From Flavihumibacter solisilvae (GTDB taxonomy: Bacteria; Bacteroidota; Bacteroidia; Chitinophagales; Chitinophagaceae), in assembly GCF_000814475.1 (NCBI RefSeq), contig NZ_JSVC01000013.1:1-64000 (forward strand): DNA of 64,000 nucleotides, in the 5' to 3' direction. The translations under genes were made by a program, and so were the position numbers. The notes under the pieces are model-generated. The model saw nothing but the letters and a program-made list of their open reading frames with translations. It was not told where the DNA came from and did no database searches. Shown one piece after another: positions 1 through 64,000 of the stretch (its first letter is position 1; each line of letters opens with the position of its first letter).

Positions 1-81
1 TTTTTGATGTGCTATTAAATTTACAACAGTTCTTTATCTAAACCATAAAACATTAGTATTCAATGCGCTGTCTCTGAATAA

Positions 82-216
82 TTACAAGAAATTTTGAAAT
101 ATCATGAATCTTTTCGTTGGGCAAAAACTAAGTTGTTGCAAACTAACAATCTGGAATACTGGCATAAGCTTGGTGCTCGGAATCCTGGAAGAGCAACTAC
201 TGTTTACCTGACCTGA
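82..216 (+). pseudogene. Possible C-terminal remnant of a coding sequence
   Basis: A 44-codon open stretch ends in TGA at 214-216 and is preceded in frame by a TAA at 79-81. It has no convincing start codon. Its last part reads like a genuine basic protein tail (KLGARNPGRATTVYLT), the sort of sequence seen at the end of winged-helix proteins. The other two frames upstream are closed by stops, so if this was a gene, its 5' part is frameshifted or missing. It could equally be chance coding in AT-rich DNA; I cannot name a family. Confidence 0.2.
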
Positions 217-228
217 CAAATTATTAAG

Positions 229-1557
229 ATGTTCATCCACAGATACATTATCAAGCCATTCATTTATACTTTTTTTTCAGGAGTTATTGCTGGTAACCTT
301 AATGCGCAGACGACCATCAGGCTGTCTTTGAATGAAGCCATTCAACGTGGAAAAGAGGAGAATAAATTAGTGGGGGTATTTAAGACAGAAGAAAGCGCTA
401 CACTATCAGACCTGGATGACGCAAGAATGGGAACATTACCCCGTATTGTTTGCAATACAACTTACCAACGATTTAGCAACGTAACGCTTTACGACGGTGT
501 ATGGGGCAAGCCAAGAAGTATTCCGAAGCCACCTGATGCAAATGCCTGGCATGCAGGACTGGAAGCATCATTCAATATATATGCAGGTGGCAGGCAGGGA
601 TATGTGATCAGGGATCATGAACACAAAGCTGAACTGGCTTATATCAATTCAAAAGAGCAGGAAGGCAATATCGGGTTGCAGGTAGCTCTTCAATACCTGG
701 ATCTGGTAAGGATCTACTTCCAGGGAAAACTTATATCAGAACAGATAGAAAGAGCAAAGACCCGTTCCGAAAATATTAACGCGCTTTATGTAAATGGAAA
801 AGTAACAAAAAGCGATTTGTTGAGAGCTGACCTGTTGTTATCCAATGCACTGTTAAGTGAAACCACAAATGTCAATGATAACTCTATAACCAACCAGAAA
901 TTAAATACGCTCCTGGACCTGGATGAACTTATTGAAATCATTCCGGTTGATACCAATTTGTTGGTTTTGCCTGCCAGCCATGAATTGGAGCGGTTAGTGG
1001 AAGATTTTTCCGGTTCCCATGCAGTGGTAAAGGCGGGAAAAAATATTGAGATCCAGGAAAACCGGACAAAGCTGGCCAGGTCCTTCAGTCTTCCCGCCGC
1101 GACCTTGTTTGCAGGCTATGCTTTCAACTATCCAAATACATTGGTTCTTCCTCCTGTAGCGCAAACCTTCGCAGTGGGGCAGGTAGGGGTGAGGCTCACT
1201 TATGAGATCTCTTCCCTGTATCAGAATAAATACAAGATCAGGTCTGCCAGCCTGCGGGTTACAGAACTAAAACAGCAGAAAGAGTGGATAGAGGATAATG
1301 TTCAGCAGGAAGCCAGGGCATTGTTACTGAAATACAATGAAGCGATGCACCGGATGATTGTCGTCAGGAAGTCAATTGAGCAGGCGGAGGCCAACTATAA
1401 AATTCAGAATACCAAATACGCCAACCAGCTCAGCCTGTTGACCGATCTCCTGGATGCGGATAATCTATACCAGGAATCCAGGTTGAATTATATCCAGGCC
1501 AATATCGCTGCCATCGCCATCTACTATCGTTTACTTTTCTTAACCGGGAAACTTTAA
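229..1557 (+). CDS. TolC-family outer membrane efflux protein
   Basis: 442-residue outer-membrane channel component of a tripartite efflux pump. The N-terminus has a signal peptide (hydrophobic residues about 10-24, then NAQ at the likely cleavage site). The rest has the long helical, coiled-coil-rich composition of the outer membrane efflux protein family (OEP, PF02321), with two repeats of roughly 190 residues and a C-terminal helix ending in YYRLLFLTGKL. The length matches the family. It is the first of three tightly spaced genes: the HlyD-family adaptor starts 5 nt after its stop codon and an MFS transporter follows. It is therefore the exit duct of that pump. The substrate cannot be told from sequence. 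No clear TAnnTTTG promoter was seen upstream. Confidence 0.9.
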   Translation: MFIHRYIIKPFIYTFFSGVIAGNLNAQTTIRLSLNEAIQRGKEENKLVGVFKTEESATLSDLDDARMGTLPRIVCNTTYQRFSNVTLYDGVWGKPRSIPKPPDANAWHAGLEASFNIYAGGRQGYVIRDHEHKAELAYINSKEQEGNIGLQVALQYLDLVRIYFQGKLISEQIERAKTRSENINALYVNGKVTKSDLLRADLLLSNALLSETTNVNDNSITNQKLNTLLDLDELIEIIPVDTNLLVLPASHELERLVEDFSGSHAVVKAGKNIEIQENRTKLARSFSLPAATLFAGYAFNYPNTLVLPPVAQTFAVGQVGVRLTYEISSLYQNKYKIRSASLRVTELKQQKEWIEDNVQQEARALLLKYNEAMHRMIVVRKSIEQAEANYKIQNTKYANQLSLLTDLLDADNLYQESRLNYIQANIAAIAIYYRLLFLTGKL

Positions 1558-1562
1558 ATAAA

Positions 1563-2612
1563 ATGAAAACAGGTAACAATAAAAAATCGGGCTTTATCAA
1601 TATGCTTATCAAGGGAGTTGCCATATTGATCGTTGTTATCGCGCTCTTTTTATTTGTGCAATATCTTGTATACGCAGGTAGTTATGAAAATACAAATGAT
1701 GCACAGGTGGATGCTTATATCAATCCTGTTTCTGCAAGGGCCGGGGGATTCATCAGGGAAGTATTATTCAGCGAACACCAGGAAATAAAAGAGGGTGATA
1801 CATTGGTCATACTCGACAACAGGGAATATCTGCAAAAAGTTAAGGAAGCCGAAGCCATGCTCGAAGATACCCGTGCCCAGCAGGAAATCCTGGATGCCAG
1901 TATCAGGTCGGCCCGGACAGCAACCCTCGTGAATAAGGACCAGATCAGTGCTGCAAAGGCCAGGCTCTGGCAACAGGATCAGGATGTAAAACGATACAGG
2001 AACCTGCTGAATGATGAAGCTGTGACATTATCTGAATACGAGGTAGTGCAAACAAGGCATGATGTTTCCCAAAGCGATTATAGTGCAGCCTTGAACAGCC
2101 TTAAAACCGGGGACAGCAGGATTCGCGAATTGCAATCAAGGTACAATTCACTTTTTGCGGCACGCAAAAGGGCAGAAGCAGCACTTGACCTGGCGAGACT
2201 CAACCTCAGCTATACTGTCATCATATCTCCCTACAACGGCTATACGGGAAGGAAAACCATCCTGGAGGGCCAGCAGGTGCAGGCAGGGCAACCACTGGTA
2301 TCAGTAGTTAATACGGGTGATAAATGGGTAATAGCAAATTTTAAAGAAACTCAGGTTCATGGAATGTATGTAGGACAGCCTGTAACGATTGAGGCGGATG
2401 CAATTCGAGGTAAAACCTTCCGTGGAAAGATTGACGCTATCTCTGCTTCTACCGGTTCGAAAATTTCACTGTTGCCCGCCGATAATTCAACAGGGAATTT
2501 TGTAAAGATCATTCAGCGGGTTCCTGTGAAAATAAAATTCACGGAACCAGACGTTGAAGAACTCAAGGCAGGGATGAATGTAAGAATATCAGTAAACATG
2601 CAACAACACTAA
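1563..2612 (+). CDS. HlyD/EmrA-family membrane fusion protein
   Basis: 349-residue periplasmic adaptor linking an inner-membrane transporter to the TolC-like channel. It has an N-terminal cytoplasmic tail and a single membrane helix (about residues 14-38). A biotinyl-lipoyl-like half motif follows (NTNDAQVDAYINPVSARAGG), then a coiled-coil hairpin (about 85-210) and the beta-barrel half (TVIISPYNGYTGRKTILEGQ). The DAQVDA and SPYNGY motifs are typical of the EmrA/HlyD_D23 group. It sits between the TolC and MFS genes with 5-nt gaps on both sides, so the three are surely co-transcribed. The pairing with a DHA2-type MFS protein indicates an EmrAB-type drug or metabolite efflux pump. Confidence 0.92.
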   Translation: MKTGNNKKSGFINMLIKGVAILIVVIALFLFVQYLVYAGSYENTNDAQVDAYINPVSARAGGFIREVLFSEHQEIKEGDTLVILDNREYLQKVKEAEAMLEDTRAQQEILDASIRSARTATLVNKDQISAAKARLWQQDQDVKRYRNLLNDEAVTLSEYEVVQTRHDVSQSDYSAALNSLKTGDSRIRELQSRYNSLFAARKRAEAALDLARLNLSYTVIISPYNGYTGRKTILEGQQVQAGQPLVSVVNTGDKWVIANFKETQVHGMYVGQPVTIEADAIRGKTFRGKIDAISASTGSKISLLPADNSTGNFVKIIQRVPVKIKFTEPDVEELKAGMNVRISVNMQQH

Positions 2613-2617
2613 CCACT

Positions 2618-4207
2618 ATGCCGCAGACAGTTTATTTTAATGACCTTGCAAGCCGGCATATAGGTTTAGTACGGGTTTCATTGGTACTGATCCTGTTCAC
2701 AGCTATTGCCCAATTCCCGGTATTCGCACTGATCCAGGCACATGTAATTTCTTTTAACGGTGCTCAGCCGGAAGATGTTTCCTTTGCTTTACAGATCGCC
2801 TACGCTGGAATAATTTCAATCCTCCCAATACAGTTCAGGTTGGTGAAATACTTTAATACGCGAAGCTATTTATTGATTGTTTTTTTTGCTGGAATCCTGT
2901 TGAATATCGGTTGCTTATTCGTGCACGATTTCGTCCTGTTCTCGATTCTACGCTTTTTAACCGGCATAGTTACCTGTATGATTGCCGGTTGTATGCTGAT
3001 TGTTCTTTTTACTACTCTGCCTGAACCCAAAAAAATGATTGTTGGGATTTCCCTGTTTTTTTCAGTAGTACTTACAAGCGGACTGATTGTTGGAATAGGC
3101 GCATCACGGGTGGTGTCGGCAACAGATTGGATAGCGATTTATTATGGTATGATAGGATTGCAGGTAATCGGTATTTTGCTCTGTGTTCTTATTTTCAGAT
3201 CAAGGCCTGCTATCAAACCCTATCCTTTGTACCAGCTGGATTGGATCGGAACCATTTTATTTATGTTCGGTGCGGCGGCAGTAACTTTCGTGATGATCTA
3301 TGGGCCAAGACGCTACTGGCTTGCCGATCCTTCAATCAGGTACGCTGCAATTTTTTCGGTCCTGGTCCTGATCCTGTTCCTCTATAGGCAGGCAACGCTG
3401 AAAAGGCCATTGATTGATCTGGGCGCTTTCAGGTCTGGCAAATTTATTTTTGGCCTGCTTCTTTTGTTAATTTTCTTTGGGATTAAGGACAGCATAAACT
3501 TTATTTATGGCTATTCAGCCTCAGTGCTTGGATGGAGTTCGAAGGATGTAACGAATTCGGGGCTGTTTAATATCGCCGGTGTAATATTGGCAACATTCAT
3601 CGTGGTAAAAGCGATGCTGGCAAATAAAAAAAACCTGCCAATATTATTATTGGCCGGGTTTGCAGTAATGTTCATTTATCATGTATGGGTGTACCTGCAT
3701 CTCACCCCTGATTTGTCACTGCGTGAGCTTTATATCCCAATATTCCTCCAGGGTTTTGCTTCGGGATTGTTATTTGTCCCTATACTCATTTTTTGCACAG
3801 TATCTCTTCCCCAAAGCACCGGTATGACCGGAATTATTATCTGTACCTACGCCCGTTTTATAGCAACGCTTAACTCTACTGCCGGCTTCTATGAAATGCA
3901 ATTACATTTTAACCAACTATACAAGGAAAGTTTCCTGGGCAAACTTGCTCCCGGAAATGAGATCCTGTCGCAAAGGCAGGAATTATACAAGGGCTTTCTT
4001 ATGTCTAAAGGAATTTATTCGTCTGATGCAATTGGTATTTCTAATATAGTGATAGCGAAATCAACAGGCATTCAGAGCCAGTTATTGACGATAAGGGCAA
4101 TTTTTTTAGTGGCTGCTATTATGATGGCTGTTATTTTCGTCATCCTTGTATTATTCGCGGTTATTAATAAGATAAAAGCGTCGCGCGAAAGTGTCTCTGC
4201 TAAATAA
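2618..4207 (+). CDS. MFS transporter, DHA2/EmrB-like
   Basis: 529-residue polytopic inner-membrane protein with about 14 hydrophobic segments, the size and layout of the 14-TM DHA2 drug:H+ antiporter family. It lies 5 nt after the HlyD-family adaptor and completes a TolC/HlyD/MFS efflux operon. The classic motif A loop is poorly conserved, as in many Bacteroidota members annotated only as MFS transporters. The first part (residues 1-30) is soluble, then helices begin (VSLVLILFTAIAQFPVFALI). The protein presumably uses the proton gradient to export a drug or metabolite across both membranes. Substrate is not predictable. Confidence 0.88.
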   Translation: MPQTVYFNDLASRHIGLVRVSLVLILFTAIAQFPVFALIQAHVISFNGAQPEDVSFALQIAYAGIISILPIQFRLVKYFNTRSYLLIVFFAGILLNIGCLFVHDFVLFSILRFLTGIVTCMIAGCMLIVLFTTLPEPKKMIVGISLFFSVVLTSGLIVGIGASRVVSATDWIAIYYGMIGLQVIGILLCVLIFRSRPAIKPYPLYQLDWIGTILFMFGAAAVTFVMIYGPRRYWLADPSIRYAAIFSVLVLILFLYRQATLKRPLIDLGAFRSGKFIFGLLLLLIFFGIKDSINFIYGYSASVLGWSSKDVTNSGLFNIAGVILATFIVVKAMLANKKNLPILLLAGFAVMFIYHVWVYLHLTPDLSLRELYIPIFLQGFASGLLFVPILIFCTVSLPQSTGMTGIIICTYARFIATLNSTAGFYEMQLHFNQLYKESFLGKLAPGNEILSQRQELYKGFLMSKGIYSSDAIGISNIVIAKSTGIQSQLLTIRAIFLVAAIMMAVIFVILVLFAVINKIKASRESVSAK

Positions 4208-4562
4208 ATCAAAACTCCGTCCGCACCGCGACAAACAGGCCCATTTTTATGTTCTTCATACCCCGCATATGTACCCGAGCATTCCGGATTTTTTTTTTTT
4301 GAATAACTACCCGGGAGATATATCGGACAACGACCGAATGGGATTTGAGGAAATAGCGTCGTCGTAATAACAAGGTAGTGTCGCCGTAGTGCCGAGGAAG
4401 GCGGAAGATAGTCTCGTAAATGTCTCGTGAAGGTCTTGTCAAAGTCTCGTGAAGGTCAGGTAAAGCATATCATATGGGAGTCGGACTTTTTTTGGCCTTT
4501 GACATTCCCGGCTTTTTGTATTTTGTACATACGATTGCTAACGGTAACCTTAAACGAAAATT
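4208..4562. other. Non-coding interval between efflux operon and next gene
   Basis: 355 bp with no supportable gene. It holds a 12-nt T homopolymer (4289-4300) and five imperfect 11-bp tandem repeats (4411-4465, listed separately). An AT-rich stretch lies just before the next start codon, where a promoter for the 4563 gene is expected, but no exact TAnnTTTG box was found there. Confidence 0.6.
4411..4465 (+). repeat. Five imperfect 11-bp tandem repeats
   Basis: Five contiguous 11-mers at 4411, 4422, 4433, 4444 and 4455, with consensus GTCTCGTGAAG. Units 2 and 4 are identical; units 1, 3 and 5 differ at two to four positions. The period is close to one DNA helical turn, so the repeats face the same side of the helix. 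They lie about 100 bp upstream of the gene starting at 4563. They could bind a protein cooperatively, or be a simple slippage-derived repeat. Confidence 0.75.
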
Positions 4563-5366
4563 ATGCCAAGAATCAGGTCCTTATTTAATCCCAGTGGGAA
4601 GATGGATAAGCTGGTATTTGTAGACAGTACAAAATACGGAAACCATACCCGAAGAGCACCAAGGCCGGGCCTTAAAAAGGGTGAGCCAGCGTTGAAGCGG
4701 CAATTTTCCCGCACTAAATACCTGAACGACCTGGCGGGCGAGTTGAACAGCGCTTTTCGGGGCATCTGGCCAGCCAAGAAATCGGATCTCTACCAGAAAA
4801 TGCTGAAACGGTTCAGGAAGGAACCGGAGAACAGGAGGGGATTGCTGTTGATGCAATTAAAGTCCATGGAAATCAATCCCAGGTACACCTTCAACTCGCT
4901 TGGTACCTGCTCCACAACCGTCAAAGAACTGGAAGAGAGTGTTTCCGTCGGCCTGCAGGTTCAAGCCCATCCACCGCGCGGAAAATATGACGCCAACACC
5001 TATTACTATGAAGTGATCCTCTTTACCTGGGACGATCCCAATGATACTGCATTCTGGTCAAGGCAGTACAGCGACTGGATCAGGATTGGAAAAGACTATC
5101 CTAACCCTGTATTTGAATTCCTTTTTCCCAAACCATCCGGAACCACCCTCCAATGGCTTTTATGCCTTCGGGTACATTTAGGTGTTGAAGATGTCGTTTT
5201 CCCGGTACTCACTACTACGGGCATGCAAATTACAGACGTGGGTACTTTCGACAAGGACGAGATCCGCATCCTGGAACAACGGAAACAGGAAGAAGAGAAA
5301 GCCAAAAAGAAGGCCAAAGCCGCTGTAGACGATATTGTCCGCGTAAAAGCAAAAAACCAGCAATAA
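4563..5366 (+). CDS. Hypothetical protein, family not recognised
   Basis: 267-residue soluble protein, with no signal peptide or membrane segment. The N-terminal 60 residues are strongly basic (RRAPRPGLKKG, KRQFSRTKYLNDL). A helical part follows (about 70-105), then a mixed region rich in Tyr, Trp and Asp (about 110-235) that looks like a beta-rich globular domain. The last 40 residues are a charged helix of Glu and Lys (EEEKAKKKAKAAVDD) that may be a coiled coil. Codon use resembles its neighbours. It stands alone, with the 11-bp repeat region upstream and a convergent lpd gene downstream. I do not recognise the family and assign no function. Confidence 0.75.
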   Translation: MPRIRSLFNPSGKMDKLVFVDSTKYGNHTRRAPRPGLKKGEPALKRQFSRTKYLNDLAGELNSAFRGIWPAKKSDLYQKMLKRFRKEPENRRGLLLMQLKSMEINPRYTFNSLGTCSTTVKELEESVSVGLQVQAHPPRGKYDANTYYYEVILFTWDDPNDTAFWSRQYSDWIRIGKDYPNPVFEFLFPKPSGTTLQWLLCLRVHLGVEDVVFPVLTTTGMQITDVGTFDKDEIRILEQRKQEEEKAKKKAKAAVDDIVRVKAKNQQ

Positions 5367-5395
5367 AAAACCCGCAGATCATTACATCCGCGGGT
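5365..5395 (-). terminator. Rho-independent terminator of lpd
   Basis: Hairpin with arms at 5370-5379 and 5386-5395 (one mismatch, CATTAC loop). On the minus strand it is followed by a six-T run (forward A run 5365-5370). It lies 25 bp past the lpd stop codon and between convergent genes, so it also limits read-through from the plus strand. Confidence 0.7.
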
Positions 5396-5419
5396 CCTAT
5401 TCTTAAGTTTCTGACTTTC

Positions 5420-6823
5420 TTACAGGTGAATTGCTTCGCCGTAAGCCACTTCGATCGCATCCTTAATGCTCTCACTGATGGTCGGGTGGGGGTGAACGCT
5501 GTTCAGCACTTCATGGTAAGTTGTTTCCAGCTTACGGGCAGTTACTGTTTCAGCGATCAGCTCAGTCACGTTGTAACCGATCATGTGGGTTCCCAGCCAC
5601 TCACCGTATTTCGCGTCAAAGATCACTTTTACGAAGCCTTCAGTAGCACCGGCAGCAGATGCCTTACCTGATGCACTCAGCGGGAATTTACCAACCTTAA
5701 TTTCATAACCTGCTTCCTTAGCCGCTTTCTCGGTAAAACCAACGCTGGCGATTTCAGGAACACAGTATGTACATCCCGGGATGTTGTTGTAGTCGAGACC
5801 TTCTGGCTGGTGGTTGTATTTCTTCTCACCATATGCGATGTTCTCCACACAGATGATGCCTTCTTTTGATGCAACGTGTGCGAGTGCCTGTCCAGGTACG
5901 CAATCACCGATCGCATAAAAGCCCGGAGTACTTGTCTGGTAGAACTTGTCCACCACGATACGGCCCTTGTCGGTCTTCACACCAGCTTCTTCCAGCCCGA
6001 TGCCTTCGATGTTTGCGGAAACACCAACAGCGCTCAGCACTACGTCAGCTTCGAGGGTTACTTCGCCGGTAGCGGTCTTCACTTTTGCCTTTACACCATT
6101 GCCGCTGGTATCCAGGCTTTCCACGTTTGCATTGGTCATCACTTCGATGCCCTGCTTCTTGTATTGCTTCTCGAGTTCTTTTGAAATATCGTCGTCTTCA
6201 ACAGGAACTACGCGGGGCATGAACTCCACCACGGTAACCTTGGTTCCCATACTGTTGTAGAAGTAAGCGAACTCAACACCGATCGCGCCGCTGCCGACAA
6301 CGATCATGCTCTTCGGTTGCTGCGGAAGCACCATGGCTTCGCGGTAACCGATCACTTTCTTGCCATCCTGCTTCAGGTTAGGCAGCTCACGGCTGCGGCC
6401 ACCCGTAGCGATGATGATATGCTTTGCTTCAACTACTTCCTTGCTGCCGTCTGCTTTGGTAACTTCTACCTGTCCCTTTGCCTTGATCTTTCCAAAACCC
6501 ATGAACACATCGATCTTGTTCTTCCTCATCAGGAACTGGACACCCTTGCTCATTTTATCCGCAACACCACGGCTGCGCTTGATCACGGCTTCAAAATTAT
6601 GCGTACCTGTAGCCTCGATACCATAGTCTTTCGCGTGTTTGATATACTCCATCACCTGCGCACTCTTCAACAGCGCTTTGGTGGGAATACATCCCCAGTT
6701 CAGACAGATACCACCGAGACTTTCCTTTTCAATAATGGCTGTTTTGAATCCCAGTTGGGATGCGCGGATAGCAGCCACATAACCACCAGGACCACTTCCG
6801 ATTACGAGAACATCGTATGCCAT
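5420..6823 (-). CDS. lpd: Dihydrolipoyl dehydrogenase (E3)
   Basis: 467-residue FAD flavoenzyme that reoxidises dihydrolipoamide with NAD+ in the 2-oxo acid dehydrogenase complexes (pyruvate, 2-oxoglutarate, branched-chain) and possibly the glycine cleavage system. An N-terminal FAD-binding motif (IGSGPGGY, residues 8-15) is present. The redox-active disulfide lies in GGICLNWGCIPTKA (C40 and C45), the NAD-binding motif is VVGSGAIGVEFA, and the FAD site is AIGDC. The C-terminal catalytic His-Glu pair is in HPHPTISE. Length is normal. No E1 or E2 gene is adjacent, so it probably serves several complexes. It is convergent with the 4563 gene. Confidence 0.96.
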   Translation of the reverse strand: MAYDVLVIGSGPGGYVAAIRASQLGFKTAIIEKESLGGICLNWGCIPTKALLKSAQVMEYIKHAKDYGIEATGTHNFEAVIKRSRGVADKMSKGVQFLMRKNKIDVFMGFGKIKAKGQVEVTKADGSKEVVEAKHIIIATGGRSRELPNLKQDGKKVIGYREAMVLPQQPKSMIVVGSGAIGVEFAYFYNSMGTKVTVVEFMPRVVPVEDDDISKELEKQYKKQGIEVMTNANVESLDTSGNGVKAKVKTATGEVTLEADVVLSAVGVSANIEGIGLEEAGVKTDKGRIVVDKFYQTSTPGFYAIGDCVPGQALAHVASKEGIICVENIAYGEKKYNHQPEGLDYNNIPGCTYCVPEIASVGFTEKAAKEAGYEIKVGKFPLSASGKASAAGATEGFVKVIFDAKYGEWLGTHMIGYNVTELIAETVTARKLETTYHEVLNSVHPHPTISESIKDAIEVAYGEAIHL

Positions 6824-6910
6824 AGATTTTATTTTAAGATGTTGGTTGACAAAATAATAACGTGCGAAACTACTTTAGAAGGAGGAAACGGCCAAACAGC
6901 CACGAAGTGC

Positions 6911-8569
6911 TTACCTGCTGGCATCATTCATCCTGATCTTCCTTCCTTTGTAGGTTTTGCCATCGATCGCTTTGATCATTTTCGCAGCTGAACCTTTATC
7001 GATTTCGATCCAGCTGTTCATCTCTTTCATATCGATGCGACCGAGAACATCTTTGCGGAGGTCACTCATGTCGAGGATATATTGGAGGAAGCTGGCTTTG
7101 TAGAAGCCATCTTTTGTACCGAGATTAACAAATAATTTGGTGTGGTTGCCATTTCCTCCGGGCTGGAACTCCTTGCGACCGCGTCCCTGGTCACGTGAAG
7201 CGGACTCGCGCTCACGTCCAACCGGGCGTTGCCTGCGGTCTTCGCGGAGGTTCAGGTCTTCAGAGTTTTCATAATATTTCAGGAACCGGTCGAACTCAGT
7301 TGCGGCAACACGCTTCAGGATCTCTTCCTTGCTTACATCAGCGAACTTTTCCTGCAGCATGGGAACATAGGTTTCATAGTCACCATGACTGATATCCGTT
7401 TGCAGGAGTTTGTCCATGAAGTAGAAGAATTGCTTTCTGCAGACATCTTTTCCGGTAGGGATCTCGAGACGGTGGAAAGGTGCCTGTACGATCTTTTCGA
7501 TCTGGCGCAGCCTGAACGTCTCACGGCTGTGGACAATCGACATACACACCCCGGTTTTACCGGCGCGGCCGGTACGACCACTGCGGTGCGTATAAACTTC
7601 TATGTCATCAGGAAGCTCGTAGTTGATTACGTGCGAAATTTCCTTCACGTCGATTCCCCTTGCCGCCACATCGGTAGCAATCAGCAATTGCAGGCTTTTG
7701 TCGCGGAACTGTCCCATTACCCTGTCACGCTGTACCTGGGTAAGGTCGCCGTGCAGCGCGTCGATATCGTAGCCTTCGCGGGTCAGCTTCTCTGCGATGT
7801 CCTGGGCGTCAGCCTTTGTACGCGTGAAAATGATCCCGTACATCCCGGGATTGAAATCGATTAGTCGCTTCAGTGCTTCATAACGGTGCTGCGCATTCGT
7901 GATAAAGTACTGGTGATCGATATTCTTGTTGGCGGTATTAACCTTGCCCACCTGGATCTCCTTCGGGTCTTCCATGTACTTCTTGCTCACCCGCTTGATC
8001 TCCGGTGGCATGGTAGCGCTGAACAGCCATGTGCTTTCGCGGTTGGGAGTGTTCTTCAGGATGAACTCGATATCGTCCTGGAAACCCATGTTAAGCATCT
8101 CATCCGCTTCGTCAAGTACAACGTACTTGATCTGTTCGAGGTTGATCGCCTTTCTTTCGATCAGGTCGATCAGCCTGCCGGGGGTCGCAGCTACGATCTG
8201 GATCCCGCGTTTAATGTCGCGGATCTGGGCGCCGATAGAGGTGCCGCCGTAAACTGCCACGATATTGAGACCCGTCATGTACTTCTTGAAAGATTCGATT
8301 TCGTTCACGATCTGCAGGCAAAGTTCCCGGGTGGGACAAACAATCAGTGCCTGCGGGTATTTTTGGGAAGGGTCAACCAGTTGTAAAAGGGGAAGTCCAA
8401 ATGCAGCCGTTTTTCCGGTCCCGGTCTGCGCCAGTCCCACCAGGTCGGTCGTGCCAGCCAGTAAAACCGGGATGGCTTTTTCCTGGATAGTGGTCGGATT
8501 AACAAAACCAAGTGCTGTCGTTGCTTTAACCAATCTCTCGTCAAGTCCTAACTCTTCAAATGTAATCAT
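6911..8569 (-). CDS. DEAD-box ATP-dependent RNA helicase with DbpA-type RNA-binding domain
   Basis: 552-residue cytoplasmic RNA helicase. All core motifs are visible: Q motif region (FVNPTTIQEKAIP), motif I AQTGTGKT, PTRELC, TPGRL, DEAD, SAT, and in the second RecA domain ATDVAARGID and HRSGRTGRAG. A charged linker (about 430-470) leads to a C-terminal domain (about 475-552) resembling the DbpA/CsdA RNA-binding domain (PF03880). Such proteins act in ribosome assembly, cold adaptation or RNA decay. It is divergent from bshB1 with a 52-bp shared upstream region carrying a promoter for each. The exact orthology (DeaD/CsdA versus DbpA) is uncertain, so no symbol is given. Confidence 0.93.
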   Translation of the reverse strand: MITFEELGLDERLVKATTALGFVNPTTIQEKAIPVLLAGTTDLVGLAQTGTGKTAAFGLPLLQLVDPSQKYPQALIVCPTRELCLQIVNEIESFKKYMTGLNIVAVYGGTSIGAQIRDIKRGIQIVAATPGRLIDLIERKAINLEQIKYVVLDEADEMLNMGFQDDIEFILKNTPNRESTWLFSATMPPEIKRVSKKYMEDPKEIQVGKVNTANKNIDHQYFITNAQHRYEALKRLIDFNPGMYGIIFTRTKADAQDIAEKLTREGYDIDALHGDLTQVQRDRVMGQFRDKSLQLLIATDVAARGIDVKEISHVINYELPDDIEVYTHRSGRTGRAGKTGVCMSIVHSRETFRLRQIEKIVQAPFHRLEIPTGKDVCRKQFFYFMDKLLQTDISHGDYETYVPMLQEKFADVSKEEILKRVAATEFDRFLKYYENSEDLNLREDRRQRPVGRERESASRDQGRGRKEFQPGGNGNHTKLFVNLGTKDGFYKASFLQYILDMSDLRKDVLGRIDMKEMNSWIEIDKGSAAKMIKAIDGKTYKGRKIRMNDASR

Positions 8570-8584
8570 ATATCAAAATTTGCG

Positions 8585-8592
8585 CAAAGGTA
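8585..8592 (-). promoter_or_regulatory. Bacteroidota -7 box for the DEAD-box helicase
   Basis: On the minus strand the sequence reads TACCTTTG, a perfect TAnnTTTG. A TTG (forward CAA, 8616-8618) lies 23 nt upstream. The predicted start of transcription is near 8580, about 10 nt before the helicase ATG. Confidence 0.6.
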
Positions 8593-8607
8593 GGATAATA
8601 AACGCAC

Positions 8608-8615
8608 TACATTTG
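8608..8615 (+). promoter_or_regulatory. Bacteroidota -7 box for bshB1
   Basis: TACATTTG matches TAnnTTTG exactly. The bshB1 ATG at 8622 begins only 6 nt after the box, so the transcript probably starts at or within a few nt of the start codon. The box also argues against a start upstream of 8622. Confidence 0.6.
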
Positions 8616-8621
8616 CAACTT

Positions 8622-9359
8622 ATGAAACTCGATATACTGGCAATAGGCGTTCATCCGGACGACGTGGAATTGGGTTGCTCCGGAACGATAATCAACGAGG
8701 TAAAGAAGGGAAAAAAGGTAGGCATTCTGGATCTGACCCAGGGAGAACTTGGAACCCGCGGCACCATTGAAACCCGCTACGCCGAGGCGGCACGCGCAGC
8801 CCAGCTGATGGGAGTGCAGGTGCGGGCGAACCTCTGCATGCGCGACGGTTTTTTTATAGACGACGAAACGCATAAGATGCAGTTAATCAAGGCTATCCGC
8901 CGCTACCAACCCGAAGTGATATTGGCAAATGCCCTGGAAGACAGGCACCCGGATCACGGCAGGGCGGGAAAGCTGATTGCCGAGGCAAGTTTCCTGGCCG
9001 GACTGCTTAAGATCCAGACGACCGACGACGAGGGGAACCAGCAGGAAAGGTGGCGGCCGAAGTACGTACTCCATTATATCCAGGACCGCCTGCAGGAACC
9101 CGACCTGGTGGTAGACATCTCCGATGTATTCGACCAGCGCATGCTGGCAATAGAGGCCTACACTACCCAATTCTACAATCCCGACATGGAGGACGACGGT
9201 CCACAGACCTATATCTCCACACCCGACTTCCGCGAAAGTGTGGTGGCAAGGGCGCGCATGATGGGTAAGCGGATCGGTGTTCGCTTTGCGGAAGGATTTA
9301 CCACCCAAAAGTCGCTGGGAATTAAAAGTCTCGACGCGCTGATCCAGAACGAAACCTGA
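8622..9359 (+). CDS. bshB1: Bacillithiol biosynthesis deacetylase BshB1
   Basis: 245-residue zinc-dependent LmbE/PIG-L family N-deacetylase. BshB1 removes the acetyl group from GlcNAc-malate, the second step of bacillithiol synthesis in the cytoplasm. The N-terminal motif HPDDVELGCSGTI and the later DRHPDHGRAG are the metal- and substrate-binding signatures. Length and order match BshB1 of Bacillota and Bacteroidota. The frame is open upstream to 8265, but that part is antisense to the helicase. The start at 8622 is chosen because the family motif begins just after it and a promoter box lies at 8608-8615. The partner genes bshA and bshC are not in this window. Confidence 0.93.
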   Translation: MKLDILAIGVHPDDVELGCSGTIINEVKKGKKVGILDLTQGELGTRGTIETRYAEAARAAQLMGVQVRANLCMRDGFFIDDETHKMQLIKAIRRYQPEVILANALEDRHPDHGRAGKLIAEASFLAGLLKIQTTDDEGNQQERWRPKYVLHYIQDRLQEPDLVVDISDVFDQRMLAIEAYTTQFYNPDMEDDGPQTYISTPDFRESVVARARMMGKRIGVRFAEGFTTQKSLGIKSLDALIQNET

Positions 9360-9453
9360 TCGTATCCGATCATTCGGATATCGCCTTGGGGTATAGTGGA
9401 AAATTAATTATGTTATATATTTTCCTCAGGCACGGATTATGAATGGATGGGTG

Positions 9454-9461
9454 TAATTTTG
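9454..9461 (+). promoter_or_regulatory. Probable -7 box for the desaturase gene
   Basis: TAATTTTG is an exact TAnnTTTG, 37 nt before the start codon at 9499. No TTG at the expected upstream distance was found, so the promoter is only partly supported. Confidence 0.45.
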
Positions 9462-9498
9462 CGTCCTGTATTAATTCATCGAACCCAGAGTAATTCAC

Positions 9499-10566
9499 AT
9501 GGTGACTCCAAAATTTACTACCTCGGCTCAGTCGTTTCATACCGAACTGAAGAAAAGGATCAGCAGCTACTTTGAAGAGATCGGCAAGCCGTCTACGGGA
9601 AACAACAACCTGTATACAAAAGCCATCATCCTGTTTGTGGCTTTCACTTTTGTGTATGTGCACCTCGTGTTCTTTACACCAGTATTATGGCTTGCAGTGC
9701 TCGAGTGTGTGTTGCTTGGAGGAACGGTAGCGGCGATAGGGTTCAACATTATGCACGATGGCGCACATGGCAGCTTCAGTAAATACAAATGGGTGAACCA
9801 GCTTGCTGCGTTCTCATTGAATATCCTGGGCGGAAATAATTTCATGTGGAACGTAAAACACAATGTGATCCACCACGCTTATACAAATGTGGACGGTGTG
9901 GATGATGACATCGACATCCAGCCCTGGATGCGCATGAGCACCACGCAGAAAAAATACAAGATGCACAAGTACCAGCACCTCTATTTCTGGCTGCTGTATT
10001 CCATGCTGTACATCCTCTGGATCTTCGTTCTTGATTATGAGAAATATTTCAAAAGCCGTATCGGCAACATGCCCCTTAAGAAAATGACCAGGGCTGATCA
10101 TTTTGTTTTCTGGGGATTCAAGGCACTTCACCTTTTCCTCTTCGTAGGACTCCCGATTTATATCGTCGGCTTCAAGCTGTGGCTGATCGGATTCCTGATT
10201 TATACCTGCATTGCCGGTTTTGTGATCAGCATGGTGTTCCAGCTGGCACACACCGTTGAGCATACTGCTTTCCCTGTACCTGACGCTGAGACCGGCAAAC
10301 TGGAAGACGAATGGGCGGTTCACCAGCTGAAGACGACTGCAAACTTTGCTACTGATAATAGAGTGGTGAGCTGGCTGCTGGGCGGATTGAATTTCCAGAT
10401 CGAGCACCATCTCTTCCCCAAGATCTCGCATGTGCATTATCCTGCCATCAGCAAGATCATCCGCCAGGCTTGCCTCGAATATGGCATTCCCTACATTGAG
10501 TATGCGAAAACACGTTATGCAGTAGCGTCGCATGTTTCTTTCCTCCGTCATATGGGAAGGGCCTAA
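9499..10566 (+). CDS. Membrane fatty acid (acyl-CoA/acyl-lipid) desaturase
   Basis: 355-residue integral membrane di-iron desaturase that introduces a double bond into fatty acyl chains. The three histidine boxes are clear: HDGAHG (near residue 84), HNVIHHAYTN (near 120) and QIEHHLFP (near 304). The Q in the third box is typical of front-end and related linoleoyl-CoA-desaturase-like enzymes (PF00487). There is no fused cytochrome b5 domain. Hydrophobic segments lie around residues 40-85, 160-185 and 205-245. It is a single gene with its own promoter box; the aguB gene follows after 36 bp and has its own box. Position specificity is not predictable. Confidence 0.92.
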   Translation: MVTPKFTTSAQSFHTELKKRISSYFEEIGKPSTGNNNLYTKAIILFVAFTFVYVHLVFFTPVLWLAVLECVLLGGTVAAIGFNIMHDGAHGSFSKYKWVNQLAAFSLNILGGNNFMWNVKHNVIHHAYTNVDGVDDDIDIQPWMRMSTTQKKYKMHKYQHLYFWLLYSMLYILWIFVLDYEKYFKSRIGNMPLKKMTRADHFVFWGFKALHLFLFVGLPIYIVGFKLWLIGFLIYTCIAGFVISMVFQLAHTVEHTAFPVPDAETGKLEDEWAVHQLKTTANFATDNRVVSWLLGGLNFQIEHHLFPKISHVHYPAISKIIRQACLEYGIPYIEYAKTRYAVASHVSFLRHMGRA

Positions 10567-10574
10567 GAAACCCG

Positions 10575-10582
10575 TACATTTG
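10575..10582 (+). promoter_or_regulatory. Bacteroidota -7 box for aguB-aguA
   Basis: TACATTTG, an exact TAnnTTTG, 20 nt before the aguB ATG and just after the desaturase stop codon. It predicts a short leader of about 15 nt for the aguB-aguA operon. Confidence 0.55.
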
Positions 10583-10602
10583 CCCCTTCAAACGGAAACA
10601 GC

Positions 10603-11478
10603 ATGTCAAGTGTAAAAGTGGGCATGGTACAGATGAGTTGTACCGCCAGTAAGGAGGAGAATTTGCAGAAAGCCATAACCGGCGTCCGTGAGGCCGCGGC
10701 GAAAGGCGCGCAGATCATCTGCCTGCAGGAACTCTTCACCTCGTTGTACTTCTGCGACGTGGAAGACTATGAAAATTTCAAACTGGCCGAACCGATTCCC
10801 GGTGCATCTACCGACGCGCTTTCAGCCGTTGCCGCCGAACTCGGTGTGGTGATCATTGCCTCACTGTTCGAAAAACGCACACAGGGAATCTATCACAATA
10901 CGACAGCCGTACTGGATGCAGATGGTTCTTACCTCGGTAAGTACCGGAAGATGCATATTCCCGATGACCCGGCTTACTACGAGAAATTTTATTTCACTCC
11001 CGGTGACCTGGGATATAAAGTATTCAAAACCCGCTTCGCCACTTTTGGTGTGCTGATCTGCTGGGACCAGTGGTACCCTGAAGCAGCTCGCATCACTTCC
11101 CTAATGGGTGCCGAGATCCTGTTTTATCCTACCGCTATTGGCTGGGCTACATCGCAGGATGAAGACACTAACACCGAACAATACAATGCCTGGCAAACCA
11201 TTCAGCGCAGTCACGCAGTTGCCAACGGCGTGCACGTTGTGAGTGTGAACAGGGTCGGACTGGAGCAGGAAGGTGCTATGAAATTCTGGGGTGGCTCATT
11301 TGTCGCCAACCCTTTCGGAACTGTGCTGAAGCAGCTTTCGCACGATGATGAGGACGTACATGTGATGACCCTCGACCTCGGCAAGACAGACCGTTACCGT
11401 ACGCACTGGCCGTTCCTGCGCGACAGGCGGATCGACTCCTACCAGCCCATTACCAAGCGATATATTGATGAAGACTAA
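10603..11478 (+). CDS. aguB: N-carbamoylputrescine amidase
   Basis: 291-residue carbon-nitrogen hydrolase that converts N-carbamoylputrescine to putrescine, CO2 and ammonia. The Glu-Lys-Cys triad is visible: Glu in LQELFTS (near residue 45), Lys in YRKMHIPDDP (near 120) and Cys in ICWDQWYPE (near 158). The length matches plant and bacterial AguB. Its stop codon overlaps the start of aguA by 11 bp. The two enzymes act in sequence (agmatine to N-carbamoylputrescine to putrescine), which firmly supports both names. Putrescine then feeds polyamine synthesis. Confidence 0.96.
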   Translation: MSSVKVGMVQMSCTASKEENLQKAITGVREAAAKGAQIICLQELFTSLYFCDVEDYENFKLAEPIPGASTDALSAVAAELGVVIIASLFEKRTQGIYHNTTAVLDADGSYLGKYRKMHIPDDPAYYEKFYFTPGDLGYKVFKTRFATFGVLICWDQWYPEAARITSLMGAEILFYPTAIGWATSQDEDTNTEQYNAWQTIQRSHAVANGVHVVSVNRVGLEQEGAMKFWGGSFVANPFGTVLKQLSHDDEDVHVMTLDLGKTDRYRTHWPFLRDRRIDSYQPITKRYIDED

Positions 11479-12517
11479 GACTCCCTTCGAATCCGGTTAT
11501 TACTTCCCGGCCGAATTTGCCCCGCATACTGCAACCTGGCTTAGCTGGCCGCATAAGGAAGCTTCATGGCCCGGTAAAATCCATACCATCTACCCGTATT
11601 ATGCGCAGTTCATCAAAGTGCTGGCAGAGAGCGAGCAGGTGTGCATCAACGTGAATGACGAAAAGATGCTGCAGTTTGCTAAGAATTGCCTGCAGGAAGC
11701 TGGCGTGGATATGTCGCAGGTGCAGTTTTTCCTGCATCCCACCAATGATGCCTGGTGCCGTGACCATGGTCCGGCTTTTTTGGTGAACCCCGCTGCTGAA
11801 GACCATCGCAAAGTTGTGGTGGATTGGAACTACAACGCGTGGGGTGGAAAATATCCGCCTTACGACCTCGATGATGTGATCCCGACACTGGTCGCGAAAC
11901 ATTACAATATTCCCGTGTACTACCCGGGCATTATCATGGAAGGTGGCTCGGTTGAATTCAATGGGAAGGGTACATTGCTCACTTCAACAGCCTGCCTGTT
12001 GAATCCTAACAGGAACCCTCACCTGAAGCAGGGCGAAATTGAAAATTTCCTCCGGCAGTATTACGGTGTTGAACAGATACTCTGGGTCGACGAAGGTATC
12101 GTGGGTGACGACACCGATGGACATATCGACGATACCGTTCGCTTTGTTAATGAAGACACAGTGCTTACCGTGATCGAGGAAGACAGCGCGGATGAAAACT
12201 ACGAATTGCTGAAGGGCAACCTGCAGCAGCTGTCGGCCATGCGCCTGCAGAATGGTAAACAAATGAACATCGTTGAACTGCCGATGCCTGACCCGGTGAT
12301 CTTCGAAGACCAGCGACTGCCGGCTTCCTACGCGAACTTCTATATTGCCAATACGTCCGTAATTGTGCCGACATTCCGTTCCGATAAGGATGAAAAGGCG
12401 CTGAATATAATCCAGGATTGTTTTCCGGGGCGTAAGGTTGTGGGAATTGACTCAACAGAGATCATCTGGGGACTGGGTTCCTTCCATTGCCTCAGCCAGC
12501 AGGAACCAGCGGTTTAA
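11468..12517 (+). CDS. aguA: Agmatine deiminase
   Basis: 349-residue peptidylarginine-deiminase-fold (PF04371) enzyme that hydrolyses agmatine to N-carbamoylputrescine and ammonia. Conserved elements: WCRDHGPAF (substrate-binding Arg/Asp), GGSVEFNGKGTLLTS, GDDTDGHIDD and the C-terminal catalytic Cys in GSFHCLSQQ. The ATG at 11468 is preferred over the in-frame TTG at 11465. It overlaps the aguB 3' end by 11 bp, so translational coupling is likely. The 3' end overlaps the convergent methyltransferase gene by 26 bp. Confidence 0.96.
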   Translation: MKTKTPFESGYYFPAEFAPHTATWLSWPHKEASWPGKIHTIYPYYAQFIKVLAESEQVCINVNDEKMLQFAKNCLQEAGVDMSQVQFFLHPTNDAWCRDHGPAFLVNPAAEDHRKVVVDWNYNAWGGKYPPYDLDDVIPTLVAKHYNIPVYYPGIIMEGGSVEFNGKGTLLTSTACLLNPNRNPHLKQGEIENFLRQYYGVEQILWVDEGIVGDDTDGHIDDTVRFVNEDTVLTVIEEDSADENYELLKGNLQQLSAMRLQNGKQMNIVELPMPDPVIFEDQRLPASYANFYIANTSVIVPTFRSDKDEKALNIIQDCFPGRKVVGIDSTEIIWGLGSFHCLSQQEPAV

Positions 12518-13088
12518 GGTTTATGAACAATTCTGTACCTGCCCGCGGATTGATAGAATTGTAACAGTCGGCCATCACGTTTATTTCGAACAGCGGCTGG
12601 AATAAGCTTTCGTATTCTGCCTTACTGCCACCGAAAGGCGGACCGCCCTCGAACGCCCTGTTGAACAGTAGGCCGACAAGCCTGCCGTTTTTCTTCAGGA
12701 GGGCATGCATTTGTGACGCGTATGCTTTACGGAGTGAAGGCTGAAGGGCGCAGAAAAAAGTCTGTTCCAGCACCAGGTCGAATTGTCCCTCCATGGCAAA
12801 GAAATCACCGTTCAAAATTGTCAGTTCCTTTCCATGCCACTTGTTAAGCCTCATCGCCAGTGAAGTCGTGAGAAGGGGCGAAATATCTATCACAGTCACA
12901 TTCCTGAACCCATTGTGCAGCAAATACTCCACTTCATACCCATTCCCGCAGCCCGGGACCAGGATAGACAGGTCCTTATCGTTCAGTTGATCTATATAAT
13001 CCTTCAGCGGCGTCGATGGGTAGCCAACATCCCACGCCGTAGCGTTACTGCGGTAAAGCTCGTCCCAGTAAGAAGAATCGAAGTTCAT
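12492..13088 (-). CDS. SAM-dependent methyltransferase, thiopurine S-methyltransferase-like
   Basis: 198-residue class I methyltransferase. The N-terminus (YWDELYRSNATAWDVGYPSTP) and the SAM-binding motif (LSILVPGCGNGYEVEYLL) are those of the TPMT family (PF05724), common in Bacteroidota. In such proteins the substrate is usually unknown; thiols, selenium or tellurium compounds and halides have been reported for relatives. It is a single gene whose 3' end overlaps aguA by 26 bp. Its 5' side faces the ACCCGTCGGGT repeat element, which begins 12 bp upstream of the start codon. Confidence 0.88.
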   Translation of the reverse strand: MNFDSSYWDELYRSNATAWDVGYPSTPLKDYIDQLNDKDLSILVPGCGNGYEVEYLLHNGFRNVTVIDISPLLTTSLAMRLNKWHGKELTILNGDFFAMEGQFDLVLEQTFFCALQPSLRKAYASQMHALLKKNGRLVGLLFNRAFEGGPPFGGSKAEYESLFQPLFEINVMADCYNSINPRAGTELFINLKPLVPAG

Positions 13089-13099
13089 GCGTAATATTT

Positions 13100-13159
13100 A
13101 CCCGTCGGGTCCCACCCGTCGGGTCTCACCCGTCGGGTGAAGTTGGGTGAAAACACCGG
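13100..13159 (+). repeat. ACCCGTCGGGT palindrome-array element, copy 1
   Basis: Three perfect copies of the 11-bp near-palindrome ACCCGTCGGGT (13100, 13114, 13128) at a 14-bp period, separated by CCC and CTC. They are followed by a tail containing TTGGGTGAAAACACCG (13143-13158). The same array and tail recur in the same orientation at 19385-19472. The element lies between the divergent methyltransferase and acyl-CoA dehydrogenase genes. It looks like a dispersed REP-like or regulatory repeat. Confidence 0.85.
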
Positions 13160-13212
13160 AAGTTAGCGCAAATAATTTTTACTAACAGGCGTTAGTTGAA
13201 TGGTAATTCGGT

Positions 13213-13220
13213 TATTTTTG
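13213..13220 (+). promoter_or_regulatory. Bacteroidota -7 box for acyl-CoA dehydrogenase
   Basis: TATTTTTG, an exact TAnnTTTG. It falls inside the possible N-terminal extension of the gene, so it supports the start at 13242 rather than 13200. A TTG at 13196-13198 is only 14 nt away, closer than usual. Confidence 0.5.
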
Positions 13221-13241
13221 CCCCACTTTAACCCTGATAAC

Positions 13242-14396
13242 ATGCATTTTCAACTTAGTGAAGAGCACCTTATGATCCAGCGGGCAGCCCGTGATTTCGC
13301 CCAGAATCAATGCCTGCCCGGCGTTATCGAAAGAGACGATAAACAGAAATTTCCATTGGAACAGGTAATGCAGCTGGCAGACCTCGGGTTCATGGGAATG
13401 ATGGTCGACCCCGCATACGGTGGCGCCGGGATGGATACGATCAGCTATGTGCTGGCCATGGAAGAGATCAGTAAGATTGATGCAAGTGTGAGCGTAGTGA
13501 TGAGTGTGAACAACAGTCTTGTTTGCTGGGGACTGGAAACCTACGGTTCCGAAGAGCAGAAACAACGCTACCTCACACCGTTGGCACAGGGGAAAAAGGA
13601 TGGGGAACTTTATATCGGTGCCTTCCTGCTAAGTGAGCCTGAGGCCGGCAGTGATGCTACTTCACAGCGGACGATCGCTGAAGACAAGGGCGACCACTAC
13701 CTCCTTAACGGAACCAAGAATTGGATCACGAACGGATCTTCGGCTTCTGTTTACCTGGTGATCGCACAAACCGATGTGGAGCAGGGATCCCATGGCATCA
13801 ATGCATTTATAATAGAAAAGAACTGGCCCGGCGTAACCGTTGGTGCCAAAGAAAATAAGCTCGGTATCCGCGGCAGTGATACGCATAGCATTTCATTCAG
13901 CGATGTAAAAGTGCCCAAGGAGAACAGGATCGGTGATGACGGTTCCGGGTTCCGGTTCGCGATGAAGACACTGGCAGGCGGACGGATTGGCATTGCTTCC
14001 CAGGCACTCGGCATCGCAAGTGGTGCGTTTGAGCTGGCATTGAATTATTCCAAACAACGCAAAGCATTTGGAAAGGAGATCATGCATCACCAGGCCATCC
14101 AGTTCAAGCTGGCAGATATGGCAACCAAAGTGGAAGCTGCAAGACTTCTATGCCTGAAGGCCGCGTGGGAAAAGGACAATAAAATTGACTACACTCTCAG
14201 CGGATCTATGGCAAAAGTATTCGCATCCGAAGCAGCCATGTGGGTTTCTACTGAAGCCGTTCAGGTACATGGCGGTTACGGGTATGTAAAGGAATATCAT
14301 GTCGAGCGACTGATGCGCGATGCCAAGATCACGCAGATCTACGAAGGAACCAGCGAAGTTCAGCGGATTGTTATCAGCCGCGCGATCCTTAAATAA
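13242..14396 (+). CDS. Acyl-CoA dehydrogenase, short-chain/butyryl-CoA type
   Basis: 384-residue FAD enzyme that oxidises acyl-CoA to 2-enoyl-CoA in beta-oxidation or branched-chain amino acid breakdown, passing electrons to ETF. Domain order is normal: N-terminal helices (FQLSEEHLMIQRAARDFA), middle beta domain (FLLSEPEAGSDA, NGTKNWITNG) and C-terminal helices with the catalytic Glu in IYEGTSEVQRIVI. The frame is open back to 13200, but the start at 13242 fits family length, and a promoter box lies between the two. Chain-length specificity cannot be fixed; the motifs are closest to short-chain enzymes. Confidence 0.94.
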   Translation: MHFQLSEEHLMIQRAARDFAQNQCLPGVIERDDKQKFPLEQVMQLADLGFMGMMVDPAYGGAGMDTISYVLAMEEISKIDASVSVVMSVNNSLVCWGLETYGSEEQKQRYLTPLAQGKKDGELYIGAFLLSEPEAGSDATSQRTIAEDKGDHYLLNGTKNWITNGSSASVYLVIAQTDVEQGSHGINAFIIEKNWPGVTVGAKENKLGIRGSDTHSISFSDVKVPKENRIGDDGSGFRFAMKTLAGGRIGIASQALGIASGAFELALNYSKQRKAFGKEIMHHQAIQFKLADMATKVEAARLLCLKAAWEKDNKIDYTLSGSMAKVFASEAAMWVSTEAVQVHGGYGYVKEYHVERLMRDAKITQIYEGTSEVQRIVISRAILK

Positions 14397-14397
14397 G

Positions 14398-14428
14398 TTT
14401 TGCATAGTGGTTGACTCGTGTAGCTTTG
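14398..14428 (+). promoter_or_regulatory. Near-consensus Bacteroidota promoter of yggS
   Basis: TTTTG (14398-14402) and TAGCTTTG (14421-14428) are separated by 18 nt, an excellent match to the Bacteroidota consensus. The start codon follows only 4 nt after the -7 box, which predicts a leaderless or nearly leaderless mRNA. Confidence 0.7.
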
Positions 14429-14432
14429 CAGC

Positions 14433-15110
14433 ATGGCGATCCACATCTCGAATTACCAGGAGTTACGCGACCTATGCCGTGAGGCAGGCGCAACGCTGGT
14501 TGCAGTAAGCAAAACAAAGCCTTCCTCAGAAATCAACTCGCTCTACGAACTGGGCCAGCGTGATTTCGGTGAGAATTATGTGCAGGAACTGGCGGATAAA
14601 AAACCGGAACTGCCTGCCGATATTCACTGGCATTATATAGGTCACCTCCAGTCGAATAAAGTCAAATACATTGCATCATTCGTTCACCTGGTTCATGGTG
14701 TGGATGGACTGAAACTGCTGCAGGAGATCAATAAGCAGGCGGCCAAACATCACCGCACTATTGACTGTTTGCTGCAGGTGCATATCGCCAGGGAAGAAAC
14801 CAAGTTCGGTCTTGACGAAAAGGAACTGGAAGAACTTATTTCTACCGTCCGCAATAACGCGGGTGAGTATGCGAACATACGCATTACCGGTTTCATGGGA
14901 ATGGGATCATTCAGTGAAGACCCGAAGGTTGTCCGCCCCGAGTTCCGTCACCTCAGGCAGCTTTATGATCATTACGCCTCACAACAGCAGAGCGCGACCG
15001 TTAATCTCCATACTTTATCAATGGGCATGAGTGGTGACTACCGCATTGCACTCGAAGAGGGAAGCAATATGCTGCGCATTGGCAGCCTGTTGTTTGGTTC
15101 GCGGAATTAA
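14433..15110 (+). CDS. YggS/PROSC family pyridoxal-phosphate-binding protein
   Basis: 225-residue single-domain alanine-racemase-like barrel that binds PLP and keeps free PLP and amino/keto acid pools balanced; no enzymatic activity is known for the family. The PLP lysine is K27 in VAVSKTKP. Other signatures are GENYVQEL, WHYIGHLQSNK, FGL, MGMGSF and the phosphate-binding LSMGMSGDY with IALEEGSNMLRIGSLLFG. Length is standard. It ends convergently with the intradiol-dioxygenase-like gene, overlapping by 4 nt. Confidence 0.94.
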   Translation: MAIHISNYQELRDLCREAGATLVAVSKTKPSSEINSLYELGQRDFGENYVQELADKKPELPADIHWHYIGHLQSNKVKYIASFVHLVHGVDGLKLLQEINKQAAKHHRTIDCLLQVHIAREETKFGLDEKELEELISTVRNNAGEYANIRITGFMGMGSFSEDPKVVRPEFRHLRQLYDHYASQQQSATVNLHTLSMGMSGDYRIALEEGSNMLRIGSLLFGSRN

Positions 15111-15754
15111 TAATCGTCGATATTCAGTCCTAATATAATATCGCGCGTTGCAGCAAGTACTCCATTCTGCTCATTAACCTGCAGCACACCATCACCGCCT
15201 TTGGGTTTACCTCGTTGCGACGCTGATGGAAGGTTAGGATCGCCGGCAAACAGGTATTCATCGATCCAGTAAGCGGTCTTGCCCGGTTCCTTCAAAGTGG
15301 CATGGATATGGGCGGGTGCCCCACCTTCGGGGTATGCTCCCGGCCGCAGGGTATAGAACCGGTATTCCCCTTTTTGATTGGTCCGAACCCATCCCCGCAG
15401 GTAACCGTGGCGCTTGCCCCATCCCTGTTCCCCTCCCATAGTCGGGTAGCGACCCGATTGGTCGGTGTGATACGCATACAGGATCACCCCAGGGGCGGGA
15501 GTCTTGCCGTCGCGCTGGTAAATGGTTCCGCTTAAAACCAATTTCGGTCCGTTTAAGCTGAAATCAGGAAGCGTATCAACTTCATTGAGCACGCTGAAAG
15601 GAACAGGACATTCGTAAATCGCTTCGCAGCCTTCACACCGTCCGCCAACCCTTGTGTCAGCTGCATCCGGTTTATTTACAGAAGGACTCGACTGTGAGCA
15701 GGCAAAAAGCGGGAAAAGAACATAGGTTGTCAAAGTGAAAACTGCCGTTTTCAT
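15107..15754 (-). CDS. Intradiol ring-cleavage dioxygenase-like lipoprotein
   Basis: 215-residue protein with a lipoprotein signal (hydrophobic residues 4-17, FAC lipobox with Cys near 19). Its domain is related to the catechol/protocatechuate dioxygenase family (PF00775). The non-haem iron ligands are present: Tyr in SGRYPT, Tyr in GAYPEGG, and two His in APAHIHATL. A Cys pair in GRCEGCEAIYECP is typical of the exported Bacteroidota group. The natural substrate of these surface or periplasmic homologues is not established, so breakdown of an aromatic is inference only. It is divergent from the LytS kinase. Confidence 0.85.
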   Translation of the reverse strand: MKTAVFTLTTYVLFPLFACSQSSPSVNKPDAADTRVGGRCEGCEAIYECPVPFSVLNEVDTLPDFSLNGPKLVLSGTIYQRDGKTPAPGVILYAYHTDQSGRYPTMGGEQGWGKRHGYLRGWVRTNQKGEYRFYTLRPGAYPEGGAPAHIHATLKEPGKTAYWIDEYLFAGDPNLPSASQRGKPKGGDGVLQVNEQNGVLAATRDIILGLNIDDY

Positions 15755-15920
15755 GACCTGGTATTTTCATCAAAATTGAGAACTACCGGCCATACACCTG
15801 GAGCCCTTTACACCAATGGAAGGAATCCCCTGATGAATGACAATCCTGTAGTTTGTCAAGATAATGCTGCCATTGGTGGAAGCTAATTGTCCGCCCGCTT
15901 TTTGTACATTTATTTTAGGT

Positions 15921-16949
15921 ATGCGCAACAGTTCATTCATTTTCCGGTATAAGCTGCACCATGTTTTTTTCTGGCTGCTGATCCTCGGGGCGTGGTACTT
16001 CCTGCGGTATGATGGCTTCTCTTCCCGTGGCCTTGCATTCCGTGTAACACTCGTAAAGGTTGCGGACCTTGCATTGATGGTGTATATCACCAATTACGTG
16101 CTGATTCCACGTTTGCTGTACAAGAAAAAGTACGGCTGGTTTGCACTCTGTTATTTTTCGATGATCCTGCTGAGCAGCATTTTCAAGATGAATATCCTCG
16201 GCCAACTCATGCATAACCCGCATTTGTTCAGCCTGACAGGTGGTAACTTAAGGGCAAGAATTTACGACAATATCATCCCGCATTTTTTCCTGGTCACGGC
16301 AGGAGCAGCCGTGAAATTGCTGTTCGATTATGCCGGCATGCAGAAGCGGATGAGTGAAATGGCAAAAGAGAAAGCTGAGGCCGAGCTTCATTTCCTGAAG
16401 TCGCAGATCAACCCGCATTTCCTTTTCAATTCACTTAATTCGGTGTATTTCCTTATTGATAAGGAGAATGCTTTAGCGAGGAAGGCGCTGCACACTTTCT
16501 CCGAGATGTTGCGTTTCCAGTTGTATGGAACGGGAGGGGAGAAGATCCCGATCGAACAGGAGATCCGTTACCTTGAAGACTATATCTCGCTGCAACGGTT
16601 ACGGATAAGCGAGAATAGCACGGTTGCATTTAACTACACTCCTGATGTAAATGGATTTCCCATAGAGCCGCTGTTGCTGACGCCGCTGGTGGAGAACGCT
16701 TTCAAACACTTATCACATTTTCCGCCGGAGAAAAAGAATGAGATCAGTATAGACCTGTCGCGTGTCAATGGCAACATGAGGTTTGTTGTGGAGAATACAC
16801 GTGAACCCGGGGGCAACACAGGGGAAAAGGGGGGCATCGGGCTGGCGAATGTGAAACGCAGGCTTCAGCTGCTGTATCCTGGCCGGCATAGTTTGCAGAT
16901 AATGGAAGAACCTGAATATTATAAAGTAGAAATGGAACTTACCATATGA
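15921..16949 (+). CDS. LytS/YehU-type sensor histidine kinase
   Basis: 342-residue membrane sensor kinase. The N-terminal 150 residues have about four membrane helices. A short coiled segment (RMSEMAKEKAEAEL) leads into the His_kinase domain (PF06580) with the phosphorylated His in QINPHFLFNSLNS and an ATPase part with VENAFKHL and GGIGLANVKRRL. The frame is open from 15864, but the start at 15921 places the first helix correctly and lies after an AT-rich promoter-like TACATTTA. It overlaps the response regulator by 4 nt (ATGA), so the two are translationally coupled. The signal is unknown. Confidence 0.93.
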   Translation: MRNSSFIFRYKLHHVFFWLLILGAWYFLRYDGFSSRGLAFRVTLVKVADLALMVYITNYVLIPRLLYKKKYGWFALCYFSMILLSSIFKMNILGQLMHNPHLFSLTGGNLRARIYDNIIPHFFLVTAGAAVKLLFDYAGMQKRMSEMAKEKAEAELHFLKSQINPHFLFNSLNSVYFLIDKENALARKALHTFSEMLRFQLYGTGGEKIPIEQEIRYLEDYISLQRLRISENSTVAFNYTPDVNGFPIEPLLLTPLVENAFKHLSHFPPEKKNEISIDLSRVNGNMRFVVENTREPGGNTGEKGGIGLANVKRRLQLLYPGRHSLQIMEEPEYYKVEMELTI

Positions 16950-17665
16950 TCAACTGCATCATCATAGACGACGAGCCGCTGGCACGTAAGGGACTGATGG
17001 AATACATCAGGGAGGTGGATTTGCTCCAGCTCGCCGGGGAGTTTGACAGTCCGCTTAAAGCCATGACAACCATCCGCGAAGTATCACAGCCGCTGCTCTT
17101 CCTGGATATCCAGATGCCTAAGATCACCGGGCTGGAATTTTTCCGCTCGCTTAAACAGCCGCTGCCGGTGATCTTTGTAACTGCCTATCCGCAGTTTGCG
17201 ATCGACGGGTTCGACCTCAATGCGCTGGATTACCTGGTGAAGCCGGTATCGTTCGAGCGGTTCCTGCAGGGGGTAATGAAAGCGAAGGAATACTATGAAT
17301 TGCGCCAGCAGAACCGGTTGTCCGGCAAAGAGGCGCAGGAGGACAGCTTCTACATCAAATCAGACAACAAGTTGGTCAGGATCCAGTTCGACGAGATCCT
17401 GTTCGTGGAAGCATTACAGAATTACGTGGTCGTACATACGCGGGATAAGAAGTTCATTACCTACCTGACCTTCCGGTCGGTTGAGGAATACCTGCCTGAA
17501 CAATCGTTTATCCGTACCCATAAGTCATACCTGGTGGCAGCGGATAAGGTTGCCAGCATCGAAGCCAACGAACTGCTGGTAGGGGAGCACCGCATTCCCA
17601 TCAGCCGGAATGAAAAGGAAGCGGTATTGGAAAAGTTGCTGAAAGGAAAGTTTTTGAAAAGGTAG
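16946..17665 (+). CDS. LytTR-family response regulator
   Basis: 239-residue two-component regulator. The receiver domain (1-120) has acidic residues IIDDEPLA, the phosphorylated Asp in LFLDIQMPKITG, Thr in FVTAYP and Lys in DYLVKP. A linker leads to a LytTR DNA-binding domain (about 140-235) with VEALQNYVVVHT and IRTHKSYLVA. It partners the overlapping LytS kinase. LytTR domains bind pairs of short direct repeats spaced by about two helical turns. The target genes are unknown; glnS follows after 32 bp but is probably not part of the regulon. Confidence 0.94.
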   Translation: MINCIIIDDEPLARKGLMEYIREVDLLQLAGEFDSPLKAMTTIREVSQPLLFLDIQMPKITGLEFFRSLKQPLPVIFVTAYPQFAIDGFDLNALDYLVKPVSFERFLQGVMKAKEYYELRQQNRLSGKEAQEDSFYIKSDNKLVRIQFDEILFVEALQNYVVVHTRDKKFITYLTFRSVEEYLPEQSFIRTHKSYLVAADKVASIEANELLVGEHRIPISRNEKEAVLEKLLKGKFLKR

Positions 17666-17697
17666 TAAATTCGCCCTTTCAAAGGAATCTACTACAT

Positions 17698-19377
17698 ATG
17701 AGCGAAATCAAGAAGGAAGAAGAAAAAGGCCACAATTTTATTGAAGAGATTATAGAAGAGGATCTTGCTGCCGGCAAATACAGTAAGATCATTACCCGAT
17801 TCCCGCCTGAACCCAATGGTTACCTGCATATTGGTCATGCCTCGAGCATTTGCCTGAATTTCGGGCTCACGCTGAAATACCCGGGTCATACCAATCTGCG
17901 GTTTGATGATACCAATCCCGTTACGGAAGAAACAGAATATGTCGAAAGCATCAAGGATGATATCCGCTGGCTGGGCTTTGAATGGGAGAATGAACATTAC
18001 GCATCAGATTATTTTCCCCAGTTATATGATTTCGCTGTACAGCTGGTTAAAAGAGGACTTGCCTATGTAGACGATTCGACCTCTGAGGCGATCGCGTCTA
18101 TGAAAGGCACTCCAACTGAACCTGGGGTTAATAGTCCCTTCCGTAATCGCAGCAGCGAAGAGAACCTCGACCTGCTGGAGCGGATGAAGAATGGTGAATT
18201 CCCTGATGGGGCACGCACCTTAAGGGCGAAGATCGATATGGCGCATCCCAACATGCTGATGCGCGACCCGATCCTGTACCGGATCAAACACGCGCATCAC
18301 CACCGGACCGGCGAAGCCTGGTGTATTTACCCGATGTATGATTTTGCACATGGGCAGAGCGACTCCATTGAAACCGTGACTCATTCCCTCTGTACGATGG
18401 AGTTTGTGCCTCACCGTGAGTTGTACGACTGGCTGATCGGCAGGCTGGAGATTTATCCTTCCCACCAATATGAATTTGCACGCCGCAACCTCAATTATAC
18501 CGTAACCAGCAAGCGTAAACTGCTGCAGCTGGTAAATGAAAAACACGTTACGGGTTGGGATGACCCGCGGATGCCAACAATCACGGGATTACGCCGCCGC
18601 GGTTATACGCCGGAAAGCATCCGCGACTTCTGCGAGCGCATTGGTATCGCCAAGCGCGAAAATCTGATTGACGTATCCCTGCTGGAATTCTGCGTCCGCG
18701 AGCACCTCAACAAGATCGCACACCGCCGCATGGTGGTATTTGACCCGCTGAAAGTGGTGGTCACCAATTATCCGGAAGGACAGGTGGAAATGCTGCCGAG
18801 TGAAGACAATCCCGAAGAAGAAAAGGTAACCTACCGCGAAATGCCCTTCAGCAGGGAACTGTATATCGAGGCGGATGATTTCATGGAGAACCCGCCGAAG
18901 AAGTATTTCAGGCTGGCACCCGGACAAATGGTTCGCCTGAAAAGCGCTTACATTATCCGTTGTGATGAAGTGATCAAAGATGAAAGCGGGAAAGTGACTG
19001 AGGTTCATTGCAGCTATATTCCCGAGAGCCGCAGTGGTTCCGATACTTCAGGGATCAATGTGAAGGGAACGCTGCATTGGGTGAGCATTGCCCATGCCGT
19101 GAATGCTGAGATCCGTTTGTACGACCGGCTCTTCAGGGTGGAGGACCCATCCAGCGAGGAAGGCGATTTCAAGGATTACATCAATCCTGATTCCCTGCAG
19201 GTGGTGACTAACGTATATGCTGAACCGAGCCTGCTGAAGTCGACCTTCAATGACCGTTACCAGTTTCTGCGTAAGGGCTACTTCACGCTCGACAAGGATA
19301 CCAGCGAAGACCGCCTCGTATTCAACCGAACAGTAACTCTCAAAGACACCTGGGCGAAAGAGCAGAAAAAATCTTGA
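17698..19377 (+). CDS. glnS: Glutamine-tRNA ligase
   Basis: 559-residue class I aminoacyl-tRNA synthetase that charges tRNA-Gln directly. The HIGH signature appears in PEPNGYLHIGHAS, and the KMSKS-like loop is VTSKRKL. The C-terminal beta-barrel anticodon-binding domains occupy about 340-550. Length agrees with bacterial GlnRS. Direct glutaminylation implies that tRNA-Gln transamidation is not essential in this organism. The gene begins with a charged 20-residue extension (EIKKEEEKGHNFIEEIIEED). The ACCCGTCGGGT element copy 2 starts 8 bp after the stop codon. Confidence 0.96.
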   Translation: MSEIKKEEEKGHNFIEEIIEEDLAAGKYSKIITRFPPEPNGYLHIGHASSICLNFGLTLKYPGHTNLRFDDTNPVTEETEYVESIKDDIRWLGFEWENEHYASDYFPQLYDFAVQLVKRGLAYVDDSTSEAIASMKGTPTEPGVNSPFRNRSSEENLDLLERMKNGEFPDGARTLRAKIDMAHPNMLMRDPILYRIKHAHHHRTGEAWCIYPMYDFAHGQSDSIETVTHSLCTMEFVPHRELYDWLIGRLEIYPSHQYEFARRNLNYTVTSKRKLLQLVNEKHVTGWDDPRMPTITGLRRRGYTPESIRDFCERIGIAKRENLIDVSLLEFCVREHLNKIAHRRMVVFDPLKVVVTNYPEGQVEMLPSEDNPEEEKVTYREMPFSRELYIEADDFMENPPKKYFRLAPGQMVRLKSAYIIRCDEVIKDESGKVTEVHCSYIPESRSGSDTSGINVKGTLHWVSIAHAVNAEIRLYDRLFRVEDPSSEEGDFKDYINPDSLQVVTNVYAEPSLLKSTFNDRYQFLRKGYFTLDKDTSEDRLVFNRTVTLKDTWAKEQKKS

Positions 19378-19384
19378 CGGAATC

Positions 19385-19472
19385 ACCTGTCGGGTTTTCT
19401 CCCGCCGGTTTTTACCCGTCGGGTCTCACCCGTCGGGTACCACCCGTCGGGTGAGATTGGGTGAAAACACCG
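19385..19472 (+). repeat. ACCCGTCGGGT palindrome-array element, copy 2
   Basis: It contains one variant unit (ACCTGTCGGGT, 19385), one degenerate unit near 19400, and three perfect ACCCGTCGGGT units at 19414, 19428 and 19442 with a 14-bp period. The tail TTGGGTGAAAACACCG (19457-19472) is identical to that of copy 1. It sits between glnS and the small membrane-protein gene, ending 4 bp before that gene's ATG, so it must form that gene's leader or lie within its promoter. Confidence 0.85.
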
Positions 19473-19476
19473 TTTA

Positions 19477-19875
19477 ATGCAGTTCCTCAACATATTCTTT
19501 TTCATATTCCATACGGCATTCACCCTGTTTAATATAACGGGGTGGATGTTTCGTAAAACAAGGAAGTGGAATCTAATCACCCTTTTTCTAACGGCCTTTT
19601 CCTGGTTTGTGCTTGGGATCTGGTATGGTTGGGGCTATTGCTTCTGCACCGACTGGCATTGGGATGTCAGGGAGAAACTGGGCTACCACGATGAGCAACA
19701 GTCCTACATTCATTTCCTGATTGCGAAACTGACCGGCCTTGAACTCAAAGCTAAGCTCGTCGAAACCGGTACAGTGATCGTCTTCGCCTTCAGCCTCGTG
19801 ATGAGTCTCTGGTTGAACTTTCGCGACCGCAAGCGCGAACTCAACCGCAAGCGCGACCGTCGCACCCCTTTTTAA
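19477..19875 (+). CDS. Small membrane protein, DUF2784-like
   Basis: 132-residue protein with three hydrophobic segments (about 2-22, 32-54, 95-113). The segment between them (WYGWGYCFCTDWHWDVREKL) carries the Cys/Trp pattern of DUF2784 membrane proteins of Bacteroidota, whose function is unknown. The extreme C-terminus is very basic (RDRKRELNRKRDRR) and encoded by a short DNA repeat (ACCGCAAGCGCGA twice, 18 bp apart). The ATG comes 4 bp after repeat element copy 2. Its stop overlaps the convergent GNAT gene by 4 nt. Confidence 0.75.
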   Translation: MQFLNIFFFIFHTAFTLFNITGWMFRKTRKWNLITLFLTAFSWFVLGIWYGWGYCFCTDWHWDVREKLGYHDEQQSYIHFLIAKLTGLELKAKLVETGTVIVFAFSLVMSLWLNFRDRKRELNRKRDRRTPF

Positions 19876-20429
19876 TTTTTGAATTTCAACAGCACAACCA
19901 CCCAATCGTCAGTGGAATCCTTATGCCTGTGCACCACTTCGAAGCCCGCCCGCTCATGGGCGCGCAGGGAACGGCCATTGCTGGTCGAGATCTCGGTGAC
20001 GGCAAAATCGAAGCGGGAAGAAAACAACTCGCGGTGTTTGGTATACAATCCATCGAAGACTCCCTTACCGCGATATTCGGCAGCAACACAAATCTGGCCG
20101 ATCACGTAATAGTTATAATCGCTCAATGGCCGGCCACCATAACGAATTAGATCAAACTGGGCGAACATGGGTTCAAGTGCGGGGATCAGTCTCCGGCATT
20201 CCGCCGACATCACCAATGCATAACCAGCAAGCGCATTGCCTTCAACAGCAATTACGGACGGAACCAGGTCATGCATCTGCTGCAGCCATTCACGGCTATG
20301 CCTGATCGTGAGGAAACCGTCCGCAGCTTTTTCATCAGGATTCAGCGTATCCTTATGATACTTCTGCTGAAGGGCAAGAATAGCATCCAGCTCTTCCGGT
20401 TTGCTTACCTGTTTATAAACAAGTGACAT
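19872..20429 (-). CDS. GNAT-family N-acetyltransferase
   Basis: 185-residue acetyl-CoA-dependent N-acetyltransferase fold (PF00583). The acetyl-CoA site is visible in QICVAAEYRGKGVFDGLY (V-x-x-x-x-R-G-x-G form), followed by ISTSNGRSLRAHERAGFEVV, the usual beta5-alpha4 segment. The substrate is unknown. It lies 15 bp downstream of the M20 peptidase on the same strand, so the two are likely co-transcribed; a role in processing peptides or amino acids released by the peptidase is possible but not shown. Confidence 0.88.
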   Translation of the reverse strand: MSLVYKQVSKPEELDAILALQQKYHKDTLNPDEKAADGFLTIRHSREWLQQMHDLVPSVIAVEGNALAGYALVMSAECRRLIPALEPMFAQFDLIRYGGRPLSDYNYYVIGQICVAAEYRGKGVFDGLYTKHRELFSSRFDFAVTEISTSNGRSLRAHERAGFEVVHRHKDSTDDWVVVLLKFKN

Positions 20430-20444
20430 TACATCTGCATTGTT

Positions 20445-21788
20445 TTAGAAAGCCCGTTTTTCCTTTGTTGCAGATTTTGTTTTCTGGTATTGTACAGGAT
20501 AGTCAAATACGATATTGCAGAAGGCCTTCACGCCGACATCAAGACGGCTGTCATCGATATAAAAGTCGGGAGTATGATGCCCCGGCGCCTTTAAAGGGTC
20601 GTTACCCTTAGGCATTCCGCCGAGATTAAAAAACAATGCAGGCGCCTTTTCGCCAAAATAGGAGAAATCTTCAGATCCTGTCGTCCAGGACTGGCTCATC
20701 AGGTTATTCGGTCCTGCTGCTTTTGCGAGTGAAGGCGCCATCATAGCTGCCAGTGCGGAGTCATTGTAGGTCACCAGTGTTTTGGTATCGATGGAAACAT
20801 CTACCGTTGCGCCGGAAGCTGCGGCAATACTTTCTGCAGTCAGCTTGATGCGCCGGTGCACGTCCTTCTGCATCGTGGCATCCAGCGTGCGGATCGTGCC
20901 TTCGATCAGCGCTTCTTCAGGAATGATATTATTCCGAACCCCACTGTGGAACTTGCCTACAGTAATCACTACGGGTGCTTTCACGATGTTCTGCTGGCGG
21001 CTTACGATCGTCTGTAGCCCGTTGATGATCTGCGTGCCTACTACGATCGGATCAATACTTCCCCAGGGCGCAGAGCCATGGGCCTGCTTACCTTTTACTT
21101 TAATGGTAAACCAGTCTGATGAAGCCATGAATGCACCGGGTTTATATTTTATTACGCCTGATTCAATAGAGGATGAAATATGCAAACCGAAGATGGCATC
21201 AACCTTAGGGTTGTCCATTACCCCTTCCTTCACCATCAGTGGTGCACCGCCTTCTTCTTCACCTGGTGGACCTTCTTCCGCAGGCTGGAATATGAATTTC
21301 ACTGTTCCCTGTATATCCTTCTTCATCCCTGCCAGTACTTCCGCCGTGCCCATTAAAATGGCAACATGACTATCGTGTCCACAAGCATGCATCACAGGTA
21401 CTGTTTGTCCGAGGTAATCTGCTTTCACTGTCGATTTGAAAGGAACGTCAACCCTCTCCTCAACCGGAAGGGCATCCATATCGGCACGCAGCGCCATAAC
21501 AGGACCAGGCTTCCCGCCTTTCAGGATCCCTACCACGCCTGTCAGCGCAACTTTTTCCTGCACTTCAATGCCCAGTGAACGCAAATGGGTGGCGATATAT
21601 TCCATCGTTTTGAACTCCCTGTTTCCCAACTCGGGATGCTCATGGAGATAACGCCGCCATTCAATAACCTTTGGAAGAATTGCTTTCGCTTTTGCGTCTA
21701 TTGATGAGGGTGAGGAGGTGCTTTGTGACCAGGCTATTGGGTTGATCGCCAACAGGAATAAGAGCAGTTGGGGAAAACGAAATTTCAT
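20445..21788 (-). CDS. Secreted M20-family amidohydrolase/peptidase
   Basis: 447-residue metal-dependent hydrolase with a signal peptide (hydrophobic 6-18, cleavage near WSQ). It belongs to the M20D group that includes hippurate hydrolase, IAA-amino acid hydrolase and N-acyl-L-amino acid amidohydrolase. Motifs: HEHPELGNREF, ALRADMDALPVEE, HACGHDSHVAIL and the metal-binding acidic EEGPPGEEEGGA. A dimerisation domain occupies about 210-320. Export to the periplasm suggests scavenging of N-acyl amino acids or peptides. The GNAT gene follows. Confidence 0.92.
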   Translation of the reverse strand: MKFRFPQLLLFLLAINPIAWSQSTSSPSSIDAKAKAILPKVIEWRRYLHEHPELGNREFKTMEYIATHLRSLGIEVQEKVALTGVVGILKGGKPGPVMALRADMDALPVEERVDVPFKSTVKADYLGQTVPVMHACGHDSHVAILMGTAEVLAGMKKDIQGTVKFIFQPAEEGPPGEEEGGAPLMVKEGVMDNPKVDAIFGLHISSSIESGVIKYKPGAFMASSDWFTIKVKGKQAHGSAPWGSIDPIVVGTQIINGLQTIVSRQQNIVKAPVVITVGKFHSGVRNNIIPEEALIEGTIRTLDATMQKDVHRRIKLTAESIAAASGATVDVSIDTKTLVTYNDSALAAMMAPSLAKAAGPNNLMSQSWTTGSEDFSYFGEKAPALFFNLGGMPKGNDPLKAPGHHTPDFYIDDSRLDVGVKAFCNIVFDYPVQYQKTKSATKEKRAF

Positions 21789-21840
21789 ATCTATCGGTTG
21801 ATTGGGTAAATTAGAAAAAATCTCCAGTAAAACAAGTGAT

Positions 21841-22317
21841 ATGAAAAGGAATGTCCTTTTGCGATCAGCGTTGCTGCTGGTACTGCCAGCTGTTTTTCAT
21901 ATCGCCTGTACCCCTTCATTAAATTCCTATACTACGCCCACAAATTTGCTGGGCCGGCTCGACAACGATCCCCGCCTTTCTGCATTTTCGAGCCTGCTGA
22001 GCAGGGTTCCGAAAATCGGAAAGTTGCTTGGTGGCAAGACAAAGTATACCATTCTTGCGCCCACCAACGAAGCCATTGCTGATATGGGCCAGGATGCCAT
22101 TGCAGGATTTACCGGGAGTAAAGAGGGGCTCCAACACCTCGGAAATGTAGTGAAGAACCATATGATCCGCGATGTAAAATCGCCGGACGAGGTCCGTTCC
22201 GGCAATACTGTGACGCTGAAAGGCGATACGTTGCGCGCTGTACAATTGGAATATGTCGGCGAGCCGATAACCGCCGATAATGGTATTATACTGGTGGTAG
22301 CAAAAGTAATCCGTTAG
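21841..22317 (+). CDS. Fasciclin-domain lipoprotein
   Basis: 158-residue lipoprotein with hydrophobic residues 6-20 and a lipobox ending IAC (Cys near 22), followed by one fasciclin (FAS1, PF02469) domain. The H1 motif reads TKYTILAPTNEAI and the second conserved box NGIILVVAKVI. FAS1 proteins mediate adhesion at cell surfaces. The frame is open from 21802, but the 13 extra residues would spoil the signal peptide, so 21841 is chosen. It is divergent from the M20 gene. Confidence 0.88.
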   Translation: MKRNVLLRSALLLVLPAVFHIACTPSLNSYTTPTNLLGRLDNDPRLSAFSSLLSRVPKIGKLLGGKTKYTILAPTNEAIADMGQDAIAGFTGSKEGLQHLGNVVKNHMIRDVKSPDEVRSGNTVTLKGDTLRAVQLEYVGEPITADNGIILVVAKVIR

Positions 22318-22329
22318 GCCCTGATGACT

Positions 22330-23895
22330 TTATCTGTGTTCGCCAAAAACGCTTCTCAGTTCATCTGCTATTTCCCCCAGCGTGCATTTGTATTCTACTG
22401 CTTCGATCACGGCAGGCATTATATTTTCGCCACTTGATGCTTTATCATTGAGCGACTGGAGTACCTGGTCCACCATTGCCGGGTCACGGTTGTTGCGGAG
22501 GGCTTCAAGCTTCTGGGTCTGCACCTTTCGGATGGAATCGTCGACACGGAAAACCGGGATATTATCCGGCTGGTCAACCCTGAACCTGTTTACTCCAACA
22601 ATGATCTTGTCACCTGTTTCGATCTTCCGTTGGTAATCGTACGCGCTGCGGGCGATCTCTTCCTGGATAAATCCTTCTTCGAGCGCGCTTACGCTGCCTC
22701 CCATGGCCTCGATCTTTGCGATCAGGTCCCAGGCATGCTGTTCGAGCTCGGCAGTGAGTGCCTCCACAAAATAGGAACCGGCAAGCGGATCAACGGTATC
22801 GGCAATCCCACTTTCAAATGCGGTGATCTGTTGTGTGCGCAGGGCAATGCGTGCAGCTTCTTCTGTTGGCAGGCTCAGCGCCTCATCGTAGCCGTTCGTA
22901 TGCAATGATTGTGTTCCGCCCAATACGGCAGCAATGGTCTGGATAGTCACCCGGCTGATATTGTTCAGGGGTTGCTGGGCAGTAAGAGTGCTGCCGCCGG
23001 TCTGCGTATGGAATCGCAGCATCATAGCCCGTGGATCCGTCGCACCCAGCGATTTCATTATTGTAGCCCACATCCTCCGTGCAGCACGGAATTTTGCCAC
23101 CTCTTCAAAGAGGTTATTGTGCGCATTGAAGAAAAATGAAAGCCTTTTCCCAAACACATTGATATCGAGACCACGTTCCAATGCTGCCTGTACATAGGCG
23201 CGGCCATTACTGAGCGTGAATGCCACTTCCTGCACAGCTGTAGAGCCGGCCTCACGGATATGGTAGCCCGAAATTGAGATGGTATTCCACTTCGGTACAT
23301 TATCACTGCACCATTCGAAGATGTCGGTAACGATCCTCATCGAAGGTTTTGGCGGGTAGATGAAAGTTCCGCGGGCTGCATATTCTTTCAGGATGTCATT
23401 CTGGATCGTGCCGGAGATCTTTTTCAGGTCGGCCCCCTGTTGTTTCGCCATCGCCACATACAGGGAGAGCAGGATAAACCCGGTTGCATTGATGGTCATG
23501 GAGGTGCTGACATCCTCAAGTTTAATACCCTGGAACAGGGCATGCATGTCTTCAATGCTATTGATGGATACACCAACTTTTCCCACTTCCCCTTCGGCGA
23601 GGGGATGGTCGCTGTCATACCCGATCTGGGTGGGCAGGTCGAAGGCGACACTGAGTCCCATTACGCCCTGCGACAGCAGGTAATGATATCTTTTGTTGCT
23701 TTCTTCGGCGGTACTGAAACCTGCGTACTGGCGCATAGTCCAGGGTTTGCCCCTGTACATATCAGGCTGCACGCCGCGGGTAAACGGAAACTGGCCCGGC
23801 TGCTCTTTTGTGTCGAGTGAACCGGGCAGGTCTTCCTGCCGATAGATTTCCTTTATTTCAATTTCACTATCTGTCAGGATCTTTTTATCTGGCAT
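22330..23895 (-). CDS. Methylmalonyl-CoA mutase, catalytic (large) subunit without B12 domain
   Basis: 521-residue TIM-barrel catalytic domain of adenosylcobalamin acyl-CoA mutases (PF01642). The substrate-site residues are those of methylmalonyl-CoA mutase rather than isobutyryl-CoA mutase: Tyr57 in RQYAGFST (Phe in isobutyryl-CoA mutase) and Arg in [11 protein letters not shown] (Gln there). It ends without the usual C-terminal B12-binding domain (no DxHxxG motif), so it must work with a separate small subunit that is not in this window. It would link propionyl-CoA/methylmalonyl-CoA and succinyl-CoA. It lies downstream of a hypothetical membrane-anchored protein in the same operon. Confidence 0.9.
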
Positions 23896-23920
23896 GGCAA
23901 TCGTTTTTGTTTTTTCTACA

Positions 23921-24457
23921 TCAGCTGATCAGTTTCTTAGCTTCGAAACTCAAGGCTTCCTGTACCATGGTATGCATGGAGCCCTGTGGCTGACTCATGA
24001 TGAACTCGATGATCTTCTTGTTGAATTCAAGTCCGCTCGTTTCATTGGGAAGGATAGACGCCAGTTGGTTTATGATATGGATGTTCTGTTCTTTCAGGTT
24101 ACGAATGGCCTCCCACGCTTCATTGCTTACATAGATCTGCTGGGACAGGTTATAGTCGAACTCCTGCTTAATGGCTGCCGTGAGCAGCTGTTGCATGGAA
24201 CGTTTGTCAAGTCCGGGTTCGTTATTCCTGCTGATCACGTTCGGCAATGCGATCCGTTCTGCAAGGATCACCAGTCGCTCGTAAGCCGCCAGTTTCATCT
24301 GTTTTGAGCTGGCAGTGGCAGTAGTGTCTGAAGCTTTTTCCTTAGGGCCGGAATCTTCGGCTATGGCACGCTTGTCTTTCTGGTAAAAATAAAAATACAG
24401 ACCCGCGATAACGATGAGCAGGCCTACGGCAAGGTAAATCATGAGATTCGTTTCCAT
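23921..24457 (-). CDS. Hypothetical membrane-anchored protein
   Basis: 178-residue protein with one N-terminal membrane helix (about residues 5-24, [20 protein letters not shown]). A short basic and Ala/Thr/Ser linker leads to a helical cytoplasmic domain with a conserved-looking stretch ([19 protein letters not shown]). The start at 24457 is chosen because a promoter box (24479-24486, minus) overlaps the longer alternative. It is 25 bp upstream of the mutase gene on the same strand and likely co-transcribed. The family is not one I can name with confidence; a function tied to the mutase is only inferred from position. Confidence 0.78.
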
Positions 24458-24478
24458 TACTGTGGAGATTATAGGCAG

Positions 24479-24486
24479 CAAATTTA
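24479..24486 (-). promoter_or_regulatory. Bacteroidota -7 box for hypothetical-mutase operon
   Basis: On the minus strand TAAATTTG, an exact TAnnTTTG, 21 nt upstream of the ATG at 24457. No TTG at the expected distance was found. Confidence 0.45.
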
Positions 24487-24528
24487 ACGGTGGATTGCAT
24501 CCGTAAACCCTTTTGCTTTGGAAATGTT

Positions 24529-24536
24529 ATTTTTGT
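24529..24536 (+). promoter_or_regulatory. Bacteroidota -7 box for the IscA-type gene
   Basis: TATTTTTG, an exact TAnnTTTG, 14 nt before the ATG. The only nearby TTTTG (24512-24516) is 12 nt away, shorter than usual. Confidence 0.5.
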
Positions 24537-24550
24537 AAAAATTTGACTTC

Positions 24551-24892
24551 ATGGAAACTACTATACAGGCTCCGGTAACTTTCACACCCGGGGCAATAAC
24601 GGAACTGACGAGACTGATGAATGAACCGGGGTTTGAGTCAAAGGTTTTAAGGGTAGGAGTGAAGGGCGGCGGATGTTCCGGCCTCAGCTATGTACTTGGC
24701 TTTGATGAGACCCAGGAAGGCGATGATCATTTTGAGATCAACGGCATTCCCTGCGTAATGAATAAATCGCATGGCATGTACCTGATGGGAATGGAAATTG
24801 ACTGGCAGGATGGACTGAATTCCCGCGGTTTCACATTCACAAATCCCAATGCAAGCAAAACCTGCGGATGCGGCACCAGCTTCGCCGTGTAA
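24551..24892 (+). CDS. IscA/HesB-type iron-sulfur cluster carrier
   Basis: 113-residue A-type carrier that accepts and passes Fe-S clusters to apoproteins in the cytoplasm. The three invariant cysteines are visible: one in GGGCSGLSY and the CxC near the C-terminus in TCGCGTSF. The length is normal for IscA/ErpA/SufA. No other isc or suf gene is adjacent. Assignment to IscA, ErpA or SufA cannot be settled from sequence alone. Confidence 0.94.
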   Translation: METTIQAPVTFTPGAITELTRLMNEPGFESKVLRVGVKGGGCSGLSYVLGFDETQEGDDHFEINGIPCVMNKSHGMYLMGMEIDWQDGLNSRGFTFTNPNASKTCGCGTSFAV

Positions 24893-24923
24893 GCAGATCA
24901 ACTGATTTTTCCGCTGGTGACAG

Positions 24924-24960
24924 CAAAAAAAAAGCAACCCCGAAAGGTTGCTTTTCTTTT
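24924..24960. terminator. Bidirectional Rho-independent terminator
   Basis: Perfect 10-bp stem (24930-24939 with 24946-24955, CCGAAA loop). T-rich sequence follows on the plus strand and an A run precedes it, giving a T run on the minus strand. It separates the convergent IscA-type gene and secDF. Confidence 0.85.
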
Positions 24961-24975
24961 TATCGTCCGAACCGT

Positions 24976-27900
24976 TTATGCTGTTGTTGCAGGGCGGCCT
25001 ACTTTTTTGTCTTCTGCATGTTTTTCGGGCTCCATTTCACCAAGTGGCTTGTCTTTGGCAATATCCACGAGGATCGGCGCAGCTACGAAAATTGATGAGT
25101 AACATCCTGTTACCACACCGATCAGCATTGCAAATGCGAATCCTTTAGTCACTTCACCGCCAACGAGGAAGAGGGTCAGGATGGTAAGGAATACCGTTAC
25201 CGACGTCATGATCGTCCGGCTCAGGGTGTCATTGATCGACTTATTGATCACTTCCGATTTGGTAGCCCCTTTCATCAGGTGGCCATTCTCCCTGATCCTG
25301 TCGAACACGATCACCGTATCGTTCATTGAGAAACCGATTACGGTCAGGATCGCCGCAATGAAGTGCTGGTCGATCTCGAGCGGGAACGGAACTATATTCT
25401 TGAAGAAAGAGAACACAATCAGGATCACAATTACGTCGTGCAGCAACGCCACTACTGTACCTACGCTATATCTCCAGTCGCGGAAACGAACGAAGATGTA
25501 CAGTGAGATGGCAAGCAGTGACCAGAAGGTAGCCCACTTTGCTCCGGTCTTAAGGTCATCAGAAATGGTAGCGTCAACCCTCTTGGATCCCTGCAGGTAT
25601 TTGGCATCGAAATCCTGGGCAGTTGTTCCTTCAGGCAGGAAAGCTTTCAGTCCGTCGAACAGCTTGGCCTGCACTTCGATATCAGTTTCCACACCGGGTC
25701 TTTCGATCAGGTAGTCAGTAGTGATGTCGAGCTGGTTGGCTCCGCCATATGTTTTAATGATGGGATACTTTCCAAATACCTTGTCAAGCGCATGACCCAC
25801 ATCTTCTGTTGATACCGTTTTACGGAAGTTCACGATGTAGCTGCGGCCGCCACTGAATTCAACGCCTTCGTTAAATCCGTTCACCATGGCGCCAATACCG
25901 CCGATCACCACAACAGCTGTAATGATATAAGCTACTTTCCTGTAACTGATAAAATCATATTTGGCATGCTTGAATATGCTGCGGCTCAGGTTTGTGAAAT
26001 AGTTGAAGTGACGGTTCTTCTTAGTCCAGAAGTCAGTGATCAACCTGGAAACGAGGATACCGCAGAACAGGCTCAGCAGGATACCGAGGATCTGTGTAGT
26101 TGCGAAACCAAGTACCGGTCCAAGTCCAAAGTAGAACAGGATGATGGCCGTCAGCAGGGTGGTGATGTGACCATCAAGAACCGGCGCAAGCGAACGGTGG
26201 TAACCGTCCTGCACCGCCTGGTGATAGGTCTTACCCTTATTCAGTTCGTCCTTGATCCTTTCAAAGATAACCACGTTGGTATCAACCGCCATACCGATGG
26301 TCAGTACGAGACCCGCGATACCCGGCGCGGTCAATGTTGCATTCAGGGCGCTGAGTACACCGACTGTGAACAGCAGGTTCAGTATCAGTGCGATGTTCGC
26401 AACCCATCCTGCAGTATTGTAATACACCAGCATCAGGATGAAGATCAGTGCAAAGGAGATGGCGAATGCCAGTGTACCTCCCTTGATGGCTTCCTTACCC
26501 AGTGTTGGTCCTACAACCTGCTCCTGTACGATCTTGGCAGGTGCATCGAGCTTACCGCTCTTCAGGATGTTTGAAAGGTCCTGTCCTTCCTGAACTGAGA
26601 ATGAACCGGAGATCTGGGAGTTACCGCCAGTGATTGGTTCGTTAACGTTCGGTGCTGAATAAACGATATCATCGAGTACGATCGCGATGGCGCGACCTAC
26701 GTTATCGCCTGTCATTTTAGCCCAGATCTTCTCACCCTGCTTGCTCATGGTCATGTTAACCGTAACCTGGTTTGTAACAGGGTTGAAATCCTGGTATGCA
26801 TCAGTGATATATTCACCTTCAAGCTTGGCTTTTTCTGAACCGGCAACAGTCCTGATAGCGTAGAATGGAACATATTCCATCACTTTGCCATTGGCATCTG
26901 TTTCCGCCATGCCATAGAGGAATTTCACATCGCCAGGCATGTTTCCTGCAACAGCAGGAGTCTTCAGCAATTCACTCAGTTTAGACGTGTCTTTCAGTGC
27001 AACATAACCGAGGTTCGGAGCGAACTCCGGACGACCGTCCTTGTTTGCATCCTGGGGCTGGATGAACTGTACGAGACTGATCAGCGGGTTCTGTGACCTT
27101 GCAGCTTCAGGAGTCTTGGCAACAGCTGTAGTATCGCCACTCTTGATCATGTCAGCCATTGAACCGGTGTCTTTGGCTTTTGTTGTGTCTGCTGATGCAA
27201 CTGCAGCCTTTGTAGTGTCAGCAGTTGAAGCGTTTCCTTTCTCTGCAACAGCAGCAGCCTTGTCAGCTGCTTCGATGCTCCTGCCGAGTTCGGAAATGTT
27301 ATATACTTCGAAGAACTGCAGGTTCGCGGTTGACTGCAGGTACTTACGAACCCTTTCCGGATCGCTTGCACCAGCCAGTTCAACAGTGATGATACCTTTG
27401 GTTTCATCGAGACTGATATTCGGCTGTGCCACACCGAACTTATCGATACGTTTGGTGAGGACATCGTATGTCTGCTTCATGGCAGCAGTTGCCTGGTCGC
27501 GGATGTGCTTAACAACAGCATCATCGCCGGCATCGATCTTCAGCTTATTGCGCGAGCTGTTAGCAAAGAGGGGAGCCATTTTTACACCTGGGTTCACTTC
27601 TTTGAATGACTGTGCAAAAAGGGTAATGAAATCTGCATCGGAATTCACTTTTTTCCTGGTTGCCTCAGCCAGTGCCTTTTTCAGCGCCGGATCATTGGGA
27701 TTATTACTCAGACCTTTGATCAATCCATCCAGGGCAACATCCATAGTCACGTTGATACCACCCTGCAGGTCAAGACCGAGCAACAGTTCGCTTTCTTTGG
27801 CTTTCTGGTAGGAATGACCCCACCAGGTGATCTTCTGATCACGCGTGCTGTCCTGTAATCTCCTTACACGGCTTTTCTTGATCTCGTTCAGTGTGTCCTG

Positions 27901-28083
27901 GTACAAAGCCTGTAAGTCTTTGTTACCGGAATACTTTTGTTCGGGGCTTGGGTAGGTGCTGACAAACTTCGTTGCCTTTTCTTCAATGGATCTTTCGTGG
28001 CTGTTCACAAACCATGTGAAGGAAAGCTGGTACAAGGAAATCAGAATTAGGATAGCAGCAAAAATGCTTACCAGACTTCTCAT
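24976..28083 (-). CDS. secDF: Protein translocase subunit SecDF fusion
   Basis: 1035-residue fusion of SecD and SecF, the proton-driven accessory of the Sec translocon that pulls exported proteins through. N-terminal helix (residues 7-25), SecD signature GLDLQGGINVTMDV, first periplasmic domain, then six-helix SecD block (GPTLGKEAIKGGTLAF, MAVDTNVVIFERI). A second N-terminal helix opens SecF, with GVEFSGGRSYIV and FSMNDTVIVFDRI. Fused SecDF is usual in Bacteroidota. The periplasmic domain has a low-complexity insertion rich in Ala, Thr, Lys and Asp (about residues 270-325). It has its own promoter box at 28125-28132. Confidence 0.96.
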   Translation of the reverse strand: MRSLVSIFAAILILISLYQLSFTWFVNSHERSIEEKATKFVSTYPSPEQKYSGNKDLQALYQDTLNEIKKSRVRRLQDSTRDQKITWWGHSYQKAKESELLLGLDLQGGINVTMDVALDGLIKGLSNNPNDPALKKALAEATRKKVNSDADFITLFAQSFKEVNPGVKMAPLFANSSRNKLKIDAGDDAVVKHIRDQATAAMKQTYDVLTKRIDKFGVAQPNISLDETKGIITVELAGASDPERVRKYLQSTANLQFFEVYNISELGRSIEAADKAAAVAEKGNASTADTTKAAVASADTTKAKDTGSMADMIKSGDTTAVAKTPEAARSQNPLISLVQFIQPQDANKDGRPEFAPNLGYVALKDTSKLSELLKTPAVAGNMPGDVKFLYGMAETDANGKVMEYVPFYAIRTVAGSEKAKLEGEYITDAYQDFNPVTNQVTVNMTMSKQGEKIWAKMTGDNVGRAIAIVLDDIVYSAPNVNEPITGGNSQISGSFSVQEGQDLSNILKSGKLDAPAKIVQEQVVGPTLGKEAIKGGTLAFAISFALIFILMLVYYNTAGWVANIALILNLLFTVGVLSALNATLTAPGIAGLVLTIGMAVDTNVVIFERIKDELNKGKTYHQAVQDGYHRSLAPVLDGHITTLLTAIILFYFGLGPVLGFATTQILGILLSLFCGILVSRLITDFWTKKNRHFNYFTNLSRSIFKHAKYDFISYRKVAYIITAVVVIGGIGAMVNGFNEGVEFSGGRSYIVNFRKTVSTEDVGHALDKVFGKYPIIKTYGGANQLDITTDYLIERPGVETDIEVQAKLFDGLKAFLPEGTTAQDFDAKYLQGSKRVDATISDDLKTGAKWATFWSLLAISLYIFVRFRDWRYSVGTVVALLHDVIVILIVFSFFKNIVPFPLEIDQHFIAAILTVIGFSMNDTVIVFDRIRENGHLMKGATKSEVINKSINDTLSRTIMTSVTVFLTILTLFLVGGEVTKGFAFAMLIGVVTGCYSSIFVAAPILVDIAKDKPLGEMEPEKHAEDKKVGRPATTA

Positions 28084-28124
28084 CGCAATACTTGTTTCGT
28101 TTTTTGTTATTTTTTAAAGAGTGG

Positions 28125-28132
28125 CAAATATA
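28125..28132 (-). promoter_or_regulatory. Bacteroidota -7 box for secDF
   Basis: On the minus strand TATATTTG, an exact TAnnTTTG, about 41 nt upstream of the ATG. No good upstream TTG was found. Confidence 0.45.
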
Positions 28133-28361
28133 GGATTTCAGACTTAATAATGGCAGTATGTCACGCGAATTGTCGGAATTGCCTAAAATGCTTGTGGCTG
28201 CTGCATTTCACCAGTTCAAAGGGGTGTTCCACAGGCTTGATTTCGGTCATTTGGTATAAAATAAAAAAACTATGTGTTTGCCAATGGATCATAATCAACT
28301 CGGATGTGTCACCGGGGCAATGGCAGAATATTTGTTATCATTGAGCTTGAAAATTGCCTTT

Positions 28362-29717
28362 ATGCGTTTTTTAACGGTATGTTCCTTTTTTATCATTTGT
28401 TCCTGCGCCTGTTCTTCCACCCGAAATTCCGCAACCCGAATAGATAAAGCTGCAGACAGTCCGGGAACGGCTTCCCCGCAAAGCACTTCAAAAGCAAACG
28501 ATATGCCCGCCCGTACTGCGACCCGGACCGACAGCTTCATGGAAAACCTGCTTGCCGGTCACCCGGAATACTTTTCTGACATACTTAACAACCGGGAAGC
28601 GCGAAAGGTGCAGATCATTTATACGCGGATTGACCGCAAAAGCGACAATACGCCGGTTTTTACCCCGTACTACTTCAACGTTAATGCCGGTAACTATTTT
28701 TACCCGGCTTCAACTGTAAAGATGCCGGTGGCCCTGCTGACCCTGGAAAAGCTGAACGATATGAAAGTCAGCGGACTCGATAAGAACAGCGCCATGACGA
28801 CCGGAACTGCTTTCAGCGGCCAGTCTGAAGTGCTGAACGATCCTTCATCCGCCAACGGCAGTCCGTCTGTCGCCCAGTACATCCGGAAAATCTTCCTGGT
28901 CAGTGACAACGACGCTTATAACCGCCTTTATGAATTCCTTGGGCAGGAATACATCAACAATACGCTGAAGGAAAAAGGTTACCAGTATGCTGATATCCTG
29001 CATCGCCTCGATATCCCGCTGACCCAGGAGCAGAACCGGAACACAAACCCGGTGAAGTTTACGGACAGTTCCGGCAACCTCATTTTTGAAAAGCCGGCCA
29101 TGACGAGTAAGCTGGCTTATCCCTCAAGGCATGAGACTGTCGGGAAGGGCTATTATTCGGGAGGAAAACTGGTTGAGAAACCACTCGATTTTTCGGCGAA
29201 GAACAGGTTCAGCCTGGAAGAGCTGACGCGCGTGCTGCAATCTGTTTTATTCCCGGCCTCGGTGCCTGCCAGCCAGAGATTCAGGCTGACGGACGAAGAC
29301 TACCGCTTCGTGAGAAAGTATATGTCTGAGTTACCGCGCGAGTCTGTTTACCCGCCATACCCTGCGGATGCTTATTGGGACAGTTACGTAAAATTCCTGA
29401 TGTACGGCAGTGACAAAAATGTACGCCTCACTCCCGGCACCATCCGCATCTTCAACAAGATAGGCGATGCTTACGGGTTTCTCACGGATGTGGCGTACGT
29501 AGTGGATTTTGAAAAGGGAATTGAATTCATGCTGAGCGCATCTATCTATTGTAACGGCGACGAAATCCTGAACGACGATAACTACGAATATGAAAACTTT
29601 GGCTGGCCGTTCATGAAAAACCTTGGACAGCTCATCTACGACATGGAGTCGAAGCGGAAGAAAGAAGTAATGCCCGACCTGTCGGAGTTTAAGATGGATT
29701 ACGGCGGTGAAAATTGA
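28362..29717 (+). CDS. Serine hydrolase lipoprotein, class A beta-lactamase-like
   Basis: 451-residue exported lipoprotein (hydrophobic residues 2-14, Cys at the ICSCACSS segment). The domain resembles class A beta-lactamases (PF13354), with the active-site STVK in YPASTVKMPVALL and an SDN motif in VSDNDAYNRLYEF. A typical KTG is not obvious, so true beta-lactam hydrolysis is doubtful; such proteins in Bacteroidota are usually annotated only as serine hydrolases, perhaps acting on cell-wall peptides. The frame extends upstream to 28272, but the ATG at 28362 gives a proper lipoprotein signal. Confidence 0.85.
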   Translation: MRFLTVCSFFIICSCACSSTRNSATRIDKAADSPGTASPQSTSKANDMPARTATRTDSFMENLLAGHPEYFSDILNNREARKVQIIYTRIDRKSDNTPVFTPYYFNVNAGNYFYPASTVKMPVALLTLEKLNDMKVSGLDKNSAMTTGTAFSGQSEVLNDPSSANGSPSVAQYIRKIFLVSDNDAYNRLYEFLGQEYINNTLKEKGYQYADILHRLDIPLTQEQNRNTNPVKFTDSSGNLIFEKPAMTSKLAYPSRHETVGKGYYSGGKLVEKPLDFSAKNRFSLEELTRVLQSVLFPASVPASQRFRLTDEDYRFVRKYMSELPRESVYPPYPADAYWDSYVKFLMYGSDKNVRLTPGTIRIFNKIGDAYGFLTDVAYVVDFEKGIEFMLSASIYCNGDEILNDDNYEYENFGWPFMKNLGQLIYDMESKRKKEVMPDLSEFKMDYGGEN

Positions 29718-29743
29718 TTGGCGCGCGACTTTATTTAATTTTG
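29714..29743 (+). promoter_or_regulatory. Near-consensus promoter for the DUF4397 lipoprotein gene
   Basis: TTG (29714-29716) and TAATTTTG (29736-29743) are separated by 19 nt, a very good Bacteroidota promoter. It begins at the stop codon of the serine hydrolase gene and lies 24 nt before the ATG at 29768. Confidence 0.65.
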
Positions 29744-29767
29744 AATTTTTGCGTTTTGAATTCTATC

Positions 29768-30472
29768 ATGAAAATATTTGCCGGGTTATTAATAGCCATT
29801 TTGTTCGCTTCCTGCCTGAAGCAGGAAGATGAAACCGACAGTGGCCCCAAAGCGCGGATCACGATCATCAATGCTGGGCTTGAAAGCGAGCCGGTAACGC
29901 TGTTACTGGATAACCTGCAGGTGAATGACGTGCCCATCCCTTATGGAGAGTCCAGCGGAAACAGCATAAATACTTACCTGCCGGCGAGACCCGGGCTTCA
30001 TTCAACATCCTTCCAGGTGGGTTCAGGTGCGCCGATCGGTAACAAATTCTTTCATTGGGAGGCAGATGAATATTATACCGTAATTCAATATGATACGGTA
30101 GTGGGTACCAACGGATCATGGCTCATCCTCAAAGACGAAGTCGCTCCTGTTGATACGCTGGCAAAGGCGAGGTTCATCAATGCGGTTGCGGGAGAGCAGG
30201 CGCTGGGACTAAGGCTGATCCGGAATCCTGACACTGTTACCGTGTCAGTAGGGGATGTTTTTATCGGCCAGTCAGGTTCATTTAATTCATCGTTCGGCAC
30301 CCAGTTCAAGCCAGGCACCTGGCGAATGGAACTGCTTGCGGTTGACAGTGTTCTCGAATCGAAGGAAATCACTTTCACCGAAAATACACTTTACTCACTG
30401 GTTGCAATAGGGGAGCAGTTCGGAACAGGGAACAAACAACCGACCGTTCTTACTGTTGTGCAGGCGAAATAA
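29768..30472 (+). CDS. DUF4397-type lipoprotein
   Basis: 234-residue lipoprotein: signal MKIFAGLLIAILFASC with the lipidated Cys at 16, then two beta-rich repeats. The sequence ARITIINAGLESEPVTLLLDN and its weaker second copy ARFINAVAGEQALGLRLI are the hallmark of DUF4397 proteins, abundant at the Bacteroidota surface and of unknown function. The frame is open upstream to 29714, but that stretch overlaps the promoter and lacks a signal peptide, so 29768 is chosen. Confidence 0.85.
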   Translation: MKIFAGLLIAILFASCLKQEDETDSGPKARITIINAGLESEPVTLLLDNLQVNDVPIPYGESSGNSINTYLPARPGLHSTSFQVGSGAPIGNKFFHWEADEYYTVIQYDTVVGTNGSWLILKDEVAPVDTLAKARFINAVAGEQALGLRLIRNPDTVTVSVGDVFIGQSGSFNSSFGTQFKPGTWRMELLAVDSVLESKEITFTENTLYSLVAIGEQFGTGNKQPTVLTVVQAK

Positions 30473-30558
30473 TTCTTCATGCGCTTCACGTCTGTGATTT
30501 CGTTATTTTTACAGGTTGTCAAGCAATCGATTTAAGAACCAACAACTTTATTAACGAA

Positions 30559-31749
30559 ATGTCACTATCATCGCGACTGCAACGTTTCAGCGAACCGGAA
30601 ACGCTCCGGATGGCCAAAATGGGCCGTGAACTGCGTGCCAAAGGATTTGATGTGATTGATCTCAGCCTTGGTGAACCAGATTTTGATACTCCTGCTCATA
30701 TCAAGGACGCTGCAAAGAAGGCAGTTGAAGAAAACTGGAGTCATTATCCGCCGGTAGCCGGATATCCTGACCTGAGAGAAGCCATATGCACCAAATTGAA
30801 ACGTGATAACAACCTCGATTATAAGCCGGAAAATATTCTCGTTTCCACAGGAGCCAAACAAAGTATCGCCAACCTGATCATGGCATTGGTAGATACGGGC
30901 GATGAAGTGGTGATCCCTACTCCTTACTGGGTTTCTTACTCCGAAATAGTAAAGATGTCAGAAGGGGTTCCTGTTATGATCCGCACAGGTGCCAGGGAAG
31001 GGTATAAGGTTAGTCCTGAACAGGTTGACGCAGCCATTACCCCGAAAACGAAATTGTTCATGTTCTCTTCACCCTGTAATCCTACCGGTGCCGTGTATTC
31101 GAAGGCTGAACTGGAAGGGCTTGCAGAAGTGTTCCGTAAGCATCCGCAGGTATACATCATGAGTGATGAGATCTATGAGTATATCAATTACAACGGGAAA
31201 CATGAAAGCATTGCGCAGTTCGACGACATTAAAGATCGCGTGATCATCATCAACGGGCTGAGCAAAGGCTTTGCAATGACGGGATATCGCCTGGGTTATA
31301 TTGCGGGAGATCCGGCAATAGTGAAAGCCTGCGAGAAGATCCAGGGACAAATAACAAGCGGGGCCAATGCCGTTACCCAACGTGCAGCAATTACCGCGCT
31401 GACCGCCGATCTGAAACCCAGCCTTGAAATGGTGAAGGAGTTCGGCGAAAGGAAGAAAGTGATCATGTCACTGCTGAATAATATTCCGGGTGTTACATGC
31501 AATGAGCCGGACGGTGCATTTTATGTATTCCCTGATGTATCATCCTATTTCGGAAAATCCGATGGTACCACTAAAGTCAACAATGCAGACGAACTCTGCT
31601 TTTATATCCTCGAGAATGCGCACGTGACAACGGTTACGGGCAAAGCTTTCGGTGAAGACAAATGCATTCGTATTGCTTTCACCAACAGTCTTCCTAAAAT
31701 AGAGGAAGGCATGGCAAGGATCAAAGGGGTGCTCGGTAAACTTCATTAA
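30559..31749 (+). CDS. Pyridoxal-phosphate aminotransferase, aspartate type
   Basis: 396-residue fold-type I class I/II aminotransferase (PF00155) of subgroup Ib, which includes bacterial aspartate and aspartate/prephenate aminotransferases. Signatures: LSLGEPDFDTPAHIK, YPPVAGYPDLREAI, SSPCNPTGAVY, the PLP lysine in NGLSKGFAMTGYRLGY, and the C-terminal carboxylate-binding Arg in IRIAFTNS. The reaction is transfer of the amino group between aspartate and 2-oxoglutarate. A tyrosine or prephenate side activity cannot be excluded. Confidence 0.93.
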   Translation: MSLSSRLQRFSEPETLRMAKMGRELRAKGFDVIDLSLGEPDFDTPAHIKDAAKKAVEENWSHYPPVAGYPDLREAICTKLKRDNNLDYKPENILVSTGAKQSIANLIMALVDTGDEVVIPTPYWVSYSEIVKMSEGVPVMIRTGAREGYKVSPEQVDAAITPKTKLFMFSSPCNPTGAVYSKAELEGLAEVFRKHPQVYIMSDEIYEYINYNGKHESIAQFDDIKDRVIIINGLSKGFAMTGYRLGYIAGDPAIVKACEKIQGQITSGANAVTQRAAITALTADLKPSLEMVKEFGERKKVIMSLLNNIPGVTCNEPDGAFYVFPDVSSYFGKSDGTTKVNNADELCFYILENAHVTTVTGKAFGEDKCIRIAFTNSLPKIEEGMARIKGVLGKLH

Positions 31750-31754
31750 ACACT

Positions 31755-31791
31755 TAAAGTTATGCGAAGACCTGTGCTTCGCATAACTTTA
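31755..31791. terminator. Perfect 15-bp hairpin between aminotransferase and acyltransferase genes
   Basis: Arms 31755-31769 and 31777-31791 are exact complements (core TATGCGAAG / CTTCGCATA) with loop ACCTGTG. It begins 5 bp after the aminotransferase stop codon. No T run follows on the plus strand, so it is either an imperfect terminator or a transcript-stabilising or regulatory hairpin in front of the next gene. Confidence 0.7.
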
Positions 31792-31824
31792 CTTATACAG
31801 GCCAGACTAATATCATTTCCCAAT

Positions 31825-32418
31825 ATGGACAGCAAAATCAAGGCAGATCTTTACCGTTATGGAGGATTGACCGGAGTGAAAGGACTGTTTAAAGGATTGA
31901 TGAACCCGGGTTTTCGCTACACCTTCCTGCTGCGGAAAGCAGGTGCAACTAATACCTATTCCCCCAGCGGGCTTTTATGGAGAATTCTTCTTCGCCATTA
32001 TTCATTCAAATACGGATTCCAGATCTTTCCGAGCACACAAATCGGGGAAGGATTTTATATTTCCCATTTTGGCCCGATCGTGATCAACGGGAAAGTTAAG
32101 ATCGGCCGGAATTGCAACATCACACATGGCGTAACCCTTGGCCAGGCAAATCGCGGCAGTAATATGGGATGCCCTGAACTGGGAGACAATGTCTGGCTCG
32201 GTACCAATGCGGTTCTGGTGGGAAAAATAAAAGTAGGATCGAATGTGCTTGTTGCTCCGAATGCTTATGTCAACTTTGACGTTCCGGATAATTCAATTGT
32301 ATTAGGCAACCCCGGCAAGATCATTCCGAAGCAGAATCCGGTAGAGGGCTATATTGATTTTGTGCTGCCTTCAGCAAGTCATCATGCACCTGTAACACCT
32401 GGGGAACAACCAGTTTAA
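31825..32418 (+). CDS. Hexapeptide-repeat acyltransferase, serine acetyltransferase-like
   Basis: 197-residue left-handed beta-helix acyltransferase. The C-terminal half has hexapeptide turns (IGEGFYISHFGPIVINGKVKIG, shown in part: HFGPIVING, NCNITHGVTLG, LGTNAVLVGKIKVGSNV), including the catalytic His of the CysE type in ITHGVTLGQ. The N-terminal helical domain of true serine acetyltransferase is short, so a sugar or other O-acetyltransferase is possible. The start at 31825 follows the perfect hairpin; the frame itself is open from 31762. Its last 98 bp overlap the convergent coaE gene. Confidence 0.85.
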   Translation: MDSKIKADLYRYGGLTGVKGLFKGLMNPGFRYTFLLRKAGATNTYSPSGLLWRILLRHYSFKYGFQIFPSTQIGEGFYISHFGPIVINGKVKIGRNCNITHGVTLGQANRGSNMGCPELGDNVWLGTNAVLVGKIKVGSNVLVAPNAYVNFDVPDNSIVLGNPGKIIPKQNPVEGYIDFVLPSASHHAPVTPGEQPV

Positions 32419-32944
32419 GGTCATCATTAACGATGACATAATCGCATAATTTCATTTTGATCTCTTCACTGATCTGGTTCTCCATCCGTTTAATCACTTC
32501 CTCCCGCGAAACTTTGTCGCGTTGCATTACGCGGTGAATACGCAGGTGCTGTGGCGCATATACACCGATCACAAGATCCAGGTTTGACTGGGAACCGGTC
32601 TCAAAGATCAATGCGGCTTCTTTGAGGGCATATGGCGTTCCCTGGTTATGCATCCATTTTTCGCCGTCGCGGATAGTAGCGGGGTGAACCAGTGAATTGA
32701 GAAGATCAAGTTTTTTCTTGTCGTGGAAAACGATGGAAGAAATGAAAGGGCGGTTGAGTTTTCCTTCCAGGTAGGCGGAGGTGCCAAAATGTGCCATGAT
32801 GGATTCACGCAGGGCAGGGTCTTCTTCCATCAGCCGCTTAGCGGCACTATCAGCATTGTAGACAGGGATACCGATACCGGCAAATACTTTCGCAACAATT
32901 GTTTTGCCGCTACCGATACCCCCTGTTATGCCTACACGTAGCAT
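32321..32944 (-). CDS. coaE: Dephospho-CoA kinase
   Basis: 207-residue P-loop kinase that phosphorylates dephospho-CoA in the last step of coenzyme A synthesis. The Walker A is GITGGIGSGKT at residues 5-15. Other family features are PVYNADSAAKRLM, HP in LNSLVHPATI, EAALIFETG and QRDKVSREEVIKRMENQ. The start at 32944 overlaps the yajC stop by 1 nt (TAATG). The C-terminal tail overlaps the hexapeptide acyltransferase gene by 98 bp, far more than other gene pairs here. It is the last gene of the nusB operon. Confidence 0.94.
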   Translation of the reverse strand: MLRVGITGGIGSGKTIVAKVFAGIGIPVYNADSAAKRLMEEDPALRESIMAHFGTSAYLEGKLNRPFISSIVFHDKKKLDLLNSLVHPATIRDGEKWMHNQGTPYALKEAALIFETGSQSNLDLVIGVYAPQHLRIHRVMQRDKVSREEVIKRMENQISEEIKMKLCDYVIVNDDLKLVVPQVLQVHDDLLKAAQNQYSPLPDSASE

Positions 32945-33282
32945 TATTTTTTGTCTGCTGTTGCTACAGCACCCTTGTTGACATTCTGTGTCCATTCCAG
33001 GGAGATAGCAGATTTTTCAATCTTCATATAGCTACCCGGGCTGGTTTCAACTTCAATAGTACCGTCTTCATTAACCTTGTTAACTCTGCCATGAATACCA
33101 GCTATGGTCACGATTTTATCGCCTTTTTGCATATTCTCCTGGAACTGTTTGGCAAGCTTGGCTTTTTTGGCCTGGGGACGGATCATAAAGAGCCAGAACA
33201 CCAGGATCATACCACCGAGCAATACTAACTGGAACATACCGGCATTACCACCGGCAGCCTGTAAGAAAACTAAATTGGTCAT
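32944..33282 (-). CDS. yajC: Preprotein translocase subunit YajC
   Basis: 112-residue single-helix membrane protein of the SecDF-YajC accessory complex. After a short Gly/Ala-rich lead, the membrane helix (about 18-38, LVLLGGMILVFWLFMI) is followed by RPQAKKAKLAKQFQENMQKGDKI (shown in part: RPQAKKAK) and the small beta domain (VTIAGIHGRVNKV), all standard for YajC (PF02699). It sits between a DUF1573 lipoprotein and coaE in one operon. SecDF itself is 5 kb away. Confidence 0.93.
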   Translation of the reverse strand: MTNLVFLQAAGGNAGMFQLVLLGGMILVFWLFMIRPQAKKAKLAKQFQENMQKGDKIVTIAGIHGRVNKVNEDGTIEVETSPGSYMKIEKSAISLEWTQNVNKGAVATADKK

Positions 33283-33305
33283 TGTTTATGGTTTGAAAAG
33301 TAAAT

Positions 33306-33776
33306 TTATTGTTTTGTTCCCTGAACCTCTACCTTGAAACGAAGGGTGTGATCCATTCCTCCCAGTGTATTGGCCTTTACAAAAATCGATTTGTTGTTGG
33401 TGCCCGGACGTCCGTTACTGTCGAAGCTTCCTTTGATCAAACCTTCTTTGCCCGGCAGGATGGGCTCTTTGGGCGGCTCGGCAGCTGTGCAGCCGCAACC
33501 CGGTGATACGGAGTAAATGATCAGGGGATTGTCACCCGTGTTTTTAAACCGGAAGGTAACTTCTACCTTCTGGCCTTCATTCACTTTACCGAAATCACGG
33601 TCGTTGTCGAGCCACTCGATCTTTGTGAATGTGCTGCTGTCAACGTTTTGGGCCGACTGGATATGCGGATCAACAGGACTTTGCCCTGCATTCGCCGAAG
33701 CACTTTTGTCTCCGCTGTTCTGGCAGGCAGCCGCTGATATTGCGATCAGTGCAAATGAAAGTAGGTAGGTACGCAT
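33306..33776 (-). CDS. DUF1573 lipoprotein
   Basis: 156-residue exported lipoprotein (LIAISAAAC with Cys near 18), then one DUF1573 domain, an Ig-like fold found almost only in Bacteroidota and relatives. The domain is recognised from VTFRFKNTGDNPLIIYSV and GCGCTAAEPP. The function is unknown. The ATG at 33776 is preferred over an in-frame TTG at 33791. It lies between nusB and yajC in a conserved Bacteroidota operon. Confidence 0.88.
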   Translation of the reverse strand: MRTYLLSFALIAISAAACQNSGDKSASANAGQSPVDPHIQSAQNVDSSTFTKIEWLDNDRDFGKVNEGQKVEVTFRFKNTGDNPLIIYSVSPGCGCTAAEPPKEPILPGKEGLIKGSFDSNGRPGTNNKSIFVKANTLGGMDHTLRFKVEVQGTKQ

Positions 33777-33809
33777 GTCAGTTTTTTTCAAAAATAAGGA
33801 TTGAAGAAA

Positions 33810-34733
33810 CTATTTCCGGAAACTTACTTTGTGCAGCTTGTCGTCACGCACCAGGTCTTTGTGAATGTTATCCAGGATGCCATTGACAAACTGTCCGCTC
33901 TGGTTGGTGCTGTATTCCTTTGCCAGGTCAATATATTCATTGATGGTAACCTTGGGCGGAATGGTTTCGAAGTAAAGAAATTCACAAACGCCCATCTGCA
34001 TCAGGATCATATCGAGCGTAGCTATCCTTTCAGGGTCCCAGTTCTTGAGTTTGGGCTTGATCATGTCGAGGGTGACCTCGTTCTTTTCCATTACTGTCTG
34101 AAGGAGGTTTTTGGCGAACTGCCATTTTTCGTCGCTGAGGATCTTGCTGAACTGGTAAGAGCCGGGTTTGTTGAGATAGTTCTGTACCAGCAGGTTCACC
34201 ATTTCGCAGTCATCGTCCCAGTTGTTGAATTGCTCTTCGAGGTGACTGGTAAACTTCTCATTGGTGATCATGAGGTTACTGTAAATATAATCCACGATGG
34301 CTTTTTCATCCTTCGGTTCGCGGCTCTGGCGGGAGATGTAAGACTGGTATTCGGGTGTTTCAACCAGTTCGAGATAGAGCTTGCGGACCAGTTCCTTATC
34401 GAGGAAACGGTCGGCGTTGTCGTTGTTCAGGGCAATGGTGTAAGATTGGTCTTCCAGGACTTTCCATAATAGCGTGTTACCTGCAATCTTGGTATTTACT
34501 TCAAGGTCCGCTGCTGTGGGAAGGTGTTTGGAAGCCCTGTTCCTGGCATCGGTTTCGGCATATCTCATCAGCTCGGTGAGAAAATGGATCATGTATACCA
34601 GTAGCTGGCGGGTGTGGTCAAACTGTTTCTGTAATAATTTTACGGGTTCCCCGGGTTTCGCTGCCTGGTCGATCGAATCCAATGCGTATAAGGTCTGCAT
34701 TACTTTTACCCGGATATTTCGTCTGCTGATCAT
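33810..34733 (-). CDS. nusB: Transcription antitermination factor NusB
   Basis: 307-residue protein, about twice the length of E. coli NusB, as is usual in Bacteroidota. The N-terminus has ISRRNIRVKVMQTLYAL and the C-terminal NusB fold (about 150-300) ends in the typical AKEYSTNQSGQFVNGILDNI. NusB binds boxA RNA with NusE and supports processive rRNA transcription. It is the first gene of nusB-DUF1573-yajC-coaE on the minus strand, with a near-consensus promoter just upstream. Confidence 0.93.
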   Translation of the reverse strand: MISRRNIRVKVMQTLYALDSIDQAAKPGEPVKLLQKQFDHTRQLLVYMIHFLTELMRYAETDARNRASKHLPTAADLEVNTKIAGNTLLWKVLEDQSYTIALNNDNADRFLDKELVRKLYLELVETPEYQSYISRQSREPKDEKAIVDYIYSNLMITNEKFTSHLEEQFNNWDDDCEMVNLLVQNYLNKPGSYQFSKILSDEKWQFAKNLLQTVMEKNEVTLDMIKPKLKNWDPERIATLDMILMQMGVCEFLYFETIPPKVTINEYIDLAKEYSTNQSGQFVNGILDNIHKDLVRDDKLHKVSFRK

Positions 34734-34758
34734 ACCTCCAAGAACTTTGTTGAGGCGG

Positions 34759-34789
34759 CAAAGCTACAGGATTTAGGGGCAGCCTCCAA
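34759..34789 (-). promoter_or_regulatory. Near-consensus promoter of the nusB operon
   Basis: On the minus strand TTG (forward 34787-34789) and TAGCTTTG (forward 34759-34766) are separated by 20 nt, an excellent Bacteroidota promoter. The predicted leader is about 20 nt. Confidence 0.7.
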
Positions 34790-34946
34790 ACGAATGGACA
34801 CTGCGAAACGCCAAATCATGGCAGCAAAACGGCAGCGTGCTGCTGAAAAATTGGCATCCGGCCGGAAACGAGCGACATAACAACATGGCTTGACAGGAGC
34901 GGGAGAGAGGCAGACTGCTAAAATGACCTTTTCAATACGGGTTTGA

Positions 34947-34976
34947 TTGAATTGGCATGTATTTCGATTAGCTTTG
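34947..34976 (+). promoter_or_regulatory. Near-consensus promoter of groES-groEL
   Basis: TTG (34947-34949) and TAGCTTTG (34969-34976) separated by 19 nt fit the main-sigma-factor consensus of Bacteroidota. The start of transcription should be near 34981, giving a leader of about 53 nt with a GGAGC-GTT-GCTCC hairpin (34987-34999) near its 5' end. Confidence 0.7.
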
Positions 34977-35033
34977 CGAGCCTTTTGGAGCGTTGCTCCC
35001 AGAAATTACTCACTTATTTAAAAACCAATTAAT

Positions 35034-35315
35034 ATGGCTAAGAAGTTGAACATTACTCCTTTGCACGACAGGGTGGTTGTTAAGCCAGCCCCTGCTGAAG
35101 AGAAGACTGCTGGTGGTATCATCATTCCTGATACCGCTAAAGAGAAGCCCCAGCGCGGAACAATCGTAGCTGCAGGCAACGGGAAGAAAGATGAACCCAT
35201 GACTGTAAAGGTGGGTGATACAGTACTCTATGGAAAATATGCAGGCACAGAACTGCAGCTCGAAGGTGCTGATTACCTGATCATGCGCGAGAGCGACATC
35301 CTGGCAATCGTTTAA
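35034..35315 (+). CDS. groES: Co-chaperonin GroES
   Basis: 93-residue Cpn10 that caps GroEL. The N-terminus [22 protein letters not shown] and the mobile loop [14 protein letters not shown] (parts of one conserved region), plus [11 protein letters not shown] and the terminal ESDILAIV, match GroES along its length. It is 61 bp upstream of groEL in the standard operon. Confidence 0.97.
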
Positions 35316-35370
35316 TTGCCGGAGCGTTGATGTAATGTTTTTAATTATTTAGTAAATCTTATTAAAGTAA

Positions 35371-37008
<1,638 letters not shown>

Positions 37009-37032
37009 TATCCACATCATTAATATTAAGGA

Positions 37033-37061
37033 CCCCGTTGCTGTTGCAACGGGGTTTTTTT
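37033..37061 (+). terminator. Rho-independent terminator of groES-groEL
   Basis: Perfect 9-bp stem CCCCGTTGC / GCAACGGGG with a TGTT loop, followed by seven T residues. Confidence 0.92.
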
Positions 37062-37308
37062 ATGCGGCTTCGCCACCCTGAGGTAATTTTTTCCCTCTTA
37101 ACCCAGCGGGTGACCGAAAATCCAGCTGATTCCCAGCTGGTATCCTGTTTGCGTGTATTGCCTTGCGTTAATGTGTGGCCGATATTTTACCCTGGTAGCT
37201 GCAAAAAATACCATATTAACTAATAGTATATATGTAGTTGTTAGGGGGGTATTTTTCCCCGTGGATAAATAAGTTTTTTTCTGGATTTAATATTCTCAGT
37301 AAAAAAAT

Positions 37309-37316
37309 TATTTTTG
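37309..37316 (+). promoter_or_regulatory. Probable -7 box for the esterase gene
   Basis: TATTTTTG, an exact TAnnTTTG. It implies a leader of about 100 nt. No TTG at the expected upstream spacing. Confidence 0.45.
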
Positions 37317-37420
37317 TGTTGATTCCTCGGAGAACCGCATTAAACCTTTCCAAATATCCCTTATTGAATTTCCTTTCTTGGTTGGCTTGATTTAACCTCA
37401 AAAAGAATTGGGATATTAAG

Positions 37421-39517
37421 ATGCGTACTTCTACATTCCGTACCAAAAGGGCTACCCTTGCTCTGGTTTCCGTATTTACTTACTTGTTTACTTCAGCGCA
37501 GGTAACAGATGCATTTGGCACCTGGGATATCTGGCCAATGCAGAAACAATTTTACCCTCGTTCAATTCAGACAAATAAAGGCACTGTTCGGGTGAAAGGT
37601 ACCCTGAACAATAGTCTTGCATTGCCGCGATTAAGATTATACCGTGAAGGAAGTCTGGTTAAAACAGAAGTACTTACGCCAAACCAGTCTTTTGATGTGA
37701 CATTTGAGATAACGGCAGAACTTGCGAATTACCAGGTGAACCTGGAAAATGATTTTAATTGGACTACGAAGCAGGTTGGCGAATTGGTAGCTGGTGACGT
37801 TTACTTTATCTCGGGTCAGTCAAATGCCGAATCCAGGAAAATGGAGTCGGGGGGCGGCTTTCCCGGTGACAACAGCAATCCTGATGTAAATACAGATGTT
37901 GGCGGTAACATAAATTTTGTGCGGGTATATGGTGGGAGCATTGATAACTATACCAAACAATGGTTTATAGGAAATGGAAATACAAATGCTTTCCAGAATG
38001 GTAATACAGGTCAGGTGGGAATGCGACTTGCACGCGAGATAATAAGAACACAAGGAGTTCCTGTATGTATTATGAATGGTGCAGAACGAGGTGAGCCGAT
38101 TGAATATTACCTGCCCGCTGCGAACCATTTTTCAACGTCCACAAACTATGGACGTGAACTTACCCGCCTCACCGAAGCAGGACTGGTTGGCAAGATCCGC
38201 GCCTTTATATGGTACCAGGGTGAATCAAACACTATCAACGGAGACCCGGCAACGAATAAAACAAGTTATATAAACAACTTCACTCAGATTTATAATGCCT
38301 GGACGCTGGATTACGGACCTGCTGAAAAATATTATATAGTCCAAATCAGGCCTGGTTGCAGCAATAATGAAAATTCTCCGGCCGCAAAAGACCGCGTTCT
38401 GGCTATCCAGGAAGCACATCGTGAAATTGTGGCTGCAGACCCTGCAAAAAGAACATTGGTAGGAACTAATGGCATCCCACAATATGGCGATGAATGCCAC
38501 TATTATTATGCAGGCTATAAACAGATCGGTAACAGGTTATTCAGTCTCATTAATAACCAGGTGTATGGTGCACCGGTTACTAATGACAACTACACCACTC
38601 CTCAACCCCGTAAAGTATCTCCGCTTTATTTTTCCGGGGGATCTTCCGGCCAGGTAACCATGTCGTTTGACAAACCGGGCGACACATATTCTGTAACCGC
38701 GGTTACCGGCGATATCAGGTCGCGGTTCAATCTCGAAGGAGGTAACTATACCATTAATTCTGTGGCGATCCAGAATACCGGGGCAACTGGTAGTCCATAT
38801 AATGTATTGCGCATCAACTATACAATGAATGCAGGAACGATCAACAATCCGACCGGGCTCACGTATCGCAATGATTATCACGATAACAATCCGGTAATTG
38901 TGAATTCAGACGGAATGCAGATGGTTAGTTTTTCGATCTCAGGCATTGCCGCTTTTGACCCGCTTCCCGCAGATCCGTTGACGCTGCGCATTACGCCGGT
39001 GAACGGCAGGAATAACCTGTACTGGCAGATCGAGAACAATAACGATTTCGAATATTTTGAAGTAGAGAGAAGCCAGAACGGCAACAAGTATTCTACGATT
39101 GCCACTGTACCTGGTTCACTGCTAGCAGGTAAAGCCCAGTATGATTATTCCGATACAAAGCCTTCCAGCGAAAAGAATTTCTACCGGATCAAGGCATTCA
39201 ATTTCAATGGAAAAATAATCTACAGTCATGAGGTTGCTGTGAACAACAGGCTTTCCTTCACTGACGGATTAAAACTATTCCCCAACCCGGCAAAAGACCA
39301 GGCTATGGCCGGACTCTCTGTAAAAGAAGCAGGATCTGCAACGATCCAGATCTTTGACCAGAACGGTCGGATGAATACCACCCGGACCATCATGCTGCAA
39401 AAAGGAAATAACCTGTTTTCAATCGGCGAAGTGCTCGACCTCAAACCCGGTATGTACGTAGTTCGGATCATCACCGGAACCGATATTTACACGGGACGGC
39501 TGGTCCGCATGAATTGA
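37421..39517 (+). CDS. Secreted sialate-O-acetylesterase-like protein with T9SS sorting domain
   Basis: 698-residue exported protein. Signal peptide at 1-26 (cleavage near SAQ). The SGNH-type sialate O-acetylesterase domain (SASA, PF03629; about 100-370) has the nucleophile Ser in FISGQSNAES and the oxyanion box in WYQGESN, with a late GDECHYYYAGY that may hold the catalytic His. Beta-rich modules follow (about 390-615). A C-terminal type IX sorting domain (618-698) has LKLFPNPAKDQ and the usual GMYVVRI ending. It is thus delivered to or past the outer membrane. It may remove O-acetyl groups from a carbohydrate. It opens the surface-polysaccharide region. Confidence 0.87.
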   Translation: MRTSTFRTKRATLALVSVFTYLFTSAQVTDAFGTWDIWPMQKQFYPRSIQTNKGTVRVKGTLNNSLALPRLRLYREGSLVKTEVLTPNQSFDVTFEITAELANYQVNLENDFNWTTKQVGELVAGDVYFISGQSNAESRKMESGGGFPGDNSNPDVNTDVGGNINFVRVYGGSIDNYTKQWFIGNGNTNAFQNGNTGQVGMRLAREIIRTQGVPVCIMNGAERGEPIEYYLPAANHFSTSTNYGRELTRLTEAGLVGKIRAFIWYQGESNTINGDPATNKTSYINNFTQIYNAWTLDYGPAEKYYIVQIRPGCSNNENSPAAKDRVLAIQEAHREIVAADPAKRTLVGTNGIPQYGDECHYYYAGYKQIGNRLFSLINNQVYGAPVTNDNYTTPQPRKVSPLYFSGGSSGQVTMSFDKPGDTYSVTAVTGDIRSRFNLEGGNYTINSVAIQNTGATGSPYNVLRINYTMNAGTINNPTGLTYRNDYHDNNPVIVNSDGMQMVSFSISGIAAFDPLPADPLTLRITPVNGRNNLYWQIENNNDFEYFEVERSQNGNKYSTIATVPGSLLAGKAQYDYSDTKPSSEKNFYRIKAFNFNGKIIYSHEVAVNNRLSFTDGLKLFPNPAKDQAMAGLSVKEAGSATIQIFDQNGRMNTTRTIMLQKGNNLFSIGEVLDLKPGMYVVRIITGTDIYTGRLVRMN

Positions 39518-39573
39518 GGAAAGATCTAAATCCTGTTTTTTAATTAGCTTGGCATTTCGCAAACCCATAAACC

Positions 39574-40314
39574 ATGATCCAGATAAAAAGAAAGTTTTTG
39601 TCAGTTCTTCCTGTGAATGAATACTGGTTTATTTATCCCGGCGGGTTTTGGCGGCTGGCCGGATTGAATGTATATAACCATTTGCGGAAGGATATTTCAA
39701 GTCCCTTGCTGGTGAAAGCGGCAAACCATACTGTTGAGCTTGACCTGGGCAGGACTGAAGAAGAAATATTCGGGTCGTTTTCCAGTACATTCAGGACCCA
39801 TATCCGTGCAGCGGAAAAAAGCGGGGTGAAATGCTATTTCGATAACGACATGGACAAGTTCGTCAAATTCTACAATGATTTTGCTGCAACAAAGGGATTG
39901 CCGGCGGAATCGGCTTCTCGCCTGAAGGGTTACGGCGATTCGTTCAGGATCTGCTATGCCGAGCTCGACGGTGAAGTGCTGGCTGCCCACAGCTTCATTG
40001 TGGATCATGATCAGAAAATTGTCAGGTTAATGCAGTCCGCGTCACGGCGATTCGACGAGAATTTCGATAAAAATAAAATCGGGAAGGCCAATAAATATCT
40101 GCATTTTTGGGATATGAAGGAATTCAGGGAGATGGGGATTCTCAGCTATGATTTTGGCGGATACATGGAAACCCATTCTGAAAAAGTGATTGACAGTCTC
40201 CTTGACTTCAAATTAAACTTCGGCGCCCAGCAGAAAACAACCGCGAATTATTATACCCTCGGGTATTACGTTTTGAGACAACTGGCCATCAGGCTCAAAA
40301 TGTTAAATAAATAA
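39574..40314 (+). CDS. FemAB/GNAT-like acyltransferase, paralog 1
   Basis: 246-residue cytoplasmic protein with the fold of the FemAB/GNAT (Acetyltransf_6-like) superfamily. The conserved middle and C-terminal parts read AAHSFIVDHDQKIVRLM, KIGKANKYLHFWDM and SYDFGGYMET. It is clearly a paralog of the protein at 51831-52574 (shared features at the same positions: DKN-x-x-GKANK-x-LHF and YDFGG). The substrate is unknown; relatives in polysaccharide clusters may acylate amino sugars. It lies outside the main co-directional block, convergent with the heparin-lyase-like gene. Confidence 0.75.
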   Translation: MIQIKRKFLSVLPVNEYWFIYPGGFWRLAGLNVYNHLRKDISSPLLVKAANHTVELDLGRTEEEIFGSFSSTFRTHIRAAEKSGVKCYFDNDMDKFVKFYNDFAATKGLPAESASRLKGYGDSFRICYAELDGEVLAAHSFIVDHDQKIVRLMQSASRRFDENFDKNKIGKANKYLHFWDMKEFREMGILSYDFGGYMETHSEKVIDSLLDFKLNFGAQQKTTANYYTLGYYVLRQLAIRLKMLNK

Positions 40315-40317
40315 GCC

Positions 40318-40350
40318 AAAAAAAGGCTGCCTCAATATTGAGGCAGCCTT
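40318..40350 (-). terminator. Terminator between convergent genes, 28-bp palindrome
   Basis: Positions 40323-40350 form a perfect palindrome (core GCCTCAATATTGAGGC). On the minus strand it is followed by seven T residues (forward A run 40318-40324), a strong terminator for the PKD/lyase gene; the plus-strand side lacks a T run. Confidence 0.85.
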
Positions 40351-40375
40351 GGCTTATCTGAGTCTTCACGGGTTA

Positions 40376-42340
40376 TTAAAGTACCTGGAACTTTTTAGTG
40401 ATCGCAGGTTTGTTCGCAAAATATACACTCAGAGTATAGTATCCAGCTGGCAGGGTGCTCAGGTTATAACTCTTCGAGAAAGTAGTACCTGTTTTGCTGA
40501 TGCTGCTGTAGTGCACTCTTGTTCCGGTTGAGGAATAGATGCTTACAGTAGCACTTCCTGTCAGTGAGTTGTTCAGCGTCATCGTCATTGTTGTATAAAC
40601 AGGTGACGGGTTAACTGTAAGTGTAGATGCTGTTGATGTAGCCGCTTTCACTGTCACAGTTGTCACATCTGAAGAAACTCCACCTTTATCGTCTGTTACA
40701 GTCAGCTTGAACTGGTATGTTCCTGCAACCAGGTTGGAAAGGATCGGAGCTTTCCATGCTGTGTTGTTGAAGGTTGCCTTGTTCGGACCTGATACCTGTG
40801 ACCATACATATTTTGCAATAGTACCGTCGGGATCAGATGAAGTGGAAACCAATTGTACCGTGTTGGTCGGAAGAGTAACTGTTTTCGCAACTCCTGCATC
40901 TACTACAGGAAGCTGGTTACCGCCAGAAGCTTTCACGACAACACTTACATTTGAAGCAGCAGTTGCTCCTTTATTATCCGTTGCTGTCAGCCTGAAGGCA
41001 TATGTTCCTGCTACCAACTTGGAAACGGTAACTGTTGCAGCTGTTGTGCTGGAGAAAGTCGCTGTGCTTGGACCGGAGGCCTGTGCCCACCTGTAGCTCG
41101 CGATTGAACCATCGGCATCAGATGCTGTACCGGCAAGACTTACCGCATTAGTCGGCAGGGTAAGTGTTTTAGCAGTACCTGCGCTAACAGTCGGAGCCTG
41201 GTTGGTAGTTGATGTTGTGGTTGACACATTCACCGTTACATCATCTGTGTCTGTATTACCGGAGTTGTCGGTTACAGTAAGGCGGTAAACATATACACCT
41301 TTAACGAGGTTGGATACCTTAGTGCCTACAGTTGTAGCAGTACCGATTGTTGATGTAGACGGACCGGAAACCTGGCTCCAGCGGTAAGTTGAAATACTGC
41401 CATCAGGATCTTTCGAAAGAGAACCGGTCAGGTTTGCTGAATTGGTCGGAAGGGTCACATTTACATCAGAACCTGCGTTCGCTACAGGAGCCTGGCCGGT
41501 TGAGCTTGTAGTTCCTACCATGCTGGCTTCAGTTGCTGTTTTGTCGGCGATCTTCACATCATCGATGTAGAAAGCCCTGAGCGTGCTGGTAGACAGTTTA
41601 CCCTGGTAGTTACCACCACTCCAGATCCACTTGTAGATACCTACCTTGAAGTAAGGGAACCAACTGCCATTGATATGACAGGGACCAGTGTAGTCCATTA
41701 CAAGTTTACCATTGTGCCATGCCTTCACACGACCGTTACTGGTGTACTGGGGATCATAATAGAATACCCAGTCGTTCCAGGTGTCATAAGCAACTGCACC
41801 CATGTCATAAACCTTGTCAACATAGTTGGGGTTGGTTGTGTAGTTGGTAAGGCTGTAACGGATGTTGATTGTCCAACGGCCATTTACTACCTGGAGAGAC
41901 AGGGGGGGACTTGTAGAAGTGTTAGGATTCTTGTCGTGCCACTGTACGATTGCCTCAGGAACCTGGTCAACTGAATAGGATGCTTTAGGCAGGAAAGCAG
42001 AAAATTTCCACCAACGTAGGTTGGCATTAATACCGCTTTGAGAACTGGAATTGTTGTGAGTTAACTCAGCCCTTTTACCACCATACTGGGCATCGGGGTC
42101 TGATTTTCTTAGTTCTACTCTCATGGAGCTAGAACCGCTTCTTTTCTGTGCAGTAGATTGCGTCATGGAGTAAGAGCAACATCCTTCTTTTACCTGGAAT
42201 CCCCCGGTTAAAAGGTTGGACGACTCAAAAGAGCTTTGCAATACTACTCCGGTTTGTGCTTTTGCGATAATACCGGAACCCATGAGTACGGCAAACGCAA
42301 TAATTCTACCTGCCAGTTTTTGTGGTGCTGGTTTTGTCAT
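40376..42340 (-). CDS. Secreted heparin-lyase-like protein with three PKD repeats and T9SS sorting domain
   Basis: 654-residue exported protein. Signal peptide 1-29 (ending AKA). The N-terminal domain (about 32-275) resembles the heparin lyase I-like polysaccharide lyase family (PF14099): SSFESSNLLTGGF, KRAELTHNN, AIVQWHDKNP, WNDWVFYYDP and IDDVKIADK. Three PKD modules follow (about 288-375, 383-470, 477-565), each with LTLPTN or VTLPTN, DPDGSI or DADGSI, YxWxQxSGP and a T-x-T-D ending. A T9SS type A sorting domain closes the protein (575-654). It probably cleaves or binds an acidic polysaccharide at the cell surface; its place beside an exopolysaccharide cluster suggests that polymer as substrate. 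Confidence 0.85.
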   Translation of the reverse strand: MTKPAPQKLAGRIIAFAVLMGSGIIAKAQTGVVLQSSFESSNLLTGGFQVKEGCCSYSMTQSTAQKRSGSSSMRVELRKSDPDAQYGGKRAELTHNNSSSQSGINANLRWWKFSAFLPKASYSVDQVPEAIVQWHDKNPNTSTSPPLSLQVVNGRWTINIRYSLTNYTTNPNYVDKVYDMGAVAYDTWNDWVFYYDPQYTSNGRVKAWHNGKLVMDYTGPCHINGSWFPYFKVGIYKWIWSGGNYQGKLSTSTLRAFYIDDVKIADKTATEASMVGTTSSTGQAPVANAGSDVNVTLPTNSANLTGSLSKDPDGSISTYRWSQVSGPSTSTIGTATTVGTKVSNLVKGVYVYRLTVTDNSGNTDTDDVTVNVSTTTSTTNQAPTVSAGTAKTLTLPTNAVSLAGTASDADGSIASYRWAQASGPSTATFSSTTAATVTVSKLVAGTYAFRLTATDNKGATAASNVSVVVKASGGNQLPVVDAGVAKTVTLPTNTVQLVSTSSDPDGTIAKYVWSQVSGPNKATFNNTAWKAPILSNLVAGTYQFKLTVTDDKGGVSSDVTTVTVKAATSTASTLTVNPSPVYTTMTMTLNNSLTGSATVSIYSSTGTRVHYSSISKTGTTFSKSYNLSTLPAGYYTLSVYFANKPAITKKFQVL

Positions 42341-42949
42341 AACTATTGGATTTGTGCGATTAAAATAGCAGTCCCACTAAAAACAAGGACCATGCCAAGA
42401 ATGCCATTTACCGCGTTGGGGAAAACTATCATCAGATCGTGGGTGATAGTTCGCAACCAGGCCACAGAGGCCATTTTACGGGTACGGATCGCTTCCGGTT
42501 CTTCAACAGGCAGGTACCCTATATTATTGTCCTTAAAGGCCGTTTTTCGATGAAATTCCGGCGGGCCGGAAACCGCTGGTCCATCTTTTGAAAATCCCAC
42601 TCTTTTCAACAACTCTTTATGAAATAGCCGTTTATGAAAACTATCCCGCTCTCACACCCGCTTGCCTGGACTTTCCTCCCGGCTATTCCCCCGCTTCCGG
42701 ACATCAACTCAATAACGGGCCTACCGGTCGCCACAAATCCACTTATTTTTTTTGACCCGGGCAGTGCACTTATCAAAGCGAGACTATATATTTGCGCATC
42801 CGTTTCAGGTCCAATCCTATCCTTTTTGAGGCCAATCCGTAAACTGATCTACTATCCTTAGGTGCGGAAATTCACGTTGAAGTTTTACTGCATATTTTAC
42901 CAATTGTATTAGAAATTTTATATTTTAACGCATCCAAAGGGACCCCCTT
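42341..42949. other. Intergenic control region of the exopolysaccharide block
   Basis: 609 bp between the minus-strand lyase gene and the plus-strand export gene. It contains one exact -7 box (TATATTTG, 42787-42794) pointing into the block, which would give a leader of about 150 nt. Two short frames (42343-42612 minus, 42634-42861 plus) have no family likeness and are not called genes. Confidence 0.6.
42787..42794 (+). promoter_or_regulatory. Probable -7 box of the exopolysaccharide operon
   Basis: TATATTTG, an exact TAnnTTTG, 155 nt before the first gene of the block. A TTTG at 42751-42754 is farther upstream than usual (32 nt). The long leader fits control by the NusG-like antiterminator encoded in the block, but this is inference. 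Confidence 0.4.
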
Positions 42950-43729
42950 ATGAGATTTTGTTTTAACTGCCGTCTGTGGAAATTACTGGTTATAGTCATG
43001 CTGTTTTCAGCTTGCGCAAGTACTGAAAAAGCCCGTTACTTTAACGGGATGAATGAAAACAATTATGTGCTCAACGTAAAAAACCTCACGCCAGTGCTGC
43101 AAAAGGGCGATATTCTCAGTATCACCGTAAGGAGCCTTAACCCCGAGGCCAGTGCGGTTTTTAATGCCCTTCCCACTAATGCCATTAATATGACCCCGGC
43201 GTATGCCGAGCTTTCAGGGTACCTGATTCAGCCGGATGGTTCGATCGATTTTCCCGTGCTTGGCCGGCTCAGGGCTGCCGGGCTGGAAAAAAACACGCTT
43301 TCCAACTATATCCGTGACGAATTGCTCGCAAAACAATTATTGGTTGACCCCATCGTTACTATCCGCATCCTGAATTTTAGGGTCACCGTCCTGGGGGAAG
43401 TGGGTAAACCGGGGGTAATGAACATCACGAATGAAAAGGTGAACGTACTGGAAGCACTGGGTCTTGCCGGTGATATGACATTGTTTGCAAAAAGAGACAA
43501 TGTAGTACTGGTGAGGGAAGAAGATAACAAGGTCATCACCAAGAGAATGAACATAAATTCAGATGAGATTTTCAAGTCTCCCTATTATTATCTGAAGACA
43601 AACGATATTCTTTACGTGGAATCAAATAAAGCCAAGGTACAAAGCACCAGCAGGGCTACACAGCTTTTGCCGACGATCCTGAGTGCATTGGCATTTATAG
43701 CAGTGATATTTGACCGTTATGGGCGATAA
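42950..43729 (+). CDS. Polysaccharide export lipoprotein, Wza-like
   Basis: 259-residue lipoprotein (LFSAC lipobox, Cys22). It carries the Poly_export domain (PF02563; about 45-140, with GDILSITVRSLNPEASAVF in part), then an SLBB-type domain (TVLGEVGKPGVMNITNEKVNVLEALGLAGD in part), and a final hydrophobic segment (LLPTILSALAFIAVIF) that is typical of Bacteroidota members. It should form the outer-membrane exit channel for the polymer. It is the first gene of the block, 29 bp ahead of the Wzc-like gene. Confidence 0.92.
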   Translation: MRFCFNCRLWKLLVIVMLFSACASTEKARYFNGMNENNYVLNVKNLTPVLQKGDILSITVRSLNPEASAVFNALPTNAINMTPAYAELSGYLIQPDGSIDFPVLGRLRAAGLEKNTLSNYIRDELLAKQLLVDPIVTIRILNFRVTVLGEVGKPGVMNITNEKVNVLEALGLAGDMTLFAKRDNVVLVREEDNKVITKRMNINSDEIFKSPYYYLKTNDILYVESNKAKVQSTSRATQLLPTILSALAFIAVIFDRYGR

Positions 43730-43758
43730 TTTAAGAACAACAAAATATCCTTAACACT

Positions 43759-46068
43759 ATGTTTTCAGGAAGTGGTAATAAAAAGATACATGAGGAGGAG
43801 AACATTCTTAAAAACTTATGGTTTAAGTATTTTCCGTACTTGCCGTTGTTCATCCTTTCAGCAGTAATTTTCCTCTCGCTTGCTTTCATCTATTCCAAAT
43901 GGATCCAGCGCAGTTACGAGATCAATGCCTCTATCCTGATCAAGGATGAGAAGAAAGGTATTGATGAATCCCAGATGCTGGAAGCACTGGATATTTTCCG
44001 GGGTAAGAAAATCGTGGAGAACGAGATCGAAGTACTCCGGTCCCGGAAATTCATCAAACAGGTGGTGAACAGTCTTGGACTTTATGTCCAGGTGAAACGC
44101 AAGGAAAAGTACCGTACAGTTGACCTCTATTCGGAGGCCCCGGTAAAAGTGCTGTTCCGGGATCCTGCCCAGATGAAACCGGCTGAGAAGATTCATTTCG
44201 CTTTTGATGAAAAAGCAGGATCGGTGCGGTTTGGTGATTCATCCTATGCATTGAACTCCTGGGTTCGTACAAAATGGGGTGAAGCTATTTTCTTCCGGAA
44301 TAACAGCAATGGTTACCTGCCGTCAAACGGTGAAATATACTATGTACTGGTTAGTCCTAAAATGATAGAGCAGGAGTTGCTGTCGCGACTCGAAGTAATT
44401 ACCGGTAACAAACTGGCGAGCCTTGTTGAACTGCGTATAAAAGATACTGATCCGAAAAGGGGAGAGGATATCCTGAATGAACTCATGCATTTTTATACGC
44501 AGGCAGAGGTTGATGATAAGAACAGGCTTGCTGGTAATATGCTGTCTTCGGTGGAAGCGAGGTTACGGTACACAGCCGGCCAGCTTGACTCCGTGGAATC
44601 TGCCATTCAGAACTATCGTACTTCAGCCGGTGTGATCGATATCAGTGAGCAAAGCCGGTTATACCTGGAGAACGTGGGTCAGAACGAGCGGATGGTGCAG
44701 GAGCTGAATACCAAGCTGGCGGTATTGGATGCCGTTGAAAGATATATCCAGGCCAGCACGGACCAGACTGCCGGAACTTCCGCTTTAATGGTGGATGATC
44801 CGACTCTTTCCCAGATGCTGACACAGTTGAACGATGCGCAGCAGCAATACGCAAAACTGAGGATCACTACAGGAGAGAACAGTCCCATAATAATGAATGT
44901 GAAGGAACAGATCAATAAACTGAAACCTTCCATCCTCGGAATTGTCAAAAGCCAGCGTACCAACCTGGAGATCGGGAGGCAGAACCTGATGAGCAGTGGT
45001 ACCCGGTATTCTTCCATGCTACGGACTATTCCGGGCAAAGAGAAGCAGTTGCTCGAGATAAGCAGGCAGCAGTCCATCAAGAATCAGATCTATTCTTACC
45101 TGCTTGAAAGAAGGGAAGAAGCAGCATTGTCCTACGCGGCAGCCAAAGCCGATTCCCGGATCATCGATGTGGCAGAATCTTCTATTTATCCAGTCAGTCC
45201 CAAAATGCGATACATCTATTTGGGTGCATTGCTCTTTTCCGCCTTTGCGGTGATCCTGCTGGTAAGCCTCCGGGAGGGTATGAACAAGAAGATTCTTTTC
45301 CGCAAGGAAATTGAACAGTTATCTGACATTCCGGTAGGAACAGAATTATTTCACAGCGGCAGGAAGAAATTCCTGGTTTACAATGACAAGGAAAAATCCG
45401 CTGTAATTGAACAGATCCGGTCGTTGAGGAATGCGATCGCATTTGGGGAGAAAAATGTTAATCACAAGGTTTTCTATATTTCATCATATACCAGGAAGGA
45501 AGGTAAATCATACGTCGCGGCAAACCTGGCCTGCAGCCTTGCTGCAACGGGTAAACGCACGTTGCTGATCGACATGGACGTGGATACTCTGGGGAACAGC
45601 AAGGCGTTCGGGCTGGACGTTGAAAAAGGATTTACAAACTACCTGAAGGAAGAAGGCGTGAGACTGGATGAGATCGTGCACAAACTGCCCGATGCATACG
45701 GCCTGCGTTTCATTCCTGCCGGCACCATGACGGAAGGTGGGATAGAACTTACCAGCCAGCACCAGCTTGAAAACCTGCTCAGGACTGCCCGTGAACAGTT
45801 TGATTACGTAGTGGTATGTTCTGCCCCGGTTTCCAGCAATGCAAACATGGAACTGATCGGCCAGATGTGCGATATGCGCCTGCTGATCGTAAGGCATGGT
45901 GTTACACCGAAATATGGAAATACGTTGCTTGAAGCAGCCGCCCAATCCGGTAATACCCTGAATTCACTCATAATTTTCAATGGAGTTCGGAGTAGGGGAG
46001 TGGCTGGCCGCACATACGGCTATGGTGGCCACTATGGTTTCGGGTACGATTTGAAAGTCGCCCGGTAA
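43759..46068 (+). CDS. Wzc-like chain-length determinant / BY-kinase
   Basis: 769-residue inner-membrane polysaccharide co-polymerase. First helix about 28-49, large periplasmic coiled-coil domain, second helix about 482-503, and a cytoplasmic BY-kinase-like ATPase (555-745). The Walker A is RKEGKS (Gly582-Lys583-Ser584) and the Walker A' is LLIDMDVD (Asp605, Asp607). The Walker B position reads YVVVCSAP, with Cys687 where the family has Asp. The C-terminal tail is tyrosine-rich (TYGYGGHYGFGYD), as expected for autophosphorylation. It controls polymer length and export with the Wza-like protein. Whether the kinase is fully active is uncertain because of the Walker B change. Confidence 0.9.
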   Translation: MFSGSGNKKIHEEENILKNLWFKYFPYLPLFILSAVIFLSLAFIYSKWIQRSYEINASILIKDEKKGIDESQMLEALDIFRGKKIVENEIEVLRSRKFIKQVVNSLGLYVQVKRKEKYRTVDLYSEAPVKVLFRDPAQMKPAEKIHFAFDEKAGSVRFGDSSYALNSWVRTKWGEAIFFRNNSNGYLPSNGEIYYVLVSPKMIEQELLSRLEVITGNKLASLVELRIKDTDPKRGEDILNELMHFYTQAEVDDKNRLAGNMLSSVEARLRYTAGQLDSVESAIQNYRTSAGVIDISEQSRLYLENVGQNERMVQELNTKLAVLDAVERYIQASTDQTAGTSALMVDDPTLSQMLTQLNDAQQQYAKLRITTGENSPIIMNVKEQINKLKPSILGIVKSQRTNLEIGRQNLMSSGTRYSSMLRTIPGKEKQLLEISRQQSIKNQIYSYLLERREEAALSYAAAKADSRIIDVAESSIYPVSPKMRYIYLGALLFSAFAVILLVSLREGMNKKILFRKEIEQLSDIPVGTELFHSGRKKFLVYNDKEKSAVIEQIRSLRNAIAFGEKNVNHKVFYISSYTRKEGKSYVAANLACSLAATGKRTLLIDMDVDTLGNSKAFGLDVEKGFTNYLKEEGVRLDEIVHKLPDAYGLRFIPAGTMTEGGIELTSQHQLENLLRTAREQFDYVVVCSAPVSSNANMELIGQMCDMRLLIVRHGVTPKYGNTLLEAAAQSGNTLNSLIIFNGVRSRGVAGRTYGYGGHYGFGYDLKVAR

Positions 46069-46167
46069 GAGCTGATTGGAAGTAAAAAAGTAAAAGTCAA
46101 AAGAAGGAAAGTACTCTGCACTTATGTGACTGAGGAAGCGAAGCATTTAATTTTAGTGAATGTAATT

Positions 46168-46719
46168 ATGAAAGGAATGAGCGAAAAGAAAACTGATAAT
46201 TACTGCTGGTTTGCATTTAACGTGCAAGTGAGTGAGATGCCCAGAATTCTCAGGCAGCTGGAAAAATCCGGCTACCAGTATGTACAGCCCAGGGCACAGT
46301 TTATCTGCTATCCCGTAATGGGACAACTGACGCAGGATAAAACATGTTTTGACAGCCTGATTTTTCTTTCACTGCAGAAAGGCCAGGTCAAAGAAGTCCT
46401 GGCAATTCCCGGCATCAGAAATGTCATGTATTACCTGAGTGAACCAGCAGTAATCAGCCGCGACGAAATCGAGCTGATCAAAGTGTTCACTGACCGTTAT
46501 TCCAATATTTATATCGAAGAGATTCCTGTCAAACAAAATTGCATTCCGCAAATTACACATGGGCCTTTCCTTCTCCGGGAAGGAGATATTGTCGGTATCA
46601 AAAATCAAACCATTAAGGCCACACTTCCCTCCTTAGGTTTTGTTATGATTGCTGAGTCAGATGGAAAAGAAGTTGCTTTCCTCCATGTTCTCGAGCAAAT
46701 CGCCAGTTCAAAAGTTTAA
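46168..46719 (+). CDS. NusG-family (UpxY-like) transcription antiterminator
   Basis: 183-residue protein with an N-terminal NGN-like domain (about 10-110) and a small C-terminal KOW-like part (GPFLLREGDIVGIK). Features of the UpxY group: an opening YCWFAFNV strand, a region PGIRNVMYYLSEPAVISRDEI (in part) matching the pGv-x-x-fv...g-x-Pa-x-i stretch. UpxY proteins let RNA polymerase read through long capsule operons in Bacteroides. It is rather divergent and sits third in the block rather than first. The ATG at 46168 is preferred over an in-frame GTG at 46126. Confidence 0.72.
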   Translation: MKGMSEKKTDNYCWFAFNVQVSEMPRILRQLEKSGYQYVQPRAQFICYPVMGQLTQDKTCFDSLIFLSLQKGQVKEVLAIPGIRNVMYYLSEPAVISRDEIELIKVFTDRYSNIYIEEIPVKQNCIPQITHGPFLLREGDIVGIKNQTIKATLPSLGFVMIAESDGKEVAFLHVLEQIASSKV

Positions 46720-46780
46720 ATTCAATACACCAAAAAACGAGTATTCAATAATAAAATAATCCAAAGACTATAGACCTGTT

Positions 46781-48094
46781 ATGTCTACAATTGTGGTTAT
46801 CATATTGATGGCGGTATTAGCATTTTTCCCGTTCCATCTAATACGCACTGAGGAAAAAAACAAACTGTACATTAAATATGTGCTGTTTTTTCTGCCATGG
46901 TTGTTTATTGATATGGTGCCGAAGAGTTTCTACTTTTCTTTTTTTCACGTACTTACCTATACGTATTTCATATTTTTCCTGATATTCAATAAACCGGGAA
47001 GAAATACGGAATACGCCTATATCACTTATTTGCTACTGGTGTTGTTGGTTGCCGGTGTCTTACATTCAGAATTTGTAGACAAGGGCCTTCAGCACCTTTT
47101 GCGTTTTATGTCTTACGTGATCTTCTGCAAAGTGCTGATCACCGAATGTATGGTTGACAGGAAATTCGAATCAACGGTCATGAACTGGATGAAGGTCGGG
47201 CTGCTGTTCTCCGTTTTCTTCATGGTGATGCAAATGTTGTTTGGTGTGGAGATCGTAAGGGTGTTCGGGTTTTATTCGGAGGCCGCACTGAATCCGAATA
47301 TCCTGTCATTTGCCGGTATTCGTTATCCGAGCTTTTTCCAGGATCCGCAGAAATATGCGCAGTATCTCGCTGCGATCAGCTTTTTCTTCCTTGCAGATAT
47401 AAAAAAGACTGACAAGTTCCCGATTGTCCCCATTGCACTTTTTGTTCTTTCTGTTGTTGCGCTGTTCTTTACCGGCGCCCGGGCAGCATTCCTTGGTTTA
47501 TGCGCCGGACTGGCATTCATCCTGTTGTTTCTCAAAATGGAGTATAAGATGATCTTCCTGGCATTTATCGCTGTGGTAATACCCATTCTCTGGATCTTCA
47601 AGGATGATTTTGTGCTGTTCAACCGTGATTCAACCGTGATAGATATGTATGACACCCGATCCGTTTTCTGGGATGAGGGCCTGGTCATTTTCAGTGAACA
47701 ACCCATGCTTGGTATCGGCGTGGGTAACTACCAGGACTATGTCGGTAAACACTATGTGGACCAGTACTGGATCTCGGAAGGTGAGATAACTTATTATGAC
47801 CAGCCTGAAAGCGGGTACCTTAAATACCTGGTAGAATATGGGGTACTGGGATTTATCCCCTTCATGGCGTTTTTCATAATACCTGTCCTGAAAGGCATCC
47901 GGTATATTTTTACCCGGCAAAAGGACTTTACCAGCATAGTACTGATAGCCAGCCTGATCAGTTGGCTGATCGGTTTCATTACCGTTTGTTCTTTTACCGA
48001 TATCCGGATGTGTGTGGTGATAGGTGCAATAACCTGCCTGCTGATCAGCCGTATTGAATCCTTAAATCAAGAGTGGAAGCATGGGAATGAATAA
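46781..48094 (+). CDS. O-antigen/exopolysaccharide polymerase, Wzy-like
   Basis: 437-residue integral membrane protein with about 10-12 helices. The Wzy_C (O-antigen ligase/polymerase, PF04932) signature includes FTGARAAFLGLCAGLAFILL (in part) and the late MLGIGVGNYQDYV with a large loop between. It should join lipid-linked repeat units into polymer in the periplasm. Its last 14 bp overlap the flippase gene, and the pairing Wzy-Wzx confirms a Wzx/Wzy-dependent route. Confidence 0.88.
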   Translation: MSTIVVIILMAVLAFFPFHLIRTEEKNKLYIKYVLFFLPWLFIDMVPKSFYFSFFHVLTYTYFIFFLIFNKPGRNTEYAYITYLLLVLLVAGVLHSEFVDKGLQHLLRFMSYVIFCKVLITECMVDRKFESTVMNWMKVGLLFSVFFMVMQMLFGVEIVRVFGFYSEAALNPNILSFAGIRYPSFFQDPQKYAQYLAAISFFFLADIKKTDKFPIVPIALFVLSVVALFFTGARAAFLGLCAGLAFILLFLKMEYKMIFLAFIAVVIPILWIFKDDFVLFNRDSTVIDMYDTRSVFWDEGLVIFSEQPMLGIGVGNYQDYVGKHYVDQYWISEGEITYYDQPESGYLKYLVEYGVLGFIPFMAFFIIPVLKGIRYIFTRQKDFTSIVLIASLISWLIGFITVCSFTDIRMCVVIGAITCLLISRIESLNQEWKHGNE

Positions 48095-49550
48095 AATACT
48101 GGGTGCATTAACAGGGAAAGGTTTGTTGCAAAACAGCCTCTGGGGAATGCTTTCAAACATCTTGCAGAATTTTTTCCTGGGGTTGTTTTTTATCATAGTC
48201 GCCCGCTCTTACTCTGTTGGTGATTTTGCAGATTACCTGGTAGCCAATACCATGTACCAGTTGATCGCATCTTTTTCGACGATGGGACTGGGACAATGGT
48301 TTACCCGTGAGATCATCAATTCTGAAGATAAGCGTGGCATCGTTAACAGGTTCCTTAAACTACAGCTGTATTTCGGTGTGGCATTCTACCTGGTTAACTG
48401 TGTGGCAGCCTATACCATGTATGATGATCCCATGATACGTAAGCTGGCAGTTTATGTTGGTATTAATATCCTCTTTGATAACTTCATTTACGCCCTGCGT
48501 TCGCTGAACATTGCAGAACGGAACCAGCAAAAGTCCTTCATGGTTCTGCTTATAGAATCATCTTTGAAATTGCTGCTTGGAACCATCCTGGTTTTCCAGT
48601 CCTTTTCCATTGTGGCACTTTCAGTGCTTTCAGTAGTACTACGGGTGGTTACCCTGAACCTGTTCATCAGGATCAGTTCATCAAGTCTGCTGACACTTCG
48701 GGGCATTTTGAGATACCGGATCTCCTTTGATGACATCCGGCAGATCGTATTCAAAAACTGGGCATTTGTTGTCATAGGCAGCATTTCGGTCATTTACTGG
48801 CGGGTCGGCAGTATCATCATTTCGAAAATGCTTACCGATCTCGATATTGCCAATTATGAGATCGGGTATAAACTCTTTTCCATCGCGCAGATTATTCCGG
48901 TAATATTTTCTGCAACCGTATTTCCCAAATTCGTGAGCATGGCGGGGACAGATGACAGGAAGGGGCTGACTGACTTTTTCCGTTTTACTTTTATCGGCTA
49001 TTTCCTGTTCGGCCTTTTGAGCTGTACGTTTGTGTATTCCTTTTCCGACCTGCTGGTTCCTTTTGCTTTCGGAGAAAAATTTGCCGCTTCGGGACCGTAT
49101 GTCCGGGAAATGTTTTTCACAATGCTGGTGTTTCCCACTGCGTTGCTGCAGGCAAACCTGCTGGTTGCCATTAAGCTTGAAAAATTTGACATGCTGTTCA
49201 ATGTGCTCAGTCTCGTGGTCTACCTGGGATTGTGCCTCACCATCCTGTCGGGAGTACGGTCACTTTCCGTGGTCAACTATTCAATCCTGGCGTCATTTTT
49301 CTTTTTCCACCTGCTGCAGGATATCGCTTTATACAGGAAAGGCATGCTCTCTGTGCAGCATATTGTTTTATACTATCTCGCATTAGCCGGAATCGTATTA
49401 ATCTACTATTGGCTATGCCAGGTTACCAATGCACCGCTGGCATTTGTTTTGTTTTGGGGGGGCGTTGCACTTCTCGCGGTTATTGCACTGGCAAGGAATG
49501 GCCTGAGTATGCACGAGCTTCGGAACAGGCTTTCAACTTTCAATAAGTAA
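48081..49550 (+). CDS. Polysaccharide flippase, Wzx-like
   Basis: 489-residue MATE/MOP-superfamily membrane protein with about 12-14 helices (PF01943/PF13440 type). The N-terminal LWGMLSNILQNFFLGLFFIIVARSYS (in part) is typical. It flips undecaprenyl-pyrophosphate-linked oligosaccharide across the inner membrane. It starts within the polymerase gene (14-bp overlap) and is followed after 20 bp by the first glycosyltransferase. Confidence 0.9.
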   Translation: MGMNKILGALTGKGLLQNSLWGMLSNILQNFFLGLFFIIVARSYSVGDFADYLVANTMYQLIASFSTMGLGQWFTREIINSEDKRGIVNRFLKLQLYFGVAFYLVNCVAAYTMYDDPMIRKLAVYVGINILFDNFIYALRSLNIAERNQQKSFMVLLIESSLKLLLGTILVFQSFSIVALSVLSVVLRVVTLNLFIRISSSSLLTLRGILRYRISFDDIRQIVFKNWAFVVIGSISVIYWRVGSIIISKMLTDLDIANYEIGYKLFSIAQIIPVIFSATVFPKFVSMAGTDDRKGLTDFFRFTFIGYFLFGLLSCTFVYSFSDLLVPFAFGEKFAASGPYVREMFFTMLVFPTALLQANLLVAIKLEKFDMLFNVLSLVVYLGLCLTILSGVRSLSVVNYSILASFFFFHLLQDIALYRKGMLSVQHIVLYYLALAGIVLIYYWLCQVTNAPLAFVLFWGGVALLAVIALARNGLSMHELRNRLSTFNK

Positions 49551-49570
49551 ACAGGAACAGGAAGGATATT

Positions 49571-50743
49571 ATGGTTGTCTTTTATTATACCAGCGTCGCT
49601 TATGCAGATTGTGCCATTGAAACGATCAATGCATTAAAAAAGCATGTTGAATTGCATGTGGTCATTGAAGTGGCTCCCGAATCAAAGTCAGGTACCATCA
49701 TTGAAGCACAACGACTCGATTTTGATCATCCTTTGGTGGATCCTGCTGAAGTACTTAGCGAATCAGGATACCAAAGCCTGAAGCCTTATTTTGATGGATG
49801 CGCAAGTGTTAAGTTTGTGGTGCATTCCTATCCGAAGTCTTTTTCAATCCCCAGCCTGAAGGTAGCCCGCCAATTGGTCAAACACATCGACAGGATCCGG
49901 CCGGGGGTCATCCATTTCGATACCATCACGCACAGGTCACTGGGTATCGTGCCTTACCTCTACGTGAAGTATTTCAGGAAGGTGGTAATTTCTATTCATG
50001 ACCCGGTACCCCATACAGCAGAATTCAACTGGCGCATTATAATCAACCGCCGGTCTTATTACTCGCTTGCTGCAGCGTTTTGTTTCTATTCCGATTATTC
50101 CCGCCAGCTTTTCGAAAAGGAATATCCGCGCTTCAGCAAGAATACGCTGAGCCTCAAAATGCAGCCTTATACCAGCTACAGAAATTTTGCGCGGCAGGCG
50201 GAAAAGAACGGGGGGTATGTTCTTTTTTTCGGGCGGATTTCCCAATATAAAGGCGTTGATGACCTGGTGCATGCCATACCGCTCGTGTTACAAAAGTTTC
50301 CCAAACAGAAATTCATTATAGCAGGTTCCAATTTTGTCGGCTACCAGCTCGACACAAGCGGACTGCAGAATTATTCCGAAAATGTCCAGTTCATCAACAG
50401 GCATATCATGGTGAATGAACTGGCAGACCTTATTGAAGGCTGTGATTTCGTGGTTTGCCCCTATAAGGAAGCCACACAAAGCGGCGTGTTGATGACGGCT
50501 TTTTCATGCGACAAACCCGTTGTTGCAACAGCGGTTGGGGCTTTTCGTGAGTATGTAGTCGAAAGCCGGAATGGCCTGCTGGTTGAACCGGGAAATCCTG
50601 AAAAACTTTCTGCTGCAATTATTCATTGCATTGAGAATGATTTCTATCTTAGCATGACAGAATTCCTAGAGGCAGAACAGCAGAAGGATCACTGGAATGG
50701 TAATGTAGATCGATTAGTAGCAACCTATAGATCTCTACTCTAA
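49571..50743 (+). CDS. GT4-family glycosyltransferase A
   Basis: 390-residue GT-B enzyme. The C-terminal domain carries GYVLFFGRISQYKGVDDLV and the nucleotide-sugar motif region CPYKEATQSGVLMTAFSCDKPVV (in part; E-x7-E-like, with GVLMTAF variant). The N-terminal half is less conserved. It adds one sugar to the growing lipid-linked unit on the cytoplasmic side; donor and acceptor are unknown. It sits between the flippase and glycosyltransferase B. Confidence 0.88.
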   Translation: MVVFYYTSVAYADCAIETINALKKHVELHVVIEVAPESKSGTIIEAQRLDFDHPLVDPAEVLSESGYQSLKPYFDGCASVKFVVHSYPKSFSIPSLKVARQLVKHIDRIRPGVIHFDTITHRSLGIVPYLYVKYFRKVVISIHDPVPHTAEFNWRIIINRRSYYSLAAAFCFYSDYSRQLFEKEYPRFSKNTLSLKMQPYTSYRNFARQAEKNGGYVLFFGRISQYKGVDDLVHAIPLVLQKFPKQKFIIAGSNFVGYQLDTSGLQNYSENVQFINRHIMVNELADLIEGCDFVVCPYKEATQSGVLMTAFSCDKPVVATAVGAFREYVVESRNGLLVEPGNPEKLSAAIIHCIENDFYLSMTEFLEAEQQKDHWNGNVDRLVATYRSLL

Positions 50744-50757
50744 ACCCTACCAGTTAC

Positions 50758-51807
50758 ATGGACAAAAAAGGAATGTGGATTGGACCCCACTACGAAAGCC
50801 GGGGTGGTGTTGCCAGTGTCATCAAAACATACCATGAGAATGGTTTTTTTGATGATAGCAATATCTTATTTATTCCGACCGTTGAGGACGGAGATAAATG
50901 GACAAAATTCACGCGCTTTCTCCAGGCGATTACAATATTCATCCGGAACATCAGGCACGCAAAATTTGTGCATATCCATGTGAGTTCGGATGCCAGTTTC
51001 TTTCGAAAGTTTATTTTCATGACTGTTGCCCGTATGCGGGGAATGTCTATAATTGTTCACCTGCATAGTTCCTCCTTCCCTTCATTTTACCAACGAAGCG
51101 GGAGTATAGGAAAAAAAATGATCAGGTCTTTTTTTCGCAACAGCAGCCGGATTCTCGTCCTCTCTGACGAGATGAAAACTTTTGTTCATTCTCTGGATCC
51201 CGTCCTGGATCCTGTTATTTTTCCAAATCCTGTGAATTATTCTGGCCAGAGTCTCAATGGCCACACGCCACATGCGCCTTATTTGCTTTTCCTGGGAAGG
51301 ATCAACCCGCAGAAAGGTCTTGTTGAACTTCTTGAAGCATTTAAACGGGTAAGCCTTGACTACCCGACCTGGAAACTGGTAATAGGCGGCAGCGGCGAAG
51401 AAAGCTTTCTTGACAATGAAATCCGTAAACGGGGCATTGAAGCGAATGTGATCCGCAAAGGTTGGGTTTCAGGTAATGAAAAAGACAACCTGATCCGGGA
51501 GGCTGCCATGCTTGTATTACCATCTTACGGGGAAGGGCAGTCTATTGCCATCCTCGAGGCAATGGCGGCCGGTTTGCCGGTGATTGCCACTTCCGTAGGC
51601 GGCAACACGTTTATCATTGATCACATGAAGTCGGGCATACTTGTCCCAATGGGCGACACAGTAGCACTCGAAAATGCCATCAGGAAATTAATTGAAGACC
51701 CCGGGCTGGGGCGTAAGATTGCGGCGGAAGCACAGGAGAAAATTGCAGCTCAGTTCAAGTACGAAAAAGTGAGAGAGCAGCTGCTTCATATTTACCACGA
51801 AAAGTAA
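50758..51807 (+). CDS. GT4-family glycosyltransferase B
   Basis: 349-residue GT-B glycosyltransferase. N-terminal acceptor domain with GGVASVIKTY and a His-rich strand; C-terminal donor domain with LLFLGRINPQKGLVELLEAF, and the signature PSYGEGQSIAILEAMAAG (E-x7-E). Standard length for GT4. It is 14 bp after glycosyltransferase A. Sugar specificity is unknown. Confidence 0.92.
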   Translation: MDKKGMWIGPHYESRGGVASVIKTYHENGFFDDSNILFIPTVEDGDKWTKFTRFLQAITIFIRNIRHAKFVHIHVSSDASFFRKFIFMTVARMRGMSIIVHLHSSSFPSFYQRSGSIGKKMIRSFFRNSSRILVLSDEMKTFVHSLDPVLDPVIFPNPVNYSGQSLNGHTPHAPYLLFLGRINPQKGLVELLEAFKRVSLDYPTWKLVIGGSGEESFLDNEIRKRGIEANVIRKGWVSGNEKDNLIREAAMLVLPSYGEGQSIAILEAMAAGLPVIATSVGGNTFIIDHMKSGILVPMGDTVALENAIRKLIEDPGLGRKIAAEAQEKIAAQFKYEKVREQLLHIYHEK

Positions 51808-51830
51808 CAGAAACTAATAATCCGGAGAAT

Positions 51831-52574
51831 ATGATTGCATATAACAGGAAGTATGGGTTGTTAAATGTAAGAGTGAAATGGTTTGCCACCAAACAGCATT
51901 TCAGTGAAATCTTTGTACCAACTGTTTTTTACCATACCCGAAAAAACGGGACAAGTTTTCTCGGGGTGAAGGAAGTTTCGCATACCCTTGAAATTTCCCT
52001 TGACCAGGACGTACAAAGCCTTCACGGTCAGTTCATCAAGTCATACCGTCAGCAGATCCGTCAGTCAGAAGAACAAGGTGTCTATTGCTGTTTTACCGAT
52101 GACCTTGAGGCATTTGTAGAGTTTTTCAATGATTTTGCAGAAACAAAGAAGATCCATCCGGTTTCCCTGCCCATGCTCAGGGAAATGAAAGATTACCTAA
52201 AGATCAGCTTTGCAATGCTCGGCGACCAGATCCTGGCAGCCCACAGTTATATCCTGGATCACCAGAATGCTGTAGTCCGTACATTCCATTCCGCCACCAA
52301 AAGGCTCGATGACACATATGATAAAAACACGGTAGGAAAAGCAAATAAATTATTACATTTCAGGGATATGGTATATTTTAAGGACGAAGGGTTCAAGACG
52401 TACGATTTCGGCGGCATCGCCCTTAATACGGAAAACCCCGAATTAAAAGGCATAAATAATTTCAAGATGGCATTTGGTGGAAATGTAAAAGAGTCAATCA
52501 ACTATTACAGCTGTACATACTATGTTCTGCGCCAGATCATGAGAATGATCCTCCCCCCGGTCAGTCCGAGTTGA
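51831..52574 (+). CDS. FemAB/GNAT-like acyltransferase, paralog 2
   Basis: 247-residue paralog of the protein at 39574-40314. Shared parts include the IRQSEEQGV-like basic helix, FNDFAETK, ILAAHSYILDHQNAVV, DKNTVGKANKLLHFRDM and TYDFGG. It belongs to the FemAB/GNAT-like superfamily. Within this block it may N-acylate an amino sugar or add an amino acid to the repeat unit; the substrate is not determinable. A good ribosome site (CCGGAGAAT) precedes the ATG. Confidence 0.75.
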   Translation: MIAYNRKYGLLNVRVKWFATKQHFSEIFVPTVFYHTRKNGTSFLGVKEVSHTLEISLDQDVQSLHGQFIKSYRQQIRQSEEQGVYCCFTDDLEAFVEFFNDFAETKKIHPVSLPMLREMKDYLKISFAMLGDQILAAHSYILDHQNAVVRTFHSATKRLDDTYDKNTVGKANKLLHFRDMVYFKDEGFKTYDFGGIALNTENPELKGINNFKMAFGGNVKESINYYSCTYYVLRQIMRMILPPVSPS

Positions 52575-52610
52575 CCGGATTTCCAGCCGACCCCCCTAAT
52601 CCCAGATAAT

Positions 52611-53510
52611 ATGAACCTTTTCCACAAGCTTCACGACAAGCTGTTCCTGAAACAATGGAACGTCGGCGTCATAAAAGGCGACATCGCCGAAATGATCCGA
52701 AGTAAAAAATTTAATTACGAGGTAAAGTGGCTGCATCTCTCAGACAAGAAGCAGTTTTTTGCTGACCCCTTCATTGTGCATGCGAACAAGGATGGCAGCC
52801 TGCTGATCCTTGTTGAAGATTTTACGGATGGAGACGGTTATGGCAAAATCTCAGTGATTGAGCGAAGGCCTGACAATGCGTATGACATTTCCATCGCACT
52901 GGACACCAAAGACCATCTTTCCTATCCACAGGTATTCGAACATGAAGGAAGGATTTTCGTCATTCCCGAATCGGCCAGTGCGCACAAAGTGGATTGTTAT
53001 GAATTTGATCCTGCGACCAAGAAGATTTCATTTGTGCAAAACCTGGCCGACTTTCCCCTGGTTGATGCTACCATGCTTAAGTATCATGGAAAGTACTGGC
53101 TCTTTGGAACGCTGCCTAAGCCGGAAGACCTCACTTCTCTCGTGATCTATCATGCCGATAATCTTTTCGGTCCATATAAGCCGCATAGCCGTAATACCGT
53201 TAAGTATTCCATTAGTGGAACAAGACCGGCAGGGGCATTTTTCGAAGTGGATGGTAACCTGTACCGGCCGGCACAAAACTGCAGTGAATATTATGGCAAA
53301 ACGATAGTCATCAATAAAGTTGAAAAACTGGATGAACACGAATATTCGGAAAGTTTCTTCATGGAAATCCGGCCCGAAAAACTCCAGGACTACAATTTCT
53401 GCGTTCATACCCTGAATGCTAAAAACGGGTTTATCATTATTGATGGATTGAAACGGCATTTTATGCCTGCCTATAAATTGGGATCATTTATCAGAAAGTT
53501 GTCAACATAA
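52611..53510 (+). CDS. GINT1-N/GH43-like beta-propeller protein
   Basis: 299-residue cytoplasmic protein without signal peptide. It has five blade-like repeats with motifs QFFADPFIV, LILVEDF, LSYPQVFEHEGRIFVIPES (in part), VDATMLKYHGKYWLFGT and RPAGAFFEVDGNLYRPAQ. This pattern is seen in the N-terminal domain of glucosamine inositolphosphorylceramide transferase (GINT1) and in bacterial homologues within surface-glycan clusters, a five-bladed propeller related to GH43 fold. Enzymatic role is not established. It probably helps in sugar modification or recognises a glycan intermediate. It sits between the FemAB-like gene and the MBOAT gene (5-bp gap). Confidence 0.7.
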   Translation: MNLFHKLHDKLFLKQWNVGVIKGDIAEMIRSKKFNYEVKWLHLSDKKQFFADPFIVHANKDGSLLILVEDFTDGDGYGKISVIERRPDNAYDISIALDTKDHLSYPQVFEHEGRIFVIPESASAHKVDCYEFDPATKKISFVQNLADFPLVDATMLKYHGKYWLFGTLPKPEDLTSLVIYHADNLFGPYKPHSRNTVKYSISGTRPAGAFFEVDGNLYRPAQNCSEYYGKTIVINKVEKLDEHEYSESFFMEIRPEKLQDYNFCVHTLNAKNGFIIIDGLKRHFMPAYKLGSFIRKLST

Positions 53511-53515
53511 CCGAG

Positions 53516-54940
53516 ATGCTGTTCAATTCATTCGATTTCCTCATTTTTTTCGTGGTAGTTACTAGCCTGTATTTTGCCTTACCCCATAAATACAGGTGGT
53601 TCCTGCTGCTGGTTGCCAGTTGTTATTTTTATATGGCATTCGTACCGGTATATATTCTTATACTCGGCTTTACCATTGTCATTGATTATTTCGCTGGTAT
53701 CTGGCTTGAGAATGCAACGGGCCGACGACGAAAGATGCTGCTGGTCCTGAGCCTGGTGGCCAATATAGGAGTGCTGGCAGTTTTCAAGTACTATAATTTC
53801 ATCAATGAAAATATAACTACGGTACTATATGGTGCTGGATTCGAGAATCCCATTCCATACCTGTCCATCCTGTTGCCGATTGGCCTGTCCTTTCACACTT
53901 TCCAGGCCATGAGTTATACGATCGAAGTATACCGCGGCCACCAGACAGCGGAAAGGAATTTCGGCATCTATGCATTGTATGTAATGTTCTATCCCCAGCT
54001 GGTGGCCGGACCGATTGAACGTCCGCAAAACCTGTTGCACCAGTTTTATGAGAAGCATGAATTCGACATAAAGAGGGTGGCTTCCGGACTGAAGCTGATG
54101 ATGTGGGGATTCTTTAAAAAGCTGATCATTGCCGACAGACTCTCGATTTATGTCGATACCGTGTACAACCACCCGGAAAATTGCGAGGGTATTACATTTA
54201 TCGTCGCGACCATCTTTTTTGCTTTCCAGATCTATTGTGACTTTTCGGGATACTCTGATATAGCGATCGGTTCTGCACGGGTGATGGGTTTTAAACTCAT
54301 GGAGAACTTCAGAAGACCTTATTTCTCCCAAAGTATTTCCGAATTCTGGAAAAGATGGCACATTTCACTTTCCACCTGGTTCAGCGATTACCTGTACCGC
54401 TCAATGGGAGGAAACAGGGTGTCGGTTCCGCGCTGGTATTTCAACCTGTTTTTTGTTTTCCTGGTAAGTGGTCTGTGGCACGGCGCAAACTGGACCTATG
54501 TAATCTGGGGTGCCCTGAATGGCTTCTACCTCATCTTCGCGATCGTGCGGAAGAAGATGTTTGCCGGGTTACAAACTGATTTCATCAGGTTACCGGAATG
54601 GTTAACCAAGACAACAAACATCCTGGTAACGTTCGTGCTTATCTGCTTTTCGTGGATTTTTTTCCGCGCACGTAATGTCGATGAAGCCTTTTATATTATC
54701 AGGAAGATCGCGGCTTTTGAAGGCCCGCTGTTCATTACCAATCCTAATTTCTTCTTTTCCATCCTCGGGATCATCATGTTAATGGGAGTTGAGTTCCAGC
54801 AGGAGTTCTTCAAAGACAAAATTTCGTTGTTGAACCACCCTCGCGCGATTGTTCGTTATGCCACATATACACTGATAATCATACTGATATTGATGATGGG
54901 TGTTTTTGATGGATCACAGTTTATTTATTTCCAGTTTTAA
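53516..54940 (+). CDS. MBOAT-family O-acyltransferase, AlgI-like
   Basis: 474-residue membrane-bound O-acyltransferase with about 11-12 helices. It opens with LFNSFDFLIFFVVV and contains QLVAGPIERPQNLL and the catalytic His in GLWHGANWTYVIWG; another conserved His is in FWKRWHISLSTWF. AlgI-type proteins move acetyl groups across the membrane for O-acetylation of exported polysaccharides such as alginate. It is followed 9 bp later by an SGNH-type partner, the usual two-part arrangement. Confidence 0.93.
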   Translation: MLFNSFDFLIFFVVVTSLYFALPHKYRWFLLLVASCYFYMAFVPVYILILGFTIVIDYFAGIWLENATGRRRKMLLVLSLVANIGVLAVFKYYNFINENITTVLYGAGFENPIPYLSILLPIGLSFHTFQAMSYTIEVYRGHQTAERNFGIYALYVMFYPQLVAGPIERPQNLLHQFYEKHEFDIKRVASGLKLMMWGFFKKLIIADRLSIYVDTVYNHPENCEGITFIVATIFFAFQIYCDFSGYSDIAIGSARVMGFKLMENFRRPYFSQSISEFWKRWHISLSTWFSDYLYRSMGGNRVSVPRWYFNLFFVFLVSGLWHGANWTYVIWGALNGFYLIFAIVRKKMFAGLQTDFIRLPEWLTKTTNILVTFVLICFSWIFFRARNVDEAFYIIRKIAAFEGPLFITNPNFFFSILGIIMLMGVEFQQEFFKDKISLLNHPRAIVRYATYTLIIILILMMGVFDGSQFIYFQF

Positions 54941-54949
54941 TCCCGGGAT

Positions 54950-55870
54950 ATGAAGACTCAGATAATTCAATTCTTTAAACGGTTGTTCCTGTTACTGGTA
55001 ATTGTTGCCCTGATCGACCTGGCAATTGGGGAGACTTTGCGGCACTATTATTTTAAGCAGAAAGCAGGACCGGACAGCAAGACGATCTATGCCGTCTGTA
55101 AAATGGAGCAGGATGTGTTGATATTCGGTTCATCACGCGCTAACCATCATTATGTTGCAAATGATATTGCGCGGGTGCTTAAACATTCCGTATACAATAC
55201 AGGAAGGAACGGTAACTTCAATCTTTACTCCGCTGCGGTGATGGAAGCAGTCCTGACGCGATATACTCCGAAAGCTGTCGTTATCGATATAGTGGAGCGG
55301 GAGTTTGAAGAAAAACCCGGATCCTATGATTACCTGAGTTCTTTGTTGCCTTTTTATAGTGAATTTCCGGAAATACAGGGCATCCTGCAGATGAGAAGCA
55401 AGTTTGAAAAATATAAGCTTTTTTCACGGATCTATCCCTATAATTCATTGTTCCCCACTATCGCGATCAATAATATCCGTGCAAATGACCCGGCGCTTGA
55501 TTCCAACGGTTATGCACCGCTGCACAATATCATGAAGCGTGAAGTGGAAACCAGGAACAATGCAAAGGAATATAAAATTGATAGTCTCAAGGTGAAGGTT
55601 TTCGAGGAAATGGTGGACTTATGCAAGCAAAAGGGAATTGCCGTATTTGTGTTTTGTTCACCGTATTACGACATCCTGAAATATGATGATCCTTCACTGG
55701 AAATGGTGGGGGAGATCTGCAGGAAAAGGGGGGTACCGTTCTGGGACTATTCAAGGGACAAAGAATTCAAAGCTGATCCCAATATGTTCGATGATTTTCA
55801 ACACCTGAATGATAGTTCGGCGAGGCGTTATTCGTTACGCTGTGCCGACAGTATTCGACGATACCTTTAG
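54950..55870 (+). CDS. Membrane-anchored SGNH-like partner of the MBOAT protein
   Basis: 306-residue protein with an N-terminal membrane helix (about 10-30) and a periplasmic SGNH-like domain. Block I is IFGSSRANHHY (Ser nucleophile), a Gly/Asn block is NTGRNGNFNL, and the C-terminal block V is FDDFQHLND (Asp-x-x-His). It resembles DltD, AlgX/AlgJ and DUF1574-type proteins that complete O-acyl transfer to the polymer. Position directly after the MBOAT gene supports this role. It may add acetyl groups to the exported polysaccharide. Confidence 0.78.
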   Translation: MKTQIIQFFKRLFLLLVIVALIDLAIGETLRHYYFKQKAGPDSKTIYAVCKMEQDVLIFGSSRANHHYVANDIARVLKHSVYNTGRNGNFNLYSAAVMEAVLTRYTPKAVVIDIVEREFEEKPGSYDYLSSLLPFYSEFPEIQGILQMRSKFEKYKLFSRIYPYNSLFPTIAINNIRANDPALDSNGYAPLHNIMKREVETRNNAKEYKIDSLKVKVFEEMVDLCKQKGIAVFVFCSPYYDILKYDDPSLEMVGEICRKRGVPFWDYSRDKEFKADPNMFDDFQHLNDSSARRYSLRCADSIRRYL

Positions 55871-55884
55871 TTAATAGAAACACA

Positions 55885-57033
55885 ATGAGAATTTTAATCC
55901 TGATCCCTAACATCCCGGAGCAACTGGACGAAGTTAAAGGGGGAATTTATTCAGCTTCGATCAACCTGTTGGAAGGTTTGTCAAAAACTTCCCACACAGT
56001 TCGGTTGGTTACTTTTAAGAAAGGCCTAAAAAAGGCAGTTTATAAGAAGTATTCTGAACGGATCGATATTCATTACATACCCGAAGGTTTTTTCCCCTGG
56101 CATGCACTTAACTTCCTGTTTATTTGTCCCTGGGCTGTTAGGCGAGAAGTCAGGGAATTCAAACCTGACATCGTTCATTACCAGTTAGGTGGTACATTCC
56201 TGATGACATCGATCCTTGGGTTGGGGGGAGCCAAATCTGTGCTTACTGCACATGGACTCGCTCTTGCCGAGATGGTAACGACCAGGAACCTCCGCAAGAA
56301 GATCACCTTCTTTTATAACGGTGTGCTGGAAAGGATTTTCTGCCCGGACTATATTATCCATTTATCAAATTTCTCGGTTGAGCTTTTCAACAAATATCCT
56401 GGCGGAAAACAGAATTACACTCTAATTCCAAATGCTATCCCCGAGGGATTTTTCAATGTTCCTCAAAAACGCGAAACCAATAATCGCATATTAGTCATCG
56501 GGAATATCGATGCCAATAAGAACCAGACATTCGTTATCGACTCCATTGCAGAAATAGCCAAAACAGGAAAGGAATTCACCGTGGATATAATAGGGGGATT
56601 TAAAGACGAAAACTACAAGCGTGAGGTCATGGCCAAACTGGAAGAGTCAGGCGTGGCTCACCTGGTTAATTTTAAAGGCTGGCTGTCACAAAGCGAGCTA
56701 TTGCAGGAATGGGAGGAAGCGGATATCTTACTGCTTGCATCCCGCCATGAATCCCTGCCAATGGTGATCGCGGAAGCCATGGCTGCCGGGAAGGTGGTGG
56801 TTGCTTCAGCAGTTGGCGGCGTTCCGGAAATGTTTACCGATCGTGAAACAGGGTTCCTTTACCCCGCCGATGATGTGGAGAGACTTTGTAATGTGCTGCA
56901 AGAATTACACGACAATAGTAACCTGCTTCACGATGTGGCGCAAAAAGCTAAACTTGAAGCATATGAAAGCTACCATATTGATTCGGTAAGTAAAAAGACA
57001 TTAGCTTATTATTCCAAGATTTTGAATAACTGA
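55885..57033 (+). CDS. GT4-family glycosyltransferase C
   Basis: 382-residue GT-B glycosyltransferase. N-terminal domain with IPNIPEQLDEVKGGIYSASI (Gly-rich acceptor loop), and C-terminal domain with RILVIGNIDANKNQTFVIDSI (in part) and the E-x7-E signature in ASRHESLPMVIAEAMAAG. It is the third GT4 enzyme of the block, following the acylation pair. Donor sugar is unknown. Confidence 0.92.
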   Translation: MRILILIPNIPEQLDEVKGGIYSASINLLEGLSKTSHTVRLVTFKKGLKKAVYKKYSERIDIHYIPEGFFPWHALNFLFICPWAVRREVREFKPDIVHYQLGGTFLMTSILGLGGAKSVLTAHGLALAEMVTTRNLRKKITFFYNGVLERIFCPDYIIHLSNFSVELFNKYPGGKQNYTLIPNAIPEGFFNVPQKRETNNRILVIGNIDANKNQTFVIDSIAEIAKTGKEFTVDIIGGFKDENYKREVMAKLEESGVAHLVNFKGWLSQSELLQEWEEADILLLASRHESLPMVIAEAMAAGKVVVASAVGGVPEMFTDRETGFLYPADDVERLCNVLQELHDNSNLLHDVAQKAKLEAYESYHIDSVSKKTLAYYSKILNN

Positions 57034-57037
57034 CTGC

Positions 57038-58066
57038 ATGAGAATATGGTTTGACCTGTCCAATTCGCCACATATAAATATGTTCCATGATCTTATCAGG
57101 GAACTTGAGTCGGAAGGACACGAGGTGATCATCACCTGCCGCCCGCTGGCAAATACCGTTGACCTGCTGGTGCAACATAAACTGGAGCACACGATTGTGG
57201 GAGAGCATTACGGCAAGAATATCTTCCGGAAAATTTTCGGCTATCCCATAAGAATCTGGCAGCTGGTCAGTTTCCTGAGAAACAAGAACATTGATGTGGC
57301 TGTTTCCCAAAGCTCATTTCACTCGCCGATGGTAGCGCGTATTCTGCGCAAGCCGTCTATTTATACGAATGATAATGAACATGCACTTGGAAACATTCCC
57401 TGTTTTATTTTAGCCAGCAAAATCCTGATTCCTGAAAATCTGCCCATGGAAAAGGTGGTGAAGAAAGGCGGGAGAATTTCACGGATCTTACATTACCCGG
57501 GTGTGAAGGAGGGAATATACCTGTGGAAGAAAGGATTGCAGATCCAGGACGACCGGAAACAGCATCCGCCTGATAAAAAAAGCATTTATGTAAGGCCGGA
57601 ACCGCTGACTGCACAATACTATAATGCTGGTGTCAACTTTCTTGACAATGTGCTGGAGAGCCTGAAATCAAGTTATAATATCACCATTCTACCCAGGGAT
57701 AAAACCCAGCTGGCTCATTACAGGCAGGAAAAATTTGCTGGGATAAATGTGCCTGAAAAGCCCCTTAAGTTTGATGAAATTGCCCGGCAGTGTGCATTAT
57801 TCATCGGCGCAGGAGGTTCCATGACGCGTGAACTAGCGATCCTGGGAATACCAACGATTTCTGTTTACCAGGCAGAACTGCTTGAGGTCGATAAATTCCT
57901 GCTCGAGCGCAAACTCATGTTGCATGAACCCAGGCTTGCGTCTTCACAACTATCGGATATCATGCATGAACTCGAGGGTAAGGAACCCGATTTACAACTA
58001 TTGGAAAAAGGCAGGCAATCCTATCAACTCTTCAAAGAAGAAATTTATAAATTCAAGAAACAATGA
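57038..58066 (+). CDS. DUF354 protein, UDP-GlcNAc 2-epimerase-like fold
   Basis: 342-residue GT-B/epimerase-fold protein of the DUF354 family (PF04007). It opens with MRIWFDLSNSPHINMFHDLI, and has IYTNDNEHALGN and a C-terminal GAGGSMTRELAILGIPTIS (in part), features shared with WecB-like enzymes. DUF354 genes are common in archaeal and bacterial surface-glycan clusters; their reaction is unproven. The following oxidoreductase gene overlaps by 4 nt (ATGA), so these two are coupled and may work on the same sugar. Confidence 0.85.
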   Translation: MRIWFDLSNSPHINMFHDLIRELESEGHEVIITCRPLANTVDLLVQHKLEHTIVGEHYGKNIFRKIFGYPIRIWQLVSFLRNKNIDVAVSQSSFHSPMVARILRKPSIYTNDNEHALGNIPCFILASKILIPENLPMEKVVKKGGRISRILHYPGVKEGIYLWKKGLQIQDDRKQHPPDKKSIYVRPEPLTAQYYNAGVNFLDNVLESLKSSYNITILPRDKTQLAHYRQEKFAGINVPEKPLKFDEIARQCALFIGAGGSMTRELAILGIPTISVYQAELLEVDKFLLERKLMLHEPRLASSQLSDIMHELEGKEPDLQLLEKGRQSYQLFKEEIYKFKKQ

Positions 58067-59076
58067 TCAAAGTCGGACTGATCGGAGCAGGCAAAATGGG
58101 TATCTCACACCTGGCTATCCTCGGGGCTCACCCTGATGTGGAGATTAGCGGTGTATGTGATACGTCGAAAATGGTGCTCGATGTATTGGAGAAATACAGT
58201 TCTTTCAAATGTTATACTGATTACCGCAAAATGATCAGTGAAAGGCGACCAGATGCGGTTGTGGTGGCTGTTCCCACGAAAATGCACGCGGCCATGGTTA
58301 GGGAATTACTCGAACAGGGCATTCATGTATTCGTAGAAAAGCCGTTCTGCCTGCATCCATCGGAGGCCGAGCCACTGATTACTCTTGCGAAACAGAAAAA
58401 CCTGGTTAACCAGGTTGGATACCATAACAAGTGGGTAGGTACTTTCGCCGAAGTAAAACGGCTGCTGAGCAGGAATGCGATCGGGGAGATCTATCATTTT
58501 CACGGGCAGGCGTATGGGCCGGTAGTGGTCAAGCAAAAGCAGGACACCTGGCGTTCGAGCCCGGATGAAGGCGGTGGTTGCCTGATGGATTATGCGTCGC
58601 ATGTAATAGACCTCATCAACTACCTGATTTCACCCGTACAAAGTGTGCCTTCCAGTATGTTGAAAAGTGTATTCTCGAGGAGTGTGGAAGATGCTGTTTT
58701 TGCCATGCTGAAGCTAAGCAATGGTGTATCGGGAGTTCTATCTGTCAACTGGTCTGATGAAACCTATCGCAAAATGACCACTTCGGTTCAAATCAATGGC
58801 CGGAAGGGAAAAATTGTTTCGGATGCCAACGAATTGAAAGTCTTTTTCAATGATGGGGAATGCCCGCAGGGATACTCCAAAGGGTGGAACGTAAAATATG
58901 TTACAGACCTAACTCCGCAGGTAGATTTTTACCTCCGTGGTGAAGAATATACTGCGCAAATGGATCATTTCATCAGCGCAGTGAAAGGTGATGCCGGCAC
59001 AGGAATCAATACTTTTGAGTCTGCCTCCCACACCGACAGGGCAATTGATCTTATTAGAAAAGCACAATTCAGTTAA
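58063..59076 (+). CDS. Gfo/Idh/MocA-family oxidoreductase
   Basis: 337-residue NAD(P)-dependent oxidoreductase. Rossmann motif GLIGAGKMGISH at the N-terminus, the EKP motif in VFVEKPFCLHPSEA, and the substrate-domain GGGCLMDYASHVIDL with the conserved His. Such enzymes oxidise nucleotide-linked sugars, for example UDP-GlcNAc or UDP-ManNAc derivatives (WlbA/WbpB type). It overlaps the DUF354 gene and precedes the unknown TIM-barrel-like gene by 1 bp, and WecB is close by, so it likely belongs to one amino-sugar pathway. Confidence 0.92.
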   Translation: MIKVGLIGAGKMGISHLAILGAHPDVEISGVCDTSKMVLDVLEKYSSFKCYTDYRKMISERRPDAVVVAVPTKMHAAMVRELLEQGIHVFVEKPFCLHPSEAEPLITLAKQKNLVNQVGYHNKWVGTFAEVKRLLSRNAIGEIYHFHGQAYGPVVVKQKQDTWRSSPDEGGGCLMDYASHVIDLINYLISPVQSVPSSMLKSVFSRSVEDAVFAMLKLSNGVSGVLSVNWSDETYRKMTTSVQINGRKGKIVSDANELKVFFNDGECPQGYSKGWNVKYVTDLTPQVDFYLRGEEYTAQMDHFISAVKGDAGTGINTFESASHTDRAIDLIRKAQFS

Positions 59077-59077
59077 G

Positions 59078-59959
59078 ATGGATAGAATTTTATTTGGAGA
59101 TAACCAGTTTTTTGCTGTCAACCATATTTCAGATGAGAAGTCAATGGCGCAGTCTATCAGGTTCAAATCGGACCAGGCCATAATTCATACGCTTGACCAG
59201 GCCATGGAGTTTGGCATCAATACATTCATGTGTACCACGCATGACCGTATCGCCAACATCTGCGAAATAATCCGGGAGAACCCGTCAAAATACAGTGATT
59301 TTAAGATCTATCCCTGTATGCCCTATGCGCACAAATATGCGAATGCCGTAACCGATCTTGGCGTTGCCGGGGCTCTTAAGCAATATGTGCCGGGTAATTT
59401 CTTTGGTTCTTTGTTCAAAGGTGGTGTCGCATATCTTTCTAAAGATTATGAATCGATCATGGAATTACTGATCGATGCTGAAATGAAAATGTTCAAGGGC
59501 CTGAATACGCCGGTGATATTCCTGCAGAACGTGATCACCGACCTGTTACTAGGACTCGGAATGAAAGATATTTTCGTTGCCTTTCACCAGTATGTCAGCA
59601 AAAAATACAACGCTGAAGCGGGGTTCATTACCATGAATATGCCGGCTTTGCTTGATATGCTCGAATCTGCCGGCATCAGGAACCCGATAATTTGTGCATC
59701 CATCAATAAGGCAGGTTTCAGAATGTCGGGTGGAAAGGAACTGTATGAGCAAACGTTGAATACGCGTACATTCAGAGCAATAGCCATGCAGGTGCTGGCC
59801 GGAGGCGCAGTATCTCCCAAGGAAGCAATTCAATATGTGTGCAGCCTCCCGAATATTCAGTCCATTTTATTTGGCGCTTCCTCAAGAGGCAATATTAAAG
59901 ACACTGCCTCCTTTATCCGTTCTTATGATGAAATGTATCAAAAAGTAGACAAAATCTGA
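59078..59959 (+). CDS. Unassigned protein, probable TIM barrel related to aldo/keto reductases
   Basis: 293-residue cytoplasmic protein. The start FGDNQFFAVNHIS, a region FGINTFMCTTHDRI and the C-terminal SILFGASSRGNIKDT resemble the beta-strand ends of aldo/keto reductase barrels, with the last part matching the usual iGasspxxI cofactor-phosphate segment. The catalytic Tyr/Lys/His tetrad is not evident, so it may not be a reductase. The frame extends upstream into the oxidoreductase gene, but the ATG at 59078 is 1 bp after that gene's stop and fits. Position between an oxidoreductase and WecB suggests a step in nucleotide-sugar metabolism. The family has no function I know. Confidence 0.7.
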   Translation: MDRILFGDNQFFAVNHISDEKSMAQSIRFKSDQAIIHTLDQAMEFGINTFMCTTHDRIANICEIIRENPSKYSDFKIYPCMPYAHKYANAVTDLGVAGALKQYVPGNFFGSLFKGGVAYLSKDYESIMELLIDAEMKMFKGLNTPVIFLQNVITDLLLGLGMKDIFVAFHQYVSKKYNAEAGFITMNMPALLDMLESAGIRNPIICASINKAGFRMSGGKELYEQTLNTRTFRAIAMQVLAGGAVSPKEAIQYVCSLPNIQSILFGASSRGNIKDTASFIRSYDEMYQKVDKI

Positions 59960-59963
59960 GCCA

Positions 59964-61061
59964 ATGAAAATTACACTAGTAGCCGGCGCGCGGCCAAACT
60001 TTATGAAAATATCGCCCATCATCAGGGCTATCAACAATGAAGTCAGCAATGGAACTTCAATCGAGTACAGGCTGGTACACACCGGTCAGCACTACGACAA
60101 GAACATGAGTGCTGCCTTTTTTGAACAACTGGGAATACCTGAACCACATGTAAACCTCGAAGCTGGTGGCGGCAGCCAGGCAGAACAGACAGCGGCGATT
60201 ATGGTAAAGTTTGAGCAGGAGCTGCTGAAGAACCGCCCGGACCTGATCCTTGTCGTTGGTGATGTCACTTCAACTATGGCATGTACCATAACAGCTAAAA
60301 AGCTTTGTGTAGACGCGGTGCATGTGGAAGCAGGCATAAGGTCAGGTGATATTACAATGCCCGAAGAGGTAAATCGTATTGTTACAGATGCCATTACCGA
60401 TCATTATTTCACCACATCGGAACATGCCAATACGCATCTTCGCAACAGCGGAGTTGAAGAAAAGCGAATCCACTTCGTGGGAAATACGATGATCGATTCC
60501 CTGTGCCAGCATATTGATAAACTGGTAGAGCCGGAGATCTGGTCACAGCACCAATTATCGTCTGGTAAATACCTGCTGCTCACATTGCACAGGCCTGCCA
60601 ATGTGGATGATTCTGCAAACCTCGAAAAGCTGGTGAGCACCATCATCCGGCATTCCCATGATTATAAGATCGTTTTCCCGGTACACCCCCGGACAAGGAA
60701 AGTACTGGAAAGCCTCTCGATAAACAGTGACCGGCTCATCTGTTCCGAACCGTTGCCCTATCTCGAATTCATTTACCTGGTAAAAAATGCCGGCGGTATC
60801 ATTACCGACTCTGGCGGCATAACCGAAGAAGCAACTGTATTGGGTATACCATGTATGACTATGCGCAACAGCACAGAGCGGCCTGAAACAGTAATATTGG
60901 GAACGAATGAACTGATTGGTACCGATCCGCAGAACATTGTGCCTCACCTGGATAATCTAATTGCAGGCAAATGGAAAAAAGGTGGCGTTCCCCCGCTTTG
61001 GGATGGAAAAGCCGCTGAACGCATTGTCGGAAAATTGGTCAGCATCTATAACCGGAATTAA
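59964..61061 (+). CDS. wecB: UDP-N-acetylglucosamine 2-epimerase (non-hydrolysing)
   Basis: 365-residue GT-B-fold enzyme that interconverts UDP-GlcNAc and UDP-ManNAc. Motifs: VAGARPNFMKISPI, HTGQHYDKNMS, VVGDVTSTMA, VHVEAGIRSGDITMPEEVNR (in part), TLHRPANVD, FPVHPRTRK and TDSGGITEEATVLGIPC. The active-site His and Glu residues are intact and length is normal. Without a UDP-ManNAc dehydrogenase gene nearby, the product is probably used as ManNAc, or modified by the neighbouring Gfo/Idh/MocA enzyme. It is 4 bp after the TIM-barrel-like gene. Confidence 0.95.
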   Translation: MKITLVAGARPNFMKISPIIRAINNEVSNGTSIEYRLVHTGQHYDKNMSAAFFEQLGIPEPHVNLEAGGGSQAEQTAAIMVKFEQELLKNRPDLILVVGDVTSTMACTITAKKLCVDAVHVEAGIRSGDITMPEEVNRIVTDAITDHYFTTSEHANTHLRNSGVEEKRIHFVGNTMIDSLCQHIDKLVEPEIWSQHQLSSGKYLLLTLHRPANVDDSANLEKLVSTIIRHSHDYKIVFPVHPRTRKVLESLSINSDRLICSEPLPYLEFIYLVKNAGGIITDSGGITEEATVLGIPCMTMRNSTERPETVILGTNELIGTDPQNIVPHLDNLIAGKWKKGGVPPLWDGKAAERIVGKLVSIYNRN

Positions 61062-61075
61062 CTTCACATAAGGGG

Positions 61076-62461
61076 ATGAATAAGCTTTCGTATATTTTCT
61101 ACAGGACATTACTTTGGTTCTGGGATCTTGTTTCGCTCAACATTGTCATTTTCCTGGTCAGTAATTTTATACTTCCGCCAGGCGAGGTAGGAACGGGACA
61201 ATACCACGTCCTGTTCGCAGTTATCAACCTGTCATGGATGATCTCTGTGCACCTGACAACGTTGTATATGAGCAAGAACTGGCTTGATTTTACTATGTTT
61301 TACAAACGTACGATCAAGTGTTTCCTGTTTACCCTGCTGCTTTTGTTGCTGTTTGTATTCCTGTACAAGTATGATTATTCGCGGAAGTTCACCATGATGA
61401 CCATGCTGGGCTTTGGAATTTTCCTGACAATGAATCGTGTCGCATTCAATTTGCTGATCATTTCGTTCAGGGATAAATTCAGTTTCCAGAAGAATGTGGT
61501 TATCGTCGGCTATAACAATACGTCCAAACGACTGATCAGATATTTCACAGACGAAGCCAAATTCGTGAATGTTGCCGGATGCTTTGAAGATGGCGAACGC
61601 ATTTCACAGCTTTCAAATTTTCCGATTCTTGGCGAACTGAAAGATTGCATGTCATTCGTCACAGAAAATAATATCACAGAGATCTATTCAACCCTTTCAC
61701 CTGAGCAGTATCCTTATATCTACGATATTGCCAAGGCGGCTGAAAAGCAATTTGTTCATTTCAAATTTGTACCGGACTATAATATATTTATCAACCGCAA
61801 CATCTACATCGATTTCGTTGATAATTTACCTGTCCTGTCGCTTCGTAATGAACCACTTGAAGACACGGGTAACCGGATCAAGAAAAGGATGCTGGATATC
61901 TTTTTCAGCCTTTTTGTAATCATCTTCATCCTGTCTTGGCTTGTACCCATACTTTCTATCCTGATCAAACTGGATTCAAAAGGACCGATATTTTTCACCC
62001 AGCTAAGGTCCGGTAAAAACGGGCTTCCATTTCGCTGTCTGAAGTTCCGGAGTCTGCGGGTTAATGATGATGCGAATGTGAAGCAGGTTGTCAAGAACGA
62101 CCAGCGCATTACGCGCCTTGGCAGAATTATGCGCAAGACCAATATCGACGAGTTACCGCAGTTTTTCAATGTGCTTCTAGGCGATATGTCGATAGTTGGT
62201 CCAAGGCCTCATATGCTTAAGCATACCGAAGATTTTTCCCACCTGTACAAGCAATACATGATCCGTCACTTTGCAAAGCCCGGTCTCACAGGATGGGCCC
62301 AGATCAACGGATTCAGGGGGGAGATCACTGAAAATATACTCCTCCAGCGCAGGATCGAACACGACATCTGGTACATGGAAAACTGGACCCTGTGGCTCGA
62401 TTTCCAGATCATCTTCCGCACTGTCTTTCTCTCCATCATCGGCGATAAAAACGCCTATTAA
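61076..62461 (+). CDS. Polyprenyl-phosphate sugar-1-phosphate transferase, WcaJ/WbaP-like
   Basis: 461-residue initiating transferase that places the first sugar-1-phosphate on undecaprenyl phosphate. Four N-terminal helices (about 8-130), a CoA-binding-like Rossmann part (VVIVGYNNTSKRLI), a fifth helix (about 275-298) and the Bac_transf catalytic domain (PF02397) with FRCLKFRSLRVN, RKTNIDELPQFFNVLLGDMS (in part), VGPRPHM and KPGLTGWAQINGFRGE. It is the last gene of the block. It is convergent with the PKD gene, whose stop codon lies 1 bp away. Confidence 0.94.
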   Translation: MNKLSYIFYRTLLWFWDLVSLNIVIFLVSNFILPPGEVGTGQYHVLFAVINLSWMISVHLTTLYMSKNWLDFTMFYKRTIKCFLFTLLLLLLFVFLYKYDYSRKFTMMTMLGFGIFLTMNRVAFNLLIISFRDKFSFQKNVVIVGYNNTSKRLIRYFTDEAKFVNVAGCFEDGERISQLSNFPILGELKDCMSFVTENNITEIYSTLSPEQYPYIYDIAKAAEKQFVHFKFVPDYNIFINRNIYIDFVDNLPVLSLRNEPLEDTGNRIKKRMLDIFFSLFVIIFILSWLVPILSILIKLDSKGPIFFTQLRSGKNGLPFRCLKFRSLRVNDDANVKQVVKNDQRITRLGRIMRKTNIDELPQFFNVLLGDMSIVGPRPHMLKHTEDFSHLYKQYMIRHFAKPGLTGWAQINGFRGEITENILLQRRIEHDIWYMENWTLWLDFQIIFRTVFLSIIGDKNAY

Positions 62462-62462
62462 A

Positions 62463-64000
62463 TCAAGTCTTTACTATTTTCCTGATCACTGGCTGTGATT
62501 GCCTGTTGTTGATTTTGAGGTAATATGTGCCTGCAGGGTATTTGCTCATATCTACCCGTTTGTCATATACCTGTGTCCCCGGTGAGATTTTATCCGAAAA
62601 GATCAATTGGTCACCGGAACTATAAATGCTGATACCTTCAGGTTGCTGGCCTTTATCTATAACCCTGATGCGTATGTGATCATGTGCCGGGTTGGGAAAT
62701 ACAGAAACTGCAGTTTCATCTACCGGTGCAATCGTGACTGTTTGCGCAGCCATTAATTCACCTGAGCCACCAACCTGTGCCATACTTGTGGTGGCGGTTG
62801 TGGTATTTACCACATTCACCGTCATGGTTGTTGTTGCCCTTGCGCCCAGGTTATCAGTAACCGCCAGTTCAAAAATATAGCTGCCAATTAGCAGGTCACG
62901 CACAATGGCCTTGCTGCTGGTTGCGCCGGTCATGGTGGCTGTGGCTGGCCCGGACTTTTGCGTCCACCTGTAAGTGCTGATCGAGCCGTCACTGTCATAT
63001 GAGCCGGTTCCATTGAGAGTTGCATTATCAACCGGCCAGTAGAGAGTCTGATTCCAGCTGGCATCGGCAACAGGCGCCTGGTTTCCGGTTGCAGGAGGCG
63101 GAGTAGGGGCAGCTAAAATAATTATGTTGACGCTGGCTGTTGCAGTAGCGCCTGCATTATCGGTTACTGTGAGCCTGAATGTATAGGTGCCCTGTATAAG
63201 ATTGCTGATCACATTTGCGGATGCGGTCGGACTAGCCATGGGCGCGACAGACGGTCCGGATAGTTGTTGCCACTGGTATTTGACAATTGAACCATCTGCA
63301 TCAGTTGACTGGGTGCCTCTAAGTGTGGCTGCATTCATTGGCAGCGTCAATGTCTGGTTCCAGCCCGCATCTGCAACCGGGGCAATGTTGGGCGCTGAAG
63401 CACCTGGCAGTACCAATACATTGATGAATTTGCTGTTCATCCCACCTTTGTTGTCTTTCACTGTGAGCTTAAAGAAATAATTTCCCTGGTTCAGGTTACT
63501 GAGCTGGATATTGGCTGCAGTTGGTGAAGTCATTGTGGCTGTGGTCGGACCGCTGTATTGTGTCCAGGAATAGGATGCTACCAGTCCATCTTTATCTGTT
63601 GAACGGTCACCATACAGGATCGTAGTGGAATTTGGTAACTGGACATATTTTTTAACTCCAGGGTTCGCCACCGGCGGAGTGTTCTGGGCAGTTCCTCTTA
63701 TTTCAACTTCCATAACGGCAGCTGCCTTTGCGCCATCGGCATCGGTAATAGTCAACTGGTACTGGTATAGTCCGGCGACCATATTTGAAGCAATTATCCT
63801 GGAAGTGTTATTTGCCGAAAGAGTAGCCACAGACGGGCCGGATACCTGTTCCCATAAATAACTGATTGCAGTACCATCAGGGTCATGCGAACCCACACCA
63901 CTCAGCGTTGAATTGTTGGTTGGCAGCGTAAGTGTTTGCTTTGGTCCTACAACAACAAGCGGCAATACATTGGATGAGTTTGCCGGCGTAATCAGGAAAT
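62463..64000 (-). CDS. PKD-repeat protein with T9SS sorting domain, 5' end outside window
   Basis: At least 512 residues; the frame runs open to the window edge (residues FLITPANSSNVL precede 63965), so the N-terminus lies outside. Visible parts are four PKD modules (about 95 residues each) with LPTN or LPMN, DxDG, YxWxQxSGP and TVTD-type endings, then a linker and a T9SS type A sorting domain (SVFPNPAHDHIRI and AGTYYLKI). The modules resemble those of the heparin-lyase-like protein at 40376, on the other side of the block. Its catalytic or binding domain, if any, is not visible. It probably sits on the cell surface. Confidence 0.88.
   Translation of the reverse strand, partial: FLITPANSSNVLPLVVVGPKQTLTLPTNNSTLSGVGSHDPDGTAISYLWEQVSGPSVATLSANNTSRIIASNMVAGLYQYQLTITDADGAKAAAVMEVEIRGTAQNTPPVANPGVKKYVQLPNSTTILYGDRSTDKDGLVASYSWTQYSGPTTATMTSPTAANIQLSNLNQGNYFFKLTVKDNKGGMNSKFINVLVLPGASAPNIAPVADAGWNQTLTLPMNAATLRGTQSTDADGSIVKYQWQQLSGPSVAPMASPTASANVISNLIQGTYTFRLTVTDNAGATATASVNIIILAAPTPPPATGNQAPVADASWNQTLYWPVDNATLNGTGSYDSDGSISTYRWTQKSGPATATMTGATSSKAIVRDLLIGSYIFELAVTDNLGARATTTMTVNVVNTTTATTSMAQVGGSGELMAAQTVTIAPVDETAVSVFPNPAHDHIRIRVIDKGQQPEGISIYSSGDQLIFSDKISPGTQVYDKRVDMSKYPAGTYYLKINNRQSQPVIRKIVKT

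Follow-up and report, generated by a model that had tools for sequence, protein, structure and literature searches.

Does the 64,000-nucleotide stretch of Flavihumibacter solisilvae DNA analysed here (contig NZ_JSVC01000013.1; the window) encode a system that builds, acylates and cuts one and the same surface polysaccharide, as its initial annotation proposed? Gene families were called by Pfam and NCBIfam profiles (Table 1), which confirmed the co-directional Wzx/Wzy block, the MBOAT-SGNH pair within it and the T9SS-tailed enzymes at its flanks. The block (42950-62461) consists of 17 co-directional genes with intergenic gaps of -14 to 61 bp, and WcaJ, Wzx, Wzy_C, Wzc and Wza are all found in this one cluster. 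By gene content it is a Wzx/Wzy-dependent EPS/capsule locus, predicted to produce and export a polymer. The gene after the GFO dehydrogenase most likely starts at 59078 rather than 58988, judging from its homologues; its TIM-barrel-like product (AF2 model of low confidence, pLDDT 69, with a weak aldo-keto-reductase-like match) adjoins the dehydrogenase in all eight of the 11 complete genus loci that have it, and likewise in G108, L049 and L071. No uronic-acid-making enzyme was recognised among the block genes by these profiles. The UDP-glucose/GDP-mannose dehydrogenase family is present in all 15 genus genomes, and thus a supply of uronic acid is plausible.

Table 1 Genes of the polysaccharide locus and its flanks, with positions in the window
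Feature	Position	Strand	Basis
Secreted CE20/SIAE-like carbohydrate acetylesterase, T9SS tail	37421..39517	+	PF03629 (SASA) 48.2 bits, Por_Secre_tail 35.5 bits
FemAB/GNAT-like transferase 1	39574..40314	+	PF02388 27.7 bits
Lyase A: PF14099 (PL20-like) head, PKD repeats, T9SS tail	40376..42340	-	PF14099 113.4 bits
Wza-like outer-membrane export protein	42950..43729	+	PF02563 56.9 bits
Wzc-like co-polymerase, kinase-type ATPase domain	43759..46068	+	Wzz, GNVR, AAA_31
UpxY/NusG-like antiterminator candidate	46126..46719	+	NF033644 36.2 bits, below cut-off of 100
Wzy-type polymerase (Wzy_C)	46781..48094	+	PF04932 66.3 bits
Wzx-type flippase	48081..49550	+	PF01943 46.9 bits
GT4 glycosyltransferase	49571..50743	+	PF13692
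GT4 glycosyltransferase	50758..51807	+	PF00534
FemAB/GNAT-like transferase 2, core of locus	51831..52574	+	PF02388 25.5 bits; family in 11/11 loci
GINT1_N-like putative sugar transferase	52611..53510	+	PF24793 119.7 bits
AlgI-like MBOAT O-acyltransferase	53516..54940	+	PF03062 103.9 bits
SGNH partner of MBOAT	54950..55870	+	Ser61/62, Asp282/His285 invariant in 13/13 homologues
GT4 glycosyltransferase, core of locus	55885..57033	+	PF00534; family in 11/11 loci
DUF354 putative glycosyltransferase	57038..58066	+	PF04007 186.9 bits
GFO/IDH/MocA sugar dehydrogenase	58063..59076	+	PF01408 96.2 bits
TIM-barrel-like partner of GFO dehydrogenase, no Pfam family	59078..59959	+	Neighbourhood and weak structure match
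WecB-like non-hydrolysing UDP-GlcNAc 2-epimerase	59964..61061	+	TIGR00236 308.7 bits, cut-off 210.15
WcaJ-like initiating sugar phosphotransferase	61076..62461	+	TIGR03023 428.9 bits, cut-off 410.75
Lyase B, C-terminal part (PKD repeats, T9SS tail)	62463..63998	-	Rest of gene beyond window end

The acylation genes form a pair of the AlgI/AlgJ-X type, i.e., a catalytic-His MBOAT beside an SGNH protein with Ser and Asp-x-x-His (13/13 pairs), and His322 of the MBOAT (WHGANW) is invariant in all 13 homologues. The SGNH protein scores below the Pfam GDSL cut-off (20.3 bits, cut-off 32.9) and is assigned nonetheless because of its own invariant residues; presumably it has an AlgJ/AlgX/DltD-like role as partner of the MBOAT. 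The FemAB/GNAT pair described across the region was also borne out, as both proteins match PF02388 and are paralogues (40% identical), the upstream gene (39574) being found at that position in this genome only (1/11 complete loci).

Both flanking lyases score well above the PF14099 cut-off of 29.9 bits. Lyase B, a 782 aa protein whose gene starts at contig position 64811 (PF14099 head, 116.3 bits), had been described as another PKD protein; its PKD repeats and T9SS tail stand, and they make up the C-terminal part of what is in fact a further PF14099 lyase. The label "heparin-lyase-like" was dropped as the best description, given that the lyase-family sequence profile has its nearest solved relative in glucuronan lyase A (2zzj, PL20; E 4.2e-23) rather than in heparin lyase I (PL13; E 7e-9). 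Lyases A and B are PF14099 (PL20/PL13-like) polysaccharide lyases, with a predicted action on a uronic-acid polymer. All three flanking proteins carry a Por_Secre_tail, their signal peptides were read by eye, and SprA, a part of the T9SS, is encoded in the genome (SprA_N 534.6 bits), as expected of T9SS cargo. The genome has only three PF14099 genes, and as two of them flank the block, we consider that the neighbourhood is not due to chance. Lyase A has the motifs KRAEL, QWH and KVGIYKW, the second of which is shared by lyase B. The QxH motif is missing from the locus lyases of six genomes (G008, G147, G148, G149, G154 and G155) and those of G153 are without the Arg of RAEL, and so a change or loss of activity is possible in these enzymes. 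Lyase B adjoins the block only in this genome; in G151, G152 and G158 its nearest relatives are found about 130-140 kb away from the locus, and in two of these three the His of the motif is gone.

The locus occupies a fixed chromosomal site beside groEL. In all 11 complete genus loci this one site holds the esterase, lyase, Wza, Wzc, MBOAT, SGNH, FemAB, one GT4 (GT4c) and WcaJ, with WecB in 10 of them, so the lyase gene is a constant part of the EPS locus (G152 and G153 have it in tandem); Wzx, Wzy and the other glycosyltransferases vary. One genome, G108, has a different polymer cluster at the same groEL site. MBOAT, SGNH, FemAB, WecB and esterase were not found in the 40 kb examined at its locus, its genome has no PF14099 gene, and where the lyase would stand there is a PKD/T9SS protein with a DUF4832 head (63.9 bits; DUF4874 reaches only 19.9 bits, below its cut-off). 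Both the co-absence of esterase and MBOAT and the replacement of the lyase-slot head come from this single genome, a natural swap that makes the matching of polymer and enzyme directly testable.

The esterase behaves differently. Its AF2 model has an SGNH-like fold (best structure match the acetylesterase XAC1771, 7kmm, E 1.6e-21), and Ser134, Glu268 and His360 are invariant in 25/25 aligned proteins, as in a CE20/SASA esterase. In three sister species its signal is 91-93% and its tail 96-97% identical, but its catalytic domain only 35-40%. At fourfold sites, G147 and G148 are identical at 17/18 in the signal, 61/86 in the tail and 29/74 in the head; since the fourfold sites of the head are mostly different, its replacement is suggested rather than accelerated amino-acid change, which we think unlikely. 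Comparisons with G008 give a smaller contrast between head and tail (27/73 vs 37/80 and 26/63 vs 40/79). G148 and G154 have a head type in common (70%), whereas the lyase tree pairs them with G147 and G155. Esterase paralogues elsewhere in the same genomes are not variable, and gene conversion from those compared was rejected as the source, the identity of the locus heads to the 24 paralogue domains reaching at most 42.4%. From one sister species to another, the catalytic domain has apparently been replaced by recombination. The polymer genes of the three species are the same set, 79-100% identical (polymer and acylation genes 93-100% in the closest sister pair, 79-99% in the next), and as the head was replaced where these are near-constant, the esterase does not simply follow the polymer, even though over all 11 loci it correlates with Wzc (partial correlation, r = 0.51, p = 0.007). 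The proposed matching de-acylation of the same polymer thus becomes doubtful. That the esterase acts mainly on the polymer of this block is possible but not what we would expect; more probably its substrates are acyl-glycans that vary, or diversifying selection acts on its surface, and it is not solely a matched de-acylase. That the head is hypervariable while the rest of the locus is constant was unexpected and is a new puzzle; it would indicate either rapid change of the glycan substrate or a surface enzyme under recognition pressure.

For the lyase, a polymer-matched secreted depolymerase is likely, because of the site shared genus-wide (11/11) and the altered lyase-slot head in G108. On the same evidence, the proposal that one polymer is built, acylated and cut is likely to hold; against it stands the partial Mantel test of lyase head and cluster gene content, which was null given sdaA distance (r = -0.16, p = 0.84). 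The lyase head was positive against Wzc only (r = 0.43, p = 0.007). These tests, whose control gene we take to be sdaA, excluded pairs with G151 and G149, where sdaA was not picked up. The head of the lyase slot differs with polymer type in one genome, and the test against cluster content is null. Further afield, 17/40 Bacteroidota loci of a motif-selected sample have a WcaJ relative no more than 10 kb from the lyase, vs 0/17 others (chance about 1.5%). Less selected sampling gave a weak association, which speaks against the proposal: in 17 other genomes of the class, 2/20 PF14099 genes (one locus) are within 10 kb of a Bac_transf gene, as are 3/16 lyase-A relatives (two loci) in nine genomes of the family outside the genus.

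We favour, with moderate confidence, a fixed EPS locus with an acylated polymer, a surface lyase and exchangeable heads, and we are similarly confident that the block's own polymer is the one cut by the lyase. Judging from the families, WcaJ would start a lipid-linked repeat unit that the glycosyltransferases build; Wzx, Wzy, Wzc and Wza would flip, polymerise and export the polymer, and the MBOAT-SGNH pair would O-acylate it in or at the periplasm. The T9SS-exported PL20-like lyase, anchored or spaced by its PKD repeats, would cut the finished polymer, which would contain uronic acid, at the cell surface and so trim, release or disperse it. Its head would be an exchangeable module, replaced along with the polymer type (one clear case, G108), and the CE20-like esterase would leave by the same route, its head exchanged where the polymer genes are not.

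Alternatively, lyases and esterase could serve to digest acylated uronic-acid glycans of foreign origin (from plants, algae or fungi) and stand beside the EPS block by inheritance only. Their solved relatives take their names from fungal, bacterial and animal glycans, and those relatives are used on environmental glycans; the esterase head is hypervariable and the native polymer genes are not, most PF14099 genes sampled from the class have no Bac_transf gene as a neighbour, and a third lyase and esterase paralogues are encoded elsewhere in the genome. However, SusC/SusD-type matches, as in a polysaccharide utilisation locus, are absent among the 30 proteins scanned (24976-63965), the enzymes keep the same place inside the EPS locus in 11/11 loci, and in G108 the lyase-slot head changed along with the polymer cluster. 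We consider foraging unlikely.

Comparison of sister species suggests that the heads of exported enzymes are swapped while the remainder stays constant. It may be, at about the same low probability as foraging, that the locus is a modular surface-identity system with a constant frame (signal, PKD/FN3-like spacer and T9SS tail) at a fixed chromosomal site and heads swapped by homologous recombination, the lyase head tracking the polymer and the esterase head outpacing it, under diversifying selection by phages, predators or competitors. If so, the enzyme and not the sugar would carry the strain-specific surface difference. Less probable still is that the polymer role is secondary and that the esterase, and perhaps the PKD lyases, are surface proteins whose heads are swapped under recognition by phages, predators or neighbours. 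The constant signal and tail around the swapped head, the head type of G148 and G154 that runs against the lyase tree, and the invariable paralogues all agree with this. Yet all 25 proteins retain the catalytic Ser, Glu and His, from which we conclude that the esterase is an enzyme, the comparisons with G008 show less contrast, and the esterase had no match in one phage collection. Finally, the glycan could be an A-LPS-like anchor for T9SS cargo instead of a substrate of the flanking enzymes, as in Porphyromonas and Tannerella, where a Wbp/Vim-pathway sugar is reported to join the cargo to a glycolipid of the surface (PMC7468200), and the block does hold GFO/IDH and WecB family enzymes, but this is very improbable, given that Wza and Wzc would indicate a free or capsular polymer rather than LPS and that the enzymes with T9SS tails are specific to the locus and, in G108, differ where the polymer cluster differs.

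A locus that makes a polymer and the surface lyase to cut it, the reading we prefer, has several relatives, and no description of the present arrangement was found in one open literature library, which is not proof of absence. Vibrio cholerae VPS is a Wzx/Wzy-type polymer, and RbmB belongs to another lyase family than the locus lyases and is not known to carry a T9SS tail or PKD repeats. RbmB is encoded in the vps/rbm biofilm cluster and cuts its own partly O-acetylated polymer; the esterase partner and head exchange of Flavihumibacter are not mentioned for it in the available part of the paper (PMC11637428). The likeness, to that extent, is a polysaccharide lyase encoded within a biofilm-polymer gene cluster. 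Alginate is a synthase-dependent polymer, acetylated with the participation of AlgI, AlgJ and AlgX (MBOAT plus SGNH-type). In Pseudomonas, the lyase AlgL is reported to be encoded in the synthesis operon and to clear periplasmic polymer (PMC8829089). A lyase beside synthesis genes and an MBOAT/SGNH-type acylation are thus common to both, but AlgL acts on periplasmic polymer and the Flavihumibacter lyases carry surface-export tails. WceF and WelR are not known to be T9SS-secreted. These EPS-modifying enzymes of EPS producers (Pantoea and Sphingomonas, respectively) differ in fold or family and in secretion, WceF being reported to have a tailspike-like fold (PMC7949094, PMC7899989). SIR_1591 of the Streptococcus intermedius pel operon, a TIM-barrel/DUF4832 hydrolase, was tested and is reported to break up aggregates of its own species (PMC12345266); its likeness to the G108 lyase-slot protein is confined to DUF4832, and it belongs to a Gram-positive Pel system. 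The esterase resembles XAC1771, CE20 acetylesterases and mammalian SIAE in the fold of its AF2 model and its SASA family, at only 11-18% identity in the top structural alignments. In Proteobacteria and Gram-positives, EPS clusters are known that encode a depolymerase of their own; the Flavihumibacter locus would be the counterpart in Bacteroidota, its enzymes surface-exported, head-exchangeable and encoded at a fixed site.

On its gene content, this locus would encode the synthesis, O-acylation and exported degradation of one polymer: the polymer may contain a 4-linked uronic acid, the MBOAT-SGNH pair would O-acylate it and the lyases would cut it at the cell surface. Pfam and NCBIfam searches of the window proteins confirmed the presence of the genes listed in the initial annotation, the window being the leading 64 kb of a 245-kb contig (genome of 5.41 Mb in 75 contigs). 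The supposed additional PKD protein does have a PKD/T9SS part, but is really the C-terminal portion of a second PF14099 lyase (lyase B, 782 aa) that crosses the window end, its head being 42% identical to that of lyase A; two of the three PF14099 genes in the genome flank the block. The label "heparin-lyase-like" fits only as a second choice, as the best profile match of the lyases is glucuronan lyase A (2zzj), followed by heparin lyase I. The predicted structure of the esterase (pLDDT 82.7) is closest to acetylesterase XAC1771 and SIAE. SprA of the T9SS was found in the genome, and the exported proteins carry T9SS tails. Active-site residues are conserved in the esterase and in the MBOAT-SGNH pair.

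Features of the locus and of compared loci (L-numbers, fetched stretches)
Feature	Position	Remarks
Esterase	37421-39517 (+)	SASA/CE20-like; signal, catalytic head, T9SS tail
Lyase A	40376-42340 (-)	PF14099, PKD, T9SS tail
Block, Wza to WcaJ	42950-62461	17 genes, all one direction; intergenic gaps -14 to 61 bp
UpxY/NusG-like protein	46126-46719	within block; scores under family cut-off
MBOAT	53516-54940	
SGNH	54950-55870	
GFO/IDH/MocA dehydrogenase	58063-59076	with the next, GFO/TIM pair (58063-59959)
TIM-barrel-like protein	59078-59959	no Pfam family
Lyase B, C-terminal portion	62463-63998	gene starts at contig position 64811
588-aa protein	contig 65312-67078 (L027:5312-7078)	no Pfam match; adjoins lyase B
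Further GFO/TIM pairs	L071:10774-11646; L049:17049-17990	
Lyase-slot protein of G108	L221:14529-17852	DUF4832 head, PKD and T9SS parts
Asparagine-synthase-type gene (example)	L175:16347-18242	
Pontibacter lyase cluster	L088:11023-18845	

The esterase, Wzc and PF14099 served as queries against 15 Flavihumibacter genomes (G-numbers), and 11 of them, this genome included, have a complete locus. In G154 and G156 it is split over contigs, G157 has a completeness of 75%, and a different cluster is present in G108. The esterase, lyase, Wza, Wzc, MBOAT, SGNH, FemAB, core GT4 glycosyltransferase and WcaJ are present in all 11 complete loci and WecB in 10, in constant order save for WcaJ, placed further inside in G152, while species vary in their transporter, their polymerase and several of their glycosyltransferases. 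The site adjoins groEL in 10/11 (in G008 the contig stops before that point) and, on the other side, an HU-like gene (Pfam run on this genome only) and a serine-dehydratase-like gene, here called sdaA. In this genome alone among the 11, lyase B and the 588-aa protein separate WcaJ from the HU-like gene, and the esterase is set apart from the lyase by a FemAB copy; tandem lyases occur in G152 and G153. A member of the UDP-glucose/GDP-mannose dehydrogenase family is encoded in all 15 genomes. G150 has a 52% identical relative of the 588-aa protein in its fetched stretch, UpxY/NusG-like genes recur only in G150 and G153 among the complete loci, and the MBOAT-SGNH pair is present twice within one locus in G151 and in G158 (L163-L164, L173-L174).

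Median identity between G147 and G148 is 98% for the 27 genes of the fetched stretch that can be compared (≥170 aa, 80% covered), vs 54% for the esterase and 93% for the lowest other gene; the esterase is likewise 54% (G147/G008) and 50% (G148/G008) identical where the median is 95% and the lowest values of other genes are 79-80%. Identities of signal, head and tail are 91/38/97% (G147-G148), 93/40/97% (G147-G008) and 91/35/96% (G148-G008), and DNA identity drops and recovers abruptly at the borders of the head. Given that fourfold sites of G147-G148 are identical at 29/74 in the head, 61/86 in the tail and 17/18 in the signal, the sequences suggest a replacement of this head and not a gradual change; the pairs with G008 show a weaker head-tail contrast (27/73 vs 37/80 and 26/63 vs 40/79). 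G148 and G154 have a common head type (70% identical), whereas the lyase tree groups them with G147 and G155 instead (support 97/90 and 89/88). Esterase paralogues elsewhere in the genomes (in two sets, without a G156 fragment at a contig end) are 89-97% identical among G147, G148, G008 and G156, and locus heads reach at most 42.4% identity to any of 24 paralogue domains. All 25 aligned proteins retain the catalytic Ser, Glu and His. The head is not wholly independent of the locus, as it correlates with Wzc (partial r=0.51, p=0.007; all 11 loci). The loci concerned by this apparent exchange of the catalytic domain between constant signal and tail are 37421-39517 here and L167, L169, L176, L165 and L182.

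Four sister species that share one cluster (G147, G148, G008, G155) have lyase heads 89-96% identical to each other; the figure is 65% for G151-G158, likewise sharing a cluster, and 55% for G000-G150, which have Wzx and Wzy types in common; G152 has Wzx/Wzy types as in G151/G158, yet its lyase is just 35-36% identical to theirs. In partial Mantel tests (pairs with G151 and G149 dropped, sdaA lacking), lyase similarity showed no correlation with cluster gene content (r=-0.16, p=0.84) and a positive one with Wzc (r=0.43, p=0.007). NTK or DTK replaces QxH at the presumed active site in six sister-species locus lyases; leaving aside G154, whose cluster could not be read, these come from precisely the five loci that carry an asparagine-synthase-type gene. 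This enzyme could amidate a uronic acid, altering what the lyase must bind, a match that is a lead only, since the species concerned are mostly of one clade.

At the groEL-sdaA site of G108 lies a different Wzx/Wzy cluster including GT2, RmlD and DegT genes (nine cluster genes put through Pfam), which keeps Wza, Wzc (34% identical), the GFO/TIM pair and WcaJ. MBOAT, SGNH, FemAB, WecB and the esterase were not found in the 40 kb read there, the whole genome lacks a PF14099 match, and its esterase matches cover the tail region only. The lyase-slot protein keeps the orientation and the PKD and T9SS parts, but its head is DUF4832 (63.9 bits) instead of PF14099, with DUF4874 at 19.9 bits, under the cut-off of 30.1. 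A DUF4832/TIM-barrel protein encoded in a streptococcal pel operon is reported to be a hydrolase active on its own species' aggregates (PMC12345266). Though a single event, such a head change is what a matched polymer cutter predicts, and G108 also ties the presence of the esterase to the acylation pair.

Beyond the genus, 57 loci were collected by a motif of the lyase A subfamily (40 Bacteroidota, 17 others; a few with short flanks, several of one genus). The lyase has a WcaJ relative within 10 kb in 17/40 Bacteroidota loci (7/14 genera or lineages) and 0/17 others, against a chance expectation of ca. 1.5% (378 Bac_transf genes, 117 family genomes); at least one of Wza, Wzc, Wzx and WcaJ is near in 20/40, a count including one Flavihumibacter locus and one weak Wzc match (53 bits), and 1/17. 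Less selected sampling was weaker: PF14099 occurs in 18/247 class genomes, with a Bac_transf gene within 10 kb for 2/20 genes outside this genome (one locus), and 3/16 lyase-A relatives (two loci) in nine family genomes outside the genus lie that close to one. The EPS association is thus a property of the lyase subfamily, not of PF14099 as a whole. In another type of EPS cluster, from Pontibacter, the lyase accompanies a polysaccharide deacetylase, two GNAT-domain proteins and a WcaJ relative. The GFO dehydrogenase and the TIM-barrel-like protein are adjacent wherever both were seen, and in Salegentibacter and Pontibacter the pair likewise neighbours PF14099 lyases. The TIM-barrel-like protein is 70-84% identical and may represent a new step of nucleotide-sugar metabolism.

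There are precedents for EPS loci that encode a lyase or hydrolase of their own: RbmB (PMC11637428), AlgL (PMC8829089), and WceF and WelR (PMC7949094, PMC7899989). No published description of the present arrangement was found in the literature searched, and as far as that literature goes, what is new compared with those systems is the T9SS/PKD frame, the exchange of heads at a constant chromosomal position and an esterase whose head is hypervariable.
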